Positions 1 through 64,000 of a stretch of 64,000 bases of DNA are shown piece by piece. A program made the position numbers and the translations under genes. Positions within the stretch are counted from its first letter, which is position 1; each line of letters opens with the position of its first letter. Source of the stretch: Heterotrichella gracilis (taxonomy: Eukaryota; Sar; Xanthophyceae; Tribonematales; Xanthonemataceae); contig JAULBX010026941.1 of assembly GCA_032358255.1 (NCBI GenBank), forward strand, positions 155,796 through 219,795. Reading direction: 5' to 3'. The notes under the pieces were generated by a model. It had not been told where the DNA came from, did no database searches, and saw only the letters and a program-made list of their open reading frames with translations.

Positions 1-286
1 AGCGTTCTCAAAATTGCCCAGCAATAGTTGCGCAACGATTGCCAAATTGGATTGAATTGAATTTGAAGGCAATCGAATTGAAATTGCAAGCATATTTCAA
101 TGGAGAGTCTCCAGACACTTGAATCACTATGGCATACCCTCCTGCTGTTGCACGGCGTGCTAATTTGGGTTCAACCAGTGATCAGCTATTCACCCCATCG
201 CCAATGTGCCCCCCTCATCCCCCACGCCCCACTCCCCATTGCTCAAGCCCCCTTCACCCCCCATTCCCCCCCATCACCCCCCACCC

Positions 287-3200
287 TCACTCCAGCCCCT
301 GGTATGCCTGACGAAGCACCTCCTCCTCCGGTGCCTGCAGCAAACCCTTCACAAAGGGTTTCACCTCGCGCAGAAAATCATCCGGCCGCTCCTCCATCGC
401 CATGTGGCCGCAATCCCGGAACTCCACGTAGCGCATCCCAGCTACGCCACCCGCATCCCCACCGGTGCCCCTCTCCTCCTGCCCCTCCCCGCGCTCCTCC
501 AGTAACTTTGCCACCTGACATACGCGAAAGATGCTTAGGTCACACAGACACACACAAAAAAACCAACTATACCCTCCCAATACCAAACAGAAATTCTTAC
601 TCAGATTAGGTAATCTACATTATTCAAGTAAACCATCTACCTGGTGATTGCATCTTTCCGAGAGCACACATGTAACTTCAACTGTACATAACCCTAAACC
701 CTAAAGTATCATTACCTTGCGTGCGGTGGCTGTCAGTGGGTCCCATTCCCCCGTGACCATCAGCACAGGCGCATGCAGCTGATCATAAGGCAGGGAGGAG
801 GGCCAGGACAGGTGGCGCAGGTTGAGCAGCGCGCCGCGATCCCAGTTGTGGGCTCGGATGGGGCGCAGGTAGGCGTCCACCGTCTCCTGCTCACTGAACC
901 GGCTGTCGTTGCTGTACAGGAAATACCTGCAATACGGAGGGCAGGTCAAAACCCTAACAAAAGGTCCGTTCTGCCCTACGCGACACTTCCTGCAAAAGCC
1001 TACCCCGGGGTTCCGTCCGCCCCACATTACCCTTCCAATTTACCCAACTACTCCCCATCCCACAGCCAACGCACCTGCCCTTCCTGACCTGCTCACTGCT
1101 CTTAGCAAGCGACTTGCGCACATAGTGCAGCCCCGCCCTGTCGTTTGCCAGCAACGCCCGGGTGGCAGCAAAGCGCAGCTGCTGGCCAAGGGTGGTGCGC
1201 CGCATGAAACCCCCCGCCTCATTGGCCGGCAGGGCTGGGGCCACCAGCACTAGACCGGCGACCAAGGAGGGGTGGCTGCGGGGTGGAGAGTTGGCATGGT
1301 GGGTGGTGGGTGGTGGGTGGGGTGGTCCTCATAGGGTACGTTGGTTGGAACATATGTTAATCAAAACTGGTGACCCACCAGTTCATGTGCGTATCAACCA
1401 TTTTGTGAGCGCATCAGCCGTGCCATGCCCCTTATCCCACCATGCCACATGCGCACAAGTCATCTCATGCGCGCATGTGCCATACCATGTGCGTATCAAG
1501 CACAATCACGGGCGTAACCCCCACCATTTCAGGCAAGTATCACCCATTTCATGCTGTGGATGGAGCCCACCACTTCATGCATGCGTAAATTCATGCGCAC
1601 AGCCCACCCAGCCATGCATGCAAGCCATTCCCACCCCCATGCGAAACCTCGTACCGCAGTGCCATCTCCACCGCCACCACCGCGCCCTGTGAGTGGCCCA
1701 CCACCACCGCCTTCTCCACCCCAAGCTCCGACAGCAGGGCAGCCGCCAGCTCAGCATTGCCCTGGTGGGTGTATGGGTTTTCCTCCTGGGAGGGCCAAGA
1801 CAGGGGCCTGCAGGGGGTTGGGGCGGTGGGTGGGTGTAATGAGGGAAATCAACCATAACAGGTGCCATGGGGGAGCTGAGGCCAGGCTTGTGAGCCTCCA
1901 AATTTGAACAGATGCTCCCCAACCCCAAATCTACGCCAATGCAAGACATACCCAAATGACCCAACTTACATTGCAGTCCCCCTGGCCAGGCTGCTTTCTA
2001 ATAAAAAGTAGTAGGGGAACGCGTTACAATACAGGGAGCTCCCAGTAAAATGAAAGGACTTAAAGGCACCCAAGCGACATGAGACATGGGGCACAATGAC
2101 CCCATTCAAATCCTAAACCTATCTCCTAAACCCACCTCTCGCTGAGCCCAAATGGCGGCCTGTCCATTGCAATCACCCTGCAGCCCTCCGGAGTGACTGC
2201 TGTGCTGGCAAGGGGGTCAAGGGCAAAGCGCCTGCGGGGAAGACAGGGGGGCGAGACCAAGGTATTTTACGGAGAGGTGCCAGAGCCAAGTCAGTGTGGA
2301 ATGCGTGGAATTGGATTATGGTGGGGCAGCATGTGGTTGATGGGAGGTGGGGGTAAGCAATGCCCTAGTGACAGGTGGCTTGAACTTGTGCCATCATATC
2401 TTGTGCAAGTGATAATGTCACCATATGAGATCACAAAAAAAACGCTCAGGATGACTAGCAACTCAAAATCGTCCATACCGTCATTCCACCAGGAGGCCCC
2501 CTCCCTTTCCACGTACCAGTTGAATACCGAGCCGTTGAACCCATGCAGGAGCAGCACAGCCGGCTGGCCAGCCTGCACCGGTCCCCGTTCCTTGTAGTGT
2601 ATTTTCACCCCCCGTACCACCATGAACTTGCTGTCTGGGTCAGCCAGGTCTTCGGGTGGCAGGGTGTCGGTCAAGGGGGCTGGTCGGCCGAGGAACCAGG
2701 GGGAGACCAAATCCTCAACCCAGGGTAGGGTTTCCTTCTGTGCCTGGGGCGGGAGCACGGGTGGTAGGATTACCCTCTGTGCCAGGGTAACGTGTCAACC
2801 CTAGCCAAGGAAAGTAACCCTCAATGCATCCTGCTGTGATTACCCTTGGCTAGGGTTGACTAGGGTTTCTAAATACCCTGTGCAGAGTGCTGGCAGTAGT
2901 ATTTCTGCAGTGTCCGTGCTACTTCGCAGTAGCACCAGCCGTTTCCGTGCTATTTCAGGTTTGTATACCACGCATATATACACACATACCTGTTGAGACA
3001 ATGCACGCAGCAACTCCAAGTTCCGCTGCCATCCCGCCCTGCGGAGGCATGTGGGTCGTTGTGTCACCTGCTTGGAATACGCATACACACACGCACAGCA
3101 AAATAAATACACTGCAGTGCAAATCGTCCACTTACTCACTCGGTATATTAGTTTTAGCAGCACCAGTTTTGGGCAAAGTTTAGATCCAGTTTCGTGTGGT

Positions 3201-3382
3201 GCGTGTGCCTTCAGCGCAACTGCGCCACACCTGCTACTGTTGCGGCTGGTGGCTGAGGTGGTTTGCCTTCCAGAGCTTGATGCGGCGCATGTCACCGTGC
3301 TGCGCTGCGCCGTGCTCCGGCAGGTGGCTTTTCCGTGCGTTGCCGAGGATGGCGGGAAGCGCGAAAGCTGCAGCGCGGCCAT
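287..3382 (-). CDS. alpha/beta-hydrolase fold protein, probably plastid-targeted
   Basis: Eight exons read on the minus strand: 3382-3231, 3038-2990, 2743-2517, 2231-2136, 1807-1655, 1275-1075, 926-716, 514-287. Phases match at every GT-AG junction and the total is 439 codons including the stop (438 aa). The first exon (ATG at 3382) is rich in Ser, Thr, Arg and Ala and lacks acids, like a plastid transit peptide. The body is a classic alpha/beta hydrolase: oxyanion-side HGFNGS, the strand motif RVIAMDRPPFGLSER, nucleophile elbow GHSQGA (Ser about 214), acid in VTGEWD (Asp about 355) and His in CGHMAMEERP (about 400), so the triad looks complete. Family knowledge says hydrolysis of an ester, amide or C-C bond; the substrate cannot be inferred. 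It diverges from the A_thal_3526 gene across 555 bp. Confidence 0.88.
691..705. repeat. telomere-like CCCTAAACCCTAAA next to a hydrolase donor site
   Basis: The unit lies 10 bp beyond the exon 926-716 donor of the alpha/beta-hydrolase gene. It follows the same placement, just inside the intron next to a donor, seen repeatedly in the U32 and PP2C-like genes. Confidence 0.7.
2794..2860. repeat. 17-bp inverted repeat inside a hydrolase intron
   Basis: The arms at 2794-2810 and 2844-2860 are perfect reverse complements (left arm GTCAACCCTAGCCAAGG) with a 33-nt spacer. The element lies in the second intron (2744-2989) of the alpha/beta-hydrolase gene. The arms contain a CCCTAG telomere-like core. 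It could fold in pre-mRNA or be a small transposon relic; no target-site duplication is obvious. Confidence 0.8.
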
Positions 3383-3937
3383 GGCACACCTTGCAGACTG
3401 CGGATGGTTTGATGGCTGTGTTGGTGACCAGACGAGCTTGTTTAATTAGTAAAGAATATGTCAGGCAAGGGCTGTTGACGACGAACAAGAGTGGTGGGTT
3501 CAGTGTGTGGGTGTTGAAACTTTGATGGAGAGAAGGAGGCATTGAAACGAGGATGCATATGATCACTCCCCCTTGGCAGAAAGCGGGGAGGTTGAGGGGC
3601 CTTATCCACTGCAGCGTCTCGGATAAGCTCGCGTTTTGCCTGTCAAACATGCTTCGACCTGTTTAAATGCACACCCAGCGTCGCTGATGGCACCCAACAA
3701 GCTGCCCACTTCAGCATGTTACGGTCTCTTCTTGTGCCATCAACTTGCACCTCCTGCTAGCTCGAGCCGAACGGCGTTTGCGTATGTTTGTATGTTTTCT
3801 ATTTAGTTCGGTACCCATGGCCGAGGGTTTTCTTGACAACAGTGCATCAGAAAGCCCAGTATGCCTTGAACAACACCCCGTGCCCGTCAGCTGACGCTAC
3901 CACTCTTTGACCTTGTAACGCCAACTACCACACCGCT
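3383..3937. promoter_or_regulatory. divergent intergenic region, hydrolase / A_thal_3526 gene
   Basis: This 555-bp gap separates two head-to-head start codons (3382 minus, 3938 plus), so it should hold both promoters and both 5' UTRs. I see no clear TATA box. Unlike several other divergent gaps here it contains no CATATGCATGCAT-type element. Confidence 0.5.
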
Positions 3938-5074
3938 ATGTCAGTGGCGTTGGAGGCCAATTCAGCTGGCGGAACGTCAGGCGGGCTGGACTCCATCTCT
4001 CTGGGCCTACATAGCAACCCCCCCACGGACACAGACGGCAGGAAGGTCTCCACCCAAGACATCCAGCTGGTGCAGAACCTCATCGAGCGGTGTCTACAGC
4101 TGTACATGAGCCAGAAGGAGGTTGTGCATACCCTGCACCAGCAGGCCAAGATCGAGCCAGGCTTCACCCAACTAGTGTGGCAGAAGCTGGAGGAGCAGAA
4201 CCCAGAGTTCTTCAGGGCCTACTACACCCGCTTGAAACTCAAAGACCAGATAGTGCTCTTCAACCACCTCTTGGAGCAGCAGGTCCAAATGGTCCAGAAG
4301 ATGCAGCGCGCCTGGTTCCAATCGGGCCCCCCACCAGGCATGGCTATGTTCCCTCCCCGCCCCGGTGTGCCCCCCATGCCGGGGATGCCGCCCATGCACC
4401 CGGGCATGCCCTTCAACGGCATGCAGCCAGCGATGCCAGCCAGCTCATCAGCAGCTGCTGCCCCGGGCGCCCCACACGCGGTGGCAGCGGGGGTGCCTGC
4501 GGCCTCCAACGGGCTCCCTCCAGATGGCACCGCGTCCCCATCTGCAGATGGCGCACACGCGCACACCGCCGCTGCAGACGTGGCGCTGGGGCAGACCTTC
4601 TTGCAAGACCAGCCGGCGGCAAACGGGGGGGTGGAGGGGGTCAAAGCCGAGGTCAAGCTGGAGGGGGGGGCGCTGGGGTCCACACCGGAGCTTGCCATGC
4701 CCAGCCAGGTGGCCATGCAAGCTGGGAGCATGGCCATGGGCTTGGGCATTTTTGGGGACCTGGGCCATCACGGTGCCGACCTGGCACACCATGGGCTCTC
4801 CACCGCCCATGCGGACCTGATGATGGGCTTTGGAGGCTTCCCCAACCTGGCAAGCCCCTTGAACGCAGCTGGCATCTTCCCGGGGGGCTTTGCAGACCAT
4901 TCAACAGGGGACCTGTCTCACTTGCCGCGGAATTTCAGCCTGTCAGACCTGTCACTTGACCATTTGGGGGGGGAGAATGACCCGGGCTTGTCGTTGCTGA
5001 TGCCCAGTGACCACCCGCATGACCTGCCCAGGAACTTCAGCTTTTCAGAGTTGCCCTTGGACGTGGACCAGTAG
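3938..5074 (+). CDS. A_thal_3526 (TIGR01589/PF09713) plant-specific domain protein
   Basis: Single-exon gene of 378 aa with ATG at 3938 and TAG at 5072-5074. Residues about 36-93 match the uncharacterised plant-specific A_thal_3526 domain, recognisable from LIERCLQLYMSQKEVVHTL, AKIEPGFTQLVWQKLEEQNP and FFRAYYTRLKLKDQIVLFNH. The domain is strongly helical. The rest is low-complexity and likely disordered: a Pro/Met/Gly-rich stretch (about 130-170) and an Ala/Gly-rich middle. The C-terminus carries two similar short motifs, LPRNFSLSDLSLD and LPRNFSFSELPLD, that resemble duplicated short linear interaction motifs. Plant members of this family have no settled biochemical role, and I do not assign one. 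Lack of introns is unusual among its neighbours. Confidence 0.9.
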   Translation: MSVALEANSAGGTSGGLDSISLGLHSNPPTDTDGRKVSTQDIQLVQNLIERCLQLYMSQKEVVHTLHQQAKIEPGFTQLVWQKLEEQNPEFFRAYYTRLKLKDQIVLFNHLLEQQVQMVQKMQRAWFQSGPPPGMAMFPPRPGVPPMPGMPPMHPGMPFNGMQPAMPASSSAAAAPGAPHAVAAGVPAASNGLPPDGTASPSADGAHAHTAAADVALGQTFLQDQPAANGGVEGVKAEVKLEGGALGSTPELAMPSQVAMQAGSMAMGLGIFGDLGHHGADLAHHGLSTAHADLMMGFGGFPNLASPLNAAGIFPGGFADHSTGDLSHLPRNFSLSDLSLDHLGGENDPGLSLLMPSDHPHDLPRNFSFSELPLDVDQ

Positions 5075-6470
5075 GAATTTTGTGGGGTTGGGTGCTGTGG
5101 TGTTGCGCCACGCTTTTGTGCGCTCCATATGTGGAGCATAGCGGCCCCATGCTTCTTATGGGTCGTTTTGGTTTCTTTTTCATGTTTGCCAAGGCCCACT
5201 TGGCACTTCAGTTATGTTTCGCCAGCTTCGTTAAAGAAGAGCACCATCTTGGTGTTGTGACTGTATTTAGGCTGGCACAACAAACAGCAAAATGCCTTCA
5301 GATATCTCAAACCTTGCTTCACGTCCTTTGCAGCAAGCACAATAAGACATGCCTGTGTTTTTGCAAGGTCCTTGTTTTTCCAACCAGTGAGTGGACGAGC
5401 TTGCCTGCTTCATACCACCTCTGCGGGAGTGGTATGGCCACCTTTTTGTGCCTTCATGTGTCCATCAATGCCAGACACAGTGTAAACCCCACCTGTATTG
5501 CAGATGACTGTGTGACCAATTGGCAGTGGCACCATACGTGGGGCACGCCACAATATGCTGCTCACAGCCACTTGGCAATTACTTGCTTGTGTGAGCTGCT
5601 GCTGTCAAAAGGTCAGACAACAAGTTGAATGGCACTGGTTAAAGCACCCAATCAAAGCCACAGCTGGTCGGCACTGGTTAAAGCCCCACTTTTTAAGGCA
5701 AAACCGTACCCTATCAAGCGTCAACTGCACACGTCAAGGCAACAATCGCTGCAAACCAGTATACTATAAGGGCTCGATGAAAATGTCGCCCAACGGTGTA
5801 CCTAGACGACAGGAGGGTGCTATACAACAAACAAACTGCAGGTCCTGCCTACACTGGAACGTCACTGCAGCTGTGGTTATATAGGGAACAACTCTCTCTC
5901 GCTCGCTACACTGCACTCTCAACGTTGCTCTCGGGCATGTGGAGACACACACTCAGGGCTAAAAATAGCGGGACTCCTGAAGGTGTCAGAAACAAAGGCG
6001 TCTCAATATTGTCTTACTTGTCAAACTACTAAGTGAAGCTACGAGCAAAGAATACCAGGCAGAAAAAATTGCTGAAATGATCCAGCAGCGGACCCGAAAG
6101 CTCGTGGACTGATCAAAACTGAACTGGTGCTATTGACCAAAAAATCCCACAAAGAATACACGGGTCCAGCAAAACTGGCTGCGCCTGACTGGCAGGTCGC
6201 CACGGTTCCTGAACACCACCTACCATCTGTTGCCTAGGTCACACGAAAGGAGCAACAACGTGTGCAAAGGAGTGCGGCTACCAACTGCTCCTCGCGCCTG
6301 CCCTGGCTTGTGCATGTGTTGAATCGACAGCCGCCAGCCTGGCAGCTGGCCCTTGCGCCAACCAACCCCAGTCATGCGTTCGCGCGCTGCATGAAGGGGC
6401 TGAAGGTCCCCCCCCGCCTGCTGAGCCAGTGCACCCACCAAGGCGCAGCAGCCGCAGGCCGAAACCCTTG
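5075..6470. other. convergent intergenic region with 3' UTRs
   Basis: This stretch lies between two genes that end toward each other. No coding exon is convincing. It includes a direct repeat of GGCACTGGTTAAAGC at 5631-5645 and 5670-5684 and should contain both 3' UTRs. Confidence 0.5.
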
Positions 6471-8077
6471 CTAGGGTCCAAAGGACAGCCCCTTGGAGTG
6501 CGGTGGTCGCCGCTTGTCCGCCAGGCCCCAAACATCCCGCCGCTTGAGCAGTGGCACCCCGTCATTGTCCAGCGTCAGCAGCTCAAAGGTGTCCCCATTA
6601 TCCGCCTCGGGCTGCGAGGCCGGCTGGTAGTTGGGCGAGTAGCCGGTGAACTGCGCTTTTGAAGACTGCAGCGTGAAGCGGCGCTGGAAGGGCAACCGCT
6701 GCTGCTGCACCTGGGGCTTGATTGCGCGCTCGCGCTCCTCCCCTGGTTGTAGGGCGCTGAACTCCTCCTGCAGTGGGTGTTGGTTGGTTAGTTACCTATA
6801 CTGACTTACTCACAAGCGTTCCAGCGATACAGCTAGATTAGCAGTGTATCCTACAATGACCGCCTTGCCTAGCGCCAACCAGCCCTGTCCTGCCACTGGA
6901 CAGTTCCCTATGTTTCAGGTAAAAACACAGCAATACAGGCATACTAACACCACCGCCGCACCCGCGGTCAGCGCAGCTACACTGCATGAAGCAACGCCTG
7001 GACATGAGTCCACCAAACAGTTGCAATACATTAGGAGCTTCCCAAGGGGCCATGCGTATCAAGAGTGCCAGGTTGAAGCCCACATGTACCACCACATTTC
7101 CTCTTGCTTCACCCGTACAAGGCAGCGGGGAAACAGGAGCTGCTGGGGCATGCTCATGGTGAGTGGCCCATGCGATGCCAGTGGAAGGCAAAAGGAGGCA
7201 TTACAAGTTGTCAGTGCAGATCGTGTGGCCTCACCGGTGATGGAACTTGCAGCAGTCGGTTGGGCCCAGGTTGCCAGGCAACAATGGCCATCTGTTTTTG
7301 GATGGTTTGAATATCAAGTGGATCATCAGGTTTGGAGCGGTACGAGTACGTGACCACTCCCTCCGCATCTTCACTCGTCAGCTTGGTCCAATCCTAGGGC
7401 AGCAGTGAGGGCAATCAGCTGACAAGCTCAGCACCGTGTAACACAGTGGTGCCCTAACAGCATGCATAGGGCGTGGGCTCACCTGCTCTTCCAGGATGAC
7501 GTACTTGTATTCAAGTTTGGCACCGGCTGGGAGCTCAACCTGCGCAACCCAACACCCAAACTGCTGTGAGCAACGCAGAAACTCCACAAAACAAGGTGCT
7601 GGAGCAGTGTGTAGGAGGCATGCGTACCTCCACTGTCCATACGTCGCCTTGGTTCCATGTCATGGGCACCTTGGCTATTGACAGGAAGGACCATCCGAAG
7701 GGTATTTGCGACCCTCCCACGCACAGGATCTGCCTGTCGTGCACCCGGAAGTGCACTGAAAGCCGTACCCGCACAAGGGGCGGATCATCCTTCTTCTGCA
7801 AGTTGAAATCGTTGCGCGATGGAAACTCGATGAAGTCTGCTGCGTCGGATACGTTCTGCCTGCCAAACTGAGGGCCTGGGAAGCTGTCTGGCTGGCCTCC
7901 TAGTCTCAAAGTGGCTGCTGCTGTGCCGGCATATACAGGGACACAGCCCAATCTGTGTGCTGGGGCGTACTGTATCTTCTGTCGCTTTGGGCTGGGGGCT
8001 CGGCCTACCAGGCATGGGCGGTTGCCACCACCGCACAAGAAAGACGCGCCTTTTGAAGAGTGTACAGCGGGAGCCAT
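6471..8077 (-). CDS. CBM20 starch-binding-domain protein, plastid-type N-terminus
   Basis: Four phase-consistent exons on the minus strand: 8077-7628, 7539-7483, 7393-7235, 6767-6471, giving 320 aa. ATG at 8077 is the first true ATG; an upstream in-frame GTG at 8098 was not used. The first 40 residues are Ser/Arg/Ala-rich, consistent with a transit peptide. Residues about 101-205 form a carbohydrate-binding module 20: VRLSVHFRVHD, then ILCVGGSQIPFGWS, VPMTWNQGDVWTVEVELP and KLEYKYVILEEQDW, with the spaced aromatic residues used for starch binding in this family. No catalytic domain follows; the last exon encodes a polar, low-complexity tail. By family it should bind alpha-glucan in the chloroplast, perhaps as a scaffold or regulator. 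It is head-to-head with the MaoC-like gene at only 214 bp. Confidence 0.85.
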
Positions 8078-8291
8078 AACAACACTAGGCGGGTGCACAG
8101 CCCGCTACACTACCCTCTGTCCATCGCAGGGGCATGAGGCCAACTGCTGCCGGGTCCACAGAAGGACGTATCTTCGCTGTGTGGGCTCCCTCATCCACAG
8201 TATAAGGTGGAGGGTTTAACCCAACAGGGGCACGGATCACTGGCCGATACGCTTTCAAACGCAGCAGGTTAAGCGTGCAGTGGGCAGTCAG
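8078..8291. promoter_or_regulatory. compact bidirectional promoter region
   Basis: Only 214 bp separate the divergent start codons of the CBM20 gene (8077, minus) and the proposed start of the MaoC-like gene (8292, plus). If the plus-strand first exon is right, this is the shortest bidirectional promoter in the window. Confidence 0.45.
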
Positions 8292-9361
8292 ATGCTCTCG
8301 ATGCGTTTCAAACCACGTCTGGGCAGGGATGGAGCTGGGTTTTGCTGCTTGTCTGCGCCTGCCTTCGCACGATACAACCTGTGGCAACTTTCCGTCCGTC
8401 CGTACACCACCTCGGGCCTTGGCAAAACCGGCTCAAACCACCGAAACCTGGCTGCCCAAAACATATCTTGAGGGCGGCTGAGGCGCTGAGCTGTTTGTCA
8501 CGACAACGCGCCACCTGGCAAAATATTTTTGCCGGATATTTGCATGCATCTCCATGCATCTACATGTTCCACACAGGCTCATATTGTACTCCTTGAAAAG
8601 TTTTCCTTTGTTTGGAGTGGGCCAAACGATACATCCGCAGACGGTATTGGCGAGTGGGTGGTGGGCACTTTGACATGTACAGCGTGTGGGGCAAGTGGCT
8701 GGGCAGGAGGGCCTTCAGCGCAACGGCGCTTCAAGAAGGGTAGGGATACAAAAACGAGCCCACTGTTTTGACCTTCTACTGCTGCCTCCAAGTAGATGCC
8801 TACCCAGTTGGCTCTGCATTTAGTGGCATGCACATGCCTTGGTGGGTTCCACCCCTCTGGGACGGCTTCCCCCCCACAGTTAGGGGGCTTCACACCAAAT
8901 AAACGTGTTTTTTATACAGTGGATTGGATGGGTATCACACAACCTGCACATGTAATCCTCTCTTAAAACACCGCAGGTCAGTGTACAAACTACAGAAGCA
9001 GTTCAGCCAGGCAGATGTGCGCGCCTTCGTTGAACTCACAGGGGATGCGAACCCCATCCACCAGCCAGCTGTGGCACCCGGGGCAGACAAGCAGCTTGCA
9101 CCCATCCTCCCAGGCATGCTCTGCGCGTCCCTGTTCCCAGCCATCATCGGGTCACAGTTCCAAGGGGCTATCTACGCCAACCAGACCCTAAAGTTTCGCT
9201 CCCAGGCGCACGTGGGGGACGTCCTGGTTGCCACAGTGCAAGTGGATAAGGCCAGCAGTAGCAGAGTGGTGTTCACTACGTCCTGTGCCACGGCAGACGG
9301 GAGAGTGGTGGTGGATGGGACAGCGCTGGCGTTGATCAGGGCAGCCAAGGAGAACCGATGA
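8292..9361 (+). CDS. MaoC-like hotdog-fold dehydratase/hydratase, probably mitochondrial
   Basis: The main exon 8977-9361 is certain. It encodes a compact hotdog protein with the hydratase-2 signature FVELTGDANPIHQ (catalytic Asp/His pair), then LPGMLCASLFPAIIG and VGDVLVATVQV. This is the MaoC/(R)-enoyl-CoA hydratase or mitochondrial 3-hydroxyacyl-thioester dehydratase (HTD2-like) family, acting in fatty-acid synthesis or breakdown. The acceptor at 8976 needs a phase-2 upstream exon. The best candidate is 8292-8401 (ATG at 8292), which encodes an Arg-rich, mitochondrial-type leader containing LSVRP and gives a 164-aa protein. That first exon and its GTACAC donor are inferred and less secure than the second. 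Confidence 0.75.
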
Positions 9362-10301
9362 CCACTCCAATCTCGCCTCAATGTGGCTGTACTGTTGGCT
9401 GGTTTGGCCTTACAACGGCCAACAGCCACCGACAAAACATGCCAATCGGGAGCACCGTTGGCAAAATCAGCGCCGGTGTGTGCACGCATTGGTGCAACAC
9501 AAGGCAGTCCATGCCACACAAGGCACTGCAAGCAGCTGAGGAGCCCATAACTACTCCAATGTCGCGTTACTGCTGCGTGAAGTGCTGGTTGCTGTCCTGG
9601 GGGCCTGTCAACACCGACTTGGCAAAGTTTGTTGCTCAGGGGACGTGCTGGAGGCCATCCAAGCACCCTAGCAATACCGTGTGGCATGGCTCAGCAGCTC
9701 CAAGACCATGACAGCAGTGGACTTCTTTTGCAGCTTTACAGTCACAAAAAATTGGAACACCAACCAGGTATGTGCAGAGCAAGGTCAGTGTTTGCACTGG
9801 CCCAACCCTCTCAAGAAGGTGCCATATTCCCGCTTGATATTTCCTTGTGTGGAAATGGTTGCTGCACATGTCGTTTGTTGTTCGCCACAGTAATTGGCGT
9901 AATTGCAGTGAAACCAACATGGCTGATGGCGTAGATAGCAACCTGGTACCGCAGTAAGCTATATTACAGGCATTCTGACCTATGCGGTTTCATTTGTTAA
10001 TAACATGAAGGGGCATACATGCCTCTGCTGAAGACCTTCCACAATTTCTGACAAGCGCACAACCCACCCTCACCCCTTGTGTAGGATCCAAGTTGGGGGG
10101 GTGAGCACCACTCCCCCAAACACCATCCACCGGGCAAAGTTCCACCTGCCAGCCTCACCCTCCACGTCCTTGTATCACCCGGCCCCCCTACCCTCCAGCA
10201 GCAGCACAATACACCCTTCACCACGTCCCAACCCCCCAGCAGCAGTGCCAAACCAAGCTTCACCACTCCTCCTACCCTCCAGGCGCAGCACCACACACCC
10301 T
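9362..10301. other. convergent intergenic region, with tandem copies near the U32 stop
   Basis: No gene is supported here. Between about 10187 and 10305 a roughly 38-bp unit (CTACCCTCCAG...CACCCTTCACC) occurs at 10187-10222 and again at 10268-10305. The second copy runs into the last codons and stop of the U32 gene. The rest is 3' flank of both genes. Confidence 0.5.
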
Positions 10302-13300
10302 TCACCGCTTCCCAGAAGCAGCGGTTGGCTTCAGCAACAAGGCATGTTTCTCAGAGGTGACCGCCAGTGAGCCCACAGACACGCCGTGGGCATGCCCGTT
10401 TGCATCGGGCAGCGTCTTGAGCCAGCGCCAGGCGTCCTTGGCTGTGCGGTCGCCCAGCAGCACATCCCTGGGATTAAGAGGGCAGCACATGACGCATCAG
10501 AAAAAGTAGCTTTTCGGGCACTGGAAATAGGATTAAATTCAGATTATGTAGATATTTATAATCTTGGTTTTTAACAAAGAAAGTGCTAGTAGATGGGCAA
10601 CGGTTGAATGGGATTGGCGATGGGTGGGAGCAGTTGGGATGGGTGGCAAGTATGCTGGGGATGGGTGACAGGCTGTGCACTGACTGGAACTGGGGTTGAT
10701 AAGTACAGCCACATTTGCCACATGGACCTCACATGAACCCCACCATCTCACCCCATGTAGCACAATAGATGTAGAGCACATGCCACAAAAAAGGGGGGAA
10801 AGTGGACATCACGCGCCACCGTGCACTCCTCTTCAGCCCCCACTGTGACAATGGCCTCACCTGTACGCATCCAGCAGTGGGGCGACGACATGTGGCGGCT
10901 CATCCACCAGCTCTATGCGCAAGGTGGAGTAGCCAGCAGCGTGTAGATCACGCAAAAAGGGGAGGGCAGATTGGGCCTGCGGCAGGGAATTGGTGCAGTT
11001 GGGGTTACAATGTGGGTATGTATATGGGATAGCAGATGTATGTGCCCTTTGCCGTGTGAGGCAGGCAGCACTGTGCACTATGTGCAATGTTGTTCACTGA
11101 TGGGTTGCCATATTTAAGAGTAAATTACTGTAATGAGATAACAGCTAGCTCAATCTTTGCCCCGAATTCTGCGTGCTCAGGCCACCCTGTGCCTTAAATG
11201 CAGGCAGTGATGCATGTGTTCCCCCCTGATCATAACCCAAACCCACCTGTGCATTGAACACGGTGTTCCTGCACCCCATGCCTCAAATGCATGCAGTAAT
11301 ACGTTTCACCCATTATCATAGCGCACCTGCCCCTCAAATGCAGGCAGTGATGCATGTGTTTTCCCCTGATCGAACCCCGCACCCGGTACCCACCTGTGTA
11401 TTGAACACCGTGTTCCTGCACCCCATGTCAGCCAGGACCAGGTGGTCCTTCCCCTCCCCGTCCCTCACATTGCATGCATTGATAGATTTCCCCCCTGATC
11501 GTACCCCGCACCCAACCCCTGTCAACCAGCACCAGGTGAGCTTTCCCTCCCCATCCCTAAAATGCAAGCAATGTTTCCCCCTTGGACATACCCCATCCCC
11601 GGTGGTACCCACCTGTGCATTGAACACCGTGTTCCTGCACCCCATGTCTGCCAGGACCAGGTGGTCCTTCCCCTCCCCGTCCCTCAGATGCACCGCGTTC
11701 CCCTCGCACGGGTGCCCGCAGTCCTTGTAGCTGTTGCCGTCGCTCAGGAACCGGCAAAACACGCAGTGCTCGGTGTGGAAGATCGGCAGGTGGTGGTGGG
11801 CGATCAGCTCCAATCGGCTGGGATCGGGCAGGGATGATGCCAGAGCGGAGAGCTGATTGGAGTTGAGGTCGTGGGTGGGTGCCAGGCGGTCCAGGGAGGT
11901 GGTGAGGAGGAGGGTTGTGGATAGGGAGTTGGCTGCGTTGAGGGAGAAGTCTCCTTCCAGGCGGGGGATTGTGGCATTGGCCTCCGCCACAAATGCGCCT
12001 GCAGGGGAAGGGCAGATGTGGAACATTGAGGACTGGTGTCAATTCTGTCAGTGATGCGCAATACTAGATGCACGTTTGGGGGATATCAAAGACAAACTGT
12101 TCATTATTTGAAGTAAACTGCACAAATGAACAAGTGGGTGCGAGGGCAGGGAATATGGTGTACCTGCTTCTAAAATCAGTAACTTTATTTTATCACATGC
12201 TCAGCTGTTATGGCTCAACTGAATGGACTTGTACACATCTAAACCGTGAAAAGTTTGCATAATCCCCTGGCGCACACCCACCCACCTGGCCCACCCAGGC
12301 TCAGCAGCTGCTGCAGCATGCCGGTGCTGCGCAACAGCAGCGCATCCGCACCCAGCTTGAGGAAGAATAGCCAGATGCGCTGCTCATCGGGCTTGAGCAC
12401 GCGCGGGGTGGCAACCACCACCCGCTGCCCTGCGCCGCGCACCGCAGCCACCGCCTCCCTCAGGCCGTGCACCTCCAGGAAGTCGAGGACCACCTCGGTG
12501 AGCCAGGGCACTTGGAGAGCTGCGTCCACCTGTGGGAAAGGGGCCAGGCAGGCTTACATCTACTTTCCAAGTTGATATTCTGCACACCCAAGACTTCTCC
12601 AGTGGGGGCAGGATGGGTGTGGTGGTGGTACTTGGGGAGGGGATGCAGGGCACTTTCAGCCTCCCCCAGGCCATGCACCTCCAGAAAATTGAGCACAACC
12701 TCGGCACCTGAAGGGCTGTGTCAATGTACTTAAGGCAGGCTACCATGTATGAGTCTAGTAGCAACAATGTCAGTCACGTGCAAGTCGTGGTCATGCGCCC
12801 TTAAAACCCTGCACCCCACCCCTCCTACCTGCGCCTTGGTGCGACACAGCACCCGGATGAGCGGCTTCCCCCTCCCCCCCCCACGTCCTCCGTTTCCCCC
12901 CTTGGCCACCTCCCCATCCACCGCCTCCTCCCCCCTGGTGGTGGCTCCCGATTGGCCAATCTCACCCATGAGGCTCGGCAGCACAGGGTGTGGTGCGATG
13001 CCGCTGGTGGATGGGTGGGCTGTCCGGGCAGTGAGCAGCTCCTCCACTGCCATCCTCCTGGCTGCCTTGATCTCACTGGCTGGCAGGAACAGGCCTGGGG
13101 AAACAGGGTTTTAGGGTTTAGGGTTCAGGGTTTAGGGTTTGGGGTTCAAAGACCACGGGGCTCACGTGATCTCTCTGGCTGGCAGGAACAGGCCTGCAGA
13201 AACAAGGCTTTAGGGTTTAGGGTAGTAGGGTTTAGAGTTGAAAGGCTGCAGGCCCCACATGGATGCTGAGGACATGCATGGCAAATTTGCACAACACATC

Positions 13301-16300
13301 CTCGTCACATGCGATATGAAACAATGGAAACGTCATGTAAAAACACGATGACCCCAGGAAAAGCAAGTCACACAGACTTATCAGGCGGCAAGTGGTTCAC
13401 AACTTATGGGATCAGGTGGCTTTGAGTTGAAAGGACCACAGACCTGCCCCCAGATCCAGCCCCTCCACATCCAGGCTCCCAAGAGATAGCGAATTCTCGC
13501 CCAGCTGGCCCACCGCTTTGGCAAAATCCTGTGCAGTCAGCGCCCGGTTGCTCGCCTGCATAACGGCCTTTGTTGGCAGAGGGTTCACATGGAACTGCCG
13601 CTTGGCAGTGGGTTGTGAATGATAGGCATGCGTGGCCTGTTGCCATTGTTGGTGGATGCACCCGCGCATGATACTGGAAATGCTCCCAATTGCATGTCCG
13701 CTGCACTGATATGTCTGTTTGCCTGGGAGTTGCTATTGTCGGTGGATACACCCACGCATGACACTTAAATGGTATCTGCTTGCCTGTTGCAATGCCATCT
13801 GGCTGTGTACAGTCACCGAATGCCCTTGAGGGTCCCGAAGCGCCAATTGCAGTGGTGTCCCTACGCTGCCTGAGAGCGTCACGTCGACAGCCACTTTGCG
13901 CTTTTGCGACTCTGACAGGTTCTCGTAGGATTGGTGCAGGCGCGCCTCCAGAGTCGAGTCTCGAGTTTTCCACACCAAGTCCCCAACCTGCAGACGGGGA
14001 GCAGTCAACAGCTGGTGGGATCACCGCCATTGGGGGAAGCAAGCATGGTAGGAGTCAGGATGCAAAAAACTCTGATCCACCTTCGCTTAATTGCAGATCC
14101 AAAATTACCTCCTGCACCTGCACCCTCATGATATCCACCTGCCCCCCGCCAAACCCTTAACCCTAAACACCACGCACCTGCACCCTCCTGAGGTCCACCT
14201 GCCCCCTGCCAAACCCTAGCTGCACCACCCCTTGCTCAGCAGCAGGCAGCGCCGCCCCCCCGCCTGCCACTATGGAGTATAATGCTCCCCCTTGCTCCTC
14301 CTCCTGGGGGTTGCCGCTGTCAAACACCACACCATCGCCGCGCTTGATGGGGGACCTGCACACAAGGGGGTACACCAGGTGAATACACCATATCATCACG
14401 TACGGATGTATACCATTTGAGAAGGTTACGTGGTCTGGTGGAACAAATGTATGTAAGGTCAAGGGTCTCGAAAGCACTCTAGGGATCCTCGATCCTCCAA
14501 AGTTCTACAATGGTGGATGCAGTCTCACACTGTGCAGGAGCAAAATTCTGGGACATATTACTTGCAACAGAAAATTGTATGACACAGCAATATTACTGCG
14601 TGCAACTGTTGGAATGCAGTCTCCACTTCCCTCCAGCACCCCACCCACCTCAGCTCCACCCACACCCCCTGTGGCGCCACCTGGCCCACCCTGCCTATCG
14701 CAACCCCCCTGTGTCGGGGGGAGCGGCCTCGAACCAGCTCCTGGTGCTGGCTGCCACCCAAAAACCCTAGGGTAAGCCCGCTGTGGTGCTCGTCCTGACC
14801 ACGCGCAAACACCTGCCAGGGGTGGGGATGATGTATGCAAGTTGGTGAGTATTATTCAGCCTCCATTGTGAATGAAACCCTTGACCACTTGGATGAAGTT
14901 TCGGGGAGGAGCGTGGTTGCATATAAAGGCAAGGGTGAAAGGATATCAATAGGACTATTGTTATCTTAGCACCCTGGATAAAGGGCATTGTGGTATGACA
15001 AGGGGTGGAGCATGGTCTGAAATGAGGAGGAATTTGTGCAGCAATGCGCAGCCTGCAATGCAAGTGCTTGGAATGCAAATTGTATCTGACCCACGTGTGT
15101 GCTTACAACCTGCTGGGAATTCTACAGTGGGCGCATAGCCTTGTGGTACCCAAGGCTCTATAGCCCCTACCCACCCACCTGATGCAGGTCCGTCATTTGC
15201 TGGTTGGAGGGGGCTCCCCTCCCCTGTACAGGGCTTTTCCCCTGGATCTCTGCCCATGCTGCGTCCACTGCCTGACGGTACACCTGCAGGTGACAAGTGG
15301 CACCCTTAGCCCTAAACCCTAATTTAGGGCCTAAAATATTCAATTATTTCGAATGAGAATTTAAAAAATATTATCCAATAGGCAAACAGTGTTAGTTGGC
15401 CCATTCGGCAGCAAACATTAATCACAATTGAGCATCACAGGCATATCACCACTCTCCTACCCCCACCCTCACTCCCCCACCTGCGTTGTTATGGCCACAT
15501 ACTCTGGCCCCTTGAGCCTCCCCTCTATCTTGAAGCACGACACCCCTGCCTGGATGAGCTGGGGAACCACCTCCACTGCCATCAGGTCTTGGGGGCTCAG
15601 CAGGTACTTTATGTCACCCAAATCCTGCAGGGGGGGAATAAATAGTGGGTTGGCGATCGATAACAGGGGGTGGGAACGCGGGCCAAGGTATGTGGGTCTA
15701 CTATGCAATACTTCTACCCTAAACTACAAACAAATATCTAATCGAATTCTGCAAGGCCCCTCGCCAGGGTCCATCATGCCAGCATAAATTGAACCAGGCG
15801 CTGATGCAAAGCTCAACCCTAGCCAGGGGCGGTGCAAAAACTGTTCATATTTTAGAACCCTGGTGATTAGACGCTCAGCACACCCCTCCTCCTCAGCGCC
15901 ATCCTCCTCCTACCCCCTACCCGGATCTCGCCATTCACCACCAGCCCATAGGGCAGCCTGGGATTAGGGTGCAGGGTTTACCCAAACCCTAAACCCCTGC
16001 AAACCCTAGACCCTTCCTCCCCTGCCTTGCCTTCCCCTTTTCCCCCACCCCTACCCGGATCTCCCCGTTCACCACCAGTCCGTAGGGCAGCCTGCATGCC
16101 TGCGCACATTGCCCTCGGTTGGCGCTGCGTCCCCCCCACGCCTCTGAGGAGAAGCATTGCCCGCTGTAGGACACACACAGGGCGCCTGCGGGGGAGATAC
16201 GTATTAGCACTTTTTTCTGAATGGATGTCAAATGAAATGTAAATCCGCCAAAATCTCCACTTGCACCCCGGTGCCCGGTGGTATTAATTATTTCAAAAGA

Positions 16301-18139
16301 GCTGCTTGATGCCGCATGTGCAAGACTGACTGCTAATCTGCTCCGTTGCTGGATTGCATGTAATGAATCAAGTGACTAATCACGGCGCCCGGGTAGGGTT
16401 TTGCATTAGGGTTTGGAGTTAGGCACCTACCATGCACGAACGCCTCCACTTGCACATCGCTGCTCCGCCCCACTGCTGCAATCTCACCCACGCTCAGCTC
16501 CCGCCCCACCACCACCCGGGACATCCCTCGCTCCCGAGCGAACTCCGCCCCCTCCCCAGACGTGATTGACATTTGCGTTGATGCGTGGATGCGCAGGTGG
16601 GGGGCCACGCGCCGAATGAGCTCAACCACCCCAAGGTCCTGAGGGTTTTAAAAGGGGGTTTTTATGGGGGAATTTTTATCAGGGCCAACAAAACCCTAAA
16701 TTTGAAACCTTACACCATGCACCCACCTGCACAATCACCGAATCCACCATCCAGGTCCTGAGGTTTTCTAGAGAGGGGTGGGGTGGGGGCGGGGTATAGT
16801 TGGTGGCGCAATGGATGCAAATGTTTACAAAACCTGTCTACGTCATGTCACCTGTTCAGTACTTCAATATACTGCATATCATGTAACCTGTTCATGTTAT
16901 TACCACCTGCTCTGGTGAGTGGCAAGGGCCTGGCCCCCTCGCCCTCGCCCAACCCTCCATGAATGTGCTCATGCTGCACCTTTTCCCCTTTGTCCGATTC
17001 AGTACCATGACAAAAGTAGGACGATCGCCATTGTGCCCTAGCACCCTGCCCCGAGCATGCTCATCCACAGCGGCCAACTCCTCAACAGAACCCTAAACCC
17101 TAGACCCTAGACCCACCTGCACAATCACCGCATCCACGCCTGCTGCCGCTATGCGCCGCACATGCTCCTCCACAGCGGCCAGCTCCTCGTCGAATATGAG
17201 CACATTGAGGGTGACGTACCCCCGCACTCCCCTCTCGTGCAGGTATTGTACCACCCCTGGCAGCTCGTCAAGGGTGAAATTTGAGGCCCTGCGCGAGGGG
17301 AGGACAGTACGTGGTGGTGTGGTGGGGGGTGGGGGGTTGGGTGCTGCTGGTTGGGAGGATGTGCAGGGTTGCATACCGCCACCTCTATGATCCCCATTCT
17401 GGAAGGAAACCCCACCACCCATCACGCATGCGCACCGAAACCCCGCCCCTCCATCCCACCTGCAAGCCCCCACCCTCGCCCCCCTACCCTCCTCCCGACC
17501 CCTTTACTGTCCAACAGGTACTCCCCCTCCTCCCATCCAACCTTCCACCACCCACCTTGCACGCGCGTTGAAGCCCTCCACCCCAAAATACACGGCATCT
17601 GCTCCATTCTCAACACCCGCCCTCAGCTGCGGCCACCCCCCCGCAGGCGCCAGAACCTCCGGCTTGTGGGGTGTTGTGTGGGTGCCAGGTGGCGCCACCA
17701 CGTGGGCTGTGGGGCTGGCTGTGGCGTGGGGGTGCTGGGAGGGTTGCGGCGGTGGTGGTGGTGGGGTGGTGAGGGATGAGTAGAGTGCGGGGTTCTTGCG
17801 TTGGGTGGTGTCGGTGTCGGTGGCGGTGGGGGGTGGAGGGTTGGGGGTGAAACCTTGGCTGGGGTTTGAGCTGGTGCGGCTGGTGGCGCAGGTGGGTGGG
17901 AGGGAGAGGGTGGCGCGTTTTGAGGGGTGGGGGGAGCGGCGGGGGTTTGGAGGGGGGCGGGAGGGTTTTACTGCCACGGCTGCTGCCGCGCCTAGGGCCC
18001 TGCACCACCACGTGTACACCTGTCGATACCAATTCACTGAAGTATACAAAAGTGGGCAAGTTTGTGCTCTGCCCACACGTATCTGCCGTCTTGCACATGC
18101 ATGCATGCATATGTTAGTGGTGCAGTCTCGCGCATGCAT
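10302..18139 (-). CDS. peptidase U32 family protein (RlhA-like)
   Basis: Fifteen exons on the minus strand: 18139-17556, 17288-17117, 16638-16431, 16185-16055, 15624-15481, 15283-15179, 14812-14649, 14355-14178, 13987-13784, 13594-13444, 13094-12829, 12529-12286, 11998-11613, 10976-10861, 10467-10302. All phases match (about 1,072 aa). Diagnostic segments are PEVLAPAGGWPQLRAGVENG, ADAVYFGVEGFNAR, LRIHASTQMSITS, the Cys cluster CVSYSGQC...GRSANRGQCAQACRLPY, FKIEGRLKGPEYVA, and C-terminal EHCVFC with DCGHPC. Bacterial relatives (RlhA, TrhP) are Fe-S enzymes that hydroxylate rRNA or tRNA pyrimidines, so RNA modification is more likely than proteolysis. The long Pro/Thr-rich N-terminus suggests organelle import, but the exact start is uncertain. 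One intron (donor at 13783) uses GC instead of GT. Many introns contain copies of flanking exon ends. Confidence 0.9.
11246..11612 (-). repeat. degenerate copies of a U32 exon end and donor site
   Basis: The end of the U32 exon at 11613 (coding LADMGCRNTVFNAQ plus GT donor) recurs downstream in the intron: a long copy at about 11389-11470, a shorter one at about 11246-11290 and a diverged one at about 11514-11560. The 11389 copy still spells the same peptide and a CAG|GTGGGT-type donor. This intron is therefore a ladder of decoy exon ends. Confidence 0.8.
12601..12735 (-). pseudogene. broken duplicate of U32 exon 12286-12529
   Basis: On the minus strand this intronic stretch reads IDTALQVP, then EVVLNFLEVHGLGEA, clearly a copy of the real exon start VDAALQVPWLTEVVLDFLEVHGLREA. 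Alignment by eye shows a 10-bp deletion after ALQVP, so the copy is out of frame and should not be used as coding sequence. Confidence 0.8.
13106..13236. repeat. telomere-like TTTAGGG tracts flanking a duplicated exon start
   Basis: Stretches at 13106-13147 and about 13200-13236 are runs of TTTAGGG and close variants. Between them, at about 13166-13200, lies a copy of the U32 exon start at 13094 (TGGCTGGCAGGAACAGGCCTG), including an acceptor-like CTGCAG. The whole block of about 60-70 bp, exon edge plus telomere-like repeat, looks duplicated in tandem. Confidence 0.8.
14114..14170 (-). repeat. copy of U32 exon end (14178) with CCCTAAA spacer
   Basis: About 43 bp at 14114-14157 repeat the exon end at about 14175-14218 with few mismatches (CCACCTGCCCCC core and the CACCTGCACCCTC donor side). 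The copies are separated by TAACCCTAAACAC. Confidence 0.8.
15911..16014 (-). repeat. copy of U32 exon end (16055) with telomere-like spacer
   Basis: Bases 15911-15960 repeat 16047-16094, the end of the Cys-cluster exon with its donor, at roughly 90% identity. The peptide RLPYGLVVNGEIR is preserved. The intervening 15961-16014 contains AAACCCTAAACCC and related units. Confidence 0.85.
16724..17113 (-). repeat. two partial copies of U32 exon 17117-17288 with CCCTAAACCCTAGACCC
   Basis: About 17052-17083 repeats the exon interior at 17156-17190 (CACAGCGGCCA core). About 16724-16752 repeats the exon end and donor (ACCCACCTGCACAATCACCG). A telomere-like CCCTAAACCCTAGACCC tract lies at 17093-17113, directly next to the real donor. 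Confidence 0.75.
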
Positions 18140-18892
18140 GCATGCATATACACGTGTTGCTCCTGTTTCGCAACTGGTTCGGACCTGGTGTATCCCTGCG
18201 TTTGCCCCATGACGCTCCGCATTGCACTGCCGTCAATTCGCTAACTGAGTTGGTGTGTGTACTATGCCTGCGGCTGTTCAGGCACCCATGGCCAGCCGTC
18301 GCACAAGTGCGCAAGGGTGGATATATCCATGTGGTGCGAGATACAAGCTGACCACTATGTATTCTTTGTAGAACTTGGTGTTGCTGTAATTGCAGTGTAA
18401 GAAAGGCAGTCGGTTTTGGAAGCAGAGCTTGCCAAGTGCTGGTCCCAGTCTTACGGTACGCTAAGACTTACTCGCCCACCTTGTTGCTGCAAAGTCAACC
18501 TGTGGCGGTTGCGTGCAGCGGTTCCATATGCATATGCTGCCGTCTTTTCGAGGGCAAGCACTTGTGCGTCAAGCTAGTTGGGTGCACTTCTTGGCGTACG
18601 CAGGGAAGTGGGTTCACTGTGAACAGGGGGTGAAAAAATATGGTGTGGCTCTGGGCACAAGAAAGCCTGGCTCTGCCACTTTTGTGCAGTGCTTGCTGGT
18701 TTCTATGGTAAAATAGCTGTTCCTCAACGAAACACACGTAAACGTCTTTCCTTGTCCCTCTCCTTGTCCCTCTCCTTGTCCCACACAACACCTCACTGGC
18801 GTTCTAAAAGAGGTTTGCTACCTAGTTGCTGTACGTACAACGGCTGGCCAAGCTGTTTAGCCACTTGCGCTGACCCATGGCCTCTGTGTGCA
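18140..18892. promoter_or_regulatory. divergent promoter region, U32 / 2OG-like genes
   Basis: This gap separates divergent starts. Two strong CATGCATGCATATG-type elements sit at 18096-18113 and about 18133-18151, around the proposed U32 start. A third, in the opposite orientation, is at 18978-18990 in intron 1 of the plus-strand gene. A triple CTCCTTGTCCCT repeat lies at about 18750-18780. Confidence 0.5.
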
Positions 18893-21800
18893 ATGCCTCT
18901 GAGTGACGCCCAAGAGCTGCTGAGCCAGGTAGGATGCGGCCAGAACCCATCGCACATCCAGCGGCATGTGGCCAACGCATATGCATGCATGCCCGAAACA
19001 CCCACAAACTCATGCGCACTCTGAACCAACCCACCAAAGTATAATCTGTTCCCTGGCAGGATGCCCTTGTTGGAACAACCACGTTCCCTGTTTTGGGCGC
19101 TTTGCCCACATAAGTTCATCACCGCCCTCATCGCCCTCTGGCATTCGCCCATCCATGGCTGACTTTGACAAACTCCCCCTTTCCTCAGGGCCAGCTGAAT
19201 CAGTGCCAGTCGGAGCTGCAGCCGCTGGTCCCTTTGGCTCAGCAGGCGTACCGACGCCAGGTGGCGGCCCCACAGGAGGACGGCGAGGGGTTGGCGTTTG
19301 AGTACGCAGCAGCAGTGGGGGAGACTGCATACCTACTGGTGGGTGTACGCAGGAACGGAACTTGTGGCGCATGAATGTGGTGGGTTTCCATGGAGTATGC
19401 AGGGCACGCGGGGCATTCCATTGGTGCGCCATGCTGCCCGGGAAAGCCATGGACCATGCGCACGTAATCCAGACACACTTGAAATTCGTCAACATTACTT
19501 GAGCATGGACGCACTATCCCCGCATATTTCCTGAGAATGTTTGTATAAAATTTAGTAATGATGATTACATGTATTCTTCAGCATTGTTATCGGCACATAT
19601 GTGCAATCTATTTTACGTCATATATACTCGCCAAATTTTGGTGCTTGCAAACCATAATTGTAATTGTTACCTTACTTGCAATACCCCAGCAACCAAGGCG
19701 TAAGCAAATTTTCAAATCACCATGTGTCAAAAAGTGCACACCCCGCAGGCGATCGAGTTGTGCAAGCAAGGGGACTATGACAACGCTGACACAGTACTGG
19801 GGTGGCTGGGGTGCCAGTACAGGTTGTCATGTGGGGTATGGCAGGCGTGCTTGGAAGGGGCTGCCCATGCGCCACCTGGCACCTCAACAGACCAACATGC
19901 ATGCCCAGGAGGCGGCGTTGCAAGCAGTGCGCCGGTTGTGTGTCTGCCGGATGCTGTGTCAGGTGCGTTGGGGGGTGGAGGGCTGATGAAGAATATTTAC
20001 AACCTCCCTCCATATGTTTGAACGCTTTGCCTTGGCACAGGGTGTGGCATCTGAAGGTTGGTGCTTTAACATGTGGGTATCGCATATAAATGTAGAGTAT
20101 ACAAAATGCAACGAAAAACAGCCCTGATTGGCGTGGCATTTTGTTTGTGCACCATAAGCTTCGGCCCACAAGGACAATGAGCAGTGCCCAGCGGTGGACA
20201 AAATCCAGAGTTTTCCAATGCAATGCCTTCAACGCCGTATTGCGCAACGCTATCCAATGCAATCCAGGACACTTTAATGCTGTGCGCAATGCTACTCTAT
20301 GCATTCACACAGACGCATGTGGGACGCTGAAACATGTGCATGACTCCCCACCCAACCCCGCAGGGCGCCTGCTGGATACCCTCAAACGGGGTCTCGCCCC
20401 CCATGCGTCCTACTGGGAACAGCATGCATATGGCGCGCCTGACACTCCCTTCTTCTCGTATTACTACCCCTTGGTACGAAGGGTCCAGGGTTTAGGGTTT
20501 TGCACTGCCATGTGCCCTTCTGGATGCAGAGTGCATACAGCGCGCCTGACGCCCCAAGGTCCACTTACCTAAGCTGGAAATCATGGCCTAAATATTGATA
20601 CGCATCTGATACCTGCAATGATAATGTATTGTGAACCACCACTGCCAGTTTGCTGCCCCAGCACCCTAGGGCGCCCTCTTCCCCCTTGCCACGCAAATCC
20701 ATTTCCACCTTGATGACCTTCCCTCCCCATTCCACAGAACCAACCCCCCTCCAATGCAATAGAGCAGGCTGCCCAGCACCTCCACACCCAGCTGCGGCGC
20801 CTGCCTGGGTGCGCCGGGGGTGTGACGGGTGCCTGTGGGGTGGAGTGGTGGGCGCACACGCGAGCGCCTGGGGATCCCCACCAGCTGCACTTTGATGTGG
20901 ATGAATCCCTGCTGCGCCAAGGGGAGGATGCATACGAGCTGAAGCACCCGGTGCGTGGCAGCAGGATGCCTCGAGTGCAGTGGGAAGGGGGTAGGGGGTA
21001 GGGTGGTGGGTGTTTGAAAGGGCACCTTTTTGGATGCATGTGGCAGCTCATTGAACACTTGTCATTGACCAGGAGCTAGCTGGCAATAGCCACGTGGCAT
21101 CACATGCATCCCGTGCATCCCCACCAGCGTGGCACCCGTCAGTCACCCCTCCTTTTCCCAACACCACCCCGCACTATCCACCTATTCACACAACAGTTAA
21201 CACATCCACCCTTCCCCTGCAGCTCCTCAGCAGCGTCCTCTTCCTGTCGCCATGTGGCGGACCGACACTTGTCATTGATCAGGAGCCAGCAGGCGCGCTA
21301 GGTCAAACAGGGTGGGCGGTTGCGCCAGCTGGCGGTCAGCTGTTGGCCTTCAGGGGGAGCCTGCTGCATGGGGTGCTGCCAGGTGAGTGGGGTGAGAGGT
21401 GGGGTGGTGGTTCATGAATAAACAATTGGCTGCAATTGTTGTGCAGGCTGTTTTCCTTAGTTTGTGGCAGGTGCCCGTAACATGACAAGGCGGTTTGGCA
21501 CACTCCAAACTCATTTACCATTCTCATTTAACTTTCAAATGTCCACCTAAGTGAAGGGCTACAAATTTTTAAGGACCAGGGGTGCCCGATGCTGATCATA
21601 ATTATTTTGAAGAACCACGTCCCAAAACCCCTGGCGCAGGATCTGCCGCGCCCTCATCTGACCCAGACAGATCCTACCAGACACGCACCACGCTCATTCT
21701 GGCATGGTGGGGGCCCGAAATGCGCCCTGCATGTGGGACATCTGGCCTGGGTCCTGGGCGCATGGCTCCCCATCCATCCACAGCGTCAGCTGGCAGCTGG

Positions 21801-22412
21801 GTGCACGCATTGCCAGTGTGCGATGCATCGGAACCACTCCTGGAGCTGCCAATGGAGACAAATACTCATCATCACCATCACCAGCCCAAACACCACCACC
21901 ATAAACATCAACATCACCATCACAGTCACCATCACCATGATCGTAAGGCAGAGATCGATGCTTGCCAGGGACAGAGTGAGGACCACCAGCCAGGGATGGA
22001 TGCTTACCAGGGAGGGATTGTCGCAAATGTGATGGGGACTGCAGCCGCTGGATCGGGGTATGCAAATCCGGTGCACCCCGTAGGGCAGCAGCAGCGGGAC
22101 ATTGGGAGTGAAGGTGGAGATGTGGCTGGTGTGGTGGTGCCAGCTGGCGTCAGCCCAGTGTGGGAGCGAGTGGGCCGTGGCGCGTCACCGTCTGGCAGGG
22201 CGTCATCAGGGGAGGAGCTGCATGGTAGCTGGCGCGAGGCGCTGAACAAGGCTGGAAATGCAGTTTATGGGAGCACCATGTCGTCGGTTGCTGGCAGCAC
22301 GCCCCAGGCGGTTGAGGTCATCGTACCGCTTGGCGCTGATCTGCCGCTGCCCCCGCTGCGCTTCTTCTTGCGCAGCGCATGGGAGGTCAGGGACGCGTAT
22401 GTGCTTCGCTGA
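18893..22412 (+). CDS. 2OG-Fe(II) oxygenase-like protein with His-rich C-terminal extension
   Basis: Exons include 18893-18928, 19189-19338, about 19749-19980 (one or two exons, boundaries unresolved), 20364-20473, 20738-20950, 21223-21382 and 21574-22412. The core looks like a 2-oxoglutarate/Fe(II) double-stranded beta-helix: EWWAHTRAP then HQLHFDVDES (HxD), LSSVLFLSPCGGPTLVID, LLAFRGSLLHGVLPG (distal His) and TRTTLILAWWGP (Arg for 2-oxoglutarate). Similar unannotated proteins occur in plants and algae; the substrate is unknown. After the core, a tail of about 230 aa contains a His-rich tract (about 21856-21945) and low-complexity sequence. The 3' flank has TTTG repeats at about 22425-22460. 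The acceptor at 21573 was chosen because it keeps phase with the 21382 donor. Confidence 0.72.
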
Positions 22413-22823
22413 CGGCTGGGATTGCCTTTTGTATGTTTGTTTGTGTGTTTGTTTGTATGTCGCTGGCGGGTGCTCAGTTGAACCAAACTATTTATTTGAT
22501 TATTTAGCCAGTTGACTGTCGTGTGTTGAACTTGCACGTATGTGCTGCAAAAAGGCAATTTAGGTATCTCATGATGTACCCAACATATTAGTAGTGACCA
22601 CTGCCAGCAATACCATGCAGACCTGTAGCAGGTACTCCTCTTCTAGACAATGCATGACGCTGAATCAAGTGTGTTTGCCGGCATCATGTGCGGGGTCACC
22701 ACCAAGTGTTTCTTCGCTTTCCTCCTGTCGTATATGTCCATGATTGCAACGGTAAATGATTATATTCAGTAGTGAAGAAATAAAATGAAATGGTGTCACA
22801 CAGTGCCGCCGTGTGTGGGGGCG

Positions 22824-23586
22824 TTATGGTTGATATGGTATCAGAATATTCTGAATCAGCAGGGCTGCCAGCTGTTGTAAAAGCACTTCGCACACAATAA
22901 AAAATATTGCGTCAGTTGCTGACAGTGTGTAATACCATTTATAAAGTTGGAAGAAGGTGACCTTCAGCCTAGGCGGCCATACCCATGGATCATCAGATGA
23001 CCAAATTAATTTTCTTTTACTGAAATATTCAATAAAGTAAAGGGATGCATCAATGATATGACATAATATTAATTGATCATCGTGATCATGTTTATGCACC
23101 GCCTGTGCCCGCCTGCTGCCAGCATGGTCAATGGCAAGTGGGCCCCAGTCCTCTTCTAAGAAATTATACTCAATCAAGGTCAAAAACTTCTCAAACTTTG
23201 GGACAGAGGGAAATTTTAGAGCGCACAAAGTCGATTAACCACCAGATGACGATTGCCAACAATATTGTCCCAACTTCTGCTCTCTGGATTCTTTTGTGAA
23301 TGAGGGCACACTGTGTACTACTAGCAAAGTCTACAATGTTTGTGGCGACAACAGTGAGAGTGGTCAGAGCTAAAAGAGGAACACGCCAAAAAACGTGCTG
23401 GCGAGGAAAATCTGAAACAATCCAAAGAAAACATAAATTTGTACCTGCCTGGACCCCATGGGCATACACACCCCACACCCAATGGGCATACATACGCCCA
23501 AATCCAAAGCGTGGCAACATGCGCCCAGCCAGGCACTCTGGTGCAATTGCTGCATGGAGCACCACTGCAGCGCAAATTACCGTCAT
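22824..23586 (-). pseudogene. AT-rich, multi-pass membrane protein remnant or frameshifted gene
   Basis: Two overlapping minus-strand frames, 23586-23191 and about 23228-22824, join through a one-base shift near 23200-23225. The first (ATG at 23586) encodes hydrophobic segments such as VPLLALTTLTVVATNIVDF and TILLAIVIWWLIDFV. The second carries VTFFQLYKWYYTLSATDAIF and ends IQNILIPYQP. Codon use is visibly more AT-rich than in every neighbour. I do not recognise the family. It may be a decayed gene, a transferred insert, or a gene with an unresolved short intron or assembly indel at the junction. Confidence 0.45.
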
Positions 23587-23853
23587 TGCTCAACTAAATC
23601 GACCCAACCAGGCTGCAACTAATTTCCACCCCTCTGGCATTCATACAAGACCCCACAAAATGCAAGAGCTGTACTTCCTGGCGCACACGCCGGTGCTACC
23701 CCATACCACTCCTTCCTAAAGCGCAGCAACTCAACCCAAAACTGTGCTGCATCCCCCAGCCCATGCACTGGCCCGTCCATACCCCCGCCCACCTGAGGTG
23801 CATCCCCAGACCCACGCGCAGGCCTTCTCCCTCCGCACCCGCCACCCCACACC

Positions 23854-23917
23854 CTAGTCCACCCATCGTTCCTGGCGCACTTGCGACCACATCACCCGCA
23901 GGGCCACGCCATCCAGC
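23854..23917 (-). repeat. copy of the PP2C-like C-terminus including its stop
   Basis: The real gene ends ELDDVALQVFSPKCVRQGRWAD then TAG at 23935-23937. Immediately downstream the sequence reads ELDGVALRVMWSQVRQERWVD then TAG at 23854-23856, separated by AAACCCTAAACCC. The same terminal segment, stop included, has been duplicated and has drifted. Confidence 0.85.
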
Positions 23918-23934
23918 TCGGTAAACCCTAAACC

Positions 23935-26361
23935 CTAGTCCGCCCACCGGCCCTGGCGCACGCACTTTGGCGAGAACACCTGCAGCGCCACGTCATCCAG
24001 CTCTGCAAATGTTGCGTTGCCCGCCATGATTGCCTGGCGTTTGGTGTCCGCCTCGATGAAGCTGCGCTCCTTGAGGGGGGCATTGAAGAAGGTGGCGTCC
24101 TTGTACAGCTCGCGGGTGCCCTTGGTGCTGTCCTTCAGCTGTGGAGAAGAAAAGGGAGGGTTTAGGGTTTAGGGTTCAGGGTCGCAGGTCGTTATCCAGC
24201 TGTCCATTGGGGTTGAGGGTCACACCTTGTCTTCCAGCTTTGCCAGTAGTGTTCAGGCTCTAGGGTTACACCTTTTGCCCTCTAGCCACCTCCTCCATGA
24301 GGGTTCAGGGTCTAGGAGTAAGGCCTAAATTGAACCTCCCACCTTGTCCTCCAGTATCCTCCATTAGAATCTAGAGTCACCCCCAATATCCAGCTCCACT
24401 GGGGTTTAGGGTTCCATCTTGTCTCCCTTCTCCATTAGGGTTCAGGGTTCAGGATTCGGGCCTAAGGTTTAGGGTCCACCTTGTCCTCCATGATGTCCCC
24501 CACCCGCAGCTTATCCATTAGGGTTTAGGGTCACAGCTTGCCCATTAGGGTTTAGGGTCCCACCTTGTCCTCCAGCTTTTCCATGATGTCTAGGGTCTAG
24601 GGTCACATCTTTTGCCCCCTAGGCACATTTCCCATTAGGGTTCAGCGTTCAGGATCAGGGCCTAGGGTTTAGGGTTCCCACCTTGTCCTCCAGCTTCTCC
24701 ATGATGTCCCCCACCCGCAGCTTGTCCATGGCCAGCACCGAGGAGATGCGCGCCATCTTGACCTTCTGGTAGTCCACCGCGGCGTTGTTGGCGGGCTGCG
24801 TCAGGAAGTCGTCCCAGGTCTTTTGCGGGAACCCAAACGAGTCGGGGTTGCCATTGTTCACAGGCTCAAAGGAGTGGCCCAGCCCGCTGGTGGCAAAAAC
24901 AAAGAGGTCGCTGGCGGAGGCCGTGACCATCCCGTAGCGGAACTCGGGCGCGTCCTCCCCGTATTTGGTGGGGGAGAGCGCGCCCTTGCCCCACTTGGGC
25001 TTGTCTCGTTGGGAGTCGTCCAGCTGGGTGAGGGAGATGGCGCGCAGGTCGTTGAGGTCGGTCTCGTGCGGCGCGGTGAGCGGGACCCACGCCTTTTTGT
25101 GGCTGTTGAACCAGAAGCACTCCACCTGGCCCACAAAGAGGTACACCAGCACCACCTCCTTCTTGTTGAGCACCACCATGAAGTGGATGATGCCGGAGAT
25201 GGAGTCTGTTATGGGAGCAGAAAGGAGGGTCAAGGGCACATGGAAACGACCAGACTTCACCAGAGCTGCACTATTTACCGTGCTGGCAGTGCTGACTAGA
25301 GCTTGTTGTGCTGCAGCACGATGCCCACGGTAAAATGGTATACCTAGCTGCACACAATGTCTACAGGTATGGTGCAGAGCCTGCACAGTTCAGACCTGCG
25401 CGCAACAGTTGCCGCCCAGTTGAACAAGCCCCAGATACTGGTACTGCTCTCCACGTGCTGTACCCATACCTGTACACAAGGCTACCTGAAATGCGCACAA
25501 CATGCCGAGTTGAACAAGCGCCGGCGCACCCTTCTGCTACTAGCCACCCACTTCCCCCTGACCTTGAGCTGCTCTCACCCCCCCTACCCTACCCCAGTGC
25601 CCACCCACCTGTTTCCCGGAACTCCAGCAGCTTGATGTGCGCCGCAATGGCCGCAGTCTTCAGCAGCTCAGCCACCCTGCGGGTGCTCTTCAGGTTTTTG
25701 GTGCCGTTCTTCAGCACCCTGCGTATCTCTGCCAGGGCCACGTGGCTGGAGATCCACCCAGAGGCGCTGTCATGGCCATGCCCCTTGAGGGTCGCCCCAA
25801 AGGCACAGGCCCCAATCACCTCGTTGAAGAAGGCGTCCGTGTTGGGGTGCTTGATGGAGACTAGCTCACCGGAGGTCTGCTGGACCGTCTTGGGGAAGGT
25901 GGTGGTGAGGGTGCCTGGGCAACAAAGCACAAGGTGGGTGCCCGTATGGAGTATCTCTACAGGGCATCCCATCCTGGAGAACTAGTGCAAGATCCTCGTG
26001 TGAGGCGTGGAGTAGAGGAAGCAAAAGGACGCAACGACCTTCCCAGGCTTGAACCGTGCTGTTTGGAAGGCACACCAAGCGCACCTGCCACATAGGCGTT
26101 GGGAGTAGCCCATAATCGTTGCAATGCCTTTATGGGGCTTAGCTTGATTTCGTTGTTGGTGGAGGAGGTGTGGAGCTTGACGTTGACGTAGACAGCGTCC
26201 AGGCGGTTGAGAAGAAGCGAGTGCGTTGTGGATTGCAGGAGGTGGGTCAGGTCTACATCGGGCAAGTTCGGTGTTGGCGAAATGTACGACCCCCCCCGTT
26301 GCACCAGCTCAGCGTGGGTCTCAAACTCTGGGCCTTCAGGCACAGACGCGCACATACCCAT
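23935..26361 (-). CDS. degenerate PP2C-like (PPM family) protein, MGxC N-terminus
   Basis: Four exons on the minus strand with matching phases: 26361-26085, 25914-25609, 25205-24682, 24138-23935 (436 aa). The N-terminus MGMCAS fits N-myristoylation (Gly2) with possible palmitoylation (Cys4), as in some plant PP2Cs. The order of segments resembles a PP2C fold: GACAFGATLKGHGHDSAS at the usual FDGHGG position, LVYLFVGQVECFWF at the VGDSR strand, DLFVFATSGLGHSF at the ASDGLWD strand, and LDDVALQVF at the DDITVVV strand. The metal-binding acids expected there are largely missing, so if the assignment is right it would be a pseudophosphatase. The family call is my inference from pattern alone; the gene itself is well supported. 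The last intron is full of copies of the preceding exon end. Confidence 0.6.
24139..24681 (-). repeat. intron made of exon-end copies and TTTAGGG repeats
   Basis: The end of the PP2C-like exon (CTTGTCCTCCAGCTTCTCCA on the plus strand, at 24682-24701) recurs in diverged form at about 24225, 24345, 24480 and 24560. Between the copies are GGGTTTAGGGTT-type runs (about 24160-24180, 24400-24475, 24520-24560, 24640-24680). This is the densest example in the window of exon-edge copies mixed with telomere-like units. Confidence 0.85.
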
Positions 26362-27120
26362 GGTGCACCTGTTTTTCACGACCAGGCCTGTACTAGCTAC
26401 CCTGAATGTGCCATATGAAGGTCACACTGGCTGTGTGGCATATGCATGCATCATCCAGGGATAGCCAGGTGGGCGCCCAGGTTCAAAACAGCGAAACCCC
26501 CCCGCAACCGTGACTGCCAAAGTTGGCCAACAGCTTACAAGGGACCAGTTACAAGCTCTTCAGTGGCTGCAGTATCCGATATGATGCAGAACCAACTTAT
26601 TTATCACACGAGGCAAGTTGGGTCAGCACTTCGCCAGGCTGGCCGTGGGAGGTGCCACTGCAACAACTGATATCAATAGCAACGCCTGCCCATATAGTGC
26701 GTTTGGCTACTAACCCCAGCTCAAGCTTTTCCACTCGTTTCAAAGCCACGTTGGATCCTACGCACACGAGATTCGTATACAGCACGAATTGCAATTGCAT
26801 AGCCCTCGGGACCATCTGCGGCATGCCAAATTGTGGCCTCGTGGGACAGGTGTATAAGAAGCTTAGTAGATAGGGCGTTTCCTGTTGGTGGCATAAAGTA
26901 CACCGCAGCCGAATTATCTCCCTCGGTGGTTAAGTCAAGTTGTCAAGCCACTATCCTTTGCTCCTTCGTGTATAAACCAGCTCGAGGTCGCTCCACCCCA
27001 GTAAACAACCCCCCAAATCGAAAGAGTACACGGTACCCGTGCTGTGTGTGAGCCGGATGAGCTTCAGTGCAAGCTGGAGTGTGAAACAACTGCACGGTTA
27101 ATTGGTGCCTGTGATGAGGA
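26362..27120. promoter_or_regulatory. divergent promoter region, PP2C-like / SPT2
   Basis: This gap separates divergent starts (26361 minus, 27121 plus). A CATATGCATGCAT element lies at 26439-26451, about 80 bp upstream of the PP2C-like ATG. No other gene is convincing here. Confidence 0.5.
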
Positions 27121-29350
27121 ATGGCTTCTGGAAAGGACATTGCCCATGCGGTGCAAAAACTTGCAAGGTGAGACCTACAGAACGACAATGCAGCATCTTG
27201 GAGCCTTGTTACTATCGTACTTGTTAGGATCTGCACCTGGCATCTATAATCGTGTGCTGCTGGGGACGATGCATATGCGTTTTTTCAGGCGGTGGCTATT
27301 CAGCACCTGACCACCTTGTGTTTGGGCATGCTTGCAGCCGTCAGTCCTTCTTTGGGGGCCCAATCTCAACAAGGGAGCTGTGCAAGGCACCCGCATGGTC
27401 AGCACCTCCCCCCGAGCCCCCCAAACCCACCAAGTCAGCCAGCTCCAAGCAGTCCCAGCAGCATAGCAGGGAGCGGCCAGCCCCACAGCCCAGGTCCCAG
27501 CCTCCCCCAGACCCCAAACTGGTCGCAAAGCAGAGACTGAAGCAGGCGCTTGCAGACTTTGATGCCCTCGGTGAGGATGGTCCAGTCACCAAGCTGCCAC
27601 CAAGGCCAAGCAGCTCACTCGGCACCTCTGCCTTGCGCCTCTCGCAGGAGGTCCAGCAACGCTCCACAGCCGGCAAGCAGCGCACCACACAACAGCCTTC
27701 AACCTCCATGTCCAGCAGGCAGCTGAGCCATTCGAGCGCGACCTCATCTGCCCGCGCACACACAGTCACGCAGCACAAGGCGGGGACCAGTGCGCCAGTG
27801 TCCAAGTCGGTGCGCAAGGCCCAGGAGAGGCACAATAAGAAGAATGCACTGGGGAGGAAGCTGGCCATCGAGCCCCAGGCTGTGGGGCTGACGTCAAGGC
27901 AGAAGGCTGACAAGGCCATGCGAGCAGCGGTGGATGTCATGAAGAAGAATGGCCATGCTAGGGTACCTGCCGCCAACAGACCGCTGCATCATGGCATTGA
28001 CCATGTGGTGCTGCCCATCGAGCCCAGGGCTCCTCGCCCGCTGTCCAAGCTTGTCGCGTATGGCATTAATCCCACCATGGATGAATATTTACATCGATCT
28101 GAAGAGCAGGCTGCTTCAGGTGGGCATGCATTACAACTGCCATGCCGCACCTTCATAATGTCATGCCGCCCTTGCGTTATGCCATGAAATGCAGCGCATG
28201 TACCCATTCCACATGACTGCACCGCATGCAGCCCATGGTGGTGGCCAGATGGTGTGACAGGCGGCCACATGCTCACAGGCACAAGGTGTGAGCCCCATGA
28301 TGGCTGGACCCTCTCAGAGGATGAGGATGTCGTTCACCTGGACGGTGCGGGTGCCCGGCGTGCGATGCCTGCAGGCGCGCGGCCGGCGCCGCCTGCCCCC
28401 AAGTTCCCGCGCCCCGCACAGCCACAGCCCGCACCCTCTCGACGGGCGCAGGGTCAGAATGCCTGGGGCATGCAAGAGGATGATGACGACGTCATTCACA
28501 TCGATGGGACGGGTGCCCCGCGCGGGAAGCCTGCAGGCGCCCGGTTGGCGCCACCTGCCGCGGCCAAAGCTCAACGCCCTCCAGCACGGCCACATCCTGC
28601 CCCTGCACCCTCCCAGAAACTGCCTGGGCACTTCTTGTCCGGGTATATAGCGGCGGACCACAGCGATGACGGGAATGACAGGCGAGCGAAGCCCAACGGC
28701 GCGCGGCTGGCGCCACCTGCCTCCAAAGTCTTACGCCCTGCACCCCCGCGACCCGCCCCGCGACCAGCAGTCTTGCAAAAGCGGCCGCGCACGTATGAGG
28801 ATGAGTACGACTCGGTGGGGGAACAACACTTCAGTGAGGACGAGGACGATGACGCGGGGGACTGGCGTGCTGAGCTGCGGAGCATCACAGGCTATGACCC
28901 CAAGCGCTTCAAGGACGCGCACCTGGATGACCGCCGCATGGTGGGTTTGTCAGCTCAGTCCAGCGATGGTCAGGGCCGCTTTGTACCAAGTTACTAGGGA
29001 AGGGGGAAAAGGGGTCCTGAGCCTGTTGGGTGGTGGCAGAGTGTAACATTTGCCATATAGACATATCTAATCCGTAACCCTAAACCGTAAACCCTGAACC
29101 CTAAAAATTCAATGAAGAACGTCTGCATCCCCCTGACCCTGAACCCTGAACATCCAGCCCTACATTCAAAACTCTGAAGCCTGCATCGCCCTTTTGCTGC
29201 CTTTTGCAGGAGGCCAGCTACGACGAGATAGTGCGCGAGGAGAAGCGCAGCGCGCGCCTGGCCAGGGAGGCCGACAGGCTGGAGGAGGAGCTGGAGGCCA
29301 GGCGGTTGGCGGAAAAGGCGGCGCGCAGGAACAAGAAGCAGGGGGCGTAG
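27121..29350 (+). CDS. SPT2: SPT2 chromatin protein
   Basis: Four exons with matching phases: 27121-27167, 27338-28119, 28261-28940, 29210-29350 (549 aa). Exon 1 (MASGKDIAHAVQKLA) was chosen because its phase-2 donor joins the acceptor at 27337 to give RQSFFGGPISTREL, the conserved SPT2 N-terminal FFG motif. The C-terminus is the diagnostic SPT2 domain: RSITGYDPKRFKD, then SYDEIVREEKRSARLAREAD and a basic helix. SPT2 is an H3-H4 histone chaperone/HMG-like factor that acts during transcription elongation in the nucleus. Between the two ends lie about three tandem units, each an acidic run followed by (P)AGAR-APPA and a Pro-rich stretch. The acidic parts DVVHLDG and DVIHIDG resemble SUMO-interaction motifs. 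Confidence 0.88.
29073..29106. repeat. telomere-like tract in the last SPT2 intron
   Basis: Variants of CCCTAAA/CCCTGAA occur in a row at 29076-29106, with more CCCTGAACCCTGAAC at about 29135-29150. No exon copy accompanies this tract. Confidence 0.75.
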
Positions 29351-30618
29351 CTGGGTCGCTGCATTGGCGGGGCATGGGGCATGGGGCAACTGGGCATGAT
29401 GGTGCATTGGCATGGGGCGTAATGATGCGCGTCAGCGGTGCAGCTGTTGATACGCCCTGGGTAGGCGGATTGGGCACAAAGTATGTTTAGAGACATATAT
29501 ATTACTAGATGGCCAGCAGTCGAACCTCGGCCAAGGGCCACAACAGTTTTGATACTTGTTCAGCGGGTGCTTTGAAATTTTCTAGTGGTTAGTCCTCAGA
29601 AATGGCTAGTATAAGCATTCATTTCGGAAGGTACAGCTAGACAGCGCTTCATTATTCAGCTTGCTGCTGATGTGTGCTGCCTTCTGCAATAGAAACATAG
29701 ACTTAGGCGCAGAGGACTTGGCTATAAATTTCAGGGTTTCGGAAGAGTACCTCCAGGTGTTACTGGAGCGTACTGCCACCATTGTTGGTGGCCCATGTGG
29801 TCAATTACTTTCATTTGCTGTGGTGGGCCTTAGATGGATAGGATAGAACGAATTGTATTCCTTGAGGTTCACCTGTCAGAAGTACGTAGTGCCATCTGGT
29901 GTTACAGTATTGGCATTGGGGTGCGCTGCTAGGAGTACAATGCGGCTCCTAGCAAGTAGGCCAAGTTGAATTGCAACGTCAATGCAGCGATAGCTTTACC
30001 ACCACGGTTTTGGAATCCCAGTATACGGACCTTGTGTTGCCAGTGGATGGTTGTGGCCTGTAGCTCTGGGGTTTGGCAGCAATTTGTACCTGCCATGACG
30101 ATGCCACGTGAAAAACGGTACTGCCCAGCGGTGACACATGGGTATACCGTGATCAGCGGTTTCTTACATGGGCAAAAACCTGCGCAGTTTCTTTTTTTGG
30201 GGAAAACAAACGCATATTTCGTTGTCTCACACCCCCCAGCCAAAACCTTTGCGACAAAATAGCGCTGACACCGTTGTCAACCTTCAATTCTTCTGCAATC
30301 GACTGGTGGGTCCGTAGTTAGCCTGTGGAGACGGCTTTCCGCCCACTCTGTTGCCGTAGCGCGGGAATGAGGGGCTTCCTCGTGCCCACTGCCCTGGGAT
30401 CGAAAATCTCAAGTTCGCACCGGCTTTTGTACCGCTGATTGCTCTCAACTTCTTGGTGTCTGCGGCAGCCGATCCTTCCATTGTATTGTATGGTACCAGA
30501 GTAGAGACCCGCTGCAGACCTTCTGATCCTCGCCACCCAGGTACTCGTAGTCTAGCTAGAAAGCTGAAAGTGGAGTGTCAGGAGGGAGCCTTGTGCAGGC
30601 TTGCTGCACGCCTTCAAT
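29351..30618. other. intergenic region between SPT2 and the sugar transporter
   Basis: This stretch of about 1.27 kb has no recognisable coding exon on either strand. It contains the SPT2 3' UTR and the promoter of the transporter gene. I see no repeats or CATATGCATGCAT-type element. Confidence 0.5.
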
Positions 30619-32265
30619 ATGCCCGGTACTGATAGGAAACTAGCTTTGGACGTCGGATCATGGTTTGCCAACGTGGCGACCTCTGTGGCAATCGTGTTTG
30701 TCAACAAGGTGCTCATGCAGCAGTCTGGGTATAACTTCCAATTTGGTGAGTCCTGCCCCGTTCTTGCTGACACCCAGGTCGCAACCCAGCTTAAAGGCCT
30801 AGCTCATCTCTACCCGTATGTTGCAGGGACAACCCTCTGTGGGCTTCACTTCCTGACGAGTGGGCTGTTCATGTGGATATGCAAGTCTGTTGGGCTATTT
30901 CAGGGGAGTGGCAAGCTGCCCTTGCCAGGTGAGTTGGAGTGGTGAAAGGTTTGATGGCTGCTGAGCTTTACAGCCTGCTGCTGGACTTACAAGAGGCTTT
31001 ATTGCAGACTTGATCATGTTCACGGTCACGGCCAACACTTCAATTGTTAGCCTGAACTTGTCGCTCATGCTGAACAAAGTCAGCTTCTACCAGGTACGCG
31101 AGTTCCTTGCTGTCCTAACAGTTGTGCACAGCTGCTTTGCAACTAACCAACGGGTTATGTTGGCAGATTGCAAAGCTGGCGATCATCCCTTTCTGCTGCC
31201 TTATCGAGGTATTGTGGTTGAAAAGGACGTTCTCAAAGATGGCTATGGCAGCAATTGCCACCGTGATGGTGGGCGTGGCTGTAGTGTAAGTGGCACCTCT
31301 GGATGCTTGCACAGTACCTCCTTCTGCTTGCCTGGGTCTTCTCACTTCAAGTTCTTGTATAGGACTGTGGATGACCTGAGCTTGGGAGGGCCTGTCTTGG
31401 GAGTGGCTATTGCCCTCATCTCCATCGTCGCAAGTGGGCTGCAGCAGATTTTCTGCAGGACTTTGCAGCAAAAACACAACTTGTCATCCAGGTATGGCTT
31501 GCACTGTGGGGCCAGTGGTATCTAGCTGTCTTTTACCCACTACGTAGTGATGTGTACCAAAACGCCACCCAAATGTCATTCAACTTTTGATCACCTTGGT
31601 AAAGTCCCTTTCTGTGCCAACGCAGTGAGCTGCTCGCTGTCACGGCACCAACTCAGGTAGCTTTCCTTGATGCTATTCACAGCTGCCGGATCATTTTATA
31701 GTGGTGATCCCATGCTAACTATCCACTGTACTACTTGCAGGCCTGGACCCTACTCCTGGTTGGACCATTCCTGGACAAGCTCATCAGCAAGCGCTGGGTT
31801 TTCCAATACGAGTACAACATCCCTGCGCTGACGTGCCTGGCTGTGTCTTGTTCACTGGCTGTGCTGGTTAACATGTCCCAGTACCTGTGCCTAGGAAGGT
31901 TCTCTGCCGTATCTTTCCAGGTACGAGCCTGCAGCATGGCTTGCGTCATGTCTTTTCTTTCCCTTGCTCGCGCCTGTTCCTTAAACAACTGCAGCTTGGA
32001 TCACTGACAACCTTGCCTGTGGGACCTGCAGGTGATGGGCCACGCGAAAACAGTGTGCGTGCTTGTTGGGAGCTTCCTGTTCTTGCATGACCTGATCGAC
32101 AGCAAGCAGCTGGCTGGTATGGTACTAGCAGTGGCGGGCATGGTGCTCTATGGGAGCCTGCAAACAGGGGCCGGCAAGCAGGCGCCTCCTCCTCCTCCCA
32201 AGCCTGAAATCGAGCGGCTGCTCAAGAGCACTGAGCTGGATGCCCAACAGCCGTCCAAGGCTTGA
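30619..32265 (+). CDS. nucleotide-sugar transporter (TPT/NST family, UDP-galactose/rhamnose-type)
   Basis: Eight exons with matching phases: 30619-30745, 30827-30928, 31008-31093, 31167-31285, 31363-31491, 31626-31656, 31741-31920, 32032-32265 (335 aa, the usual size). It is a polytopic drug/metabolite-superfamily carrier: VGSWFANVATSVAIVFVNK in helix 1, SIVSLNLSLMLNKVSFYQ in the middle, ASGLQQIFCRTLQQKHNLSS, and the terminal VMGHAKTVCVLVGSFLFLHD, which is typical of the plant UDP-galactose/UDP-rhamnose/UDP-uronate transporter group. Expected role: antiport of a UDP-sugar for UMP across the Golgi or ER membrane to supply wall or glycan synthesis. A Pro-rich linker and short cytosolic tail follow helix 10. 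Substrate specificity cannot be read from sequence. Introns here are short and clean, with no exon-edge copies. Confidence 0.88.
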
Positions 32266-33607
32266 GGGAGCTGTTTGGGGCAGCGCGGCTGTGCTCTGCG
32301 GTAGTCAACTGCACGAACAACTGGCACGGAGCAGTAAATTATTCATTGGCCGTTGACAGAGCGTCTCTGGCAGGTGGTTCAAGCAGATGGTCCAGCTGTG
32401 CAGCGCAGCACAGCACAGGAGCAGTGCAGCGATGCGCCGGCGGCCTTGTTGTAGCGCGCCTTGCACATTGGCACCAGGTGGTGGCAGCGCCTCATTCCAG
32501 TTACTGCGGGTGGACCAGCAACCTTACCGTGCAAGGCATCGCAGGGCAATCCTGTCGCCAAGTTTCCCCTTTTTTGCTTTGACCTGCCACTTGTGTGTTG
32601 GCGAAATGAAGCAGGAAGTTCTTTCCAGGGTCAGCTTGGGGCTGCAGATTAGCATTGGGTGACATAGGTGTAGTGGAGGACCAACCTACAGCAAGTCATC
32701 GTCAACCAGCATCCCAATCAATAACTGCAGCGCACTGGGATATCTCATTAAGCTTATACTCATACGACTGATTTTACTTTGCCCACAATGCCAAGCCCTT
32801 TATACGCTTTTTCAACAATGCCACTGCGCTGCTACACCCTTAGCAAGGGTCTTTACCCCAGAACTCTATGTTGAACAGACTAGTGGGCCTTAGGAAGACC
32901 TTGCGGTGGGTGCGGATGTGCTGTAGTTAAGGACTGTTCCATTCAATGCCCTGCAGCAGCACGTTTTGCGAGGTATTTACAATTTCTGTGCTTGTAGTAC
33001 TGCTTCTTGCAGCCTGGGGCTCGCATTTAGCTACAAACTTGACAAGGTAGAATGTAGACCCTTACGTTTAGTTACAACTTGTAGGCTCAGAATTCCGAAT
33101 CGGGGGTTTTAAAATTTTATATTGTATAATAACTGTCAGTGATTTGGTAGTTATTACAAGTAAAAAGTCATTTATTACCCCTGTAACTCGAGATGATGAT
33201 CAGATTCTGCCAGAAAGAAGGTAATGAAGGGAAAACACACACAGGCAGACTCAGGTGGCCACTGGCTTGCCCTTAATCTTTGCTTCCAGTCCACAAAAAA
33301 ATTGAATCCATCAACCATCCCCCGGCCCTACATTTTGCCAAACGGTGTCACGTGCTTCACCCAACCCCTCTGGGGCCCCAGGCCTTCATCCGAGATGAGG
33401 TAATCATCTCGCCTATCGCCCGTTTCATACCCTCGGGTGCGCCTCACCCCATCCTCACCCCGCGCTTGCCCCCCGAGCATTCATCTCCTTGACGACCCAC
33501 GCCTTCGTCCCAGCCCAGCACTGGCACTCCCCAACACCCACCCAATCCACCACCATACCCGGTCCTACATTATTTTGTACACCCCCGCAGCAGCACACCC
33601 TCCCCCC
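32266..33607. other. convergent intergenic region with degenerate TFB2 C-terminus copies
   Basis: This gap separates the transporter and TFB2 3' ends. Most of it shows no gene. Near the TFB2 end there are diverged copies of that gene's last codons (see the repeat at 33380-33515). The 32900-33250 stretch is AT-richer and featureless. Confidence 0.5.
33380..33515 (-). repeat. copies of the TFB2 C-terminus and stop
   Basis: The real gene ends KRVIKEMKARGAGAG then TGA at 33608-33610. At about 33450-33505 the minus strand reads WVVKEMNARGASAG followed by TGA, an obvious diverged copy. A third, weaker copy is suggested at about 33380-33435. Confidence 0.8.
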
Positions 33608-36600
33608 TCACCCCGCCCCTGCCCCCCGCGCCTTCATTTCCTTAATCACCCGCTTCATGTCCTCGTGACCCTCTGCGCGCGCCGCCAGGCGCTGCTTGGC
33701 GGGGTCGTCCCAGAGCCAGGTGCCCGCGCGCCGCGCCTGCGCCACCGCCCCCTTGAACAGCGCCGGGAACTCAAAGTTGTCGTACAGCACCGCGCGGCTG
33801 TGGCGCACGCGCTGCAGCTCGCTCTGCCACAGGCGCACCTGGTCGGACACAACCTGCACACAAAAAAAGTATAAATAAAATAAAATAATAATAATTGAGT
33901 AAGATAATGTTATTGCCATCAGCACTTTGGAAGCAAGTCGTGCAGCTGCATGCTGGGCTTTGGGGCACGCGCTGCAGCTCGCTCTGCCACAGGCCAGCCT
34001 GGTCAGCCATGACCTGCATGAGGTGACTAATCATAATGCCAATTCTTTTATTCATTCTCATACTTGATAGATTTGTTTCTTTAGAAAACAGCCCAAATTA
34101 CATTATAAACTCCTGCTACATACCGCAGGCACCACCGGCACCCTCCCCGCCACCTGCGGGTGCGCGTGCTGGCGCAGGTAGGTCACCACCTGGTCCGCCG
34201 CGATGCCGCTGGCCAGCGCGCCGTTGATGCTCTCGCGCGTGATTGTGCCCACAAACAGGTTGGGCAGCACGCACTCGCAGCGGATGAACAGCTTGAGGAT
34301 GGCGTGCTGCAGGGGGGAGCTGGTGTAGGCATACACCTGTGTGGGCACAAAAACAAGAATAGTCAAGTATACAGTCGTATTCCTCAGTGAACGTTGACGG
34401 GGGATCTAGCCAGGTGCTGAATCTCAGGAAAATGCAACTTCAAACCAAAAAGCTGATTTTTAGTCAGGCCAAACAATGCCTTGTGCCATCTCACTTTGAT
34501 GGAGTAGTTTAAAACCAAAAAAAGGTTAACAAGTTGGCAGTACATTAGTGGAAAGAAACCACTAGAGCATATAGCTCCAATTCCTGCTCAGGTTGAGGCC
34601 ACACGCACCCTGAAGTTGGTCTCGACAATCACAAACCCCGCAGTAGCGTCCCCCTCCCCGCCTGCCGCCACCCCCCCACCCCCCGCTGCCAGCGACGTCG
34701 CCAGGTGCGTGGGCGCGAACCACACCCCGCCGGTACCCATGAAGGGTTTCAGCAGGCCCAGCTGCGCCATGTGGCAGGCTATGGAGCGCTGCAGGGGGTC
34801 CAGGCTGGCAGCGGCCCAGGGTCGGCCCAGGTCCCTAAACCCTAGCTGCAGCAGGAAGCTAATAACCGAGGACAGCTCGGCGCCTGGAGGAGGGAGAGGA
34901 TATTCAGTAGGAAGAAAACAAAAAAGATACAGCTTCTTCAAGATGCACACAATAAACTTAACACAGAGATTACACAATTGTGCTTGTGGAAGAGAAATTT
35001 GTTGTACACATACTCAGCTTGTAACCACCGGCTGACATGGAAACAAAGCAAACCAACACATGTGACGCAAGTTCCTGGTCCAATGTATCGGCTGTCTCCA
35101 GCAGGGAGGGAGCAAGCCAGGCCGGAAATGTGCAAAACAGGGCACATGCTTAGCAGCTTAATGGCAAATATCTGACACAAGGCACGGTATGTGGGGCATC
35201 GTGCCCATCCATCATGTACGCAACCCAGACACTCCTCCCTTTCCTGCTTCATCCGACCCCCAACCCCTAACCTCCCCACCTTACCTGACTTTTGCTCTGC
35301 CCCCGTGATGCACTCCCAACATGTGCACTAGCACCCGTGTATCTCCCCTGTTTTGATAACCGTCCCCAACCCCCATGTCCCCCCCACCTGACTTTTGCTC
35401 TGCCCCCGTGATGTACTCCCTGAGCAGCAGCCACAGCTGATTGCCTGTGTGCAGCAGCAGGAACTGGAAACCAGACTCTGTCACAGATCGGCCATCGCGC
35501 CTGCATGTAGAAGAACCGCATGATCAGGGTGATGCATGTACGCACACCTTGGTAGCGGGGGAATTGGAGGTGGAAAGCTGCAGCATGGACTGGAGCATGC
35601 TTACATTGGATGCCCATGCTTCAGATGAGAACCACATGTCATCTGTGTACACTATTAGAATATAATAAGCTTGGTGCGTAAAATACCACATGTGCAAGAC
35701 TGCTGCTAATCTGGCTGTAATGTTGGAATGCATGTAACCAACTAACTAACTAGCTAACTAATTAACTAACCTACCCTGTTGAGACGAGGCCCGCACTCAG
35801 CAGGAGCTTGTCCACTTGCAAACCAGCATCCCGACCCTGCGCCAGGTTGCACGTGCTCATTGGCCATGCTTTATAACTGAATGAGGTGCAAGCATGGCAG
35901 GCACATGGTCGTTGGCAGGGTCAGTAGTAGGGCTGTCAGCCCGCCAAGTTCCCCTCCCACGCTGACAGCAAGCCTGACACCCCTGGTTCGCATCATCACC
36001 ATGATGGATGTGATGCCAGCATTGACATTCAGCAAGGGCTTTTATGTCACGACATGATACCCCCCAGCCATGGATCTCAGGTCACTCAAAGATTCGTCCG
36101 TCACTGTCAAGAAACTCCTCAGCTAGGGTGGTCAAAAGACCATAAGTTTCCGGAGGGTTTCGGCTGCGTACCAGGAATGACGGCAAGCCTGGCGGGCTCT
36201 TGGCAGCACCCACCAGGTACAGCTGGAGCGCCTGCCACACAACAACCCTGGCATTAGAATTCATGCATGAAAACAAATGTCACAATTTAACTTGGACATC
36301 AACCCGTTGGCAGCACTTTTCACACTTCCCAAACCCTACATGAATACCCTGCATTTCGGCCCCACACCCCCCCACATCCCTCACTGTGCCTGTGTGTATA
36401 CCCCGCACAAACTCTAGATGAATACACTAGGTACATCCCCCCCGCACCTCCCATTGTGCTTGTGCGTATGCATCTAGCTCCTGCTGTGAGGGTGCCGATG
36501 CCTGGACATGAGGGGGGGTGTCCTCGTGGAGGGGGTCTCCCCTGTACCAGGCAAACAAGGGACTCAGGCGATAAGGATCCTAAACCCTAAAACCTTGACC

Positions 36601-37973
36601 GAGGGCGACGAGGAGAGGTTGGAATAGGCAGACAAATAGACAGGGACACAATTTGTAAGCTCACGCCCTGGCACCCAAATCGGTAACAAGTGCTTGCACG
36701 CCAACCTCGCGATCCGTGGTAGCAGGGGTGTTAATATATAAACCAGGAATTCCTGGTTTATCCCTGGTTTATATATTAACACCCCTGGTGATAGGGTGCA
36801 AGGCGCACATGGATAGGGTGCAAGGTACAGAGATAGGCTGCAGCGGAGAGTACCAGCGCACGTGATATGGTCCAGGGGAGCGTATTAGTGCACTGGCCGC
36901 ACCTGCCGCACACCGCCCTGACCAGCTGCGCCTGGAAGACTGTGTGCAGGGAGTAGAACACATCGCCAGACCTGGGGAGCAACATAGAGCGCAGGTGAGG
37001 GTGGCGGCGCATCATAGTCCTGTTGTAGGGTCCGCCGGTTGCACACTGACAGAGCGCACAGCCGTGGCTCGCTCCCGCTCCAGCCATTTGTGTGCCATAA
37101 ATAATGTGGGCATGCTTGCATGCATTGCTGTGCAACCACGCTAGTTGGGAGTGGCCCAGCAGTGAGTGACATGGTTGCGCATCGCGTCGAGACTTAAAAG
37201 GCAGTGCCGTGCGGTTCCATAGGCGTCGTGGTCAACAACCCAATCGCAAGTTGCCACACAGAGCAAAGTGGCGCAGTTGCCATCCCCAGGTACCAGCCGA
37301 GGGATATGTTACCACAGCAGCAGAACGGCATGGCAGTGCATGGTGTTTTTGCGTTGCAACACACCAGCTCACGATACAGTACTTCGTTGTTGTTGGACAA
37401 CGTCCCCGCGGTGCGCACTTACTTTGGCGTTGTCAGCAGCAGCTGCAGGCGGGTGAGTGTGTCTATCGCCACCTCGTGCTTGCTGCGGCTCTTGGCCTCA
37501 CACCAGCTGCTCACAAGTGCTGCGCCACACACCAATCCTTGCTGGGTCACATGGGTCGGGTAGGGCTGTGGAGCGCAAGCGGGGCAGGTGTGATGCTATC
37601 ACCATGTGTGAACACTTGTTGGGTCACACGGCTTCTTGAGTGGTCATTATGTCATGGGGTAGGCACGAGGTCAGCGGCAGTGTCGCCATGCATGTATCCA
37701 CCATGTCTCCATTGTATGTGGTGGTATAGTCAATTTTAGCACTTAGGTGCAGGGTCGAAAGTGGGCCATTTGTGGTGCTGTGTTGCAACTCCCTGTGCAG
37801 GTAGCGCCACACCCACCTTCACTGACGGGCTGCGTGACGAACAGCAGGCGAAGGACGTACTGCTTGGCAAGGGGTGGTAAGGAGCGAAGCACCGCCTGGC
37901 ACGTCCAGTGGCTGTCGTACAGCTTGGTGAGCTTGACTGGTGGTAAGGACTCAAGGTACGCTGCCAAGTTCAT
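33608..37973 (-). CDS. TFB2: TFIIH core subunit TFB2 / p52 (GTF2H4)
   Basis: Exons on the minus strand: 37973-37817, 37442-37423, about 37040-36903 (5' edge unresolved), 36541-36448, 36231-36172, 35806-35775, 35500-35388, 34883-34609, 34336-34124, 33853-33608. Recognisable blocks are YLESLPPVKLTKLYDSHWTC, RSLPPLAKQYVLRLLFVTQP, ELDAYAQAQWEALQLYLVG, ESGFQFLLLHTGNQLWLLLR, FVIVETNFRVYAYTSSPLQ, ITRESINGALASGIAADQVV and DQVRLWQSELQRV, in the same order as yeast Tfb2 and human p52. The protein anchors and stimulates XPB/SSL2 in TFIIH, so it serves promoter opening and nucleotide-excision repair. ATG at 37973 is the first true ATG. Two exons are only 20 and 32 nt. Several introns carry copies of flanking exon edges. 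Confidence 0.9.
33961..34014 (-). repeat. copy of TFB2 last-exon start with acceptor
   Basis: This stretch repeats the start of the exon at 33853-33800 (acceptor CAG plus DQVRLWQSELQRV). The copy reads VMADQAGLWQSELQRV behind its own ATGCAG acceptor, and identity over the central CTGTGGCAGAGCGAGCTGCA is perfect. Confidence 0.85.
35283..35316 (-). repeat. copy of TFB2 exon end with donor
   Basis: This stretch repeats the end of the exon at 35388-35420 (GACTTTTGCTCTGCCCCCGTGATG) with one mismatch. The copy carries a GTAAGG donor, which is closer to the consensus than the GTGGGG used by the original. Confidence 0.85.
36340..36400 (-). repeat. diverged copy of TFB2 exon 36448-36541 end
   Basis: Weak but recognisable similarity to 36420-36475: an ATGAATAC start, a run of C, then ATTGTGCTTGTGCGTAT against ACTGTGCCTGTGTGTAT. 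It follows the same exon-edge-copy pattern as other minus-strand introns. Confidence 0.55.
36723..36787. repeat. nested palindrome in a TFB2 intron
   Basis: Perfect 25-bp inverted arms lie at 36723-36747 and 36763-36787 with a 15-nt loop. Overlapping the left arm and loop is a separate perfect 24-bp palindrome at 36738-36761 centred on the EcoRI-like GAATTC. Two alternative cruciforms or hairpins are therefore possible. It lies in intron 36542-36902. Confidence 0.9.
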
Positions 37974-38681
37974 GGGTGGCCACACCCATCAGTCAGAGAT
38001 CACGCTCCGAGCATGCTTATACCAGACTTCAAGAACGTTAATGCTGCCAGACAAATTTTGGTTGTTTTTTTATTGACCAGCAGCTTCAGTGGGCTTTCTA
38101 CACTGCCATGGCTGGCGTGGTGGCATATGCATGCATGCCAATTTGTTTGCATGTGCATGCATAAGTAGGTCACACCAAACGTGAACGTCGTACACTGCGC
38201 ACTGCACTGGTGTACACTCTGAGCGTATCTTTCAGGAGGGACAAGCAGAACGAAACAGGTCAACTGCTGGTAATTGAACGCCACCAAAAGTTCGTGCCCA
38301 ACAGGAAGCGAACCACGGAGTACAAGACATCATGTGTGTGAGGCCACGCTGAGAGAACCCGACTCGGCACAATACGCCGCCCAATATTGCGAAAAGCCTG
38401 TCCTTGTACACGAAAGCTCTCATATCGTCAATGCAGCACCTCATCTTGTCTCCTGGAGGTGCATGCATGCATCCGTAAATGTTCCTCGGCTTTACATATC
38501 AAAGAGCAGTTGATAAACCCTTCTATGCAGTAACACAGCACAGACTGATTGCACACCTGAGACCTACAGCGCTTGATTGAGCCTAAACGTCTGTTCTCTC
38601 AAGCCACCAAGACTGCCTGTTGAGGCATGGGCCACTGCGTACAATAACAGACCTTGGGAACGCAAATCAGAGGGAGCTGAG
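37974..38681. promoter_or_regulatory. divergent promoter region, TFB2 / DPM3
   Basis: This gap separates divergent starts. A CATATGCATGCAT element lies at 38124-38136, about 150 bp upstream of the TFB2 ATG. A related GTGCATGCATGCATC is at about 38459-38474, about 210 bp upstream of the DPM3 ATG. Confidence 0.55.
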
Positions 38682-39200
38682 ATGCTACGAATAGTTGTCT
38701 TGTCAGCTTTTGCGGCTGCTCTGCTGGCTGTCTGGGCAGCATGCCTCCACCTGGATCTTGACACAACCACCCACACACTGGTGCTATTGGTGCGAGGCAC
38801 AGTTCTGCCTGTGCACTGTACACCACTCCACCACTCCAACACCGCGTGGTTTCTCTTGTACACCCATACCACCTTGAAGCTGTTGCTTATGACGTATGAT
38901 TTGGGTCCGCAGGCACCCTTGCTGCTACTGGTTGCTCTTGGTCTGTATGCTGTTGGCGCCCTGGTGTGGGGGGTGCTCACCTTCCGAACGTGCCCCGAGG
39001 AGTATGCAAGCTTGCAAAAGGTATGTAGGTTTGCCCGGTTTCTTGTCCATGATAGGGTTGCAAAACCACCAATCTTGAGTGATTAGACAATGGGCTGGAC
39101 AAGCAGTCATGTACAGACCCTGGTGGACTGCTTGCAGGAGGTGGCTGAGGCACGAGCAGACCTTGCAAAGAAAGGGCTTGTGTTGCCTACAGCGAGCTAA
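38682..39200 (+). CDS. DPM3: dolichol-phosphate mannosyltransferase subunit 3
   Basis: Three phase-0 exons, 38682-38789, 38913-39020 and 39138-39200, give 92 aa, the same size as human DPM3. Exon 1 encodes a transmembrane helix (LRIVVLSAFAAALLAVWAAC). Exon 2 encodes a second helix and the family signature LTFRTCPEEYASLQK. Exon 3 encodes EVAEARADLAKKGL, nearly the same as the animal C-terminus. DPM3 is a small ER-membrane protein that tethers the catalytic DPM1 subunit to the ER membrane for dolichol-P-mannose synthesis, feeding N-glycans, O-mannose and GPI anchors. Its small, split exons make it easy to miss in automatic annotation. Confidence 0.9.
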
Positions 39201-40132
39201 ATCAATTTAGGCCATATTTATAGCCCACGGTGCCGACTGTGGAGAAGGGACAAAGGAGGGGTTCGCGGCGCGAACCCGAACTTTGCGCCATACTTGTTTA
39301 TGGGGCCACCACCAACCTTCTTGACAACCGCAACTGCACAAGCAAGGCAGCACTGTAAAATTGGAGTGAGGTGTCTGATTATGCCTGGATTAATTGACAA
39401 TACGGTATGACGGTATGATTCTTGGGGTGGATGAGTGTGCGATGCCTTATTTGTAACCACCGGTTCAGAGTCAGTGCTGGCAGCAATGCCCACTACATGC
39501 CATACAACTTGACAAGTGTATGTAGCCCATGCAGAGTCCAATGCATGCAACTTACTCAGCACATTGGACTGGTTTGGTTACAGTCGTATCATGGCGGCAG
39601 CAATGTTGGCTATCGAGGTCTTGAGTGAGTAGACTGTGCGGCGCAGCCCAAGCTATCTTGGGCGCAGCCACAAATGAACCAAATTGGGTGCAGCGAATAT
39701 TTTGGGCGCAGCGGGTGGGCTTGGATACGAATGCCATGGTTTTTGCCCTAGTTAATCCATCTTTAACAATAAAAGCGCCTTGACATGCCACATTTAAACT
39801 TGTGTGCACCCCTTCATGTACATCATTATGAGGAGTCTATATTGTATATTTAATGCATGCATGCGTGCTGATATTCTAACCTGTTGCTTCCTTTTCGTGT
39901 TTACTTTTCTACTGTGAAACTGCACACGCAAATCCAACGTGATATCAACCGGCAACGGCCATGGTTCTGCATGCACTTGCTCACGATGCATCTGCTGAGG
40001 GAGCACTTGTGATGCCCCTGTGCACAGCCCCTTCGTGACAATGCCATACAATAAAGGCTCGTAAAGCACAGGCAAACAGTTAAAAGGCTTTGCAACTCCA
40101 GCACCAACTACCCATCCCTTTGCCAATTGGAC
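39201..40132. promoter_or_regulatory. intergenic region, DPM3 3' flank and CLASRP promoter
   Basis: About 930 bp with no convincing exon. An AATGCATGCATGCGTG element lies at about 39852-39868, about 270 bp upstream of the CLASRP ATG. A second palindromic TATATGCATGCATATA sits at about 40273-40289 in CLASRP intron 1. Confidence 0.5.
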
Positions 40133-43100
40133 ATGTCGACTTTTAAGGGAAGCATGGCTAACTATTATCATGAGGCCCGGGCACACGTGAAGAAGCTTAA
40201 GCACATGCAAGAGGACAACAAGCGGCGGGCGGAACGCAGAGCTGAGCTGAACACCGTGCAGGTATGGCTTGCGTATATGCATGCATATAGTGGGTTCCAC
40301 TGATAAAGCCATTGCAGCGTTTAGGAGGCTTGGAATGCCGTGCTGCAGGCTGAGGCCCCGCTGAACATCCTGCGACTGGATGGGAGACCCTGCAAGCTGC
40401 ACAAGAACGCAGAGCAGTACCAAGCAATAGAGAGCCTGGAGGGGTTGATCAAGTGGAACGGGCAAGAGGACAACCTGATAGACCGCTGGGATGGCAGGGC
40501 CCTGCTGGACTTTTACAGGGAACCAGACGCCCGGGCCTTGAACAGACCAAAGTCAAGTGACGAGATAGAGCTAGAGGAGGTGTGTGTCAAAAGAACTGCA
40601 ACGTCACTTAGGGCCAATTGCAAAGTGGCGTGGTGAACGATACACTACATGGACTGAGCCGTGTGTCTAATCAACCAAAGCTGCATTTGGTGCCAACCAT
40701 GAGCTCTCTTCTCTGCGCAGGAGCTGACGTTTGAGGGCTTCAGGGACCTGGTCAAGGCGATGCGCCTTGGGTTGACAGAGGAGCAGGGCATCCTGTTTGC
40801 TGAGCAGGAAAACATAGAGCTGAGGGCACGGGCGAGGACCGACGCAGCAGCAGCTGCAAACGTCAACCAGGGCCAAGGCAGCGGTGCCGCTGCGCCCGCT
40901 CAACAGCCTGCAGGTCAGGCACGCACCTGTGTTATCTTGCTGCTTTGCTGCCCCGAGTGAAATTTAATGGTCCATTGGGTTTCATGTGGGCAACACCCCT
41001 TGCCCTTGCCTTCTCTGCTGCTCAAGTGACCCCATTATGGTTCCTCTGGGCAGGGTTTGGGTCCTTCAGCGCAGTTGCATTTTCCTACGGGGATGACGAG
41101 GGCGGTGCAGGCAGCGATGAAGGCGATTCTGAGGTGCGCCATGAGTGTCCTGTTGCCTGTGAAACCAACCTCCAGTCTCACTAGCCACAACACACCATGG
41201 TAGCGCATGCCTCGGCTGCATGGCGGTGCTTTACCGTTTTTGTGCAAACTGTACAGAATCTGCTTCGATACAACTGTGCTCCACTTAACACATATTCTTG
41301 GTCTTTGTTATTTACATGTACTGAAAAAATCACTGAAAAAAAATCTCTTATAATGGATTTTACAAAAAAAATCCTTCGGTTATATGGTGCTGTCATGTTT
41401 GTATAATTCATCTGCGCCTGATGGTGGTGTCACAGGATGATGATCATGAAGAGGAGGACGATGACGATGATGCCTATCCCACCAGGCCTGAGGACATTGA
41501 TGCGCAGATGGATGAGATAGCGGCATCTTTCGGGGTGGACAACTTCAGTGCACGCCTGAAGTATGCAATGAAGCAAGAGGATGATGCTGCACAAGCGCGG
41601 TTTAAAAACACCAGGTGTGCCAATGCCCACCCAAGCCAACATGCATGCTGCCATCATACCGGTAACAGCTCTGACTGTTATTAACATTGATGTGTATAGG
41701 ATGCATGGGGGATTCGCGGTGTGCATGGATGGCTGATAGGTTGGGGTACCCATCATGGAGATGGGGTGTGCATGGAGCCCATGCATGAATGCGTGGGGAC
41801 TGCAACCTTGAATACGCGATTCTGCATTTTCTTAGGCGGAAGTTCAGCCGCAAGAAGCTGGCACAGCGGTCCCGGCGCATGGTTGGCCAGGGACTCGACC
41901 CCTTCCACGGGATTGAGCACCTGCGTCCTAAGGACAGCAAGCACATTGCAGCAGCAGCTGACCACCGCCTGCCGCGACGAGGCAGCCCCGCTTACGATGA
42001 TTACAGGTACTAGTCCCGGTCCCCCTTCCTTCTGCATGGATTGCTGGAATACCACCTTCAGTGGGGATTGTCTTATAAAAGAATGCCGCTTTATTTGCAT
42101 GTGTAGTGTGACACTGCGTCTTTTGTCATTTTCCATGGAGCTACTACTGGTGCTGATGTCATGGCTGATTTGAGGATTTTACCCTGAAGTGCTCTTTGGG
42201 AAAGTTGATGTTTTGCCTGGCCACCAATGCTTGCATGAGCCGTCTTTTACCATACCCATTGTAACATAATCAGCATGAAGTGACGTCTGGTGTTTCTTGC
42301 AGGCGGCATTCTCGATCCCGGTCCCGGTCTAGGTCCAGATCACCCGGCAGGTATGTCATGGAGCCCCGCAGCTGCGTGTGGAGGCAGCTGCTGGGAGACA
42401 ATATCTAAGGCACCCCATGCGGCTGCCATGGGGATGCGAATCATGAGTACCAGGACAAAGTAATTATGAATATTCCATGCATCCAAGCTACCAAGCTACT
42501 TATGCTCAACTGCTGACAACGGCCATTCCATGCAAGAATGGAATGTTGTATTCTCTGTGGTTATTCGTGTTGCTACAACCCCTGTTGATGGCACCAAATT
42601 TGCTTGCTGATTGATGGCGGGCGCACCTGCAGGAGTCGCCCCAGTGGCAAGAAGCAGATCCAGTACATCACCGAGATAATGGTTGGGGACAGCCGCGGCC
42701 TGAAATCAATCCCCACGCATGATCCCAACGACGCTCCATCCTCCAGTAACCCTGTGGCATCATCATCCAAGCGGTCTGTACAACGAACCCAAACCAGCCT
42801 GGCTGATTGTGACCTCCAATGGGGTGTCACACTGATGTTGTACCTCCTGCGCTCTGCCCCCAAGACCCGCCCGAGCGCCGGAATTACCTGCCCTACAATC
42901 ATTACAATTACACCGCAATGCATGCCATCGCACAAAACCTTTGCATTGCTGCATTGCATTTACTTTCCTGCATGCCATTACCGATCCCATATTGCTTCTC
43001 TGCTGTCTGTTCCGCAGCATGTGCACATATTAAAATACTTTAATGTGCACAATCCGCAACAGCAGCTGTAGGCATAATAAGGGGAACTGAGCAAAAGTGT

Positions 43101-44573
43101 GCGTGTGTGTTGTGTGCGTCTGTGGTCAGCGTAGTACACGGGGCTGGTATAGCCCTTTGGTGCCATGCTTGTGGTCATTCCTGACTTGCTCCCTTGCTGT
43201 GGTGTGAAGTGATGGTGGCATCATCGACGCCCTGCCACATGCCCGGGACCCGGCAGTGTCGGGTGGCCCGGTGCTGCTGCCAGAAGGCGCACAACAGGTG
43301 CAGGGGGTGAGGTAAGAGGAGCATGTTTTTACTGTCTCAAGTGCTTCGCCATGCTCATATCCGTGGGTGTGCAGCACATGTGCCTGCATGCATTGCAGGG
43401 TTTTGCTCATGTAGGGCACCTGCAGTCTATTGTGCTTAGTTTTAAGTTGTCTTGTAACCACCCACAGTGGCCTAGCTGGGCACTCACATTGATCCACAGC
43501 AGTTTGCAATATTGCATGTGCCATATTGATGGATTGCTGAAGGAGCAATCGCTTGTGCATGCAGGCCGTCACAATACTATTCCAGGCGAGAACGAGAGGG
43601 TCCAGACAGCCGCCATGACAGGGATCGAGCGGGACCCACGTATGTGGCACCCAAAAAGGTACCATACATGCAGACGTACATCACGGTGACCGGGGTCGCA
43701 GCTTGGCATGCAGTTGAAAAGGACAGTTCTAAGTCATGGTATTGGTGTGCAATGCTTATTAAATTTGCCACATGCGCAAGCTGCAAGTGTAATGTAGCCA
43801 TGTTTACCTATTTTGGATATTTTGTGACATTGACAGTGCTGTCAATGTCACAAATGGGCTTGCGCTGTTTTATTAAAGGCTACTGCTGTGTGCAATGCCG
43901 TGCAGCCCCAAAATAATGGGGGAAGTAGTGGACAGCCATGCCTTTTTCTTGGCGATTTTCTCTTCCTTAACCAGCGCCCTGCACAATGACAGGCTGCATA
44001 CTTATTTCATGCTATTTACTATTCTATGTATTTGCCATGCAGGCCGTGGACAAGGCCAGGGAGACCCCCCAGGAGCGCCTGAAGCGCCTCATGCAGGCGC
44101 AGTTCAACAAGCAGATCCAGAAGGACAACGTCACCACTGCACAGAAGAAGCTCCAGGAGGAGAAGGACAAGGTGGTGCGCCAGCAGATGGACAGGATTGC
44201 GTACAGGGAGCGGCGGCGCTTCGACCGCTCACCCTCCAACTCGCCGTAAGTGGCTGTACCGCTGACTACGATGCATTTGCCATTTGCAACTGCCTATTTT
44301 GCCTGATAGTAATATAAAGTAAATGTCAAAGTTGGTAATGGATGGCCTATGTCTAGATGCTGCCGCCATGTCTCCCTGGTTGCTTCGCGGCCTGTACGTG
44401 CTTTTCACCATTGCTGGCTTGTAGTGTGCCACCGTTTGTTAGGGCGTCGTGTTCCTTTCTTGCTGTCTGACATAGTGACGGTGCACGTTTGTTGTGTGGC
44501 CAGGCGGCGCAGCAGGAGCAGGAGCCCGCGCAGGCACCGCAGCCGCAGCCCTGAGCGTAGTAGGTACAGGTAG
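40133..44573 (+). CDS. CLASRP: CLASRP/SWAP2-type splicing regulator (DRY_EERY domain, RS-rich)
   Basis: Exons: 40133-40261, 40349-40579, 40721-40913, 41054-41133, 41436-41614, 41836-42006, 42303-42350, 42633-about 42740, 43210-43311, 43586-43658, 44043-44245, 44504-44573. The N-terminus matches the DRY_EERY alternative-splicing-regulator domain (YHEARAHVKKLKHMQEDNKR, LDGRPCKLHKNAEQY, DNLIDRWDGRALLDFY, then ELTFEGFRDLVKAM). An acidic block, RS dipeptide runs (RRHSRSRSRSRSRSPGR; RRRSRSRSPRRHRSRSPERS) and the conserved ETPQERLKRLMQAQFNKQ helix follow. Such proteins act in the nucleus on splice-site choice with CLK kinases. The 3' end of the exon starting at 42633 is unresolved: the phase-correct joint would use AG|TA, not GT. 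The TAG at 44571-44573 directly follows RSRYR. Confidence 0.85.
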
Positions 44574-45131
44574 GTAGGGTAGGCACAAGGGTATGCCCTT
44601 GGAACCAAGGGGTTCCACTGGCCTACCCTTGCCGTAGGGGTGCACCGTGTGTCTCCCAGAAGGGCTGCGGGAACAGTGTCACTGGTGCTAGGGGTGAGGA
44701 AGCTATGGGGCTGCGGTGCGGAGAAGGATGGAGAGGGCGATGGGACTGCTCAAACTGTAGTTGGGTTACAGAGGCAAAAGCACTGCAAATGGCTGTAGAC
44801 CTTGTTGGCATGCAAATGCGGCAGATACAGAATAGTTGCTATTGTAACAGGCGCACAGTCAACAGAACTGTATGATGGCGCCTGATGATGTGTGTTGAGC
44901 TGTCTACTGTATGATTGTAACAAGAATACGTGTGTTGCTACTCGAGTCCAGTGGGACCACCAGGCAAACTGGTCTAGCATCTTGCAATTTGTTGCAAAGA
45001 AAATATGTTTGGGACAAAGGTTGCTGACAACGGAAACACTAACGCAAAGAGTCACCCAACATCAAACTTTGGGGGTTGAGGCTGGCTGCCGTACTGAGTA
45101 GTAGCGAGCGAGCCACTTGACACACATACCC
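44574..45131. other. convergent intergenic region
   Basis: 3' flanks of CLASRP (plus) and bL27m (minus). A short inverted CCTACCCTTG/CAAGGGTA-like element at about 44577-44640 lies right after the CLASRP stop. No gene is seen. Confidence 0.45.
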
Positions 45132-45572
45132 TCACATCGCTTGGGGCTGGTACTTTCTCGTCGGTAGCTCTGGCAAGATTTCTTGTTCCAACGGGATGAC
45201 ACTGATCACCTTCCTGCCTGTCTTCTTCTCCTTTGAGAACTTCACATGGCCGTGCGTCAGTGCCCACAGCGTGTGGTCCTTGCCAATCCCAACATGAGCC
45301 CCGGGATGGAACTTGGTGCCTCGCTGCCGGACGATGATGTTCCCAGACGCGCATAGCTGTCCTCCAAACAGCTTCACACCAAGGTTCTTGGGCTGGGAGT
45401 CCCTGCCATTCTGTGTGGAGCCACCAGACTTCTTCGATGCTCCTCGTTGCGTCTGGAGGTGGTGTGGCTCACAGGCTGTAACGCTGTCAACAACGGTGTC
45501 TGCAAGCTGGCGAGCTGCGATAGACAGCACGCCCTGGCATTGTTGTTTGCTGCTGCGAAGTGCTGACAGCAT
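45132..45572 (-). CDS. ribosomal protein bL27, mitochondrial-type
   Basis: Single exon of 146 aa with ATG at 45572 and TGA at 45132-45134. After a leader of about 45 residues rich in Ser, Arg, Gln and Ala, the bL27 core is unmistakable: [47 protein letters not shown] and [16 protein letters not shown]. bL27 sits near the peptidyl-transferase centre of bacterial-type ribosomes. The ASKKSGGS start and the GRKVISV tail resemble plant mitochondrial rather than plastid L27, which usually begins AHKKGAGS, so mitochondrial import is preferred. It is head-to-head with the SET-domain gene. Confidence 0.92.
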
Positions 45573-46418
45573 TGCTGTGGTGGCTGGTGGCTGGTCAAGC
45601 CAATGCCTACACTGCTGACGGGAGCCAGGTGGGCACGGGGGGTATTTGGCGCTTCACCAAAGAGTTGAGAAACAAAGTTTGCTTGTTTCAGTACAGATTT
45701 AACGTAAATTGCAAGCGTTTTATCTGCTTGTACAGGGTTTCATGCATGCAGATATGCATGCATTGTCCCCAGGTGAATATTCAATACTAGTAAACGAGGT
45801 GCAAGCATACGGTATGAGCTGCTCATATTGAGCATGGACTCTGACACTGTCAGTGACAGCTTTGAATCCCACGCTGAACCCACGCTACGATTCTCAGTAT
45901 CACTATCAGTGATAGTGTTGCGCATCCGCCGCAAACCTCCGTCAGCGATGCCTTGTAGTCAACGCGGAATAGGTGCACATGCATGCATATGAGCGTCCTC
46001 AGAACTCAAGACTCGGTCTTTTCGCGTACCCTATCCTCGCCTTTGCACTTAAAGAATACAGCATTCTCTGTCATCGGTCTGCTGCCCCGAACGTTACCCA
46101 TTCTGCAGCCTTCCTTCCTTTTGAACTTTCCACCCATGTGGATGTCCACATGGTTCCAACCTTCTCCTCCTGAGGTGGTGAAGGTTGAGTTCTCGTAGGT
46201 AAGACAACTGCTGTAGCACATTATTTGCATTAAAACCTATCTCAGCCTACCACAAGGTGCATCAAGTGTTTGCACAAGTTGCTGTGTTTCAGAAGCAGGG
46301 ATAAACCAAGCTTGCGGAAGTTGTCTGCACGATTCCAGTGTTGCCAGACCCCTGCTGTTAATCAATGCAACATGTGCTAGCAGGAGGGCCATCTTTCACA
46401 CCTTGCCACTGTCAAACC
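45573..46418. promoter_or_regulatory. divergent promoter region, bL27m / SET-domain gene
   Basis: This gap separates divergent starts. It contains CATGCATGCAGATATGCATGCATTG at about 45739-45764 and ACATGCATGCATATG at 45977-45991. A near-palindrome TATCACTATCAGTGATAGTG lies at about 45898-45918. Confidence 0.55.
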
Positions 46419-49400
46419 ATGGCTTCGTTTAGTGGGCACGCCAAGAAGCGCGAGAGGACGCCCAGTCCTCTATCAAATGTGCCAGCAAAGACGCAGAGGT
46501 GCGTTGCAGCGGCTGCGGTAAACTTTATGCCTGATTTGGGAAAGTATAGTATACTCCACTTACCTGGCTGGCGCAAGGAAGGGGTATGTGGTGTCAGCTC
46601 CTTTCCAGCTTCAGTTACTGCTTTGTCGAAGGCAGAGTGGTTGTGCTTGCAGGACGGGAGGAGTCGTCAGGGAACAGGTGGACCTCACTCAAGACAGTGA
46701 GGGAGAGGCTGAACTAGCACCAGTGGCACCAGCAGGTGCAAGTGGTGAAAGGGTTTCACCTACCCCCGGTGATGCACCTTCGCATCCACCAGCCCCAGCC
46801 TCACCAACAGGCAGAGCACCCGCATCAGCCTCTCCGGCACCAGCACCAGCGCCGCCCCCGCCTGTGTCAAATGTTGCAACACTGCCAGCCGCTACCACAG
46901 CCCCAGCCCCAGTACCTGCTCCAGCGGCCACACCATCAGCAGCAGTACCGGTGGCAACAGCAACCCCATCCACAGGGCCTTTCCCGATTGGGGGCCTGCA
47001 GTCGCCTGTTGAGGTGGGGGTGGTGCGCTGCGAGTCACCAGAGAGCGATTTTGGGGGCAACGAATACGACAGCACGTTCCCTTTCGAGGAGGATGGTGGG
47101 TACAGCATAGCAGTGAGGTTTCTGCGCTGGCATGAGTACTGGATGGTCATAGTCAATGCCAGTAGTTGTGCTCTCGTCTGCCATGCAATTGTTGCACTTT
47201 GTTTGGTGTCAGTGTGCTTAACACTTACATGTACCGCTATCGATTTTAAGTTCATGAAATTGATAGCGCCACCATCGCGGCGGTGTCTAATGGCTTGATG
47301 GGCCGTTGCGCAGAGTACGATTACGAAGGTGAAATTGGTGCCGGGCCAGCCAGTGTTGGTGATGGCGCCGCGCCTGATGTCAACGTGGAGACCCCAGGGG
47401 ATAGTGGATCACCACATGGCGATGTGCGAGCATCCTGTGGTCTACCCACCACCGGATCGAGCCGGGGCACTGATACGCAGCAGCGGCTCATTGACACGCC
47501 TGGAGCAGGGCAGGATGCTGTGGTGCAGCAGGATGCATTGCCACCCGTCGAGGTAGGGTTTAGGGTTTGTGGTCATTGGTGCAGGAGGATGTGACCCCCC
47601 CTGTTAGGATGTCGTCAGACCACGCCACGCAAGGTTTGGTTAGATCATGCCACCTTTATTTTCAACCACGAGGGTGTAGTATGCTAGTATAACCCTGGTG
47701 TCATTGACTGGCTCCATGTGCACCATGTGGAGGCTGGCAAGGAGCAGCGGCTGTACACTCACGGCAAGGCGGCAATAGCACATGGCAGGGTTGTCGCGCA
47801 TACGTCTACTTGCTTGGGTAGGGCTGGAGGCTGTACGTTTGTACTGCTGACATGCTGCATTAGTCACCCTTCTCAGTCACCCCTATTATCACAATTGTAA
47901 GGCAGGCATTTGCGCTCCTGTGCAAATTGTGTGCACACCAATTTGACGGCAATTTGGGTGGTGTGGCTCACCATGTGGCATGTCACAGGGTGGATCTGGG
48001 GCTGGGGCTGGGGTCAATGCATGGGAGCGCGCCAACGGTCCAATCCACCTCAAGCCTTGCCTGGATGAAGGGGAGGAGGGCCCGCTGCGACCTGGAGAGG
48101 AGCGGGTGGGTGACAGGGTTTGCTAGGGTTGATTGGATTTGTGATTGAGTCCAAGCACAATATCAGCCAGCCGGTGCTAGATGTGGGTGGGTGGTCAAGG
48201 TGTAGAATGTGCTACTTCCTTCTATGCATAGCGTGACTGTTTACTTGCCAGTGGAAACACTAGCCTTGAATTTGTGATACATAGGAATGCATGCAGAGCA
48301 CCTGTGGCATGGGAAAATGCGTTTAAAGCAAGTCCCTTGTGAGTGGTTAAGGAGTGCAAGTCAGTAACATGGCTGTGGCAGCACAGCTTTTTTGGGCACG
48401 CCTGCACTGCCGCGCAGTTGCCTTCATGTCCTTCTCAAGTCGCTGGTCTGCTGCCAGGCTTTAAATTTGCGCTGGTGGGGCAGGTATTTGGCTTTGTGCT
48501 GGAGGAGAACCTGGCAAAGACGTGGAAGGACAAAAAGGCCGCGTACCTCAGGAAGATCAATAGTATGAGAAACAAAAACAGCATGGCAACGGAGCTGCAG
48601 GACTTCATCAAGGTCCAGCACCCTGACGTTGCTTACATGGCTGATGCCTTGGTTGAGAGCATGAAGGAGTACCTTGCAAGGTGGGTTGAACGTTTGATCC
48701 CCTGCTGTCTTGTGGTGCCATGCGCTTTGGGTCAGGTGCGTTGAGCGTGGCGGGCCCCAAGGGGATGGCCACGCGGTGGGAGGATTGGGGAATGCATGGC
48801 AGTGCAGGCATTGCGTATGTGCACAGGCATGCTCTTCAACATCCCCAGATACCCCCTGATGGTCACGCTGTCCACGCTTATGAATTGCATCTGTTGGTGC
48901 AAGTGATACCAGATTGCTTGCACCGGCTTGCACCGGCAAACGGGCGTCCAGGATTCAACAACGCGCTTGTCCTGCAGGGAGTTGCACCTCGACTCTCCCA
49001 GCGAGTGGAAAGACATGCAGATCCTGAAGTCCATACTAGCTATGGACGATCAGACCTTGCATGTGAGGGGTGCAGAGGGGCGGGAGCTGCCGCAGCCAAG
49101 CAGCAAGGGGCCTCGGGGCACTTTTGCCTTGGGCAGCTTCAAAACGGCGGAGGTCATTGGGCCCTACCGATCGTATGTGGGGCCCCCTGACCGGGAGCAC
49201 CAGACGGAGCAAGATGTACCCCCAGCATTTGCTGCCGAGCGCGACCCAGGCTGGTGGAGGGTATTCAGGGACGTGTATGGCGTGGATCTGGTGAGGCTAC
49301 ATGCTACCCTTGCTGTTGTTATCATGGTCTTGGCATTTTTGCTGTGAAAGTGAATATGTAAGTGCCTCCTAGTGGTGGCTGCTTCCTTCTTCATCTGTCC

Positions 49401-52366
49401 ATTGTACGGCACAAATATCAATGTGGCTGCTAGAACTGCATCATTGTCTGGGCCGTTGGAGCATTCTGGCCTCGGTTTATGTATCCCTGTCTTGGCACCC
49501 ACAATATGCTGCAATTGCCTCTCTTAACCCTGTGGTTGTGGGTCTGGATTGCGTGACATCGTACGTACAGCAATGCTGTCGACCCTAACCTATATCTGCT
49601 CTAAAGCCTGCATGCAACTCTGTACCCTAACAGCCCTGGGCACTCTTGCAGGACGTCCTTAGGGAGGATTTGAAAGGAGGAAGTGTCACATGCACAGCGT
49701 ATGGCTACGGCAACGCCACCGCGCTTATCAACGACCCCAGGCCGCACGAGGACTCGAACCCGCACCCCATGCTGGCCAACTGTAGGGTGGTGGAGTTCAC
49801 ATTCGGCCCAGGGATGAGCTTCCCCTTCATGGTGGCCATCAAGGTCATCGAGGATGACGAAGGTCTGGTTAGGGGTTGTAGTGGGCATCAGGAACGTTGA
49901 GGAGGATGAAGGAGCGTGCGTGCAGGGTGGTGTCTGACTGGTTTCGAAATAGTTAGCAGAGTAGTAAGTGATGCATTCTAGGAGTGCAGTCAGCCCTGTG
50001 AATGCGTGCCCCACCCACTTCTGTCCTGGCACTAGGGGTACCATTTCCTTGCTCCTTGCAAGGGGTCCCCAGCAGGGGTGCAAACTGACATGCCTCTATA
50101 TTGTTGAACACGCGCATCTCTGCTACTAAAGAATGAATCACTGAACTCTTGCTGCTAGATTGATTGAATGTATCCCACTGCATGCAAGTAAGCTCTTGCA
50201 CTCGTGTGTGGTTGCAGAGCTCCTGTACGACTATGGCAAGTACTACTTTCCTGAACAAAAGTCAAACAGGGCGAGGCAGTGCAAGATGGACGACCTCATG
50301 GCGGAGAATGATGCTCTGCGCCGCAAAGAGCTGCGGGACGCCGCCGAGATTGATCGACTGAGGGCCGAGGTTGCTCAATTGAAAGCGCGCAACCAGGCTC
50401 TGTTGCAGTCACAGGTGAATGCGTGGTGGGGTTCAGCATGTGCCCACGTGAACCTGTGTGGGCTCGCCATGGCATGCGCCACCTGCACATTAATGTGGTG
50501 GATGAGGCTGTGCAATCTTCCATCCCTGGTTGTTAAGAATGGGCCTGATTACGCTGCACGGATGGTGGTAAGTCGCCATGTGGCGGGAGCCAGGAGGAGC
50601 AATGCCGTGGCGCTGGTATAGGGTTTCGCATGGCTCACGCACAGGCCCCTGCAAGCGGCCCGTGGCAGAGCATTTGCAACACCTGATGCGTGCTGCCAAC
50701 CTCCAATGCCTTGCATGCTAACATTTGCTTGGTGTGTACAGGAAAAAGGCGGCGTTGTGGTCGAGGCTGCACCGGTTGTCGTTCACTCAGTCGCTGGTGA
50801 CATGGTAAGACCCAAACCTTTGCTGGCTCCCCATGGCTGGCATGTGTAGATTAGTGGTGACTCATTACTGGGCGTGTGGAAATCCATAATGAAGCATATC
50901 TAGCGAATCATAATTGGCTCTTTGGGCTGTATTGCAACATCCATAGTGTGATGATAAGGCCACTGCGCCTAGCGGTGCTGTCATTTGGATTATACTTGCT
51001 CACCCCCCACATTCTTAGACATATTTGCTGATCTCCATGCACGGCTGGACCACACCACACCTGTCATGTCACAAGCTGATGCTTGGCTCACAAAGCCTTT
51101 ATTGTCAACGTGGCTGTGCAGTGTATTTACCCTCACTTTAATCCCTGCCTACAGGCGGAGGCACCTCTGCGCAACCAGGCCTCCGCTGCATTGCCCCGCA
51201 TGGAGTCCATGCCACCGCAGCGCGCCAGCGCCGCATCCCCCCTGTCCGGAGAGGGAGCCGAGTCGTCTAAATCGGGCAGCGTGTCGGGCGCCACTGCGGA
51301 GCTGGCCACCGCGCCCTCCGTCACCTCGAGTGGGCAGCTTGCACCGGTGCGGGTGGTGCCCCCGGCTGGGGTGGGGATCCAGGGGGATGTTGGTGCTGGG
51401 GGTGCTGATGAGGAGGAAGAGGAGGAGGGTGGCGGCGGTGGCGGTGGTGGTGGCGGCGGCAGCGGCGGTGGTGGTGGTGATGGCGGTGGCGACGGCGGTG
51501 CGCCCTGTGGTTCGTCCGGCAGCCCGACAGCACAGCATGCGCCAGACATGCGTGGGGAGGGGACACAGCCTGCCCCACATGTTCTCGACCTGGGCACACC
51601 TGCCTCAGGTGGCGGGCCTAGCACCTCGCGGCCTGCCTCCTCACCATGCACCTGTCCTGCTCCATCCCAAGGCGCTCATGGCACAGCCACCCGGCCAAGC
51701 TGTGGCATGGGGCTGGACTTGCGCGCTGATGTTTGCATGGTTGACGCCGACGACAATGCCGACGTAATGCTGATGTGGGAGCGCCATGGCCCCCAAAGGA
51801 GACAAACGCAGTGCATGCCAACATCAGCGGGGGCAGCACCCCCCTTGGCCAGCCATCCTGGGCTTTGCGCAACCCCCTCACATTGGGACACCCCCACACC
51901 GCCCGCATCCCGCCGGGTGGCCATCGAGCTGGATACGAGCCTGACACCACCCCCACCAGCAGCGCTGAAGAGCCCCATCCTCAAGGGCCCCAAGGGTGGC
52001 ATTCCTGCACTGGCGCGACGGCCTGAGTCCAAGTTTACCACTCCGGCTGCTGGCGTGGCTCGCATGCAGCCTGGCGGCCGCCCTGGTGCAGGCCCCAGCG
52101 GTGTGCGTCAACCTGCCTCGTGCCCTGCGGCAGGGCTGACCGGGGTGAAGGTGGAGAGCGCTACCCCCATCAGCCTGCAGGGATTGCCTCGTGAGGGTGT
52201 GACAGCTGGCGCCCCGGGAATGGCTGGCCACCGGAAGCGGAAGCACAAGGACAAGCACAAGCACCGGCGGCGGCAGAGTGCGCCTGCGAGTCAGCGCCAT
52301 GGCGAGGGTCTGCCCTGGGGTGTGATTCAGGATGGGGATGGTGTGGTTGACCTCACGCAGGACTAG
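46419..52366 (+). CDS. SET-domain protein with coiled coil and terminal VDLTQD motifs
   Basis: Ten exons with matching phases: 46419-46498, 46653-47095, 47314-47552, 47989-48105, 48484-48680, 48978-49290, 49652-49862, 50218-50414, 50742-50804, 51155-52366 (1,023 aa). The SET domain spans about residues 385-548 across three exons: FALGSFKTAEVIGPYRSYVG, the long linker, YGYGNATALINDPRP, VVEFTFGPGMSFPFMVAIK and ELLYDYGKYYF. The usual NHS triplet is replaced by INDPRP, so cofactor binding may differ from classic SET enzymes. A coiled coil (ENDALRRKELRDAAEIDRLR) follows, then a long disordered tail with an EEEEEEGGGGG run (about 51410-51510) and a basic HRKRKHKDKHKHRRR patch. EQVDLTQDSE near the N-terminus and VVDLTQD at the very end look like SUMO-interaction motifs. 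Probable role: lysine methylation of chromatin or another protein; subfamily unknown. Confidence 0.85.
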
Positions 52367-53635
52367 GGGTGGGATTCCGGAAGCAGCAGATTGTGACCTG
52401 GCCGGAGGCGCCTCGTCATTCTTTGACAGCTGGCGCTCTGCCAATGCATGGCCACTGGGAGTGGGAGGAGCAGCAGCGGCGGTGACAGCCTGGGCCTGTG
52501 AGGCAGCTCTGGAGCATCTTGCTAGAGGATATGGGCTGAACCAGGATTAGGGCTGCAGGTTGGGGAAGAGCAGCCTGGCTTTGGTGGTGGGAGGCGCCAT
52601 GCAGGCACTCGTGTTGGAACAGGTGCAGTGTACATTATGCAGAGATGAAGGTTTTTGGTTTCAGTGGTTAGTGTTCATTGCCATTTAGCAAGTTATTGTA
52701 TACTGTATCAAGGGTTTGCTCGAGTTTCTTCAGCTTTGTTTTTGCTAATTTTGTTCCTCCAAAGGCAAGCATGGCGGTGATTACTATGCCCCTTTCACTG
52801 CGGTGTTTGCCATGCCCTGTGGTGCTTTTTCACGCCTTTTTTTAGCTCAAGCAAGTGCTCTTCTTAAACTTGAAGTAGTGCAACATCATGGGATGCCCCT
52901 GGCGTTGCCAGCATTTTGCAGTGTTGCCAACTCACAGTTTCATGCGGTCCATGACTTAGAGAGCTGAGTATTATACACCTATGGAAACATTGTTTAGCCT
53001 CCGGCATGCTATCAGGATGCTGAGCAAGTCTCAGAGTCACACAGAGGGTGACCGAACTGCGTGCTAATCCCAGATCTTGTTGCATCTTGATCTTTGAAAG
53101 CCATGCCATTGGCGTAATCTGGTTGATGTGTGAAGCTCTCACGTCACAACTTGCCAAGCCCGATAGTGGGAAGGCGCAGCAATTACTTGACCTTATGATT
53201 CATGAGACCTGCAGCCTGCTGCACTGTATGCAGTTGCCTGAAGGTGACTTTGCAAAACCTGAGGCAGACCTGCACATGGAAAATAATGGGTAAATCTGGG
53301 TAAATAAGCAATTTATCTTCATTTTCCACTCGAGACGATACATAGTGCTGAACGTGTGCTTGCACAAACAGTTGCTATCGATAAGGCAATACCTCTTGTC
53401 AACCTCCAACAACTTAAAAAACGTGGTCGTCGAGTTGCGCATGGCTCTGTTAAGGGCTGGACTGCTGTCTTCGACAAACGTCGGTTGCATATGCATGCAT
53501 TAGTTCCGCAAGGCTAGACCGTCAAAGCGTTTGGGCAATGCCAGGTATTCAGACGTAGATATGCACTACGCAAAGCCTTGAGATGTAGGGGTTTCATTGT
53601 GAGTCGTTGTACGTAGCAAGCACCCTCCATACTCT
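52367..53635. promoter_or_regulatory. intergenic region between the two SET genes
   Basis: About 1.27 kb. A CATATGCATGCAT element at 53488-53500 lies about 136 bp upstream of the SET1-type ATG. An open frame at 53048-53293 begins with GTG and has no recognisable domain, so it is not called. Confidence 0.5.
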
Positions 53636-56600
53636 ATGGAGGGGCAATCTGGAGCAAGTAGCGTCGGAACAGGGAAGCTGGTTATCAAGCTGAACCCCAA
53701 AAGCAGGGGTACTGAACAGGTAAGGGAGTTACACCCCATAACAACCACCCGATCGTTGTAGGTGGGATAGAAGGAGGCCAGTTCGCATCGTGTTCATGGA
53801 CCGGTCTTTACGTCATGGGTCTCGGTAGTATGGGAGCTTGCATAGCTATCAAAGTTTAATAGCTTTGGCGTGCCCGGTGGCACTTGTGTACGTCTCGTTT
53901 TTTTTTCTTTTGGGGACTGACTTGCATACTTTTACTCAACCACCCAGGGGTTCCCACCGCACATTGGCCCCCCCAATCAGCACCACAGCAATGGGGTCCA
54001 GCAGCCTGCAGCACAGCCCATGGGTCCTACTAAGCCTGCAGAACCTCAAGGCTTGCGCCAGGTCAACAGCACTGTGGAGGAAGCTACCCAGGTGTTGTCC
54101 CGCTGTAAGGCTGACAAGGAGCTCAAGTACTTTGAGCTCCAAGAGGCTGAGCTGCAACACACACGGACAAAGGTAAGGCTGGTCACGTGCATTTGCAACA
54201 CAGCGGGCATGCAGGTGGGCGTAGTAAGCTAGTGCAGATAGCAAGGTCGCAAGGTAGGGGACACAGCCTTGCCCCTTCTCCTCGCTGACCCACATCTCTA
54301 ACAGCTGAATGGTTATATACTTAGTTATTGTATCAAGCGTTGTGGGTGACTGCCCACTATGTCTCCCACTGTCACTGTTTCCAGCCAGCGACTAACGGGG
54401 AGTTGTTGTCAGGACTGGTGGGAGTACTGTGAGCGCCATTGGCAGGGCAAGTGCGGGCATGCCAGTGCCACACGCAGCCTGTGGAGCTACACCGACAGGA
54501 GCGGTACCCAGTGTGGCCCTGCCAGCCTGAGAGAGCTCTTGACAAAGAGGGCAGCAGGTGAGGAACCCTTAGGCTTTTGGGGTTTTGGTTGTTGTGACGG
54601 CTTCATTGTCATGCATGCCCTGGTGGGACGCATTCACCAAGAATTGGCGTTAGCCAATTCTTGATGCCATACATGCTATGCATCCCTGTCTTTTGCAAGC
54701 TGCCCCCCAAGTGTCAGCCCCATATCCACCTCAATCACACGGTTCCTCTTGATGCCCGAATGCGATTAGGACAGTGGGAACAGCCTGCTGACACCCGTCC
54801 CCACGTCGCTTGGCACAGGTGATCAGTCCCTGGTGGATGGCTTGATGCTGCACAACGAGGAGGATGAGGTGTCGGTGCAGCTGGGCACTGTGGTCAAAGA
54901 GCAGCCAGGCCTGGCCGAAGCCTGGGCCAGCTGGCGGCAGGCCAACGCCCTGCTGCAGAGCTGGTGGGCTGAACAGGATCGACGAAAGGCTGCTGTAAGT
55001 ATCTCCGACCCTTGCCTGGCATGAGGTACACAAATACTCGATATGTGGCACATTTGAATGAGAATAAAAAGAAGAAGAAATTCGTCAAACGTGGCACTTT
55101 GGGAGCACTTCAGTCCAAGGGTGTCCCCAGGACCCATTGCACTGTGCCAGGTAAATGGCTAACCCACCGGTTGCCTGCCATGCAGTTGGATGCTGCCTTG
55201 GCTCAGCTGAAGGCAGCAGAGGCGCTGGTCCATGCCACGCGTGTCTCCAACGCCAAGTGGCTGTGGGCCCACAACGGCAGCCGGCAGGAATTCACGCCTT
55301 CGCAGCTCAAGGACGCGCTGTCCCAGGGACTGGTGGAGGTCAGTGCCTCATGTGAATCTCTTTTGTACGGAATTGTGGAAGCCGCAGCTGGGGATTTGGA
55401 TTGGGGATTGTGGCCGGGAGCCTCACACATTGGGACCATGCACAATCACGCCAGTGCCAACATTCATGCCACTACGTTTCTACCTGTTGCACCTGCAAAC
55501 CCTGAGTGTAAACAGGTGGCAGGATGGCATGCACGTCCATCGTCACTCTTTAACATGCATCTCGGGTAAGAAGGACACACATCCATGTCCCTGGGATTGT
55601 GGGACGCGAGGAATAGGAAAACTGACACATGCCATTTGCGCTCATACAGGTGGATACTGTGCTGCCGTCTTCAGCCAAGGATGGGTGCAAGGCGCAGAGT
55701 GCAGGGGCGGTGGTATCTGCATGGGAGGCTGCGCTCAACATGGGCAGCATTGAGGTCCAAGGCGCGGCAGCGGCCAATGAAACCTCAGGTAGGGTGTAGG
55801 GATTGGGATGTAGGGTTGGGAGCTTACCTGCTGGCGCACAGGTAGGGTGCAGTGTAAGGGTTTGCCTGCCGGCCCATGGGTGGGGTTAGGGGTTCCTGCA
55901 TGTGGGACGAGCAATGGGTTGAGGTGGATTTCATGCCTACAAATGCAACCAAATCCTAAATCTGGAGCGCATGCACAATTGCTGGCATGCACTCCCGTGT
56001 CCTCGATAAGCATTCCAGGTATGGCAATGCACCTTGCTAATGCCGTCGGTGTTGCCGTTTTGCAGCTGCACCCCTGCCAGCAGCCACCACAGCGCCTGCC
56101 AGCAGCCAGCCACAGGCATCCCAGCGGCACCCAGCCCTGTCTGTGACGCAGCCTGCAAAAGCTGGCGCCAGCACGCTGCATGACAAAAGGGCAACTGAGC
56201 GTTGCTGGCAGTGGGTAGACAATGGCAAGCTCAAGGTGGGTACCGCATGGTGTGCAGGTTGCTGTCAGGAAGGTCTGAATCATTATCGTTGTCACTTGCA
56301 ACAGGGAGGGGCATCCATGATTACAGGAACATGAATGCATGGCATGGCGCAACTGGTGTAGCATATGGCTGTGGTGTACATCTGGGTGTCTGATTACTTC
56401 TGCTCTCTGTTATCTCAACATCATGAGGTTTTGCACCAAATATGCAAGTACTTAGTTGTAGTAATAATGGTCGAAAACCACACGATCAGCAATTGGCATT
56501 CCAACACTGTGCATGGTCTTGCTGATCTGATGATTTGTTCAGCATGTAATCGAACCTCCGTGTGCACCCATACTCAAACTGCTGCACGCGCCGCACGCAG

Positions 56601-59600
56601 GGCCCCTTCACCGCCCCAGAGATCAAGCAGCTGGTCGAGTTTGGCAGCCTGCGGGAGACCGTGGTGCTACACAGCGCTGCCATACCCACTGCCAAGGTCA
56701 CGGTGGGCCAGCTACTCAACGCCCAGCGCCTGCAGCGAATGGTAGGGAGAATAGCAGACAGGAGGGCTATGCCCTTTCTCTTTGCTGACTTATTAAAACA
56801 CATGCCCTTTTCCTCCAATGCAGGCTGCATACGTGTTTATTTAGAAAATATGAACTTTTGACATGATAAGTAATCCTAATGAGCACTTTATTACCGTATA
56901 CTCTAGTGCTGCAATGTGCAAACCTTATCTCTTGTTTGTTGCCTGCAGCAGGGCGCTAGGTCCGCAGTGGCTCCCACCCAGGAGCAGGGCGGCGCCGCGC
57001 TGGCCTACGTGCAGCAGCAGCTCAACGACGCGCTGCGGGGCGCGGTTCAGCGGTGCGTGCTGGACGAGATCCGCGCGCAGCTGGATGCCGCAATTGCCGA
57101 AGCCGGAGGGGGTCACCACCATGAGGCAGCGCAGCACCCGATGGCGGGGGATCATGCGCATGCAGCTGTGCCAGTGGACGCCACTGCGCCACATGGGCAG
57201 GCACAGGAAGGTGCAGCGAGGGTCGCAGATGCCAATGGTGCCCATGAGCAGCAGCGCCCTTTTGCTAAGGCAAAGGCGGCGCCGTTTATCATCCCCAAGC
57301 TTGGTGGCAGCAAGCCCAGGGACCGCAGCACCCTGGACAGCAGCGCTGCCCCGCGGGCCAATGGGGTGTCACCCAACCACAAGCTGGCAGCTGCAAAACC
57401 CTCACACCAAGAGCGCAATGCCAGTACATCAGGGCTGGGCCCTCCGGCCCCACTAGACAGCAGCCATCAGCGGCACCTTAGATCGGATGCTGGTGGTGCG
57501 TCAGCACCTGCATCGACGCCACCACAGGGCAACCTGCGCCGCCTGGTCAATGGCAAGACGCAGGGTGTGGCGGACTCCAAACAAGATGCAGAGCAGGGCA
57601 GGCGGGCCCTTGCCACTGATGGGGAGCGCCAACCCCGCAAACACAAACCAAAACTGGAGCACCGGCCCAAGGGTGAGGCTGCAGGAGCTGCCCCTGCCCC
57701 GGCCAATCAAGAAGCAGCAAAGCGCAGCACCACTGCCAACGGGGACGCTGGGCGGGGTCTGCATGGTTCAACCGCTGGCAGCAAGGCCCAGCCAGAGCAC
57801 CAAAAGCGCCCTGCTTCATCCTCCCTGGCTTCGCCTGGTGCCGAGCCGAGTCCACGCCCAGCGCTTGACACCCGCGCACCCACCGCCACAGCCCATGCGC
57901 CGGGCAGCTCCCGCCACCAGCCCTCCGGAGCGGTGCTGGCCACAACCCCGCCCACCCCTCCCCCCGCAGCAGCGCCGGGTGTGGCCCCCTCGCCCGCGCC
58001 TCCCAGCAGCCCCAGCCTACCGGTGGTACTGTGTGGGTGCAAGCAGGCAGCGCGAGCAACGGCCCAGAGCCGCAGCCTGGTGTTCTTCCAGTGCGCCCTG
58101 GGCAAGTGCGACTTTGTACAGCGGGTGAGTGACGACGCCATGCGGCGCAGGATCCTGGCGCACCTCCATGCGAGGGCTGCGGCCAAGGCAAGCGCACAGG
58201 CAAAGGCCCAGGCGCTTGCAGCCGAGGGTGCCCCCCGCGCCCCACCCAGTGGTCAGGCGGAGTCCAAGGCAAGTGCGCAGGCTCAGCCCAAGGCAGATAA
58301 GGATGCTCAGGCTCAGCCCAACGCAGGCAATGCTGCAGCGCCTCCTGCGTCCCAGGCTAGCCATGGGCAGGCGGCAGGGGCGGCTGCAGGCAAGGCCGTT
58401 GGGGATTCCAGCTCCACTGCATGTGCGCAGCTCACAGCGGATGCTCTACAAGCTCAGCAGCCCAAGGCAGAAGCTCCACAGGCTACACAGCCCAAGGCAG
58501 AAACCTGCCAGGCTAAGCAGCCCAAACCAGAAGCTTCACAAGCTGATGGAGAGGTAAAAGCTGGGGGGAAGCCTTTAAAGGGCGGTGTCTGGCGAAAACA
58601 GCCTCAGCTTAAGGTAGAGGCCCCAAATGCTACACATCCCAAGGCAGAAGCCCCACAGGCCAAGGCAGAGGTGGCGCCGCCAAAGCGCGGCAGGGGGAGA
58701 CCTCGGAAGGTTAAGGTGGAATCTCAACAACCCATGTCAGCATCCCCGCCTGCGCATGATGCCAGCAAACCCACGCCAGGCGGCCCTGGAGTCCCCACAC
58801 CCGGCTGCCCACCACCCTCCATTGGTGCTGTTGATGCTGCTGGTGGGAAGGCGCGTGTGGGTGCAGCTGGGGAGGGGCATATGGGTGCAGGAGATGGCAT
58901 CGCTCCGCTCCCCGCCCACAAGGTTTCACCCTCACAACAAGGCAACGGTCCTGAGGCTGGTGCGGCAGCTTCTCAGCCGCCGGGCGGGCCGCAGGCTGAG
59001 GGGCTGGTGCCCGGTCCTGGGCAAGCAGGGGCGCCTGGAGCTGGTGGGGAGGAGAAGGCTGGCAGTGCGGCAGATGGTGGGATGGCTGCAGGAGCGCCTC
59101 CCGCGCATGAGGATGCTGAGCCAGGCGCACAGGTGTGTGGTGGACCATGTGCATGTTTGTGATGTTTGTTGTAATGCTTATATTGTGTCAGTGAATGCAG
59201 GTACTGGTTGCGATGGCCATCATGTACATATGGGCTAAGTGCCTGTGCATTGCAGTCAGTTGTTAGTTAACTGCATTGCAGCAGTCGGTTGCATGCTGCC
59301 AGTTTAGCAGGCTTGCACATGCGGTGCCATGCAGCCGGTCATTGCACTCATTTGACCATATGCCAATTGCGTTCCAGCAGTTCTGCCTGATATACCTTAT
59401 CCCACGCGTACTCCCGCTGCATGATGTGTCGAACCTGATCTGCATGCAAGCAATGGCTTATAAGTTGCGCTGTGCATGCTGCACTATTGTGACTGCATGC
59501 CATGGCTGTGCAGGCTGCAACACAGAACCACCTCCCTTCCGCCGCGGCCCCTGCAACATCACCCAACGCCCACCCACACGTCAACGGCATGGTGCGCAAG

Positions 59601-62600
59601 CCCTTGACTGTCAAGCTCCTCACCCCACAAAACCCCAGCTCAACTCCACCGGCAGAGCCACCAGCCGCCGCACCAGCACCTGCAGCAGCCAGCCTGACCG
59701 CAGCACCTCCACCCCCACCGGCTGATGATGAGCCCCGGGGACTGCCGCAGCCTCCTGTGGACTTCAGGAAATCAGCCACCATCCCCGCCCAAACAGCACA
59801 GGCAGGCAGTGGAGAACAAGGCCAGGCGGATCAGGGCCAGGCGGATCCTTCTGTGGCTGTGCCTCATGGGCACAGCCAATGTGCTCCAGCTGCCAATGGT
59901 CCAGTCTTGCCAGGCGCCACCCCCTTTGATGGCGTGCCCTGTGGTGCAGAGGCAGCGGGCGAGGCCAGCGCCACACAGGCGGAGGGCAGCCTCCCTGACG
60001 CTGCGGCCGGGAGTGTACTGGCGCTTCTGTCAAGCCCCAGCACTGACAGCATAGGGCTGGGCGCGCCCCGCAGCAACCGCCGCAAGGGGAGTAAGCCCAA
60101 GCGGGTGGACAGGGAGGCCTCCACAGCCGCCCTGGCCAAGCATCAGGGCGGGACGCGCATGACCGCCAGCCCGCTGCATGCTGCGCATGTGTCGCCACCG
60201 CGGCCGAATCCGGCCGAATGGAGCAGTCAGGCCGCGCCCAGCTACAAAGCCACGTCAGCACCCCATGCGGGCGCCAATGGACCGCCTGTACAGGTCCCAC
60301 CAGCGACTGCCCCTCCCCCTCCCACTCCAGTGGACTCTGGTGCAGGGGCGGGCGCACAACCTGGCGGTGGAAGGCGTGGCGCTGCACCCCCCTCGCCGCC
60401 GCCCAAGGAGCCCTGGCAGGTGTCGGTGCCCGCGGTGCGCAAGGCTGCGCAGAAGGCCTCAAAGATGTTCTGGCAGCAGCAGCAGGGCAAGCTGCCACTC
60501 ACCGCACCTCCACCTCAGCCTCAGCCCCACCCCCGGCCCCCATCAGGCAAGGCTGCCGCAGCTAAGCGCAAGGCGCCCGCGCCACCGTCAGGGTCTTTTG
60601 CTCCTGACCAGGTCAGCTCGGGGATCAGCGCGATCCCAGGGCCTGTCCCCAAGCGTGCAAAGACGTCAGCTGGGGATTGTGCCCGCCCCGCACCATCGCC
60701 AGGAAAAGCCAAGGGCAGGGACAAGGGAAAGGGAAAGGACCAGCCTGGTGATGGGTTGGTCAAGCGTGGGCGTGGCAGGCCACCGGGGTCTGGAGGTGGC
60801 AAGAAGGGCGGTAGCGGGGCGGCGGTCAAGGATGGTGCCAAGGATGGTGCCAAGCCGCAGCGTGGCGCTGCAGGTGCGTGTGCATGCAGATGGGCTGGAT
60901 GCAGTATTGAGAAGGGGGCTCAATGGGGTGGTGCATGTCCATGCCCTTTTTGCCGTCTCTCAAATTTACCTATACATGCTGATGGTAAAGGCTGGTGAAG
61001 GATCTGTGGTGCTGGCACACATTCACGTTAATGCTGTGTTGGCAGATGGTTTCTGACATGCGCATATGCATGTGTGACTGCCTGACCATTAGGCTATGCC
61101 ACTCCCGCAACCTGCTGTTTGCCTTGTCAAGAGCACTGTCATTCCGCCTTCAATCCATTCCATGGCATGCCCCCTCACGTGTGCGCTGTGCCACATGATG
61201 ACCAGGCGGAGCCAAGCGTGCATACAGGCGCAAGGCCGCTGCGCAGCCACCCCCCACCTGCGCCCGCCTGCTGCCGCGTGGGCAGGTGACGGCCATCAAG
61301 CGGCCCGCGGAGGTCGCTGGTCTGGCGCCACCTGGCCCTGGGTCGGGAAAGGAAAAGCGGGCACGGGGGAATGCTGATGGAGCCCAACTGGCGGAAGGGG
61401 TGCCTCAGGTGGCGGGGGAGGTGGCTCAGGTATGTGAACTGGGCTGTGCACTTTTGTTTTATCTTTGCCATGTGGCTTCCTATAACGAGAAGCTATTCTC
61501 GTGTAATCAGCATACTGTTGTACTGTGGCAAATGCATTGCTTTATGTTTGGAGCGTAAGTGTCGAAGTTCCTGGTTTCCCAGATGCCATGCCGGGAGATG
61601 GCTCATGCACTGCCCATCATTCGTGCAGTGCAGCCACTTGTATAATTGCTAGCAGACTCCCCCTTGCATGGCCCAGACCAACTTATGCATGGTTTATCTT
61701 TCCAGGACGTTGAGGCCGCCAGGCGGGGTGGGGGTGCGGTGGCTGAGTCCCGCGGCAGCCGCGTGCACAAGCGCCAGCTGCTGTCTGACCCAGGCATGAC
61801 CGATGTGGCCAAATGGAAGCACCTCAAGGTGGGGGGAATCGTGTTTTAATTACTAATCGCATGGCCTTGACCTGCGGCAACGGTTGCCATAGCCAGCACA
61901 CTGCATCACAGTAAAAGGGCGTCATAATCACACTGAGCGTTGCATGCCCATGGAATTTAATATGTTTCTACAAGTTGCACATGTGACATGGCCATACAAG
62001 TTATAATTACAATTGATGTTTACAGTCACAGAAATCCCATAGCACGACCATATAACTACATTACATTCCAATCGCAAGGGTGTCACCTTGAGCACAGTGG
62101 CATGGTCCATCACCTCCCTAACCCCCCGCCGCCCCGCAGACCCGCACCGCGGACCTCAAGTTTGGCCGCAGCCCCATCCACGCCTGGGGCCTGTTTGCCA
62201 AGGCCCCCATCGAGACCGAGGAGTTTATCATTGAATATGTGGGGGAGCGTCTGCGCGGCCAGGTGGCGCGCCTGAGGGAGGGGCGATACGAGGCCGCTGG
62301 GCTGGACTCCTCCTACCTGTTCAGGATAGACGACGAGTGGGTGGTGGATGCAACCACAAAGGTGAGGCTGGATGCACATCCTGGGTGGGTGTGAGATGAT
62401 GGAAGTTGAAGGAACGGGGGGTGAATAAAATTGCCTGACCTGTTACCCTTTCTTTTCAGACCTGGTTACAGCTTCTCAGGGGCAGACAATGGAACAGGGC
62501 AGGCATGGGAAGAGGCCGTGGATTTTCACAAGCCAGACGTTGGTATGCCTGTGGTCGTGATCACAAACCCTTGCCTACACCCCAACCCTTAAGCCTCAAC

Positions 62601-63109
62601 CGCACCCCGCAGGGTGGCCGCGCGCGCTTCATCAACCACAGCTGCGACCCCAACTGCTACACCAAGATCATCTCGGTGGAGGGGCGCAGGCACATTGGCA
62701 TCTACGCGCGGCGGGCCATCCAGGCAGGGGAGGAGTTGGCGTATGACTACAAGGTAGGATGGAGGAGGCGCACGCCTTGTTGTAATGCATGGCTGATCAG
62801 CGGGGAGTGGCATGGTATAAGAGGGGTGGACCTACATGATGGTCATGTTTTGTATAATCATTAAACCCGCCGCCAACAGATACCTCAACACACAAACACC
62901 ACGCACACAGATTCCCAGCCAGGCAGCATGGTCCATGTTGACGCCAGTGTCAAAGAGGAAGTTCACAGCCATGCGTGATGCACTGGGAAGCTCATACATA
63001 CGCAAAGCTGATGAAAGCTGTTTGCCGCATGCAGTTTGATTTTGAGGATGATGAGAACCGCATCGACTGCCGCTGTGGGGCCAAGAACTGCCGCGGGAGG
63101 ATGAACTGA
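53636..63109 (+). CDS. SET1/ATXR7-type histone H3K4 methyltransferase with three GYF-like modules
   Basis: Fifteen exons with matching phases (1,853 aa): 53636-53719, 53948-54172, 54413-54557, 54819-54994, 55186-55338, 55650-55788, 56066-56235, 56601-56741, 56949-59132, 59514-60873, 61206-61429, 61706-61828, 62140-62361, 62613-62753, 63035-63109. The C-terminus is a complete N-SET/SET/post-SET unit: [61 protein letters not shown] and [13 protein letters not shown]. This is the COMPASS-type H3K4 methyltransferase class. The N-terminal quarter has three GYF-like modules ([50 protein letters not shown]), as in Arabidopsis ATXR7, which carries one. Two AT-hooks (KRGRGRPRK about 58682-58712; KRGRGRPP about 60755-60790), a CxC-rich segment (about 58027-58116) and QPKAE repeats (about 58440-58560) lie in the disordered middle. 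Confidence 0.92.
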
Positions 63110-64000
63110 AGGATATGCGAGCTGCTGTGCATGGGCAGCAACTGCTGTAGCGTGAGCGGCGCTTGTTGCAGTGACGCTGGTGCAGCAATTCACTGTATTT
63201 TTGGGGGCACAGCGCTCTGCGCTGCAGACCTGTACTTGATGAAGAACCTGCATTCCAACATGGAGCCTGAGGCTGGTTATGACATAGTCACAAGTAGATA
63301 GTATCAATAGTAAAGCTGGGACTGATCGCCTAGCTGACTGAATGCAACCATAGAAACGTTCCCTTTGTGATGCTAATGTTTAGGTAGCTGCTGCAAGACA
63401 AAAAATTCTTTGTATGTGCTTATTTTCCATCTTTGATACCACGTTTTTCATATTCTAGGCCATCGCAGGTTGCAATGCAGCTGCTGGAGATCAGCTTTTG
63501 GCTACTGATAAACATGTCTATATATGACTCTCATGCCAGCTAGCTCGGGCGTTAACTTGTTAAAGCTGCTTAGGGGTAATTTCACAACTATCTGTGCAGT
63601 CTATCGGCTACTATCCTGCCCGGCGTGAAGGAGACACTGGCAACCTCCGGCGCAGTGACATGTATCATGTTACTTCAGTTTGTAGGTGCGCCTCACCTTT
63701 TACAGCCCATGTCAACTCAGAATCTGTAAGTTTCAGCGTACACGTATGTGCGTGAGCATCCACCTGGACTACCTGCGGGCATTTCCTTTTTTCTGTCCTC
63801 CATTCTTCATGCCTGTGGCGCCCGGATTATCTTGTTCCTTTCCTTGCCAGTGGCACGTGGAGTCCCTTTGCATATGTCTCTCGTTTGTGAAGTGCCTTCA
63901 AGGCTGTATCTATCACCTCCAACTTTCAAAATAACTGTTTAAGGGCTCTGTGTGGGGTTTCAAGGTTGGTGCACACCCCTATCTCCGTTCTCCTTAGCAA
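63110..64000. other. 3' flank of the SET1-type gene
   Basis: No exon, repeat or RNA gene is convincing. An open frame at 63686-63934 is cysteine-rich with no recognisable domain and is not called. Confidence 0.5.

What the first reader, a model, noticed from the sequence alone, without database searches (positions are those of the whole stretch)
10187..36400. Recurrent duplication of exon edges mixed with telomere-like repeats
In the U32, PP2C-like and TFB2 genes, and weakly in the alpha/beta hydrolase, short diverged copies of exon starts (with acceptor) or exon ends (with donor) lie in the adjacent intron. They are often separated from the original by TTTAGGG/CCCTAAA units. I count at least ten such pairs (near 11.4, 12.7, 13.2, 14.1, 15.9, 17.1, 24.2-24.6, 34.0, 35.3 and 36.4 kb). 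The copies always straddle a splice junction, which random tandem duplication would not require. One inference is break repair at exon-intron borders with telomerase-added or patched filler. It may be a way introns grow or gain decoy splice sites.
Basis: partly seen in the sequence, partly recalled or inferred. Interest (0 to 1): 0.85.

Follow-up and report, generated by a model that had tools for sequence, protein, structure and literature searches.

The report
Introns growing from copied exon edges
In this green alga the ends of coding pieces of genes are repeatedly copied into the neighbouring non-coding DNA, often with bits of chromosome-end repeat between the copies, which suggests a DNA-repair accident that makes introns grow from their ends.

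Summary
With a self-trained gene model over 334 kb (window plus 270 kb elsewhere), 52 of 1092 exon edges have a copy in the adjacent intron; none holds the whole exon. Exon-intron loci number 58, intron-intron 5. Uniform duplication with purifying selection and decay predicts 44-143 intron-intron loci, and young pairs alone also reject it. In 70 kb not used for training the count is 11 to 0. Telomere-like tracts concentrate within 60 nt of exon edges and lie near 19 of 52 edges with a copy, against 58 of 910 without. Copies are direct, never inverted, and keep GT or AG in 38 of 43. Best reading: small tandem duplications from staggered-break repair, often with telomere-like filler, making introns grow from their ends. 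What steers events to coding edges is unknown.

The parts
10302..18210 (-). U32 peptidase gene span (modelled as two pieces, 10302-16750 and 16892-18210); host of most copies in the window
   Evidence: Pfam Peptidase_U32 E 2e-61 and DUF3656 E 1.9e-10 on 669 residues of the 769-residue prediction for 10302-16750; gene model
10184..10314 (-). copy 10184-10230 of the stop-codon edge 10268-10314 of U32 (85%)
11241..11692 (-). array of donor-edge copies of the exon ending at 11613: 11241-11283 (95%), 11385-11470 (96.5%), 11513-11566 (78%)
12453..12704 (-). exon 12286-12529 edge (12453-12498) and intronic copy 12659-12704 (85%); by eye the homology continues through the splice site when a gap is allowed
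13060..13239 (-). acceptor edge 13060-13139 and intronic copy 13159-13239 (85%), both units carrying telomere-like tracts
14114..14217 (-). donor edge 14174-14217 and intronic copy 14114-14157 (91%), telomere-like spacer of 16 nt
15914..16094 (-). U32 exon end plus donor at 16048-16094 and intronic copy 15914-15960 (91.5%); spacer holds TTAGGG then CCCTAAA units. The gene finder took the copy for the exon here; the open frame running into 16054 reads like U32 (my reading)
16705..17188 (-). two pairs: 16705-16747/17095-17137 (86%) and 17047-17083/17152-17188 (86%), telomere-like tract between the latter
21055..21294 (+). exon 21265-21294 and intronic copy 21055-21084 (90%); junction not inside the aligned part
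23844..24009 (-). tandem copy of the stop-codon edge of the gene at 23935-26355 (75%)
24139..24729 (-). intron 24139-24681 with an array of copies of the upstream exon end plus donor: nearest copy 95.7% (46 bp), farther ones 84-88%, telomere-like units between
33453..33651 (-). TFB2 stop-codon edge 33606-33651 and copy 33453-33498 downstream of the gene (83%)
33796..34018 (-). TFB2 acceptor edge 33796-33858 and intronic copy 33956-34018 (86%)
35258..35420 (-). TFB2 donor edge 35364-35420 and intronic copy 35258-35317 (87%)
36330..36470 (-). weak pair at the edge of exon 36448-36541 of the TFB2 model (alignment score 49.5, shuffle maximum 28)

Best explanation
Introns in this alga lengthen at their ends through recurrent small direct duplications of coding edges. 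A staggered break, one end inside the coding sequence and the other usually 0-30 nt outside it, is filled in on both sides and joined; extra DNA, often telomere-like, is frequently added at the join. The result is edge-filler-edge (copies 24-200 nt, median 61). When the unit spans a splice site or a stop codon, the inner copy keeps the gene intact and the outer copy becomes neutral non-coding DNA, at splice sites usually with a spare GT or AG. Further rounds at the same edge build arrays. Shown here: the structure, direct orientation, neutrality of the outer copy, preference for coding edges over non-coding DNA, association with telomere-like tracts. Inferred: staggered breaks with fill-in and end joining, the source of the filler, and that coding DNA is where such events arise, with interior ones removed by selection.
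For: 52 of 1092 predicted exon edges (28 donor, 24 acceptor) have a copy in the adjacent intron. Loci in 334 kb: 58 exon-intron, 5 intron-intron, 9 exon-exon, 15 other; in the 70 kb not used for training 11 exon-intron and 0 intron-intron (pairs). Null models expect 49-143 intron-intron loci, or 44-102 with non-coding sequence evolving 1.6 times faster and more indels (calibration). Young loci alone: 10 exon-intron at >=92% and 3 intron-intron at >=86%, where the conservative nulls give an intron-intron share of 61% and 74% (P 0.006 and 0.0002). Copies at >=89% identity are mostly exonic: 14 of 15 edges, medians 40 nt exon and 7 nt intron. No inverted copies within 400 bp (contiguous palindromes excluded). 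Mismatch rates by codon position are 10.5, 10.4 and 19.2% over 42 pairs of window and C2, and 26 of 52 best alignments have gaps not divisible by three, so the outer copy looks neutral and the inner one coding. Telomere-like fraction in window and C2: introns 0.98%, exons 0.03%, non-genic 0.30%. In 30-nt bins from the nearest exon edge it is 2.3, 1.9, 0.2, 0.7, 0.7% in window and C2, and 4.1, 4.2, 1.4, 0.4, 1.2% in the other 70 kb. Spacers: 11 of 45 with a tract, random-intron control mean 1.7, 0 of 500 as high. Genome-wide, CCCTAAACCCT precedes TGCAGG 892 times versus 73 for a scrambled hexamer, and follows CAGGTGNG 372 times versus 43, a 2.6- and 5.1-fold excess after base-rate correction. 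Gene-model check: 412 of 456 submitted residues of the DapDC prediction align with chloroplastic DapDC (E 2.9e-190), and the model holds four copy-bearing edges.
Against: No RNA-seq and no orthologous empty sites: exon edges come from an ab initio model that made at least one visible error (it took the intronic copy at 15.9 kb for the exon). The break model is inferred from form alone; no microhomology analysis was done. What steers events to coding edges is unexplained. The mostly-exonic shape of young pairs is only modestly beyond the conservative null (69 of 99 and 43 of 61 there), though the intron part is shorter (7 nt versus 40 and 22). The spacer control was not matched for distance to the exon. 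The 910 edges without a copy leave out edges of introns under 100 nt. The five intron-intron units have GC 0.36-0.55, which argues against a pure GC effect, but five is few and 15% of intron windows reach 60% GC, so composition may contribute. Only 6 of the 15 youngest pairs have telomere units in the spacer. In C46 non-genic DNA is also rich in such tracts (1.23% versus 1.91% in introns). Array order is mixed: at 24.1-24.7 kb the nearest copy is the most similar, at 11.2-11.7 kb the least. Events cluster by gene (0 of 2000 shuffles as dispersed), perhaps partly because conserved exons keep copies recognisable longer.
Confidence: 0.6

Rival explanations
1. Ordinary small tandem duplications fall anywhere; edge-straddling ones merely survive and stay recognisable longer because one copy is coding.
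For: One copy is constrained, so the pair decays more slowly (rates); stop-codon edges are hit as well, as survivorship predicts.
Against: Simulations of this model expect 44-143 intron-intron loci, 5 seen; young loci 10 to 3, P 0.006 and 0.0002; telomere tracts, which need no coding copy to be seen, also crowd the edges.
Confidence: 0.12
2. Telomere-like tracts land near exon edges first; being fragile, they then break and provoke the duplications. (About the trigger; compatible with the repair step above.)
For: Tracts lie near 58 of 910 edges without a detectable copy; some duplicated units contain the tract itself (13060/13159, C46 33192); interstitial telomeric sequences are described as prone to breakage (start of the abstract of PMC11626172 in a search listing).
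Against: 9 of the 15 youngest pairs have no telomere unit in the spacer; C2 4678 is a tandem array without one.
Confidence: 0.2
3. GC-rich or methylated coding DNA is a nick hotspot whatever its function; edges are simply where the lesions are tolerated. (About targeting; compatible with the repair step above.)
For: Exons 62.5% GC, introns 51.6%; edges with copies slightly richer (0.641 versus 0.616, p 0.009); stop-codon edges also hit.
Against: GC contrast across the junction does not differ (p 0.31); the five intron-intron units have GC 0.36-0.55. Methylation could not be tested.
Confidence: 0.3
4. The copies or the telomere tracts are kept because they help splicing.
For: Tracts often start within some 15 nt of the donor; GT or AG is kept in 38 of 43 copies.
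Against: About 80% retention is expected at 10.5% neutral divergence; both tract orientations occur at donors (12 to 10, my count); 26 of 52 alignments have gaps not divisible by three; stop codons show the same structures.
Confidence: 0.05
5. These are new introns made by duplication or break repair inside exons.
For: Direct repeats are the hallmark of such gains (passages of PMC3443670).
Against: In the gain model a repeat should reach the far end of the intron; 42 of 45 rows have the copy 45-594 nt from it; the other three are mis-modelled pieces at 11.4-11.6 kb.
Confidence: 0.04

Closest known systems
Small tandem duplications from staggered breaks or paired nicks (CST-Pol alpha fill-in; rice natural insertions)
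   Same: Direct, short (here median 61 nt), tandem or with inserted sequence; the repair complex named also fills in telomeres (abstract and Introduction of PMC8355091; rice insertions via passages of PMC7407515).
   Different: What I read there does not mention a preference for coding edges or telomere-like filler.
Interstitial telomeric sequences inserted at double-strand breaks (Nergadze and colleagues)
   Same: Short telomere-like tracts inserted at break sites, some with duplication of the site (4.6% of rodent and 16% of primate cases in the table seen in PMC2246262).
   Different: Here tracts crowd exon edges, and 19 of 52 edges with a copy have one nearby; no empty orthologous site was available.
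[quoted passage not shown]
   Same: Direct repeats at introns, staggered-break logic (passages of PMC3443670).
   Different: Here existing introns are enlarged at one end; the copy does not reach the other end.
Tandem exon duplication
   Same: Exonic sequence with a splice site repeated in an intron.
   Different: 0 of 52 copies hold a whole exon.

Membership tests
Small tandem duplication by staggered-break fill-in | direct orientation, adjacent, tens to about 100 nt | tested here: met
   52 edges with direct copies, 0 inverted local copies within 400 bp; median copy 61 nt (24-200), offset 116 nt
Small tandem duplication by staggered-break fill-in | dependence on end joining and CST-Pol alpha; blunt or near-blunt joins | not testable with these tools
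   needs breakpoint-resolved new events and mutants
Interstitial telomeric sequence inserted at a break | telomere-like tract inserted into a previously continuous unique sequence | tested here: inconclusive
   young pairs show edge-tract-edge (C2 181168, C2 189606, C24 28245), which implies insertion, but no empty orthologue was available
Intron gain at double-strand breaks | direct repeats flanking the whole intron | tested here: not met
   42 of 45 rows have the copy 45-594 nt from the far end of the intron
Intron gain at double-strand breaks | intron absent in relatives | not testable with these tools
   no relatives held
Introner element | one sequence family shared by many introns | tested here: not met
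   copies match their own neighbouring exon; cross-gene intron similarity outside telomere tracts is 28 pairs among 22 introns, including a separate dispersed repeat
Tandem exon duplication / mutually exclusive exons | complete exon with both splice sites copied | tested here: not met
   0 of 52 copies hold the whole exon
Polymerase theta templated insertion | patchy templates in both orientations (recalled) | tested here: not met
   0 inverted copies within 400 bp

The most novel reading that the evidence does not exclude
The edges of coding DNA themselves, at splice junctions and stop codons alike, are preferred sites of DNA breakage in this lineage, set by a feature of coding chromatin or of RNA-DNA pairing that ends at the coding boundary. 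Repair with telomere-type synthesis makes introns grow from both ends and is a main source of intron DNA.
Probability: 0.25. Interest if true: 0.88.

Novelty: new variant of a known kind. Interest (0 to 1): 0.66.

Why it matters
Where introns get their DNA is largely unexplained. For Chlamydomonas and relatives, with median intron lengths of 198-343 bp, a comparative-genomics paper says the advantage of introns well above minimum length is unknown (passages of PMC8226300). Here a directional source is visible. Recognisable events amount to 4.2% of the intron DNA sampled (7.1 of 169 kb). If the sample is typical, about ten thousand recognisable events exist genome-wide (extrapolated from 52 in 334 kb). 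The pattern can be tested with existing data in any annotated alga. It also puts decoy splice sites next to real ones.

Tried and rejected
Intron-gain reading: disfavoured because copies are not at the far end of the intron. GC contrast and skew across the junction did not separate edges with copies. Telomerase polarity: orientation of tracts gave no clear signal. An AT-rich filler (C2 29870-29940) has no other match in the genome search, so its source stays unknown. A further donor motif gave 32 genome matches; its only control, the reversed pattern, is uninformative because it destroys the telomere unit. The first gene model over-split exons and was replaced; a draft script was not used. Naming the organism: the SSU rRNA search gave no answer; the photosystem core family had no match; light-harvesting genes show a photosynthetic alga, and one CP26-like gene is closest to chains 7pi0, 9is4 and 6kac (Dunaliella for 7pi0 and Chlamydomonas for 6kac are recalled). 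No structure prediction was run.

Counts and what they drop: locus and edge counts keep offsets up to 400 bp and complexity above 0.45; searches used a stricter complexity cut of 0.7. Loci (58) and edges (52) are counted by different rules. In the window the edge rule finds 7 of 210, fewer than a reading by eye, because of model errors. Several of the 10 stop-codon cases may be model errors (C46 39687 looks like a donor); the five I trust are window 10184, 23844 and 33453, C2 21271-21647 and C24 21815. The stop and start counts use genes with at least 300 coding bases. Base rates for the genome-wide motifs come from the 334 kb sample. In Pfam I gave six predicted proteins, four of them trimmed.
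Full report
What was asked.

Setting. The window is C443:155796-219795 of a 68.5 Mb assembly in 903 contigs. The genome encodes light-harvesting proteins and holds many short telomere-type tracts: 834 exact three-unit matches, in both orientations.

The copies are real. A local self-search at E<=1e-4 finds 26 high-complexity pairs in the window and 50 in C2, plus lower-complexity ones. Exon-intron identities run mostly from about 72 to 96% (5th to 95th percentile), which makes assembly duplication unlikely.

Gene models. No annotation exists, so I trained a generalised hidden Markov gene finder on the window and C2 (a first version over-split). It gave 126 and 383 exons, donor AG|GTGNG, acceptor TGCAG|G, median exon 113 nt and, between well-supported exons, median intron 316 nt. 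Of 456 submitted residues of the diaminopimelate decarboxylase prediction, 44-455 align with the chloroplastic enzyme (E 2.9e-190); the model runs on beyond it, probably fusing a second gene. That model holds four copy-bearing edges, which by sequence lie in the enzyme part. The finder is not perfect: at 15.9 kb it chose the intronic copy as the exon.

Where the copies lie. Of 1092 predicted edges, 52 have a copy inside the adjacent intron, 28 at donors and 24 at acceptors; 4 have more than one recorded pair. Copies are 24-200 nt long (median 61) with a median offset of 116 nt. Spacers: 5 of at most 5 nt, 8 of 6-30, 38 of 31-160, 1 longer; some spacers contain a further copy, as in C2 4678. 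No copy holds a whole exon. No inverted local copies occur within 400 bp (contiguous palindromes such as the one at 36723-36787 are excluded by the script). In 42 of 45 rows the copy lies 45-594 nt from the far end of the intron, so these look like enlargements of existing introns, not new introns.

Outer copies are neutral, inner ones coding. Over 42 pairs of window and C2 the mismatch rate by codon position is 10.5, 10.4 and 19.2%: a neutral copy diverging about 10% plus synonymous change in the exon. Of 52 best alignments, 26 have gaps not divisible by three. The splice dinucleotide survives in 38 of the 43 copies where it is aligned (22 of 23 GT, 16 of 20 AG), near the 80% expected without selection.

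Is the edge preference more than survivorship? Duplications inside exons are removed by selection and a coding copy keeps a pair recognisable longer, so some bias is expected. I simulated duplications at random places, kept those wholly in introns or across one edge, evolved them at the observed rates, and searched them with the same program. Uniform tandem duplication gave exon-intron to intron-intron detections of 264 to 228 and 375 to 391; duplication with filler 181 to 390. Observed loci are 58 exon-intron, 5 intron-intron, 9 exon-exon and 15 other. Fitted to the observed ages, 49 to 143 intron-intron loci are expected. A tandem gene copy in C2 gave a calibration (intron differences 33 of 554, third positions 3 of 82, 8 intron gaps). 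With non-coding sequence set to evolve 1.6 times faster and with more indels the expectation is still 44 to 102. Young loci alone, 10 exon-intron and 3 intron-intron, also depart from the conservative nulls (expected intron-intron shares 61% and 74%, P 0.006 and 0.0002). In the 70 kb not used for training there are 11 exon-intron loci and no intron-intron locus. Edges whose best pair is at least 89% identical have mostly exonic units (14 of 15, medians 40 and 7 nt), against 69 of 99 and 43 of 61 under the conservative nulls, with median intron parts of 40 and 22 nt: a difference in the same direction, modest in number.

Telomere-like DNA. In window and C2, tracts cover 0.98% of introns, 0.03% of exons and 0.30% of other DNA. 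In C46 the other DNA is rich too (1.23%, introns 1.91%). Within introns they are about three to ten times denser within 60 nt of exon edges than deeper, in both the training and the new contigs. They often begin within about 15 nt after the donor and end some 10-50 nt before the acceptor. Spacers between copies hold a tract in 11 of 45 cases, random-intron control mean 1.7, none of 500 controls as high. Edges with a copy have a tract nearby in 19 of 52 cases, other edges of introns of at least 100 nt in 58 of 910 (p 1.6e-9). Genome-wide, a tract precedes TGCAGG 892 times against 73 for a scrambled hexamer, and follows CAGGTGNG 372 times against 43; corrected for base rates in my sample these are 2.6- and 5.1-fold excesses. 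In C2 189606 and C2 181168, by the gene model, the filler supplies part of the splice site now used. Of the 15 youngest pairs, 6 have telomere units in the spacer.

Not only splice junctions. Stop-codon edges show the same anatomy: 10 of 77 predicted stops, at least five solid, including U32 and TFB2, against 2 of 77 starts. So the boundary that matters looks like that of coding sequence.

Recurrence. Some edges carry three or more copies (11.2-11.7 and 24.1-24.7 kb in the window, C2 4678, C46 37843). Order is mixed. In the 24.1-24.7 kb intron the nearest copy is the most similar (95.7%) and the farther ones are at 84-88% over short stretches; at 11.2-11.7 kb the nearest is the least similar (78% versus 95-96.5%). 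Events cluster by gene.

How it most likely works. The anatomy matches small tandem duplications at staggered breaks, where both overhangs are filled in before joining. In human and mouse cells this needs CST-Pol alpha, which also fills in telomeres (abstract and Introduction of PMC8355091), and rice insertions of 10-1000 bp have been read in a similar way (passages of PMC7407515). Telomere repeats inserted at breaks are documented in mammals, sometimes with duplication of the site (passages of PMC2246262). Combining the two gives edge-filler-edge. That step is inference. What brings the events to coding edges is open; composition, methylation, RNA-DNA pairing or fragility of earlier tracts are candidates.

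What is known. Intron gain by break repair or tandem duplication is established as an idea (passages of PMC3443670), but concerns new introns. Ten searches of the held library listed no title or abstract start on edge-copying or on telomere-like tracts at splice sites. Several listings showed only the top rows (for example 12 of 180 and 12 of 170 papers), I opened six papers in part, and most subscription journals are not held. I therefore file it as a new variant of a known kind.

Noticed in passing
window about 16300-16385 and 35690-35770; also introns in three C2 genes (c2_28, c2_30, c2_60): A dispersed repeat of some 50-90 bp shared by introns of different genes at 82-88% identity; possibly a small non-autonomous element (window places read by eye).
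   Followed up: no
window 36723-36787: Contiguous palindrome of about 65 bp (87% self-complementary match) within the TFB2 gene model.
   Followed up: no
L016 6007-9155 (C2:76007-77083 and 78086-79155): Tandem gene copy at 91% with introns included; used as a clock (intron differences 6.0%, third positions 3.7%).
   Followed up: partly
G000 sample genes: Copy-bearing edges cluster in some genes (ABC1/UbiB-like kinase, an RNase III-like gene, phage-type RNA polymerase, DapDC, U32) and are absent from others with many introns, such as the SET-domain-like gene at 52448-63109 (RNase III and SET read from the sequence, not searched).
   Followed up: partly
window 692-715: Telomere tract about 10 nt after a donor in the alpha/beta hydrolase gene, with no detectable exon copy.
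   Followed up: no
L022 5568-5770 (C2:135568-135770): Tandem 102-bp unit (94%) containing telomere-like units next to a predicted gene end.
   Followed up: no
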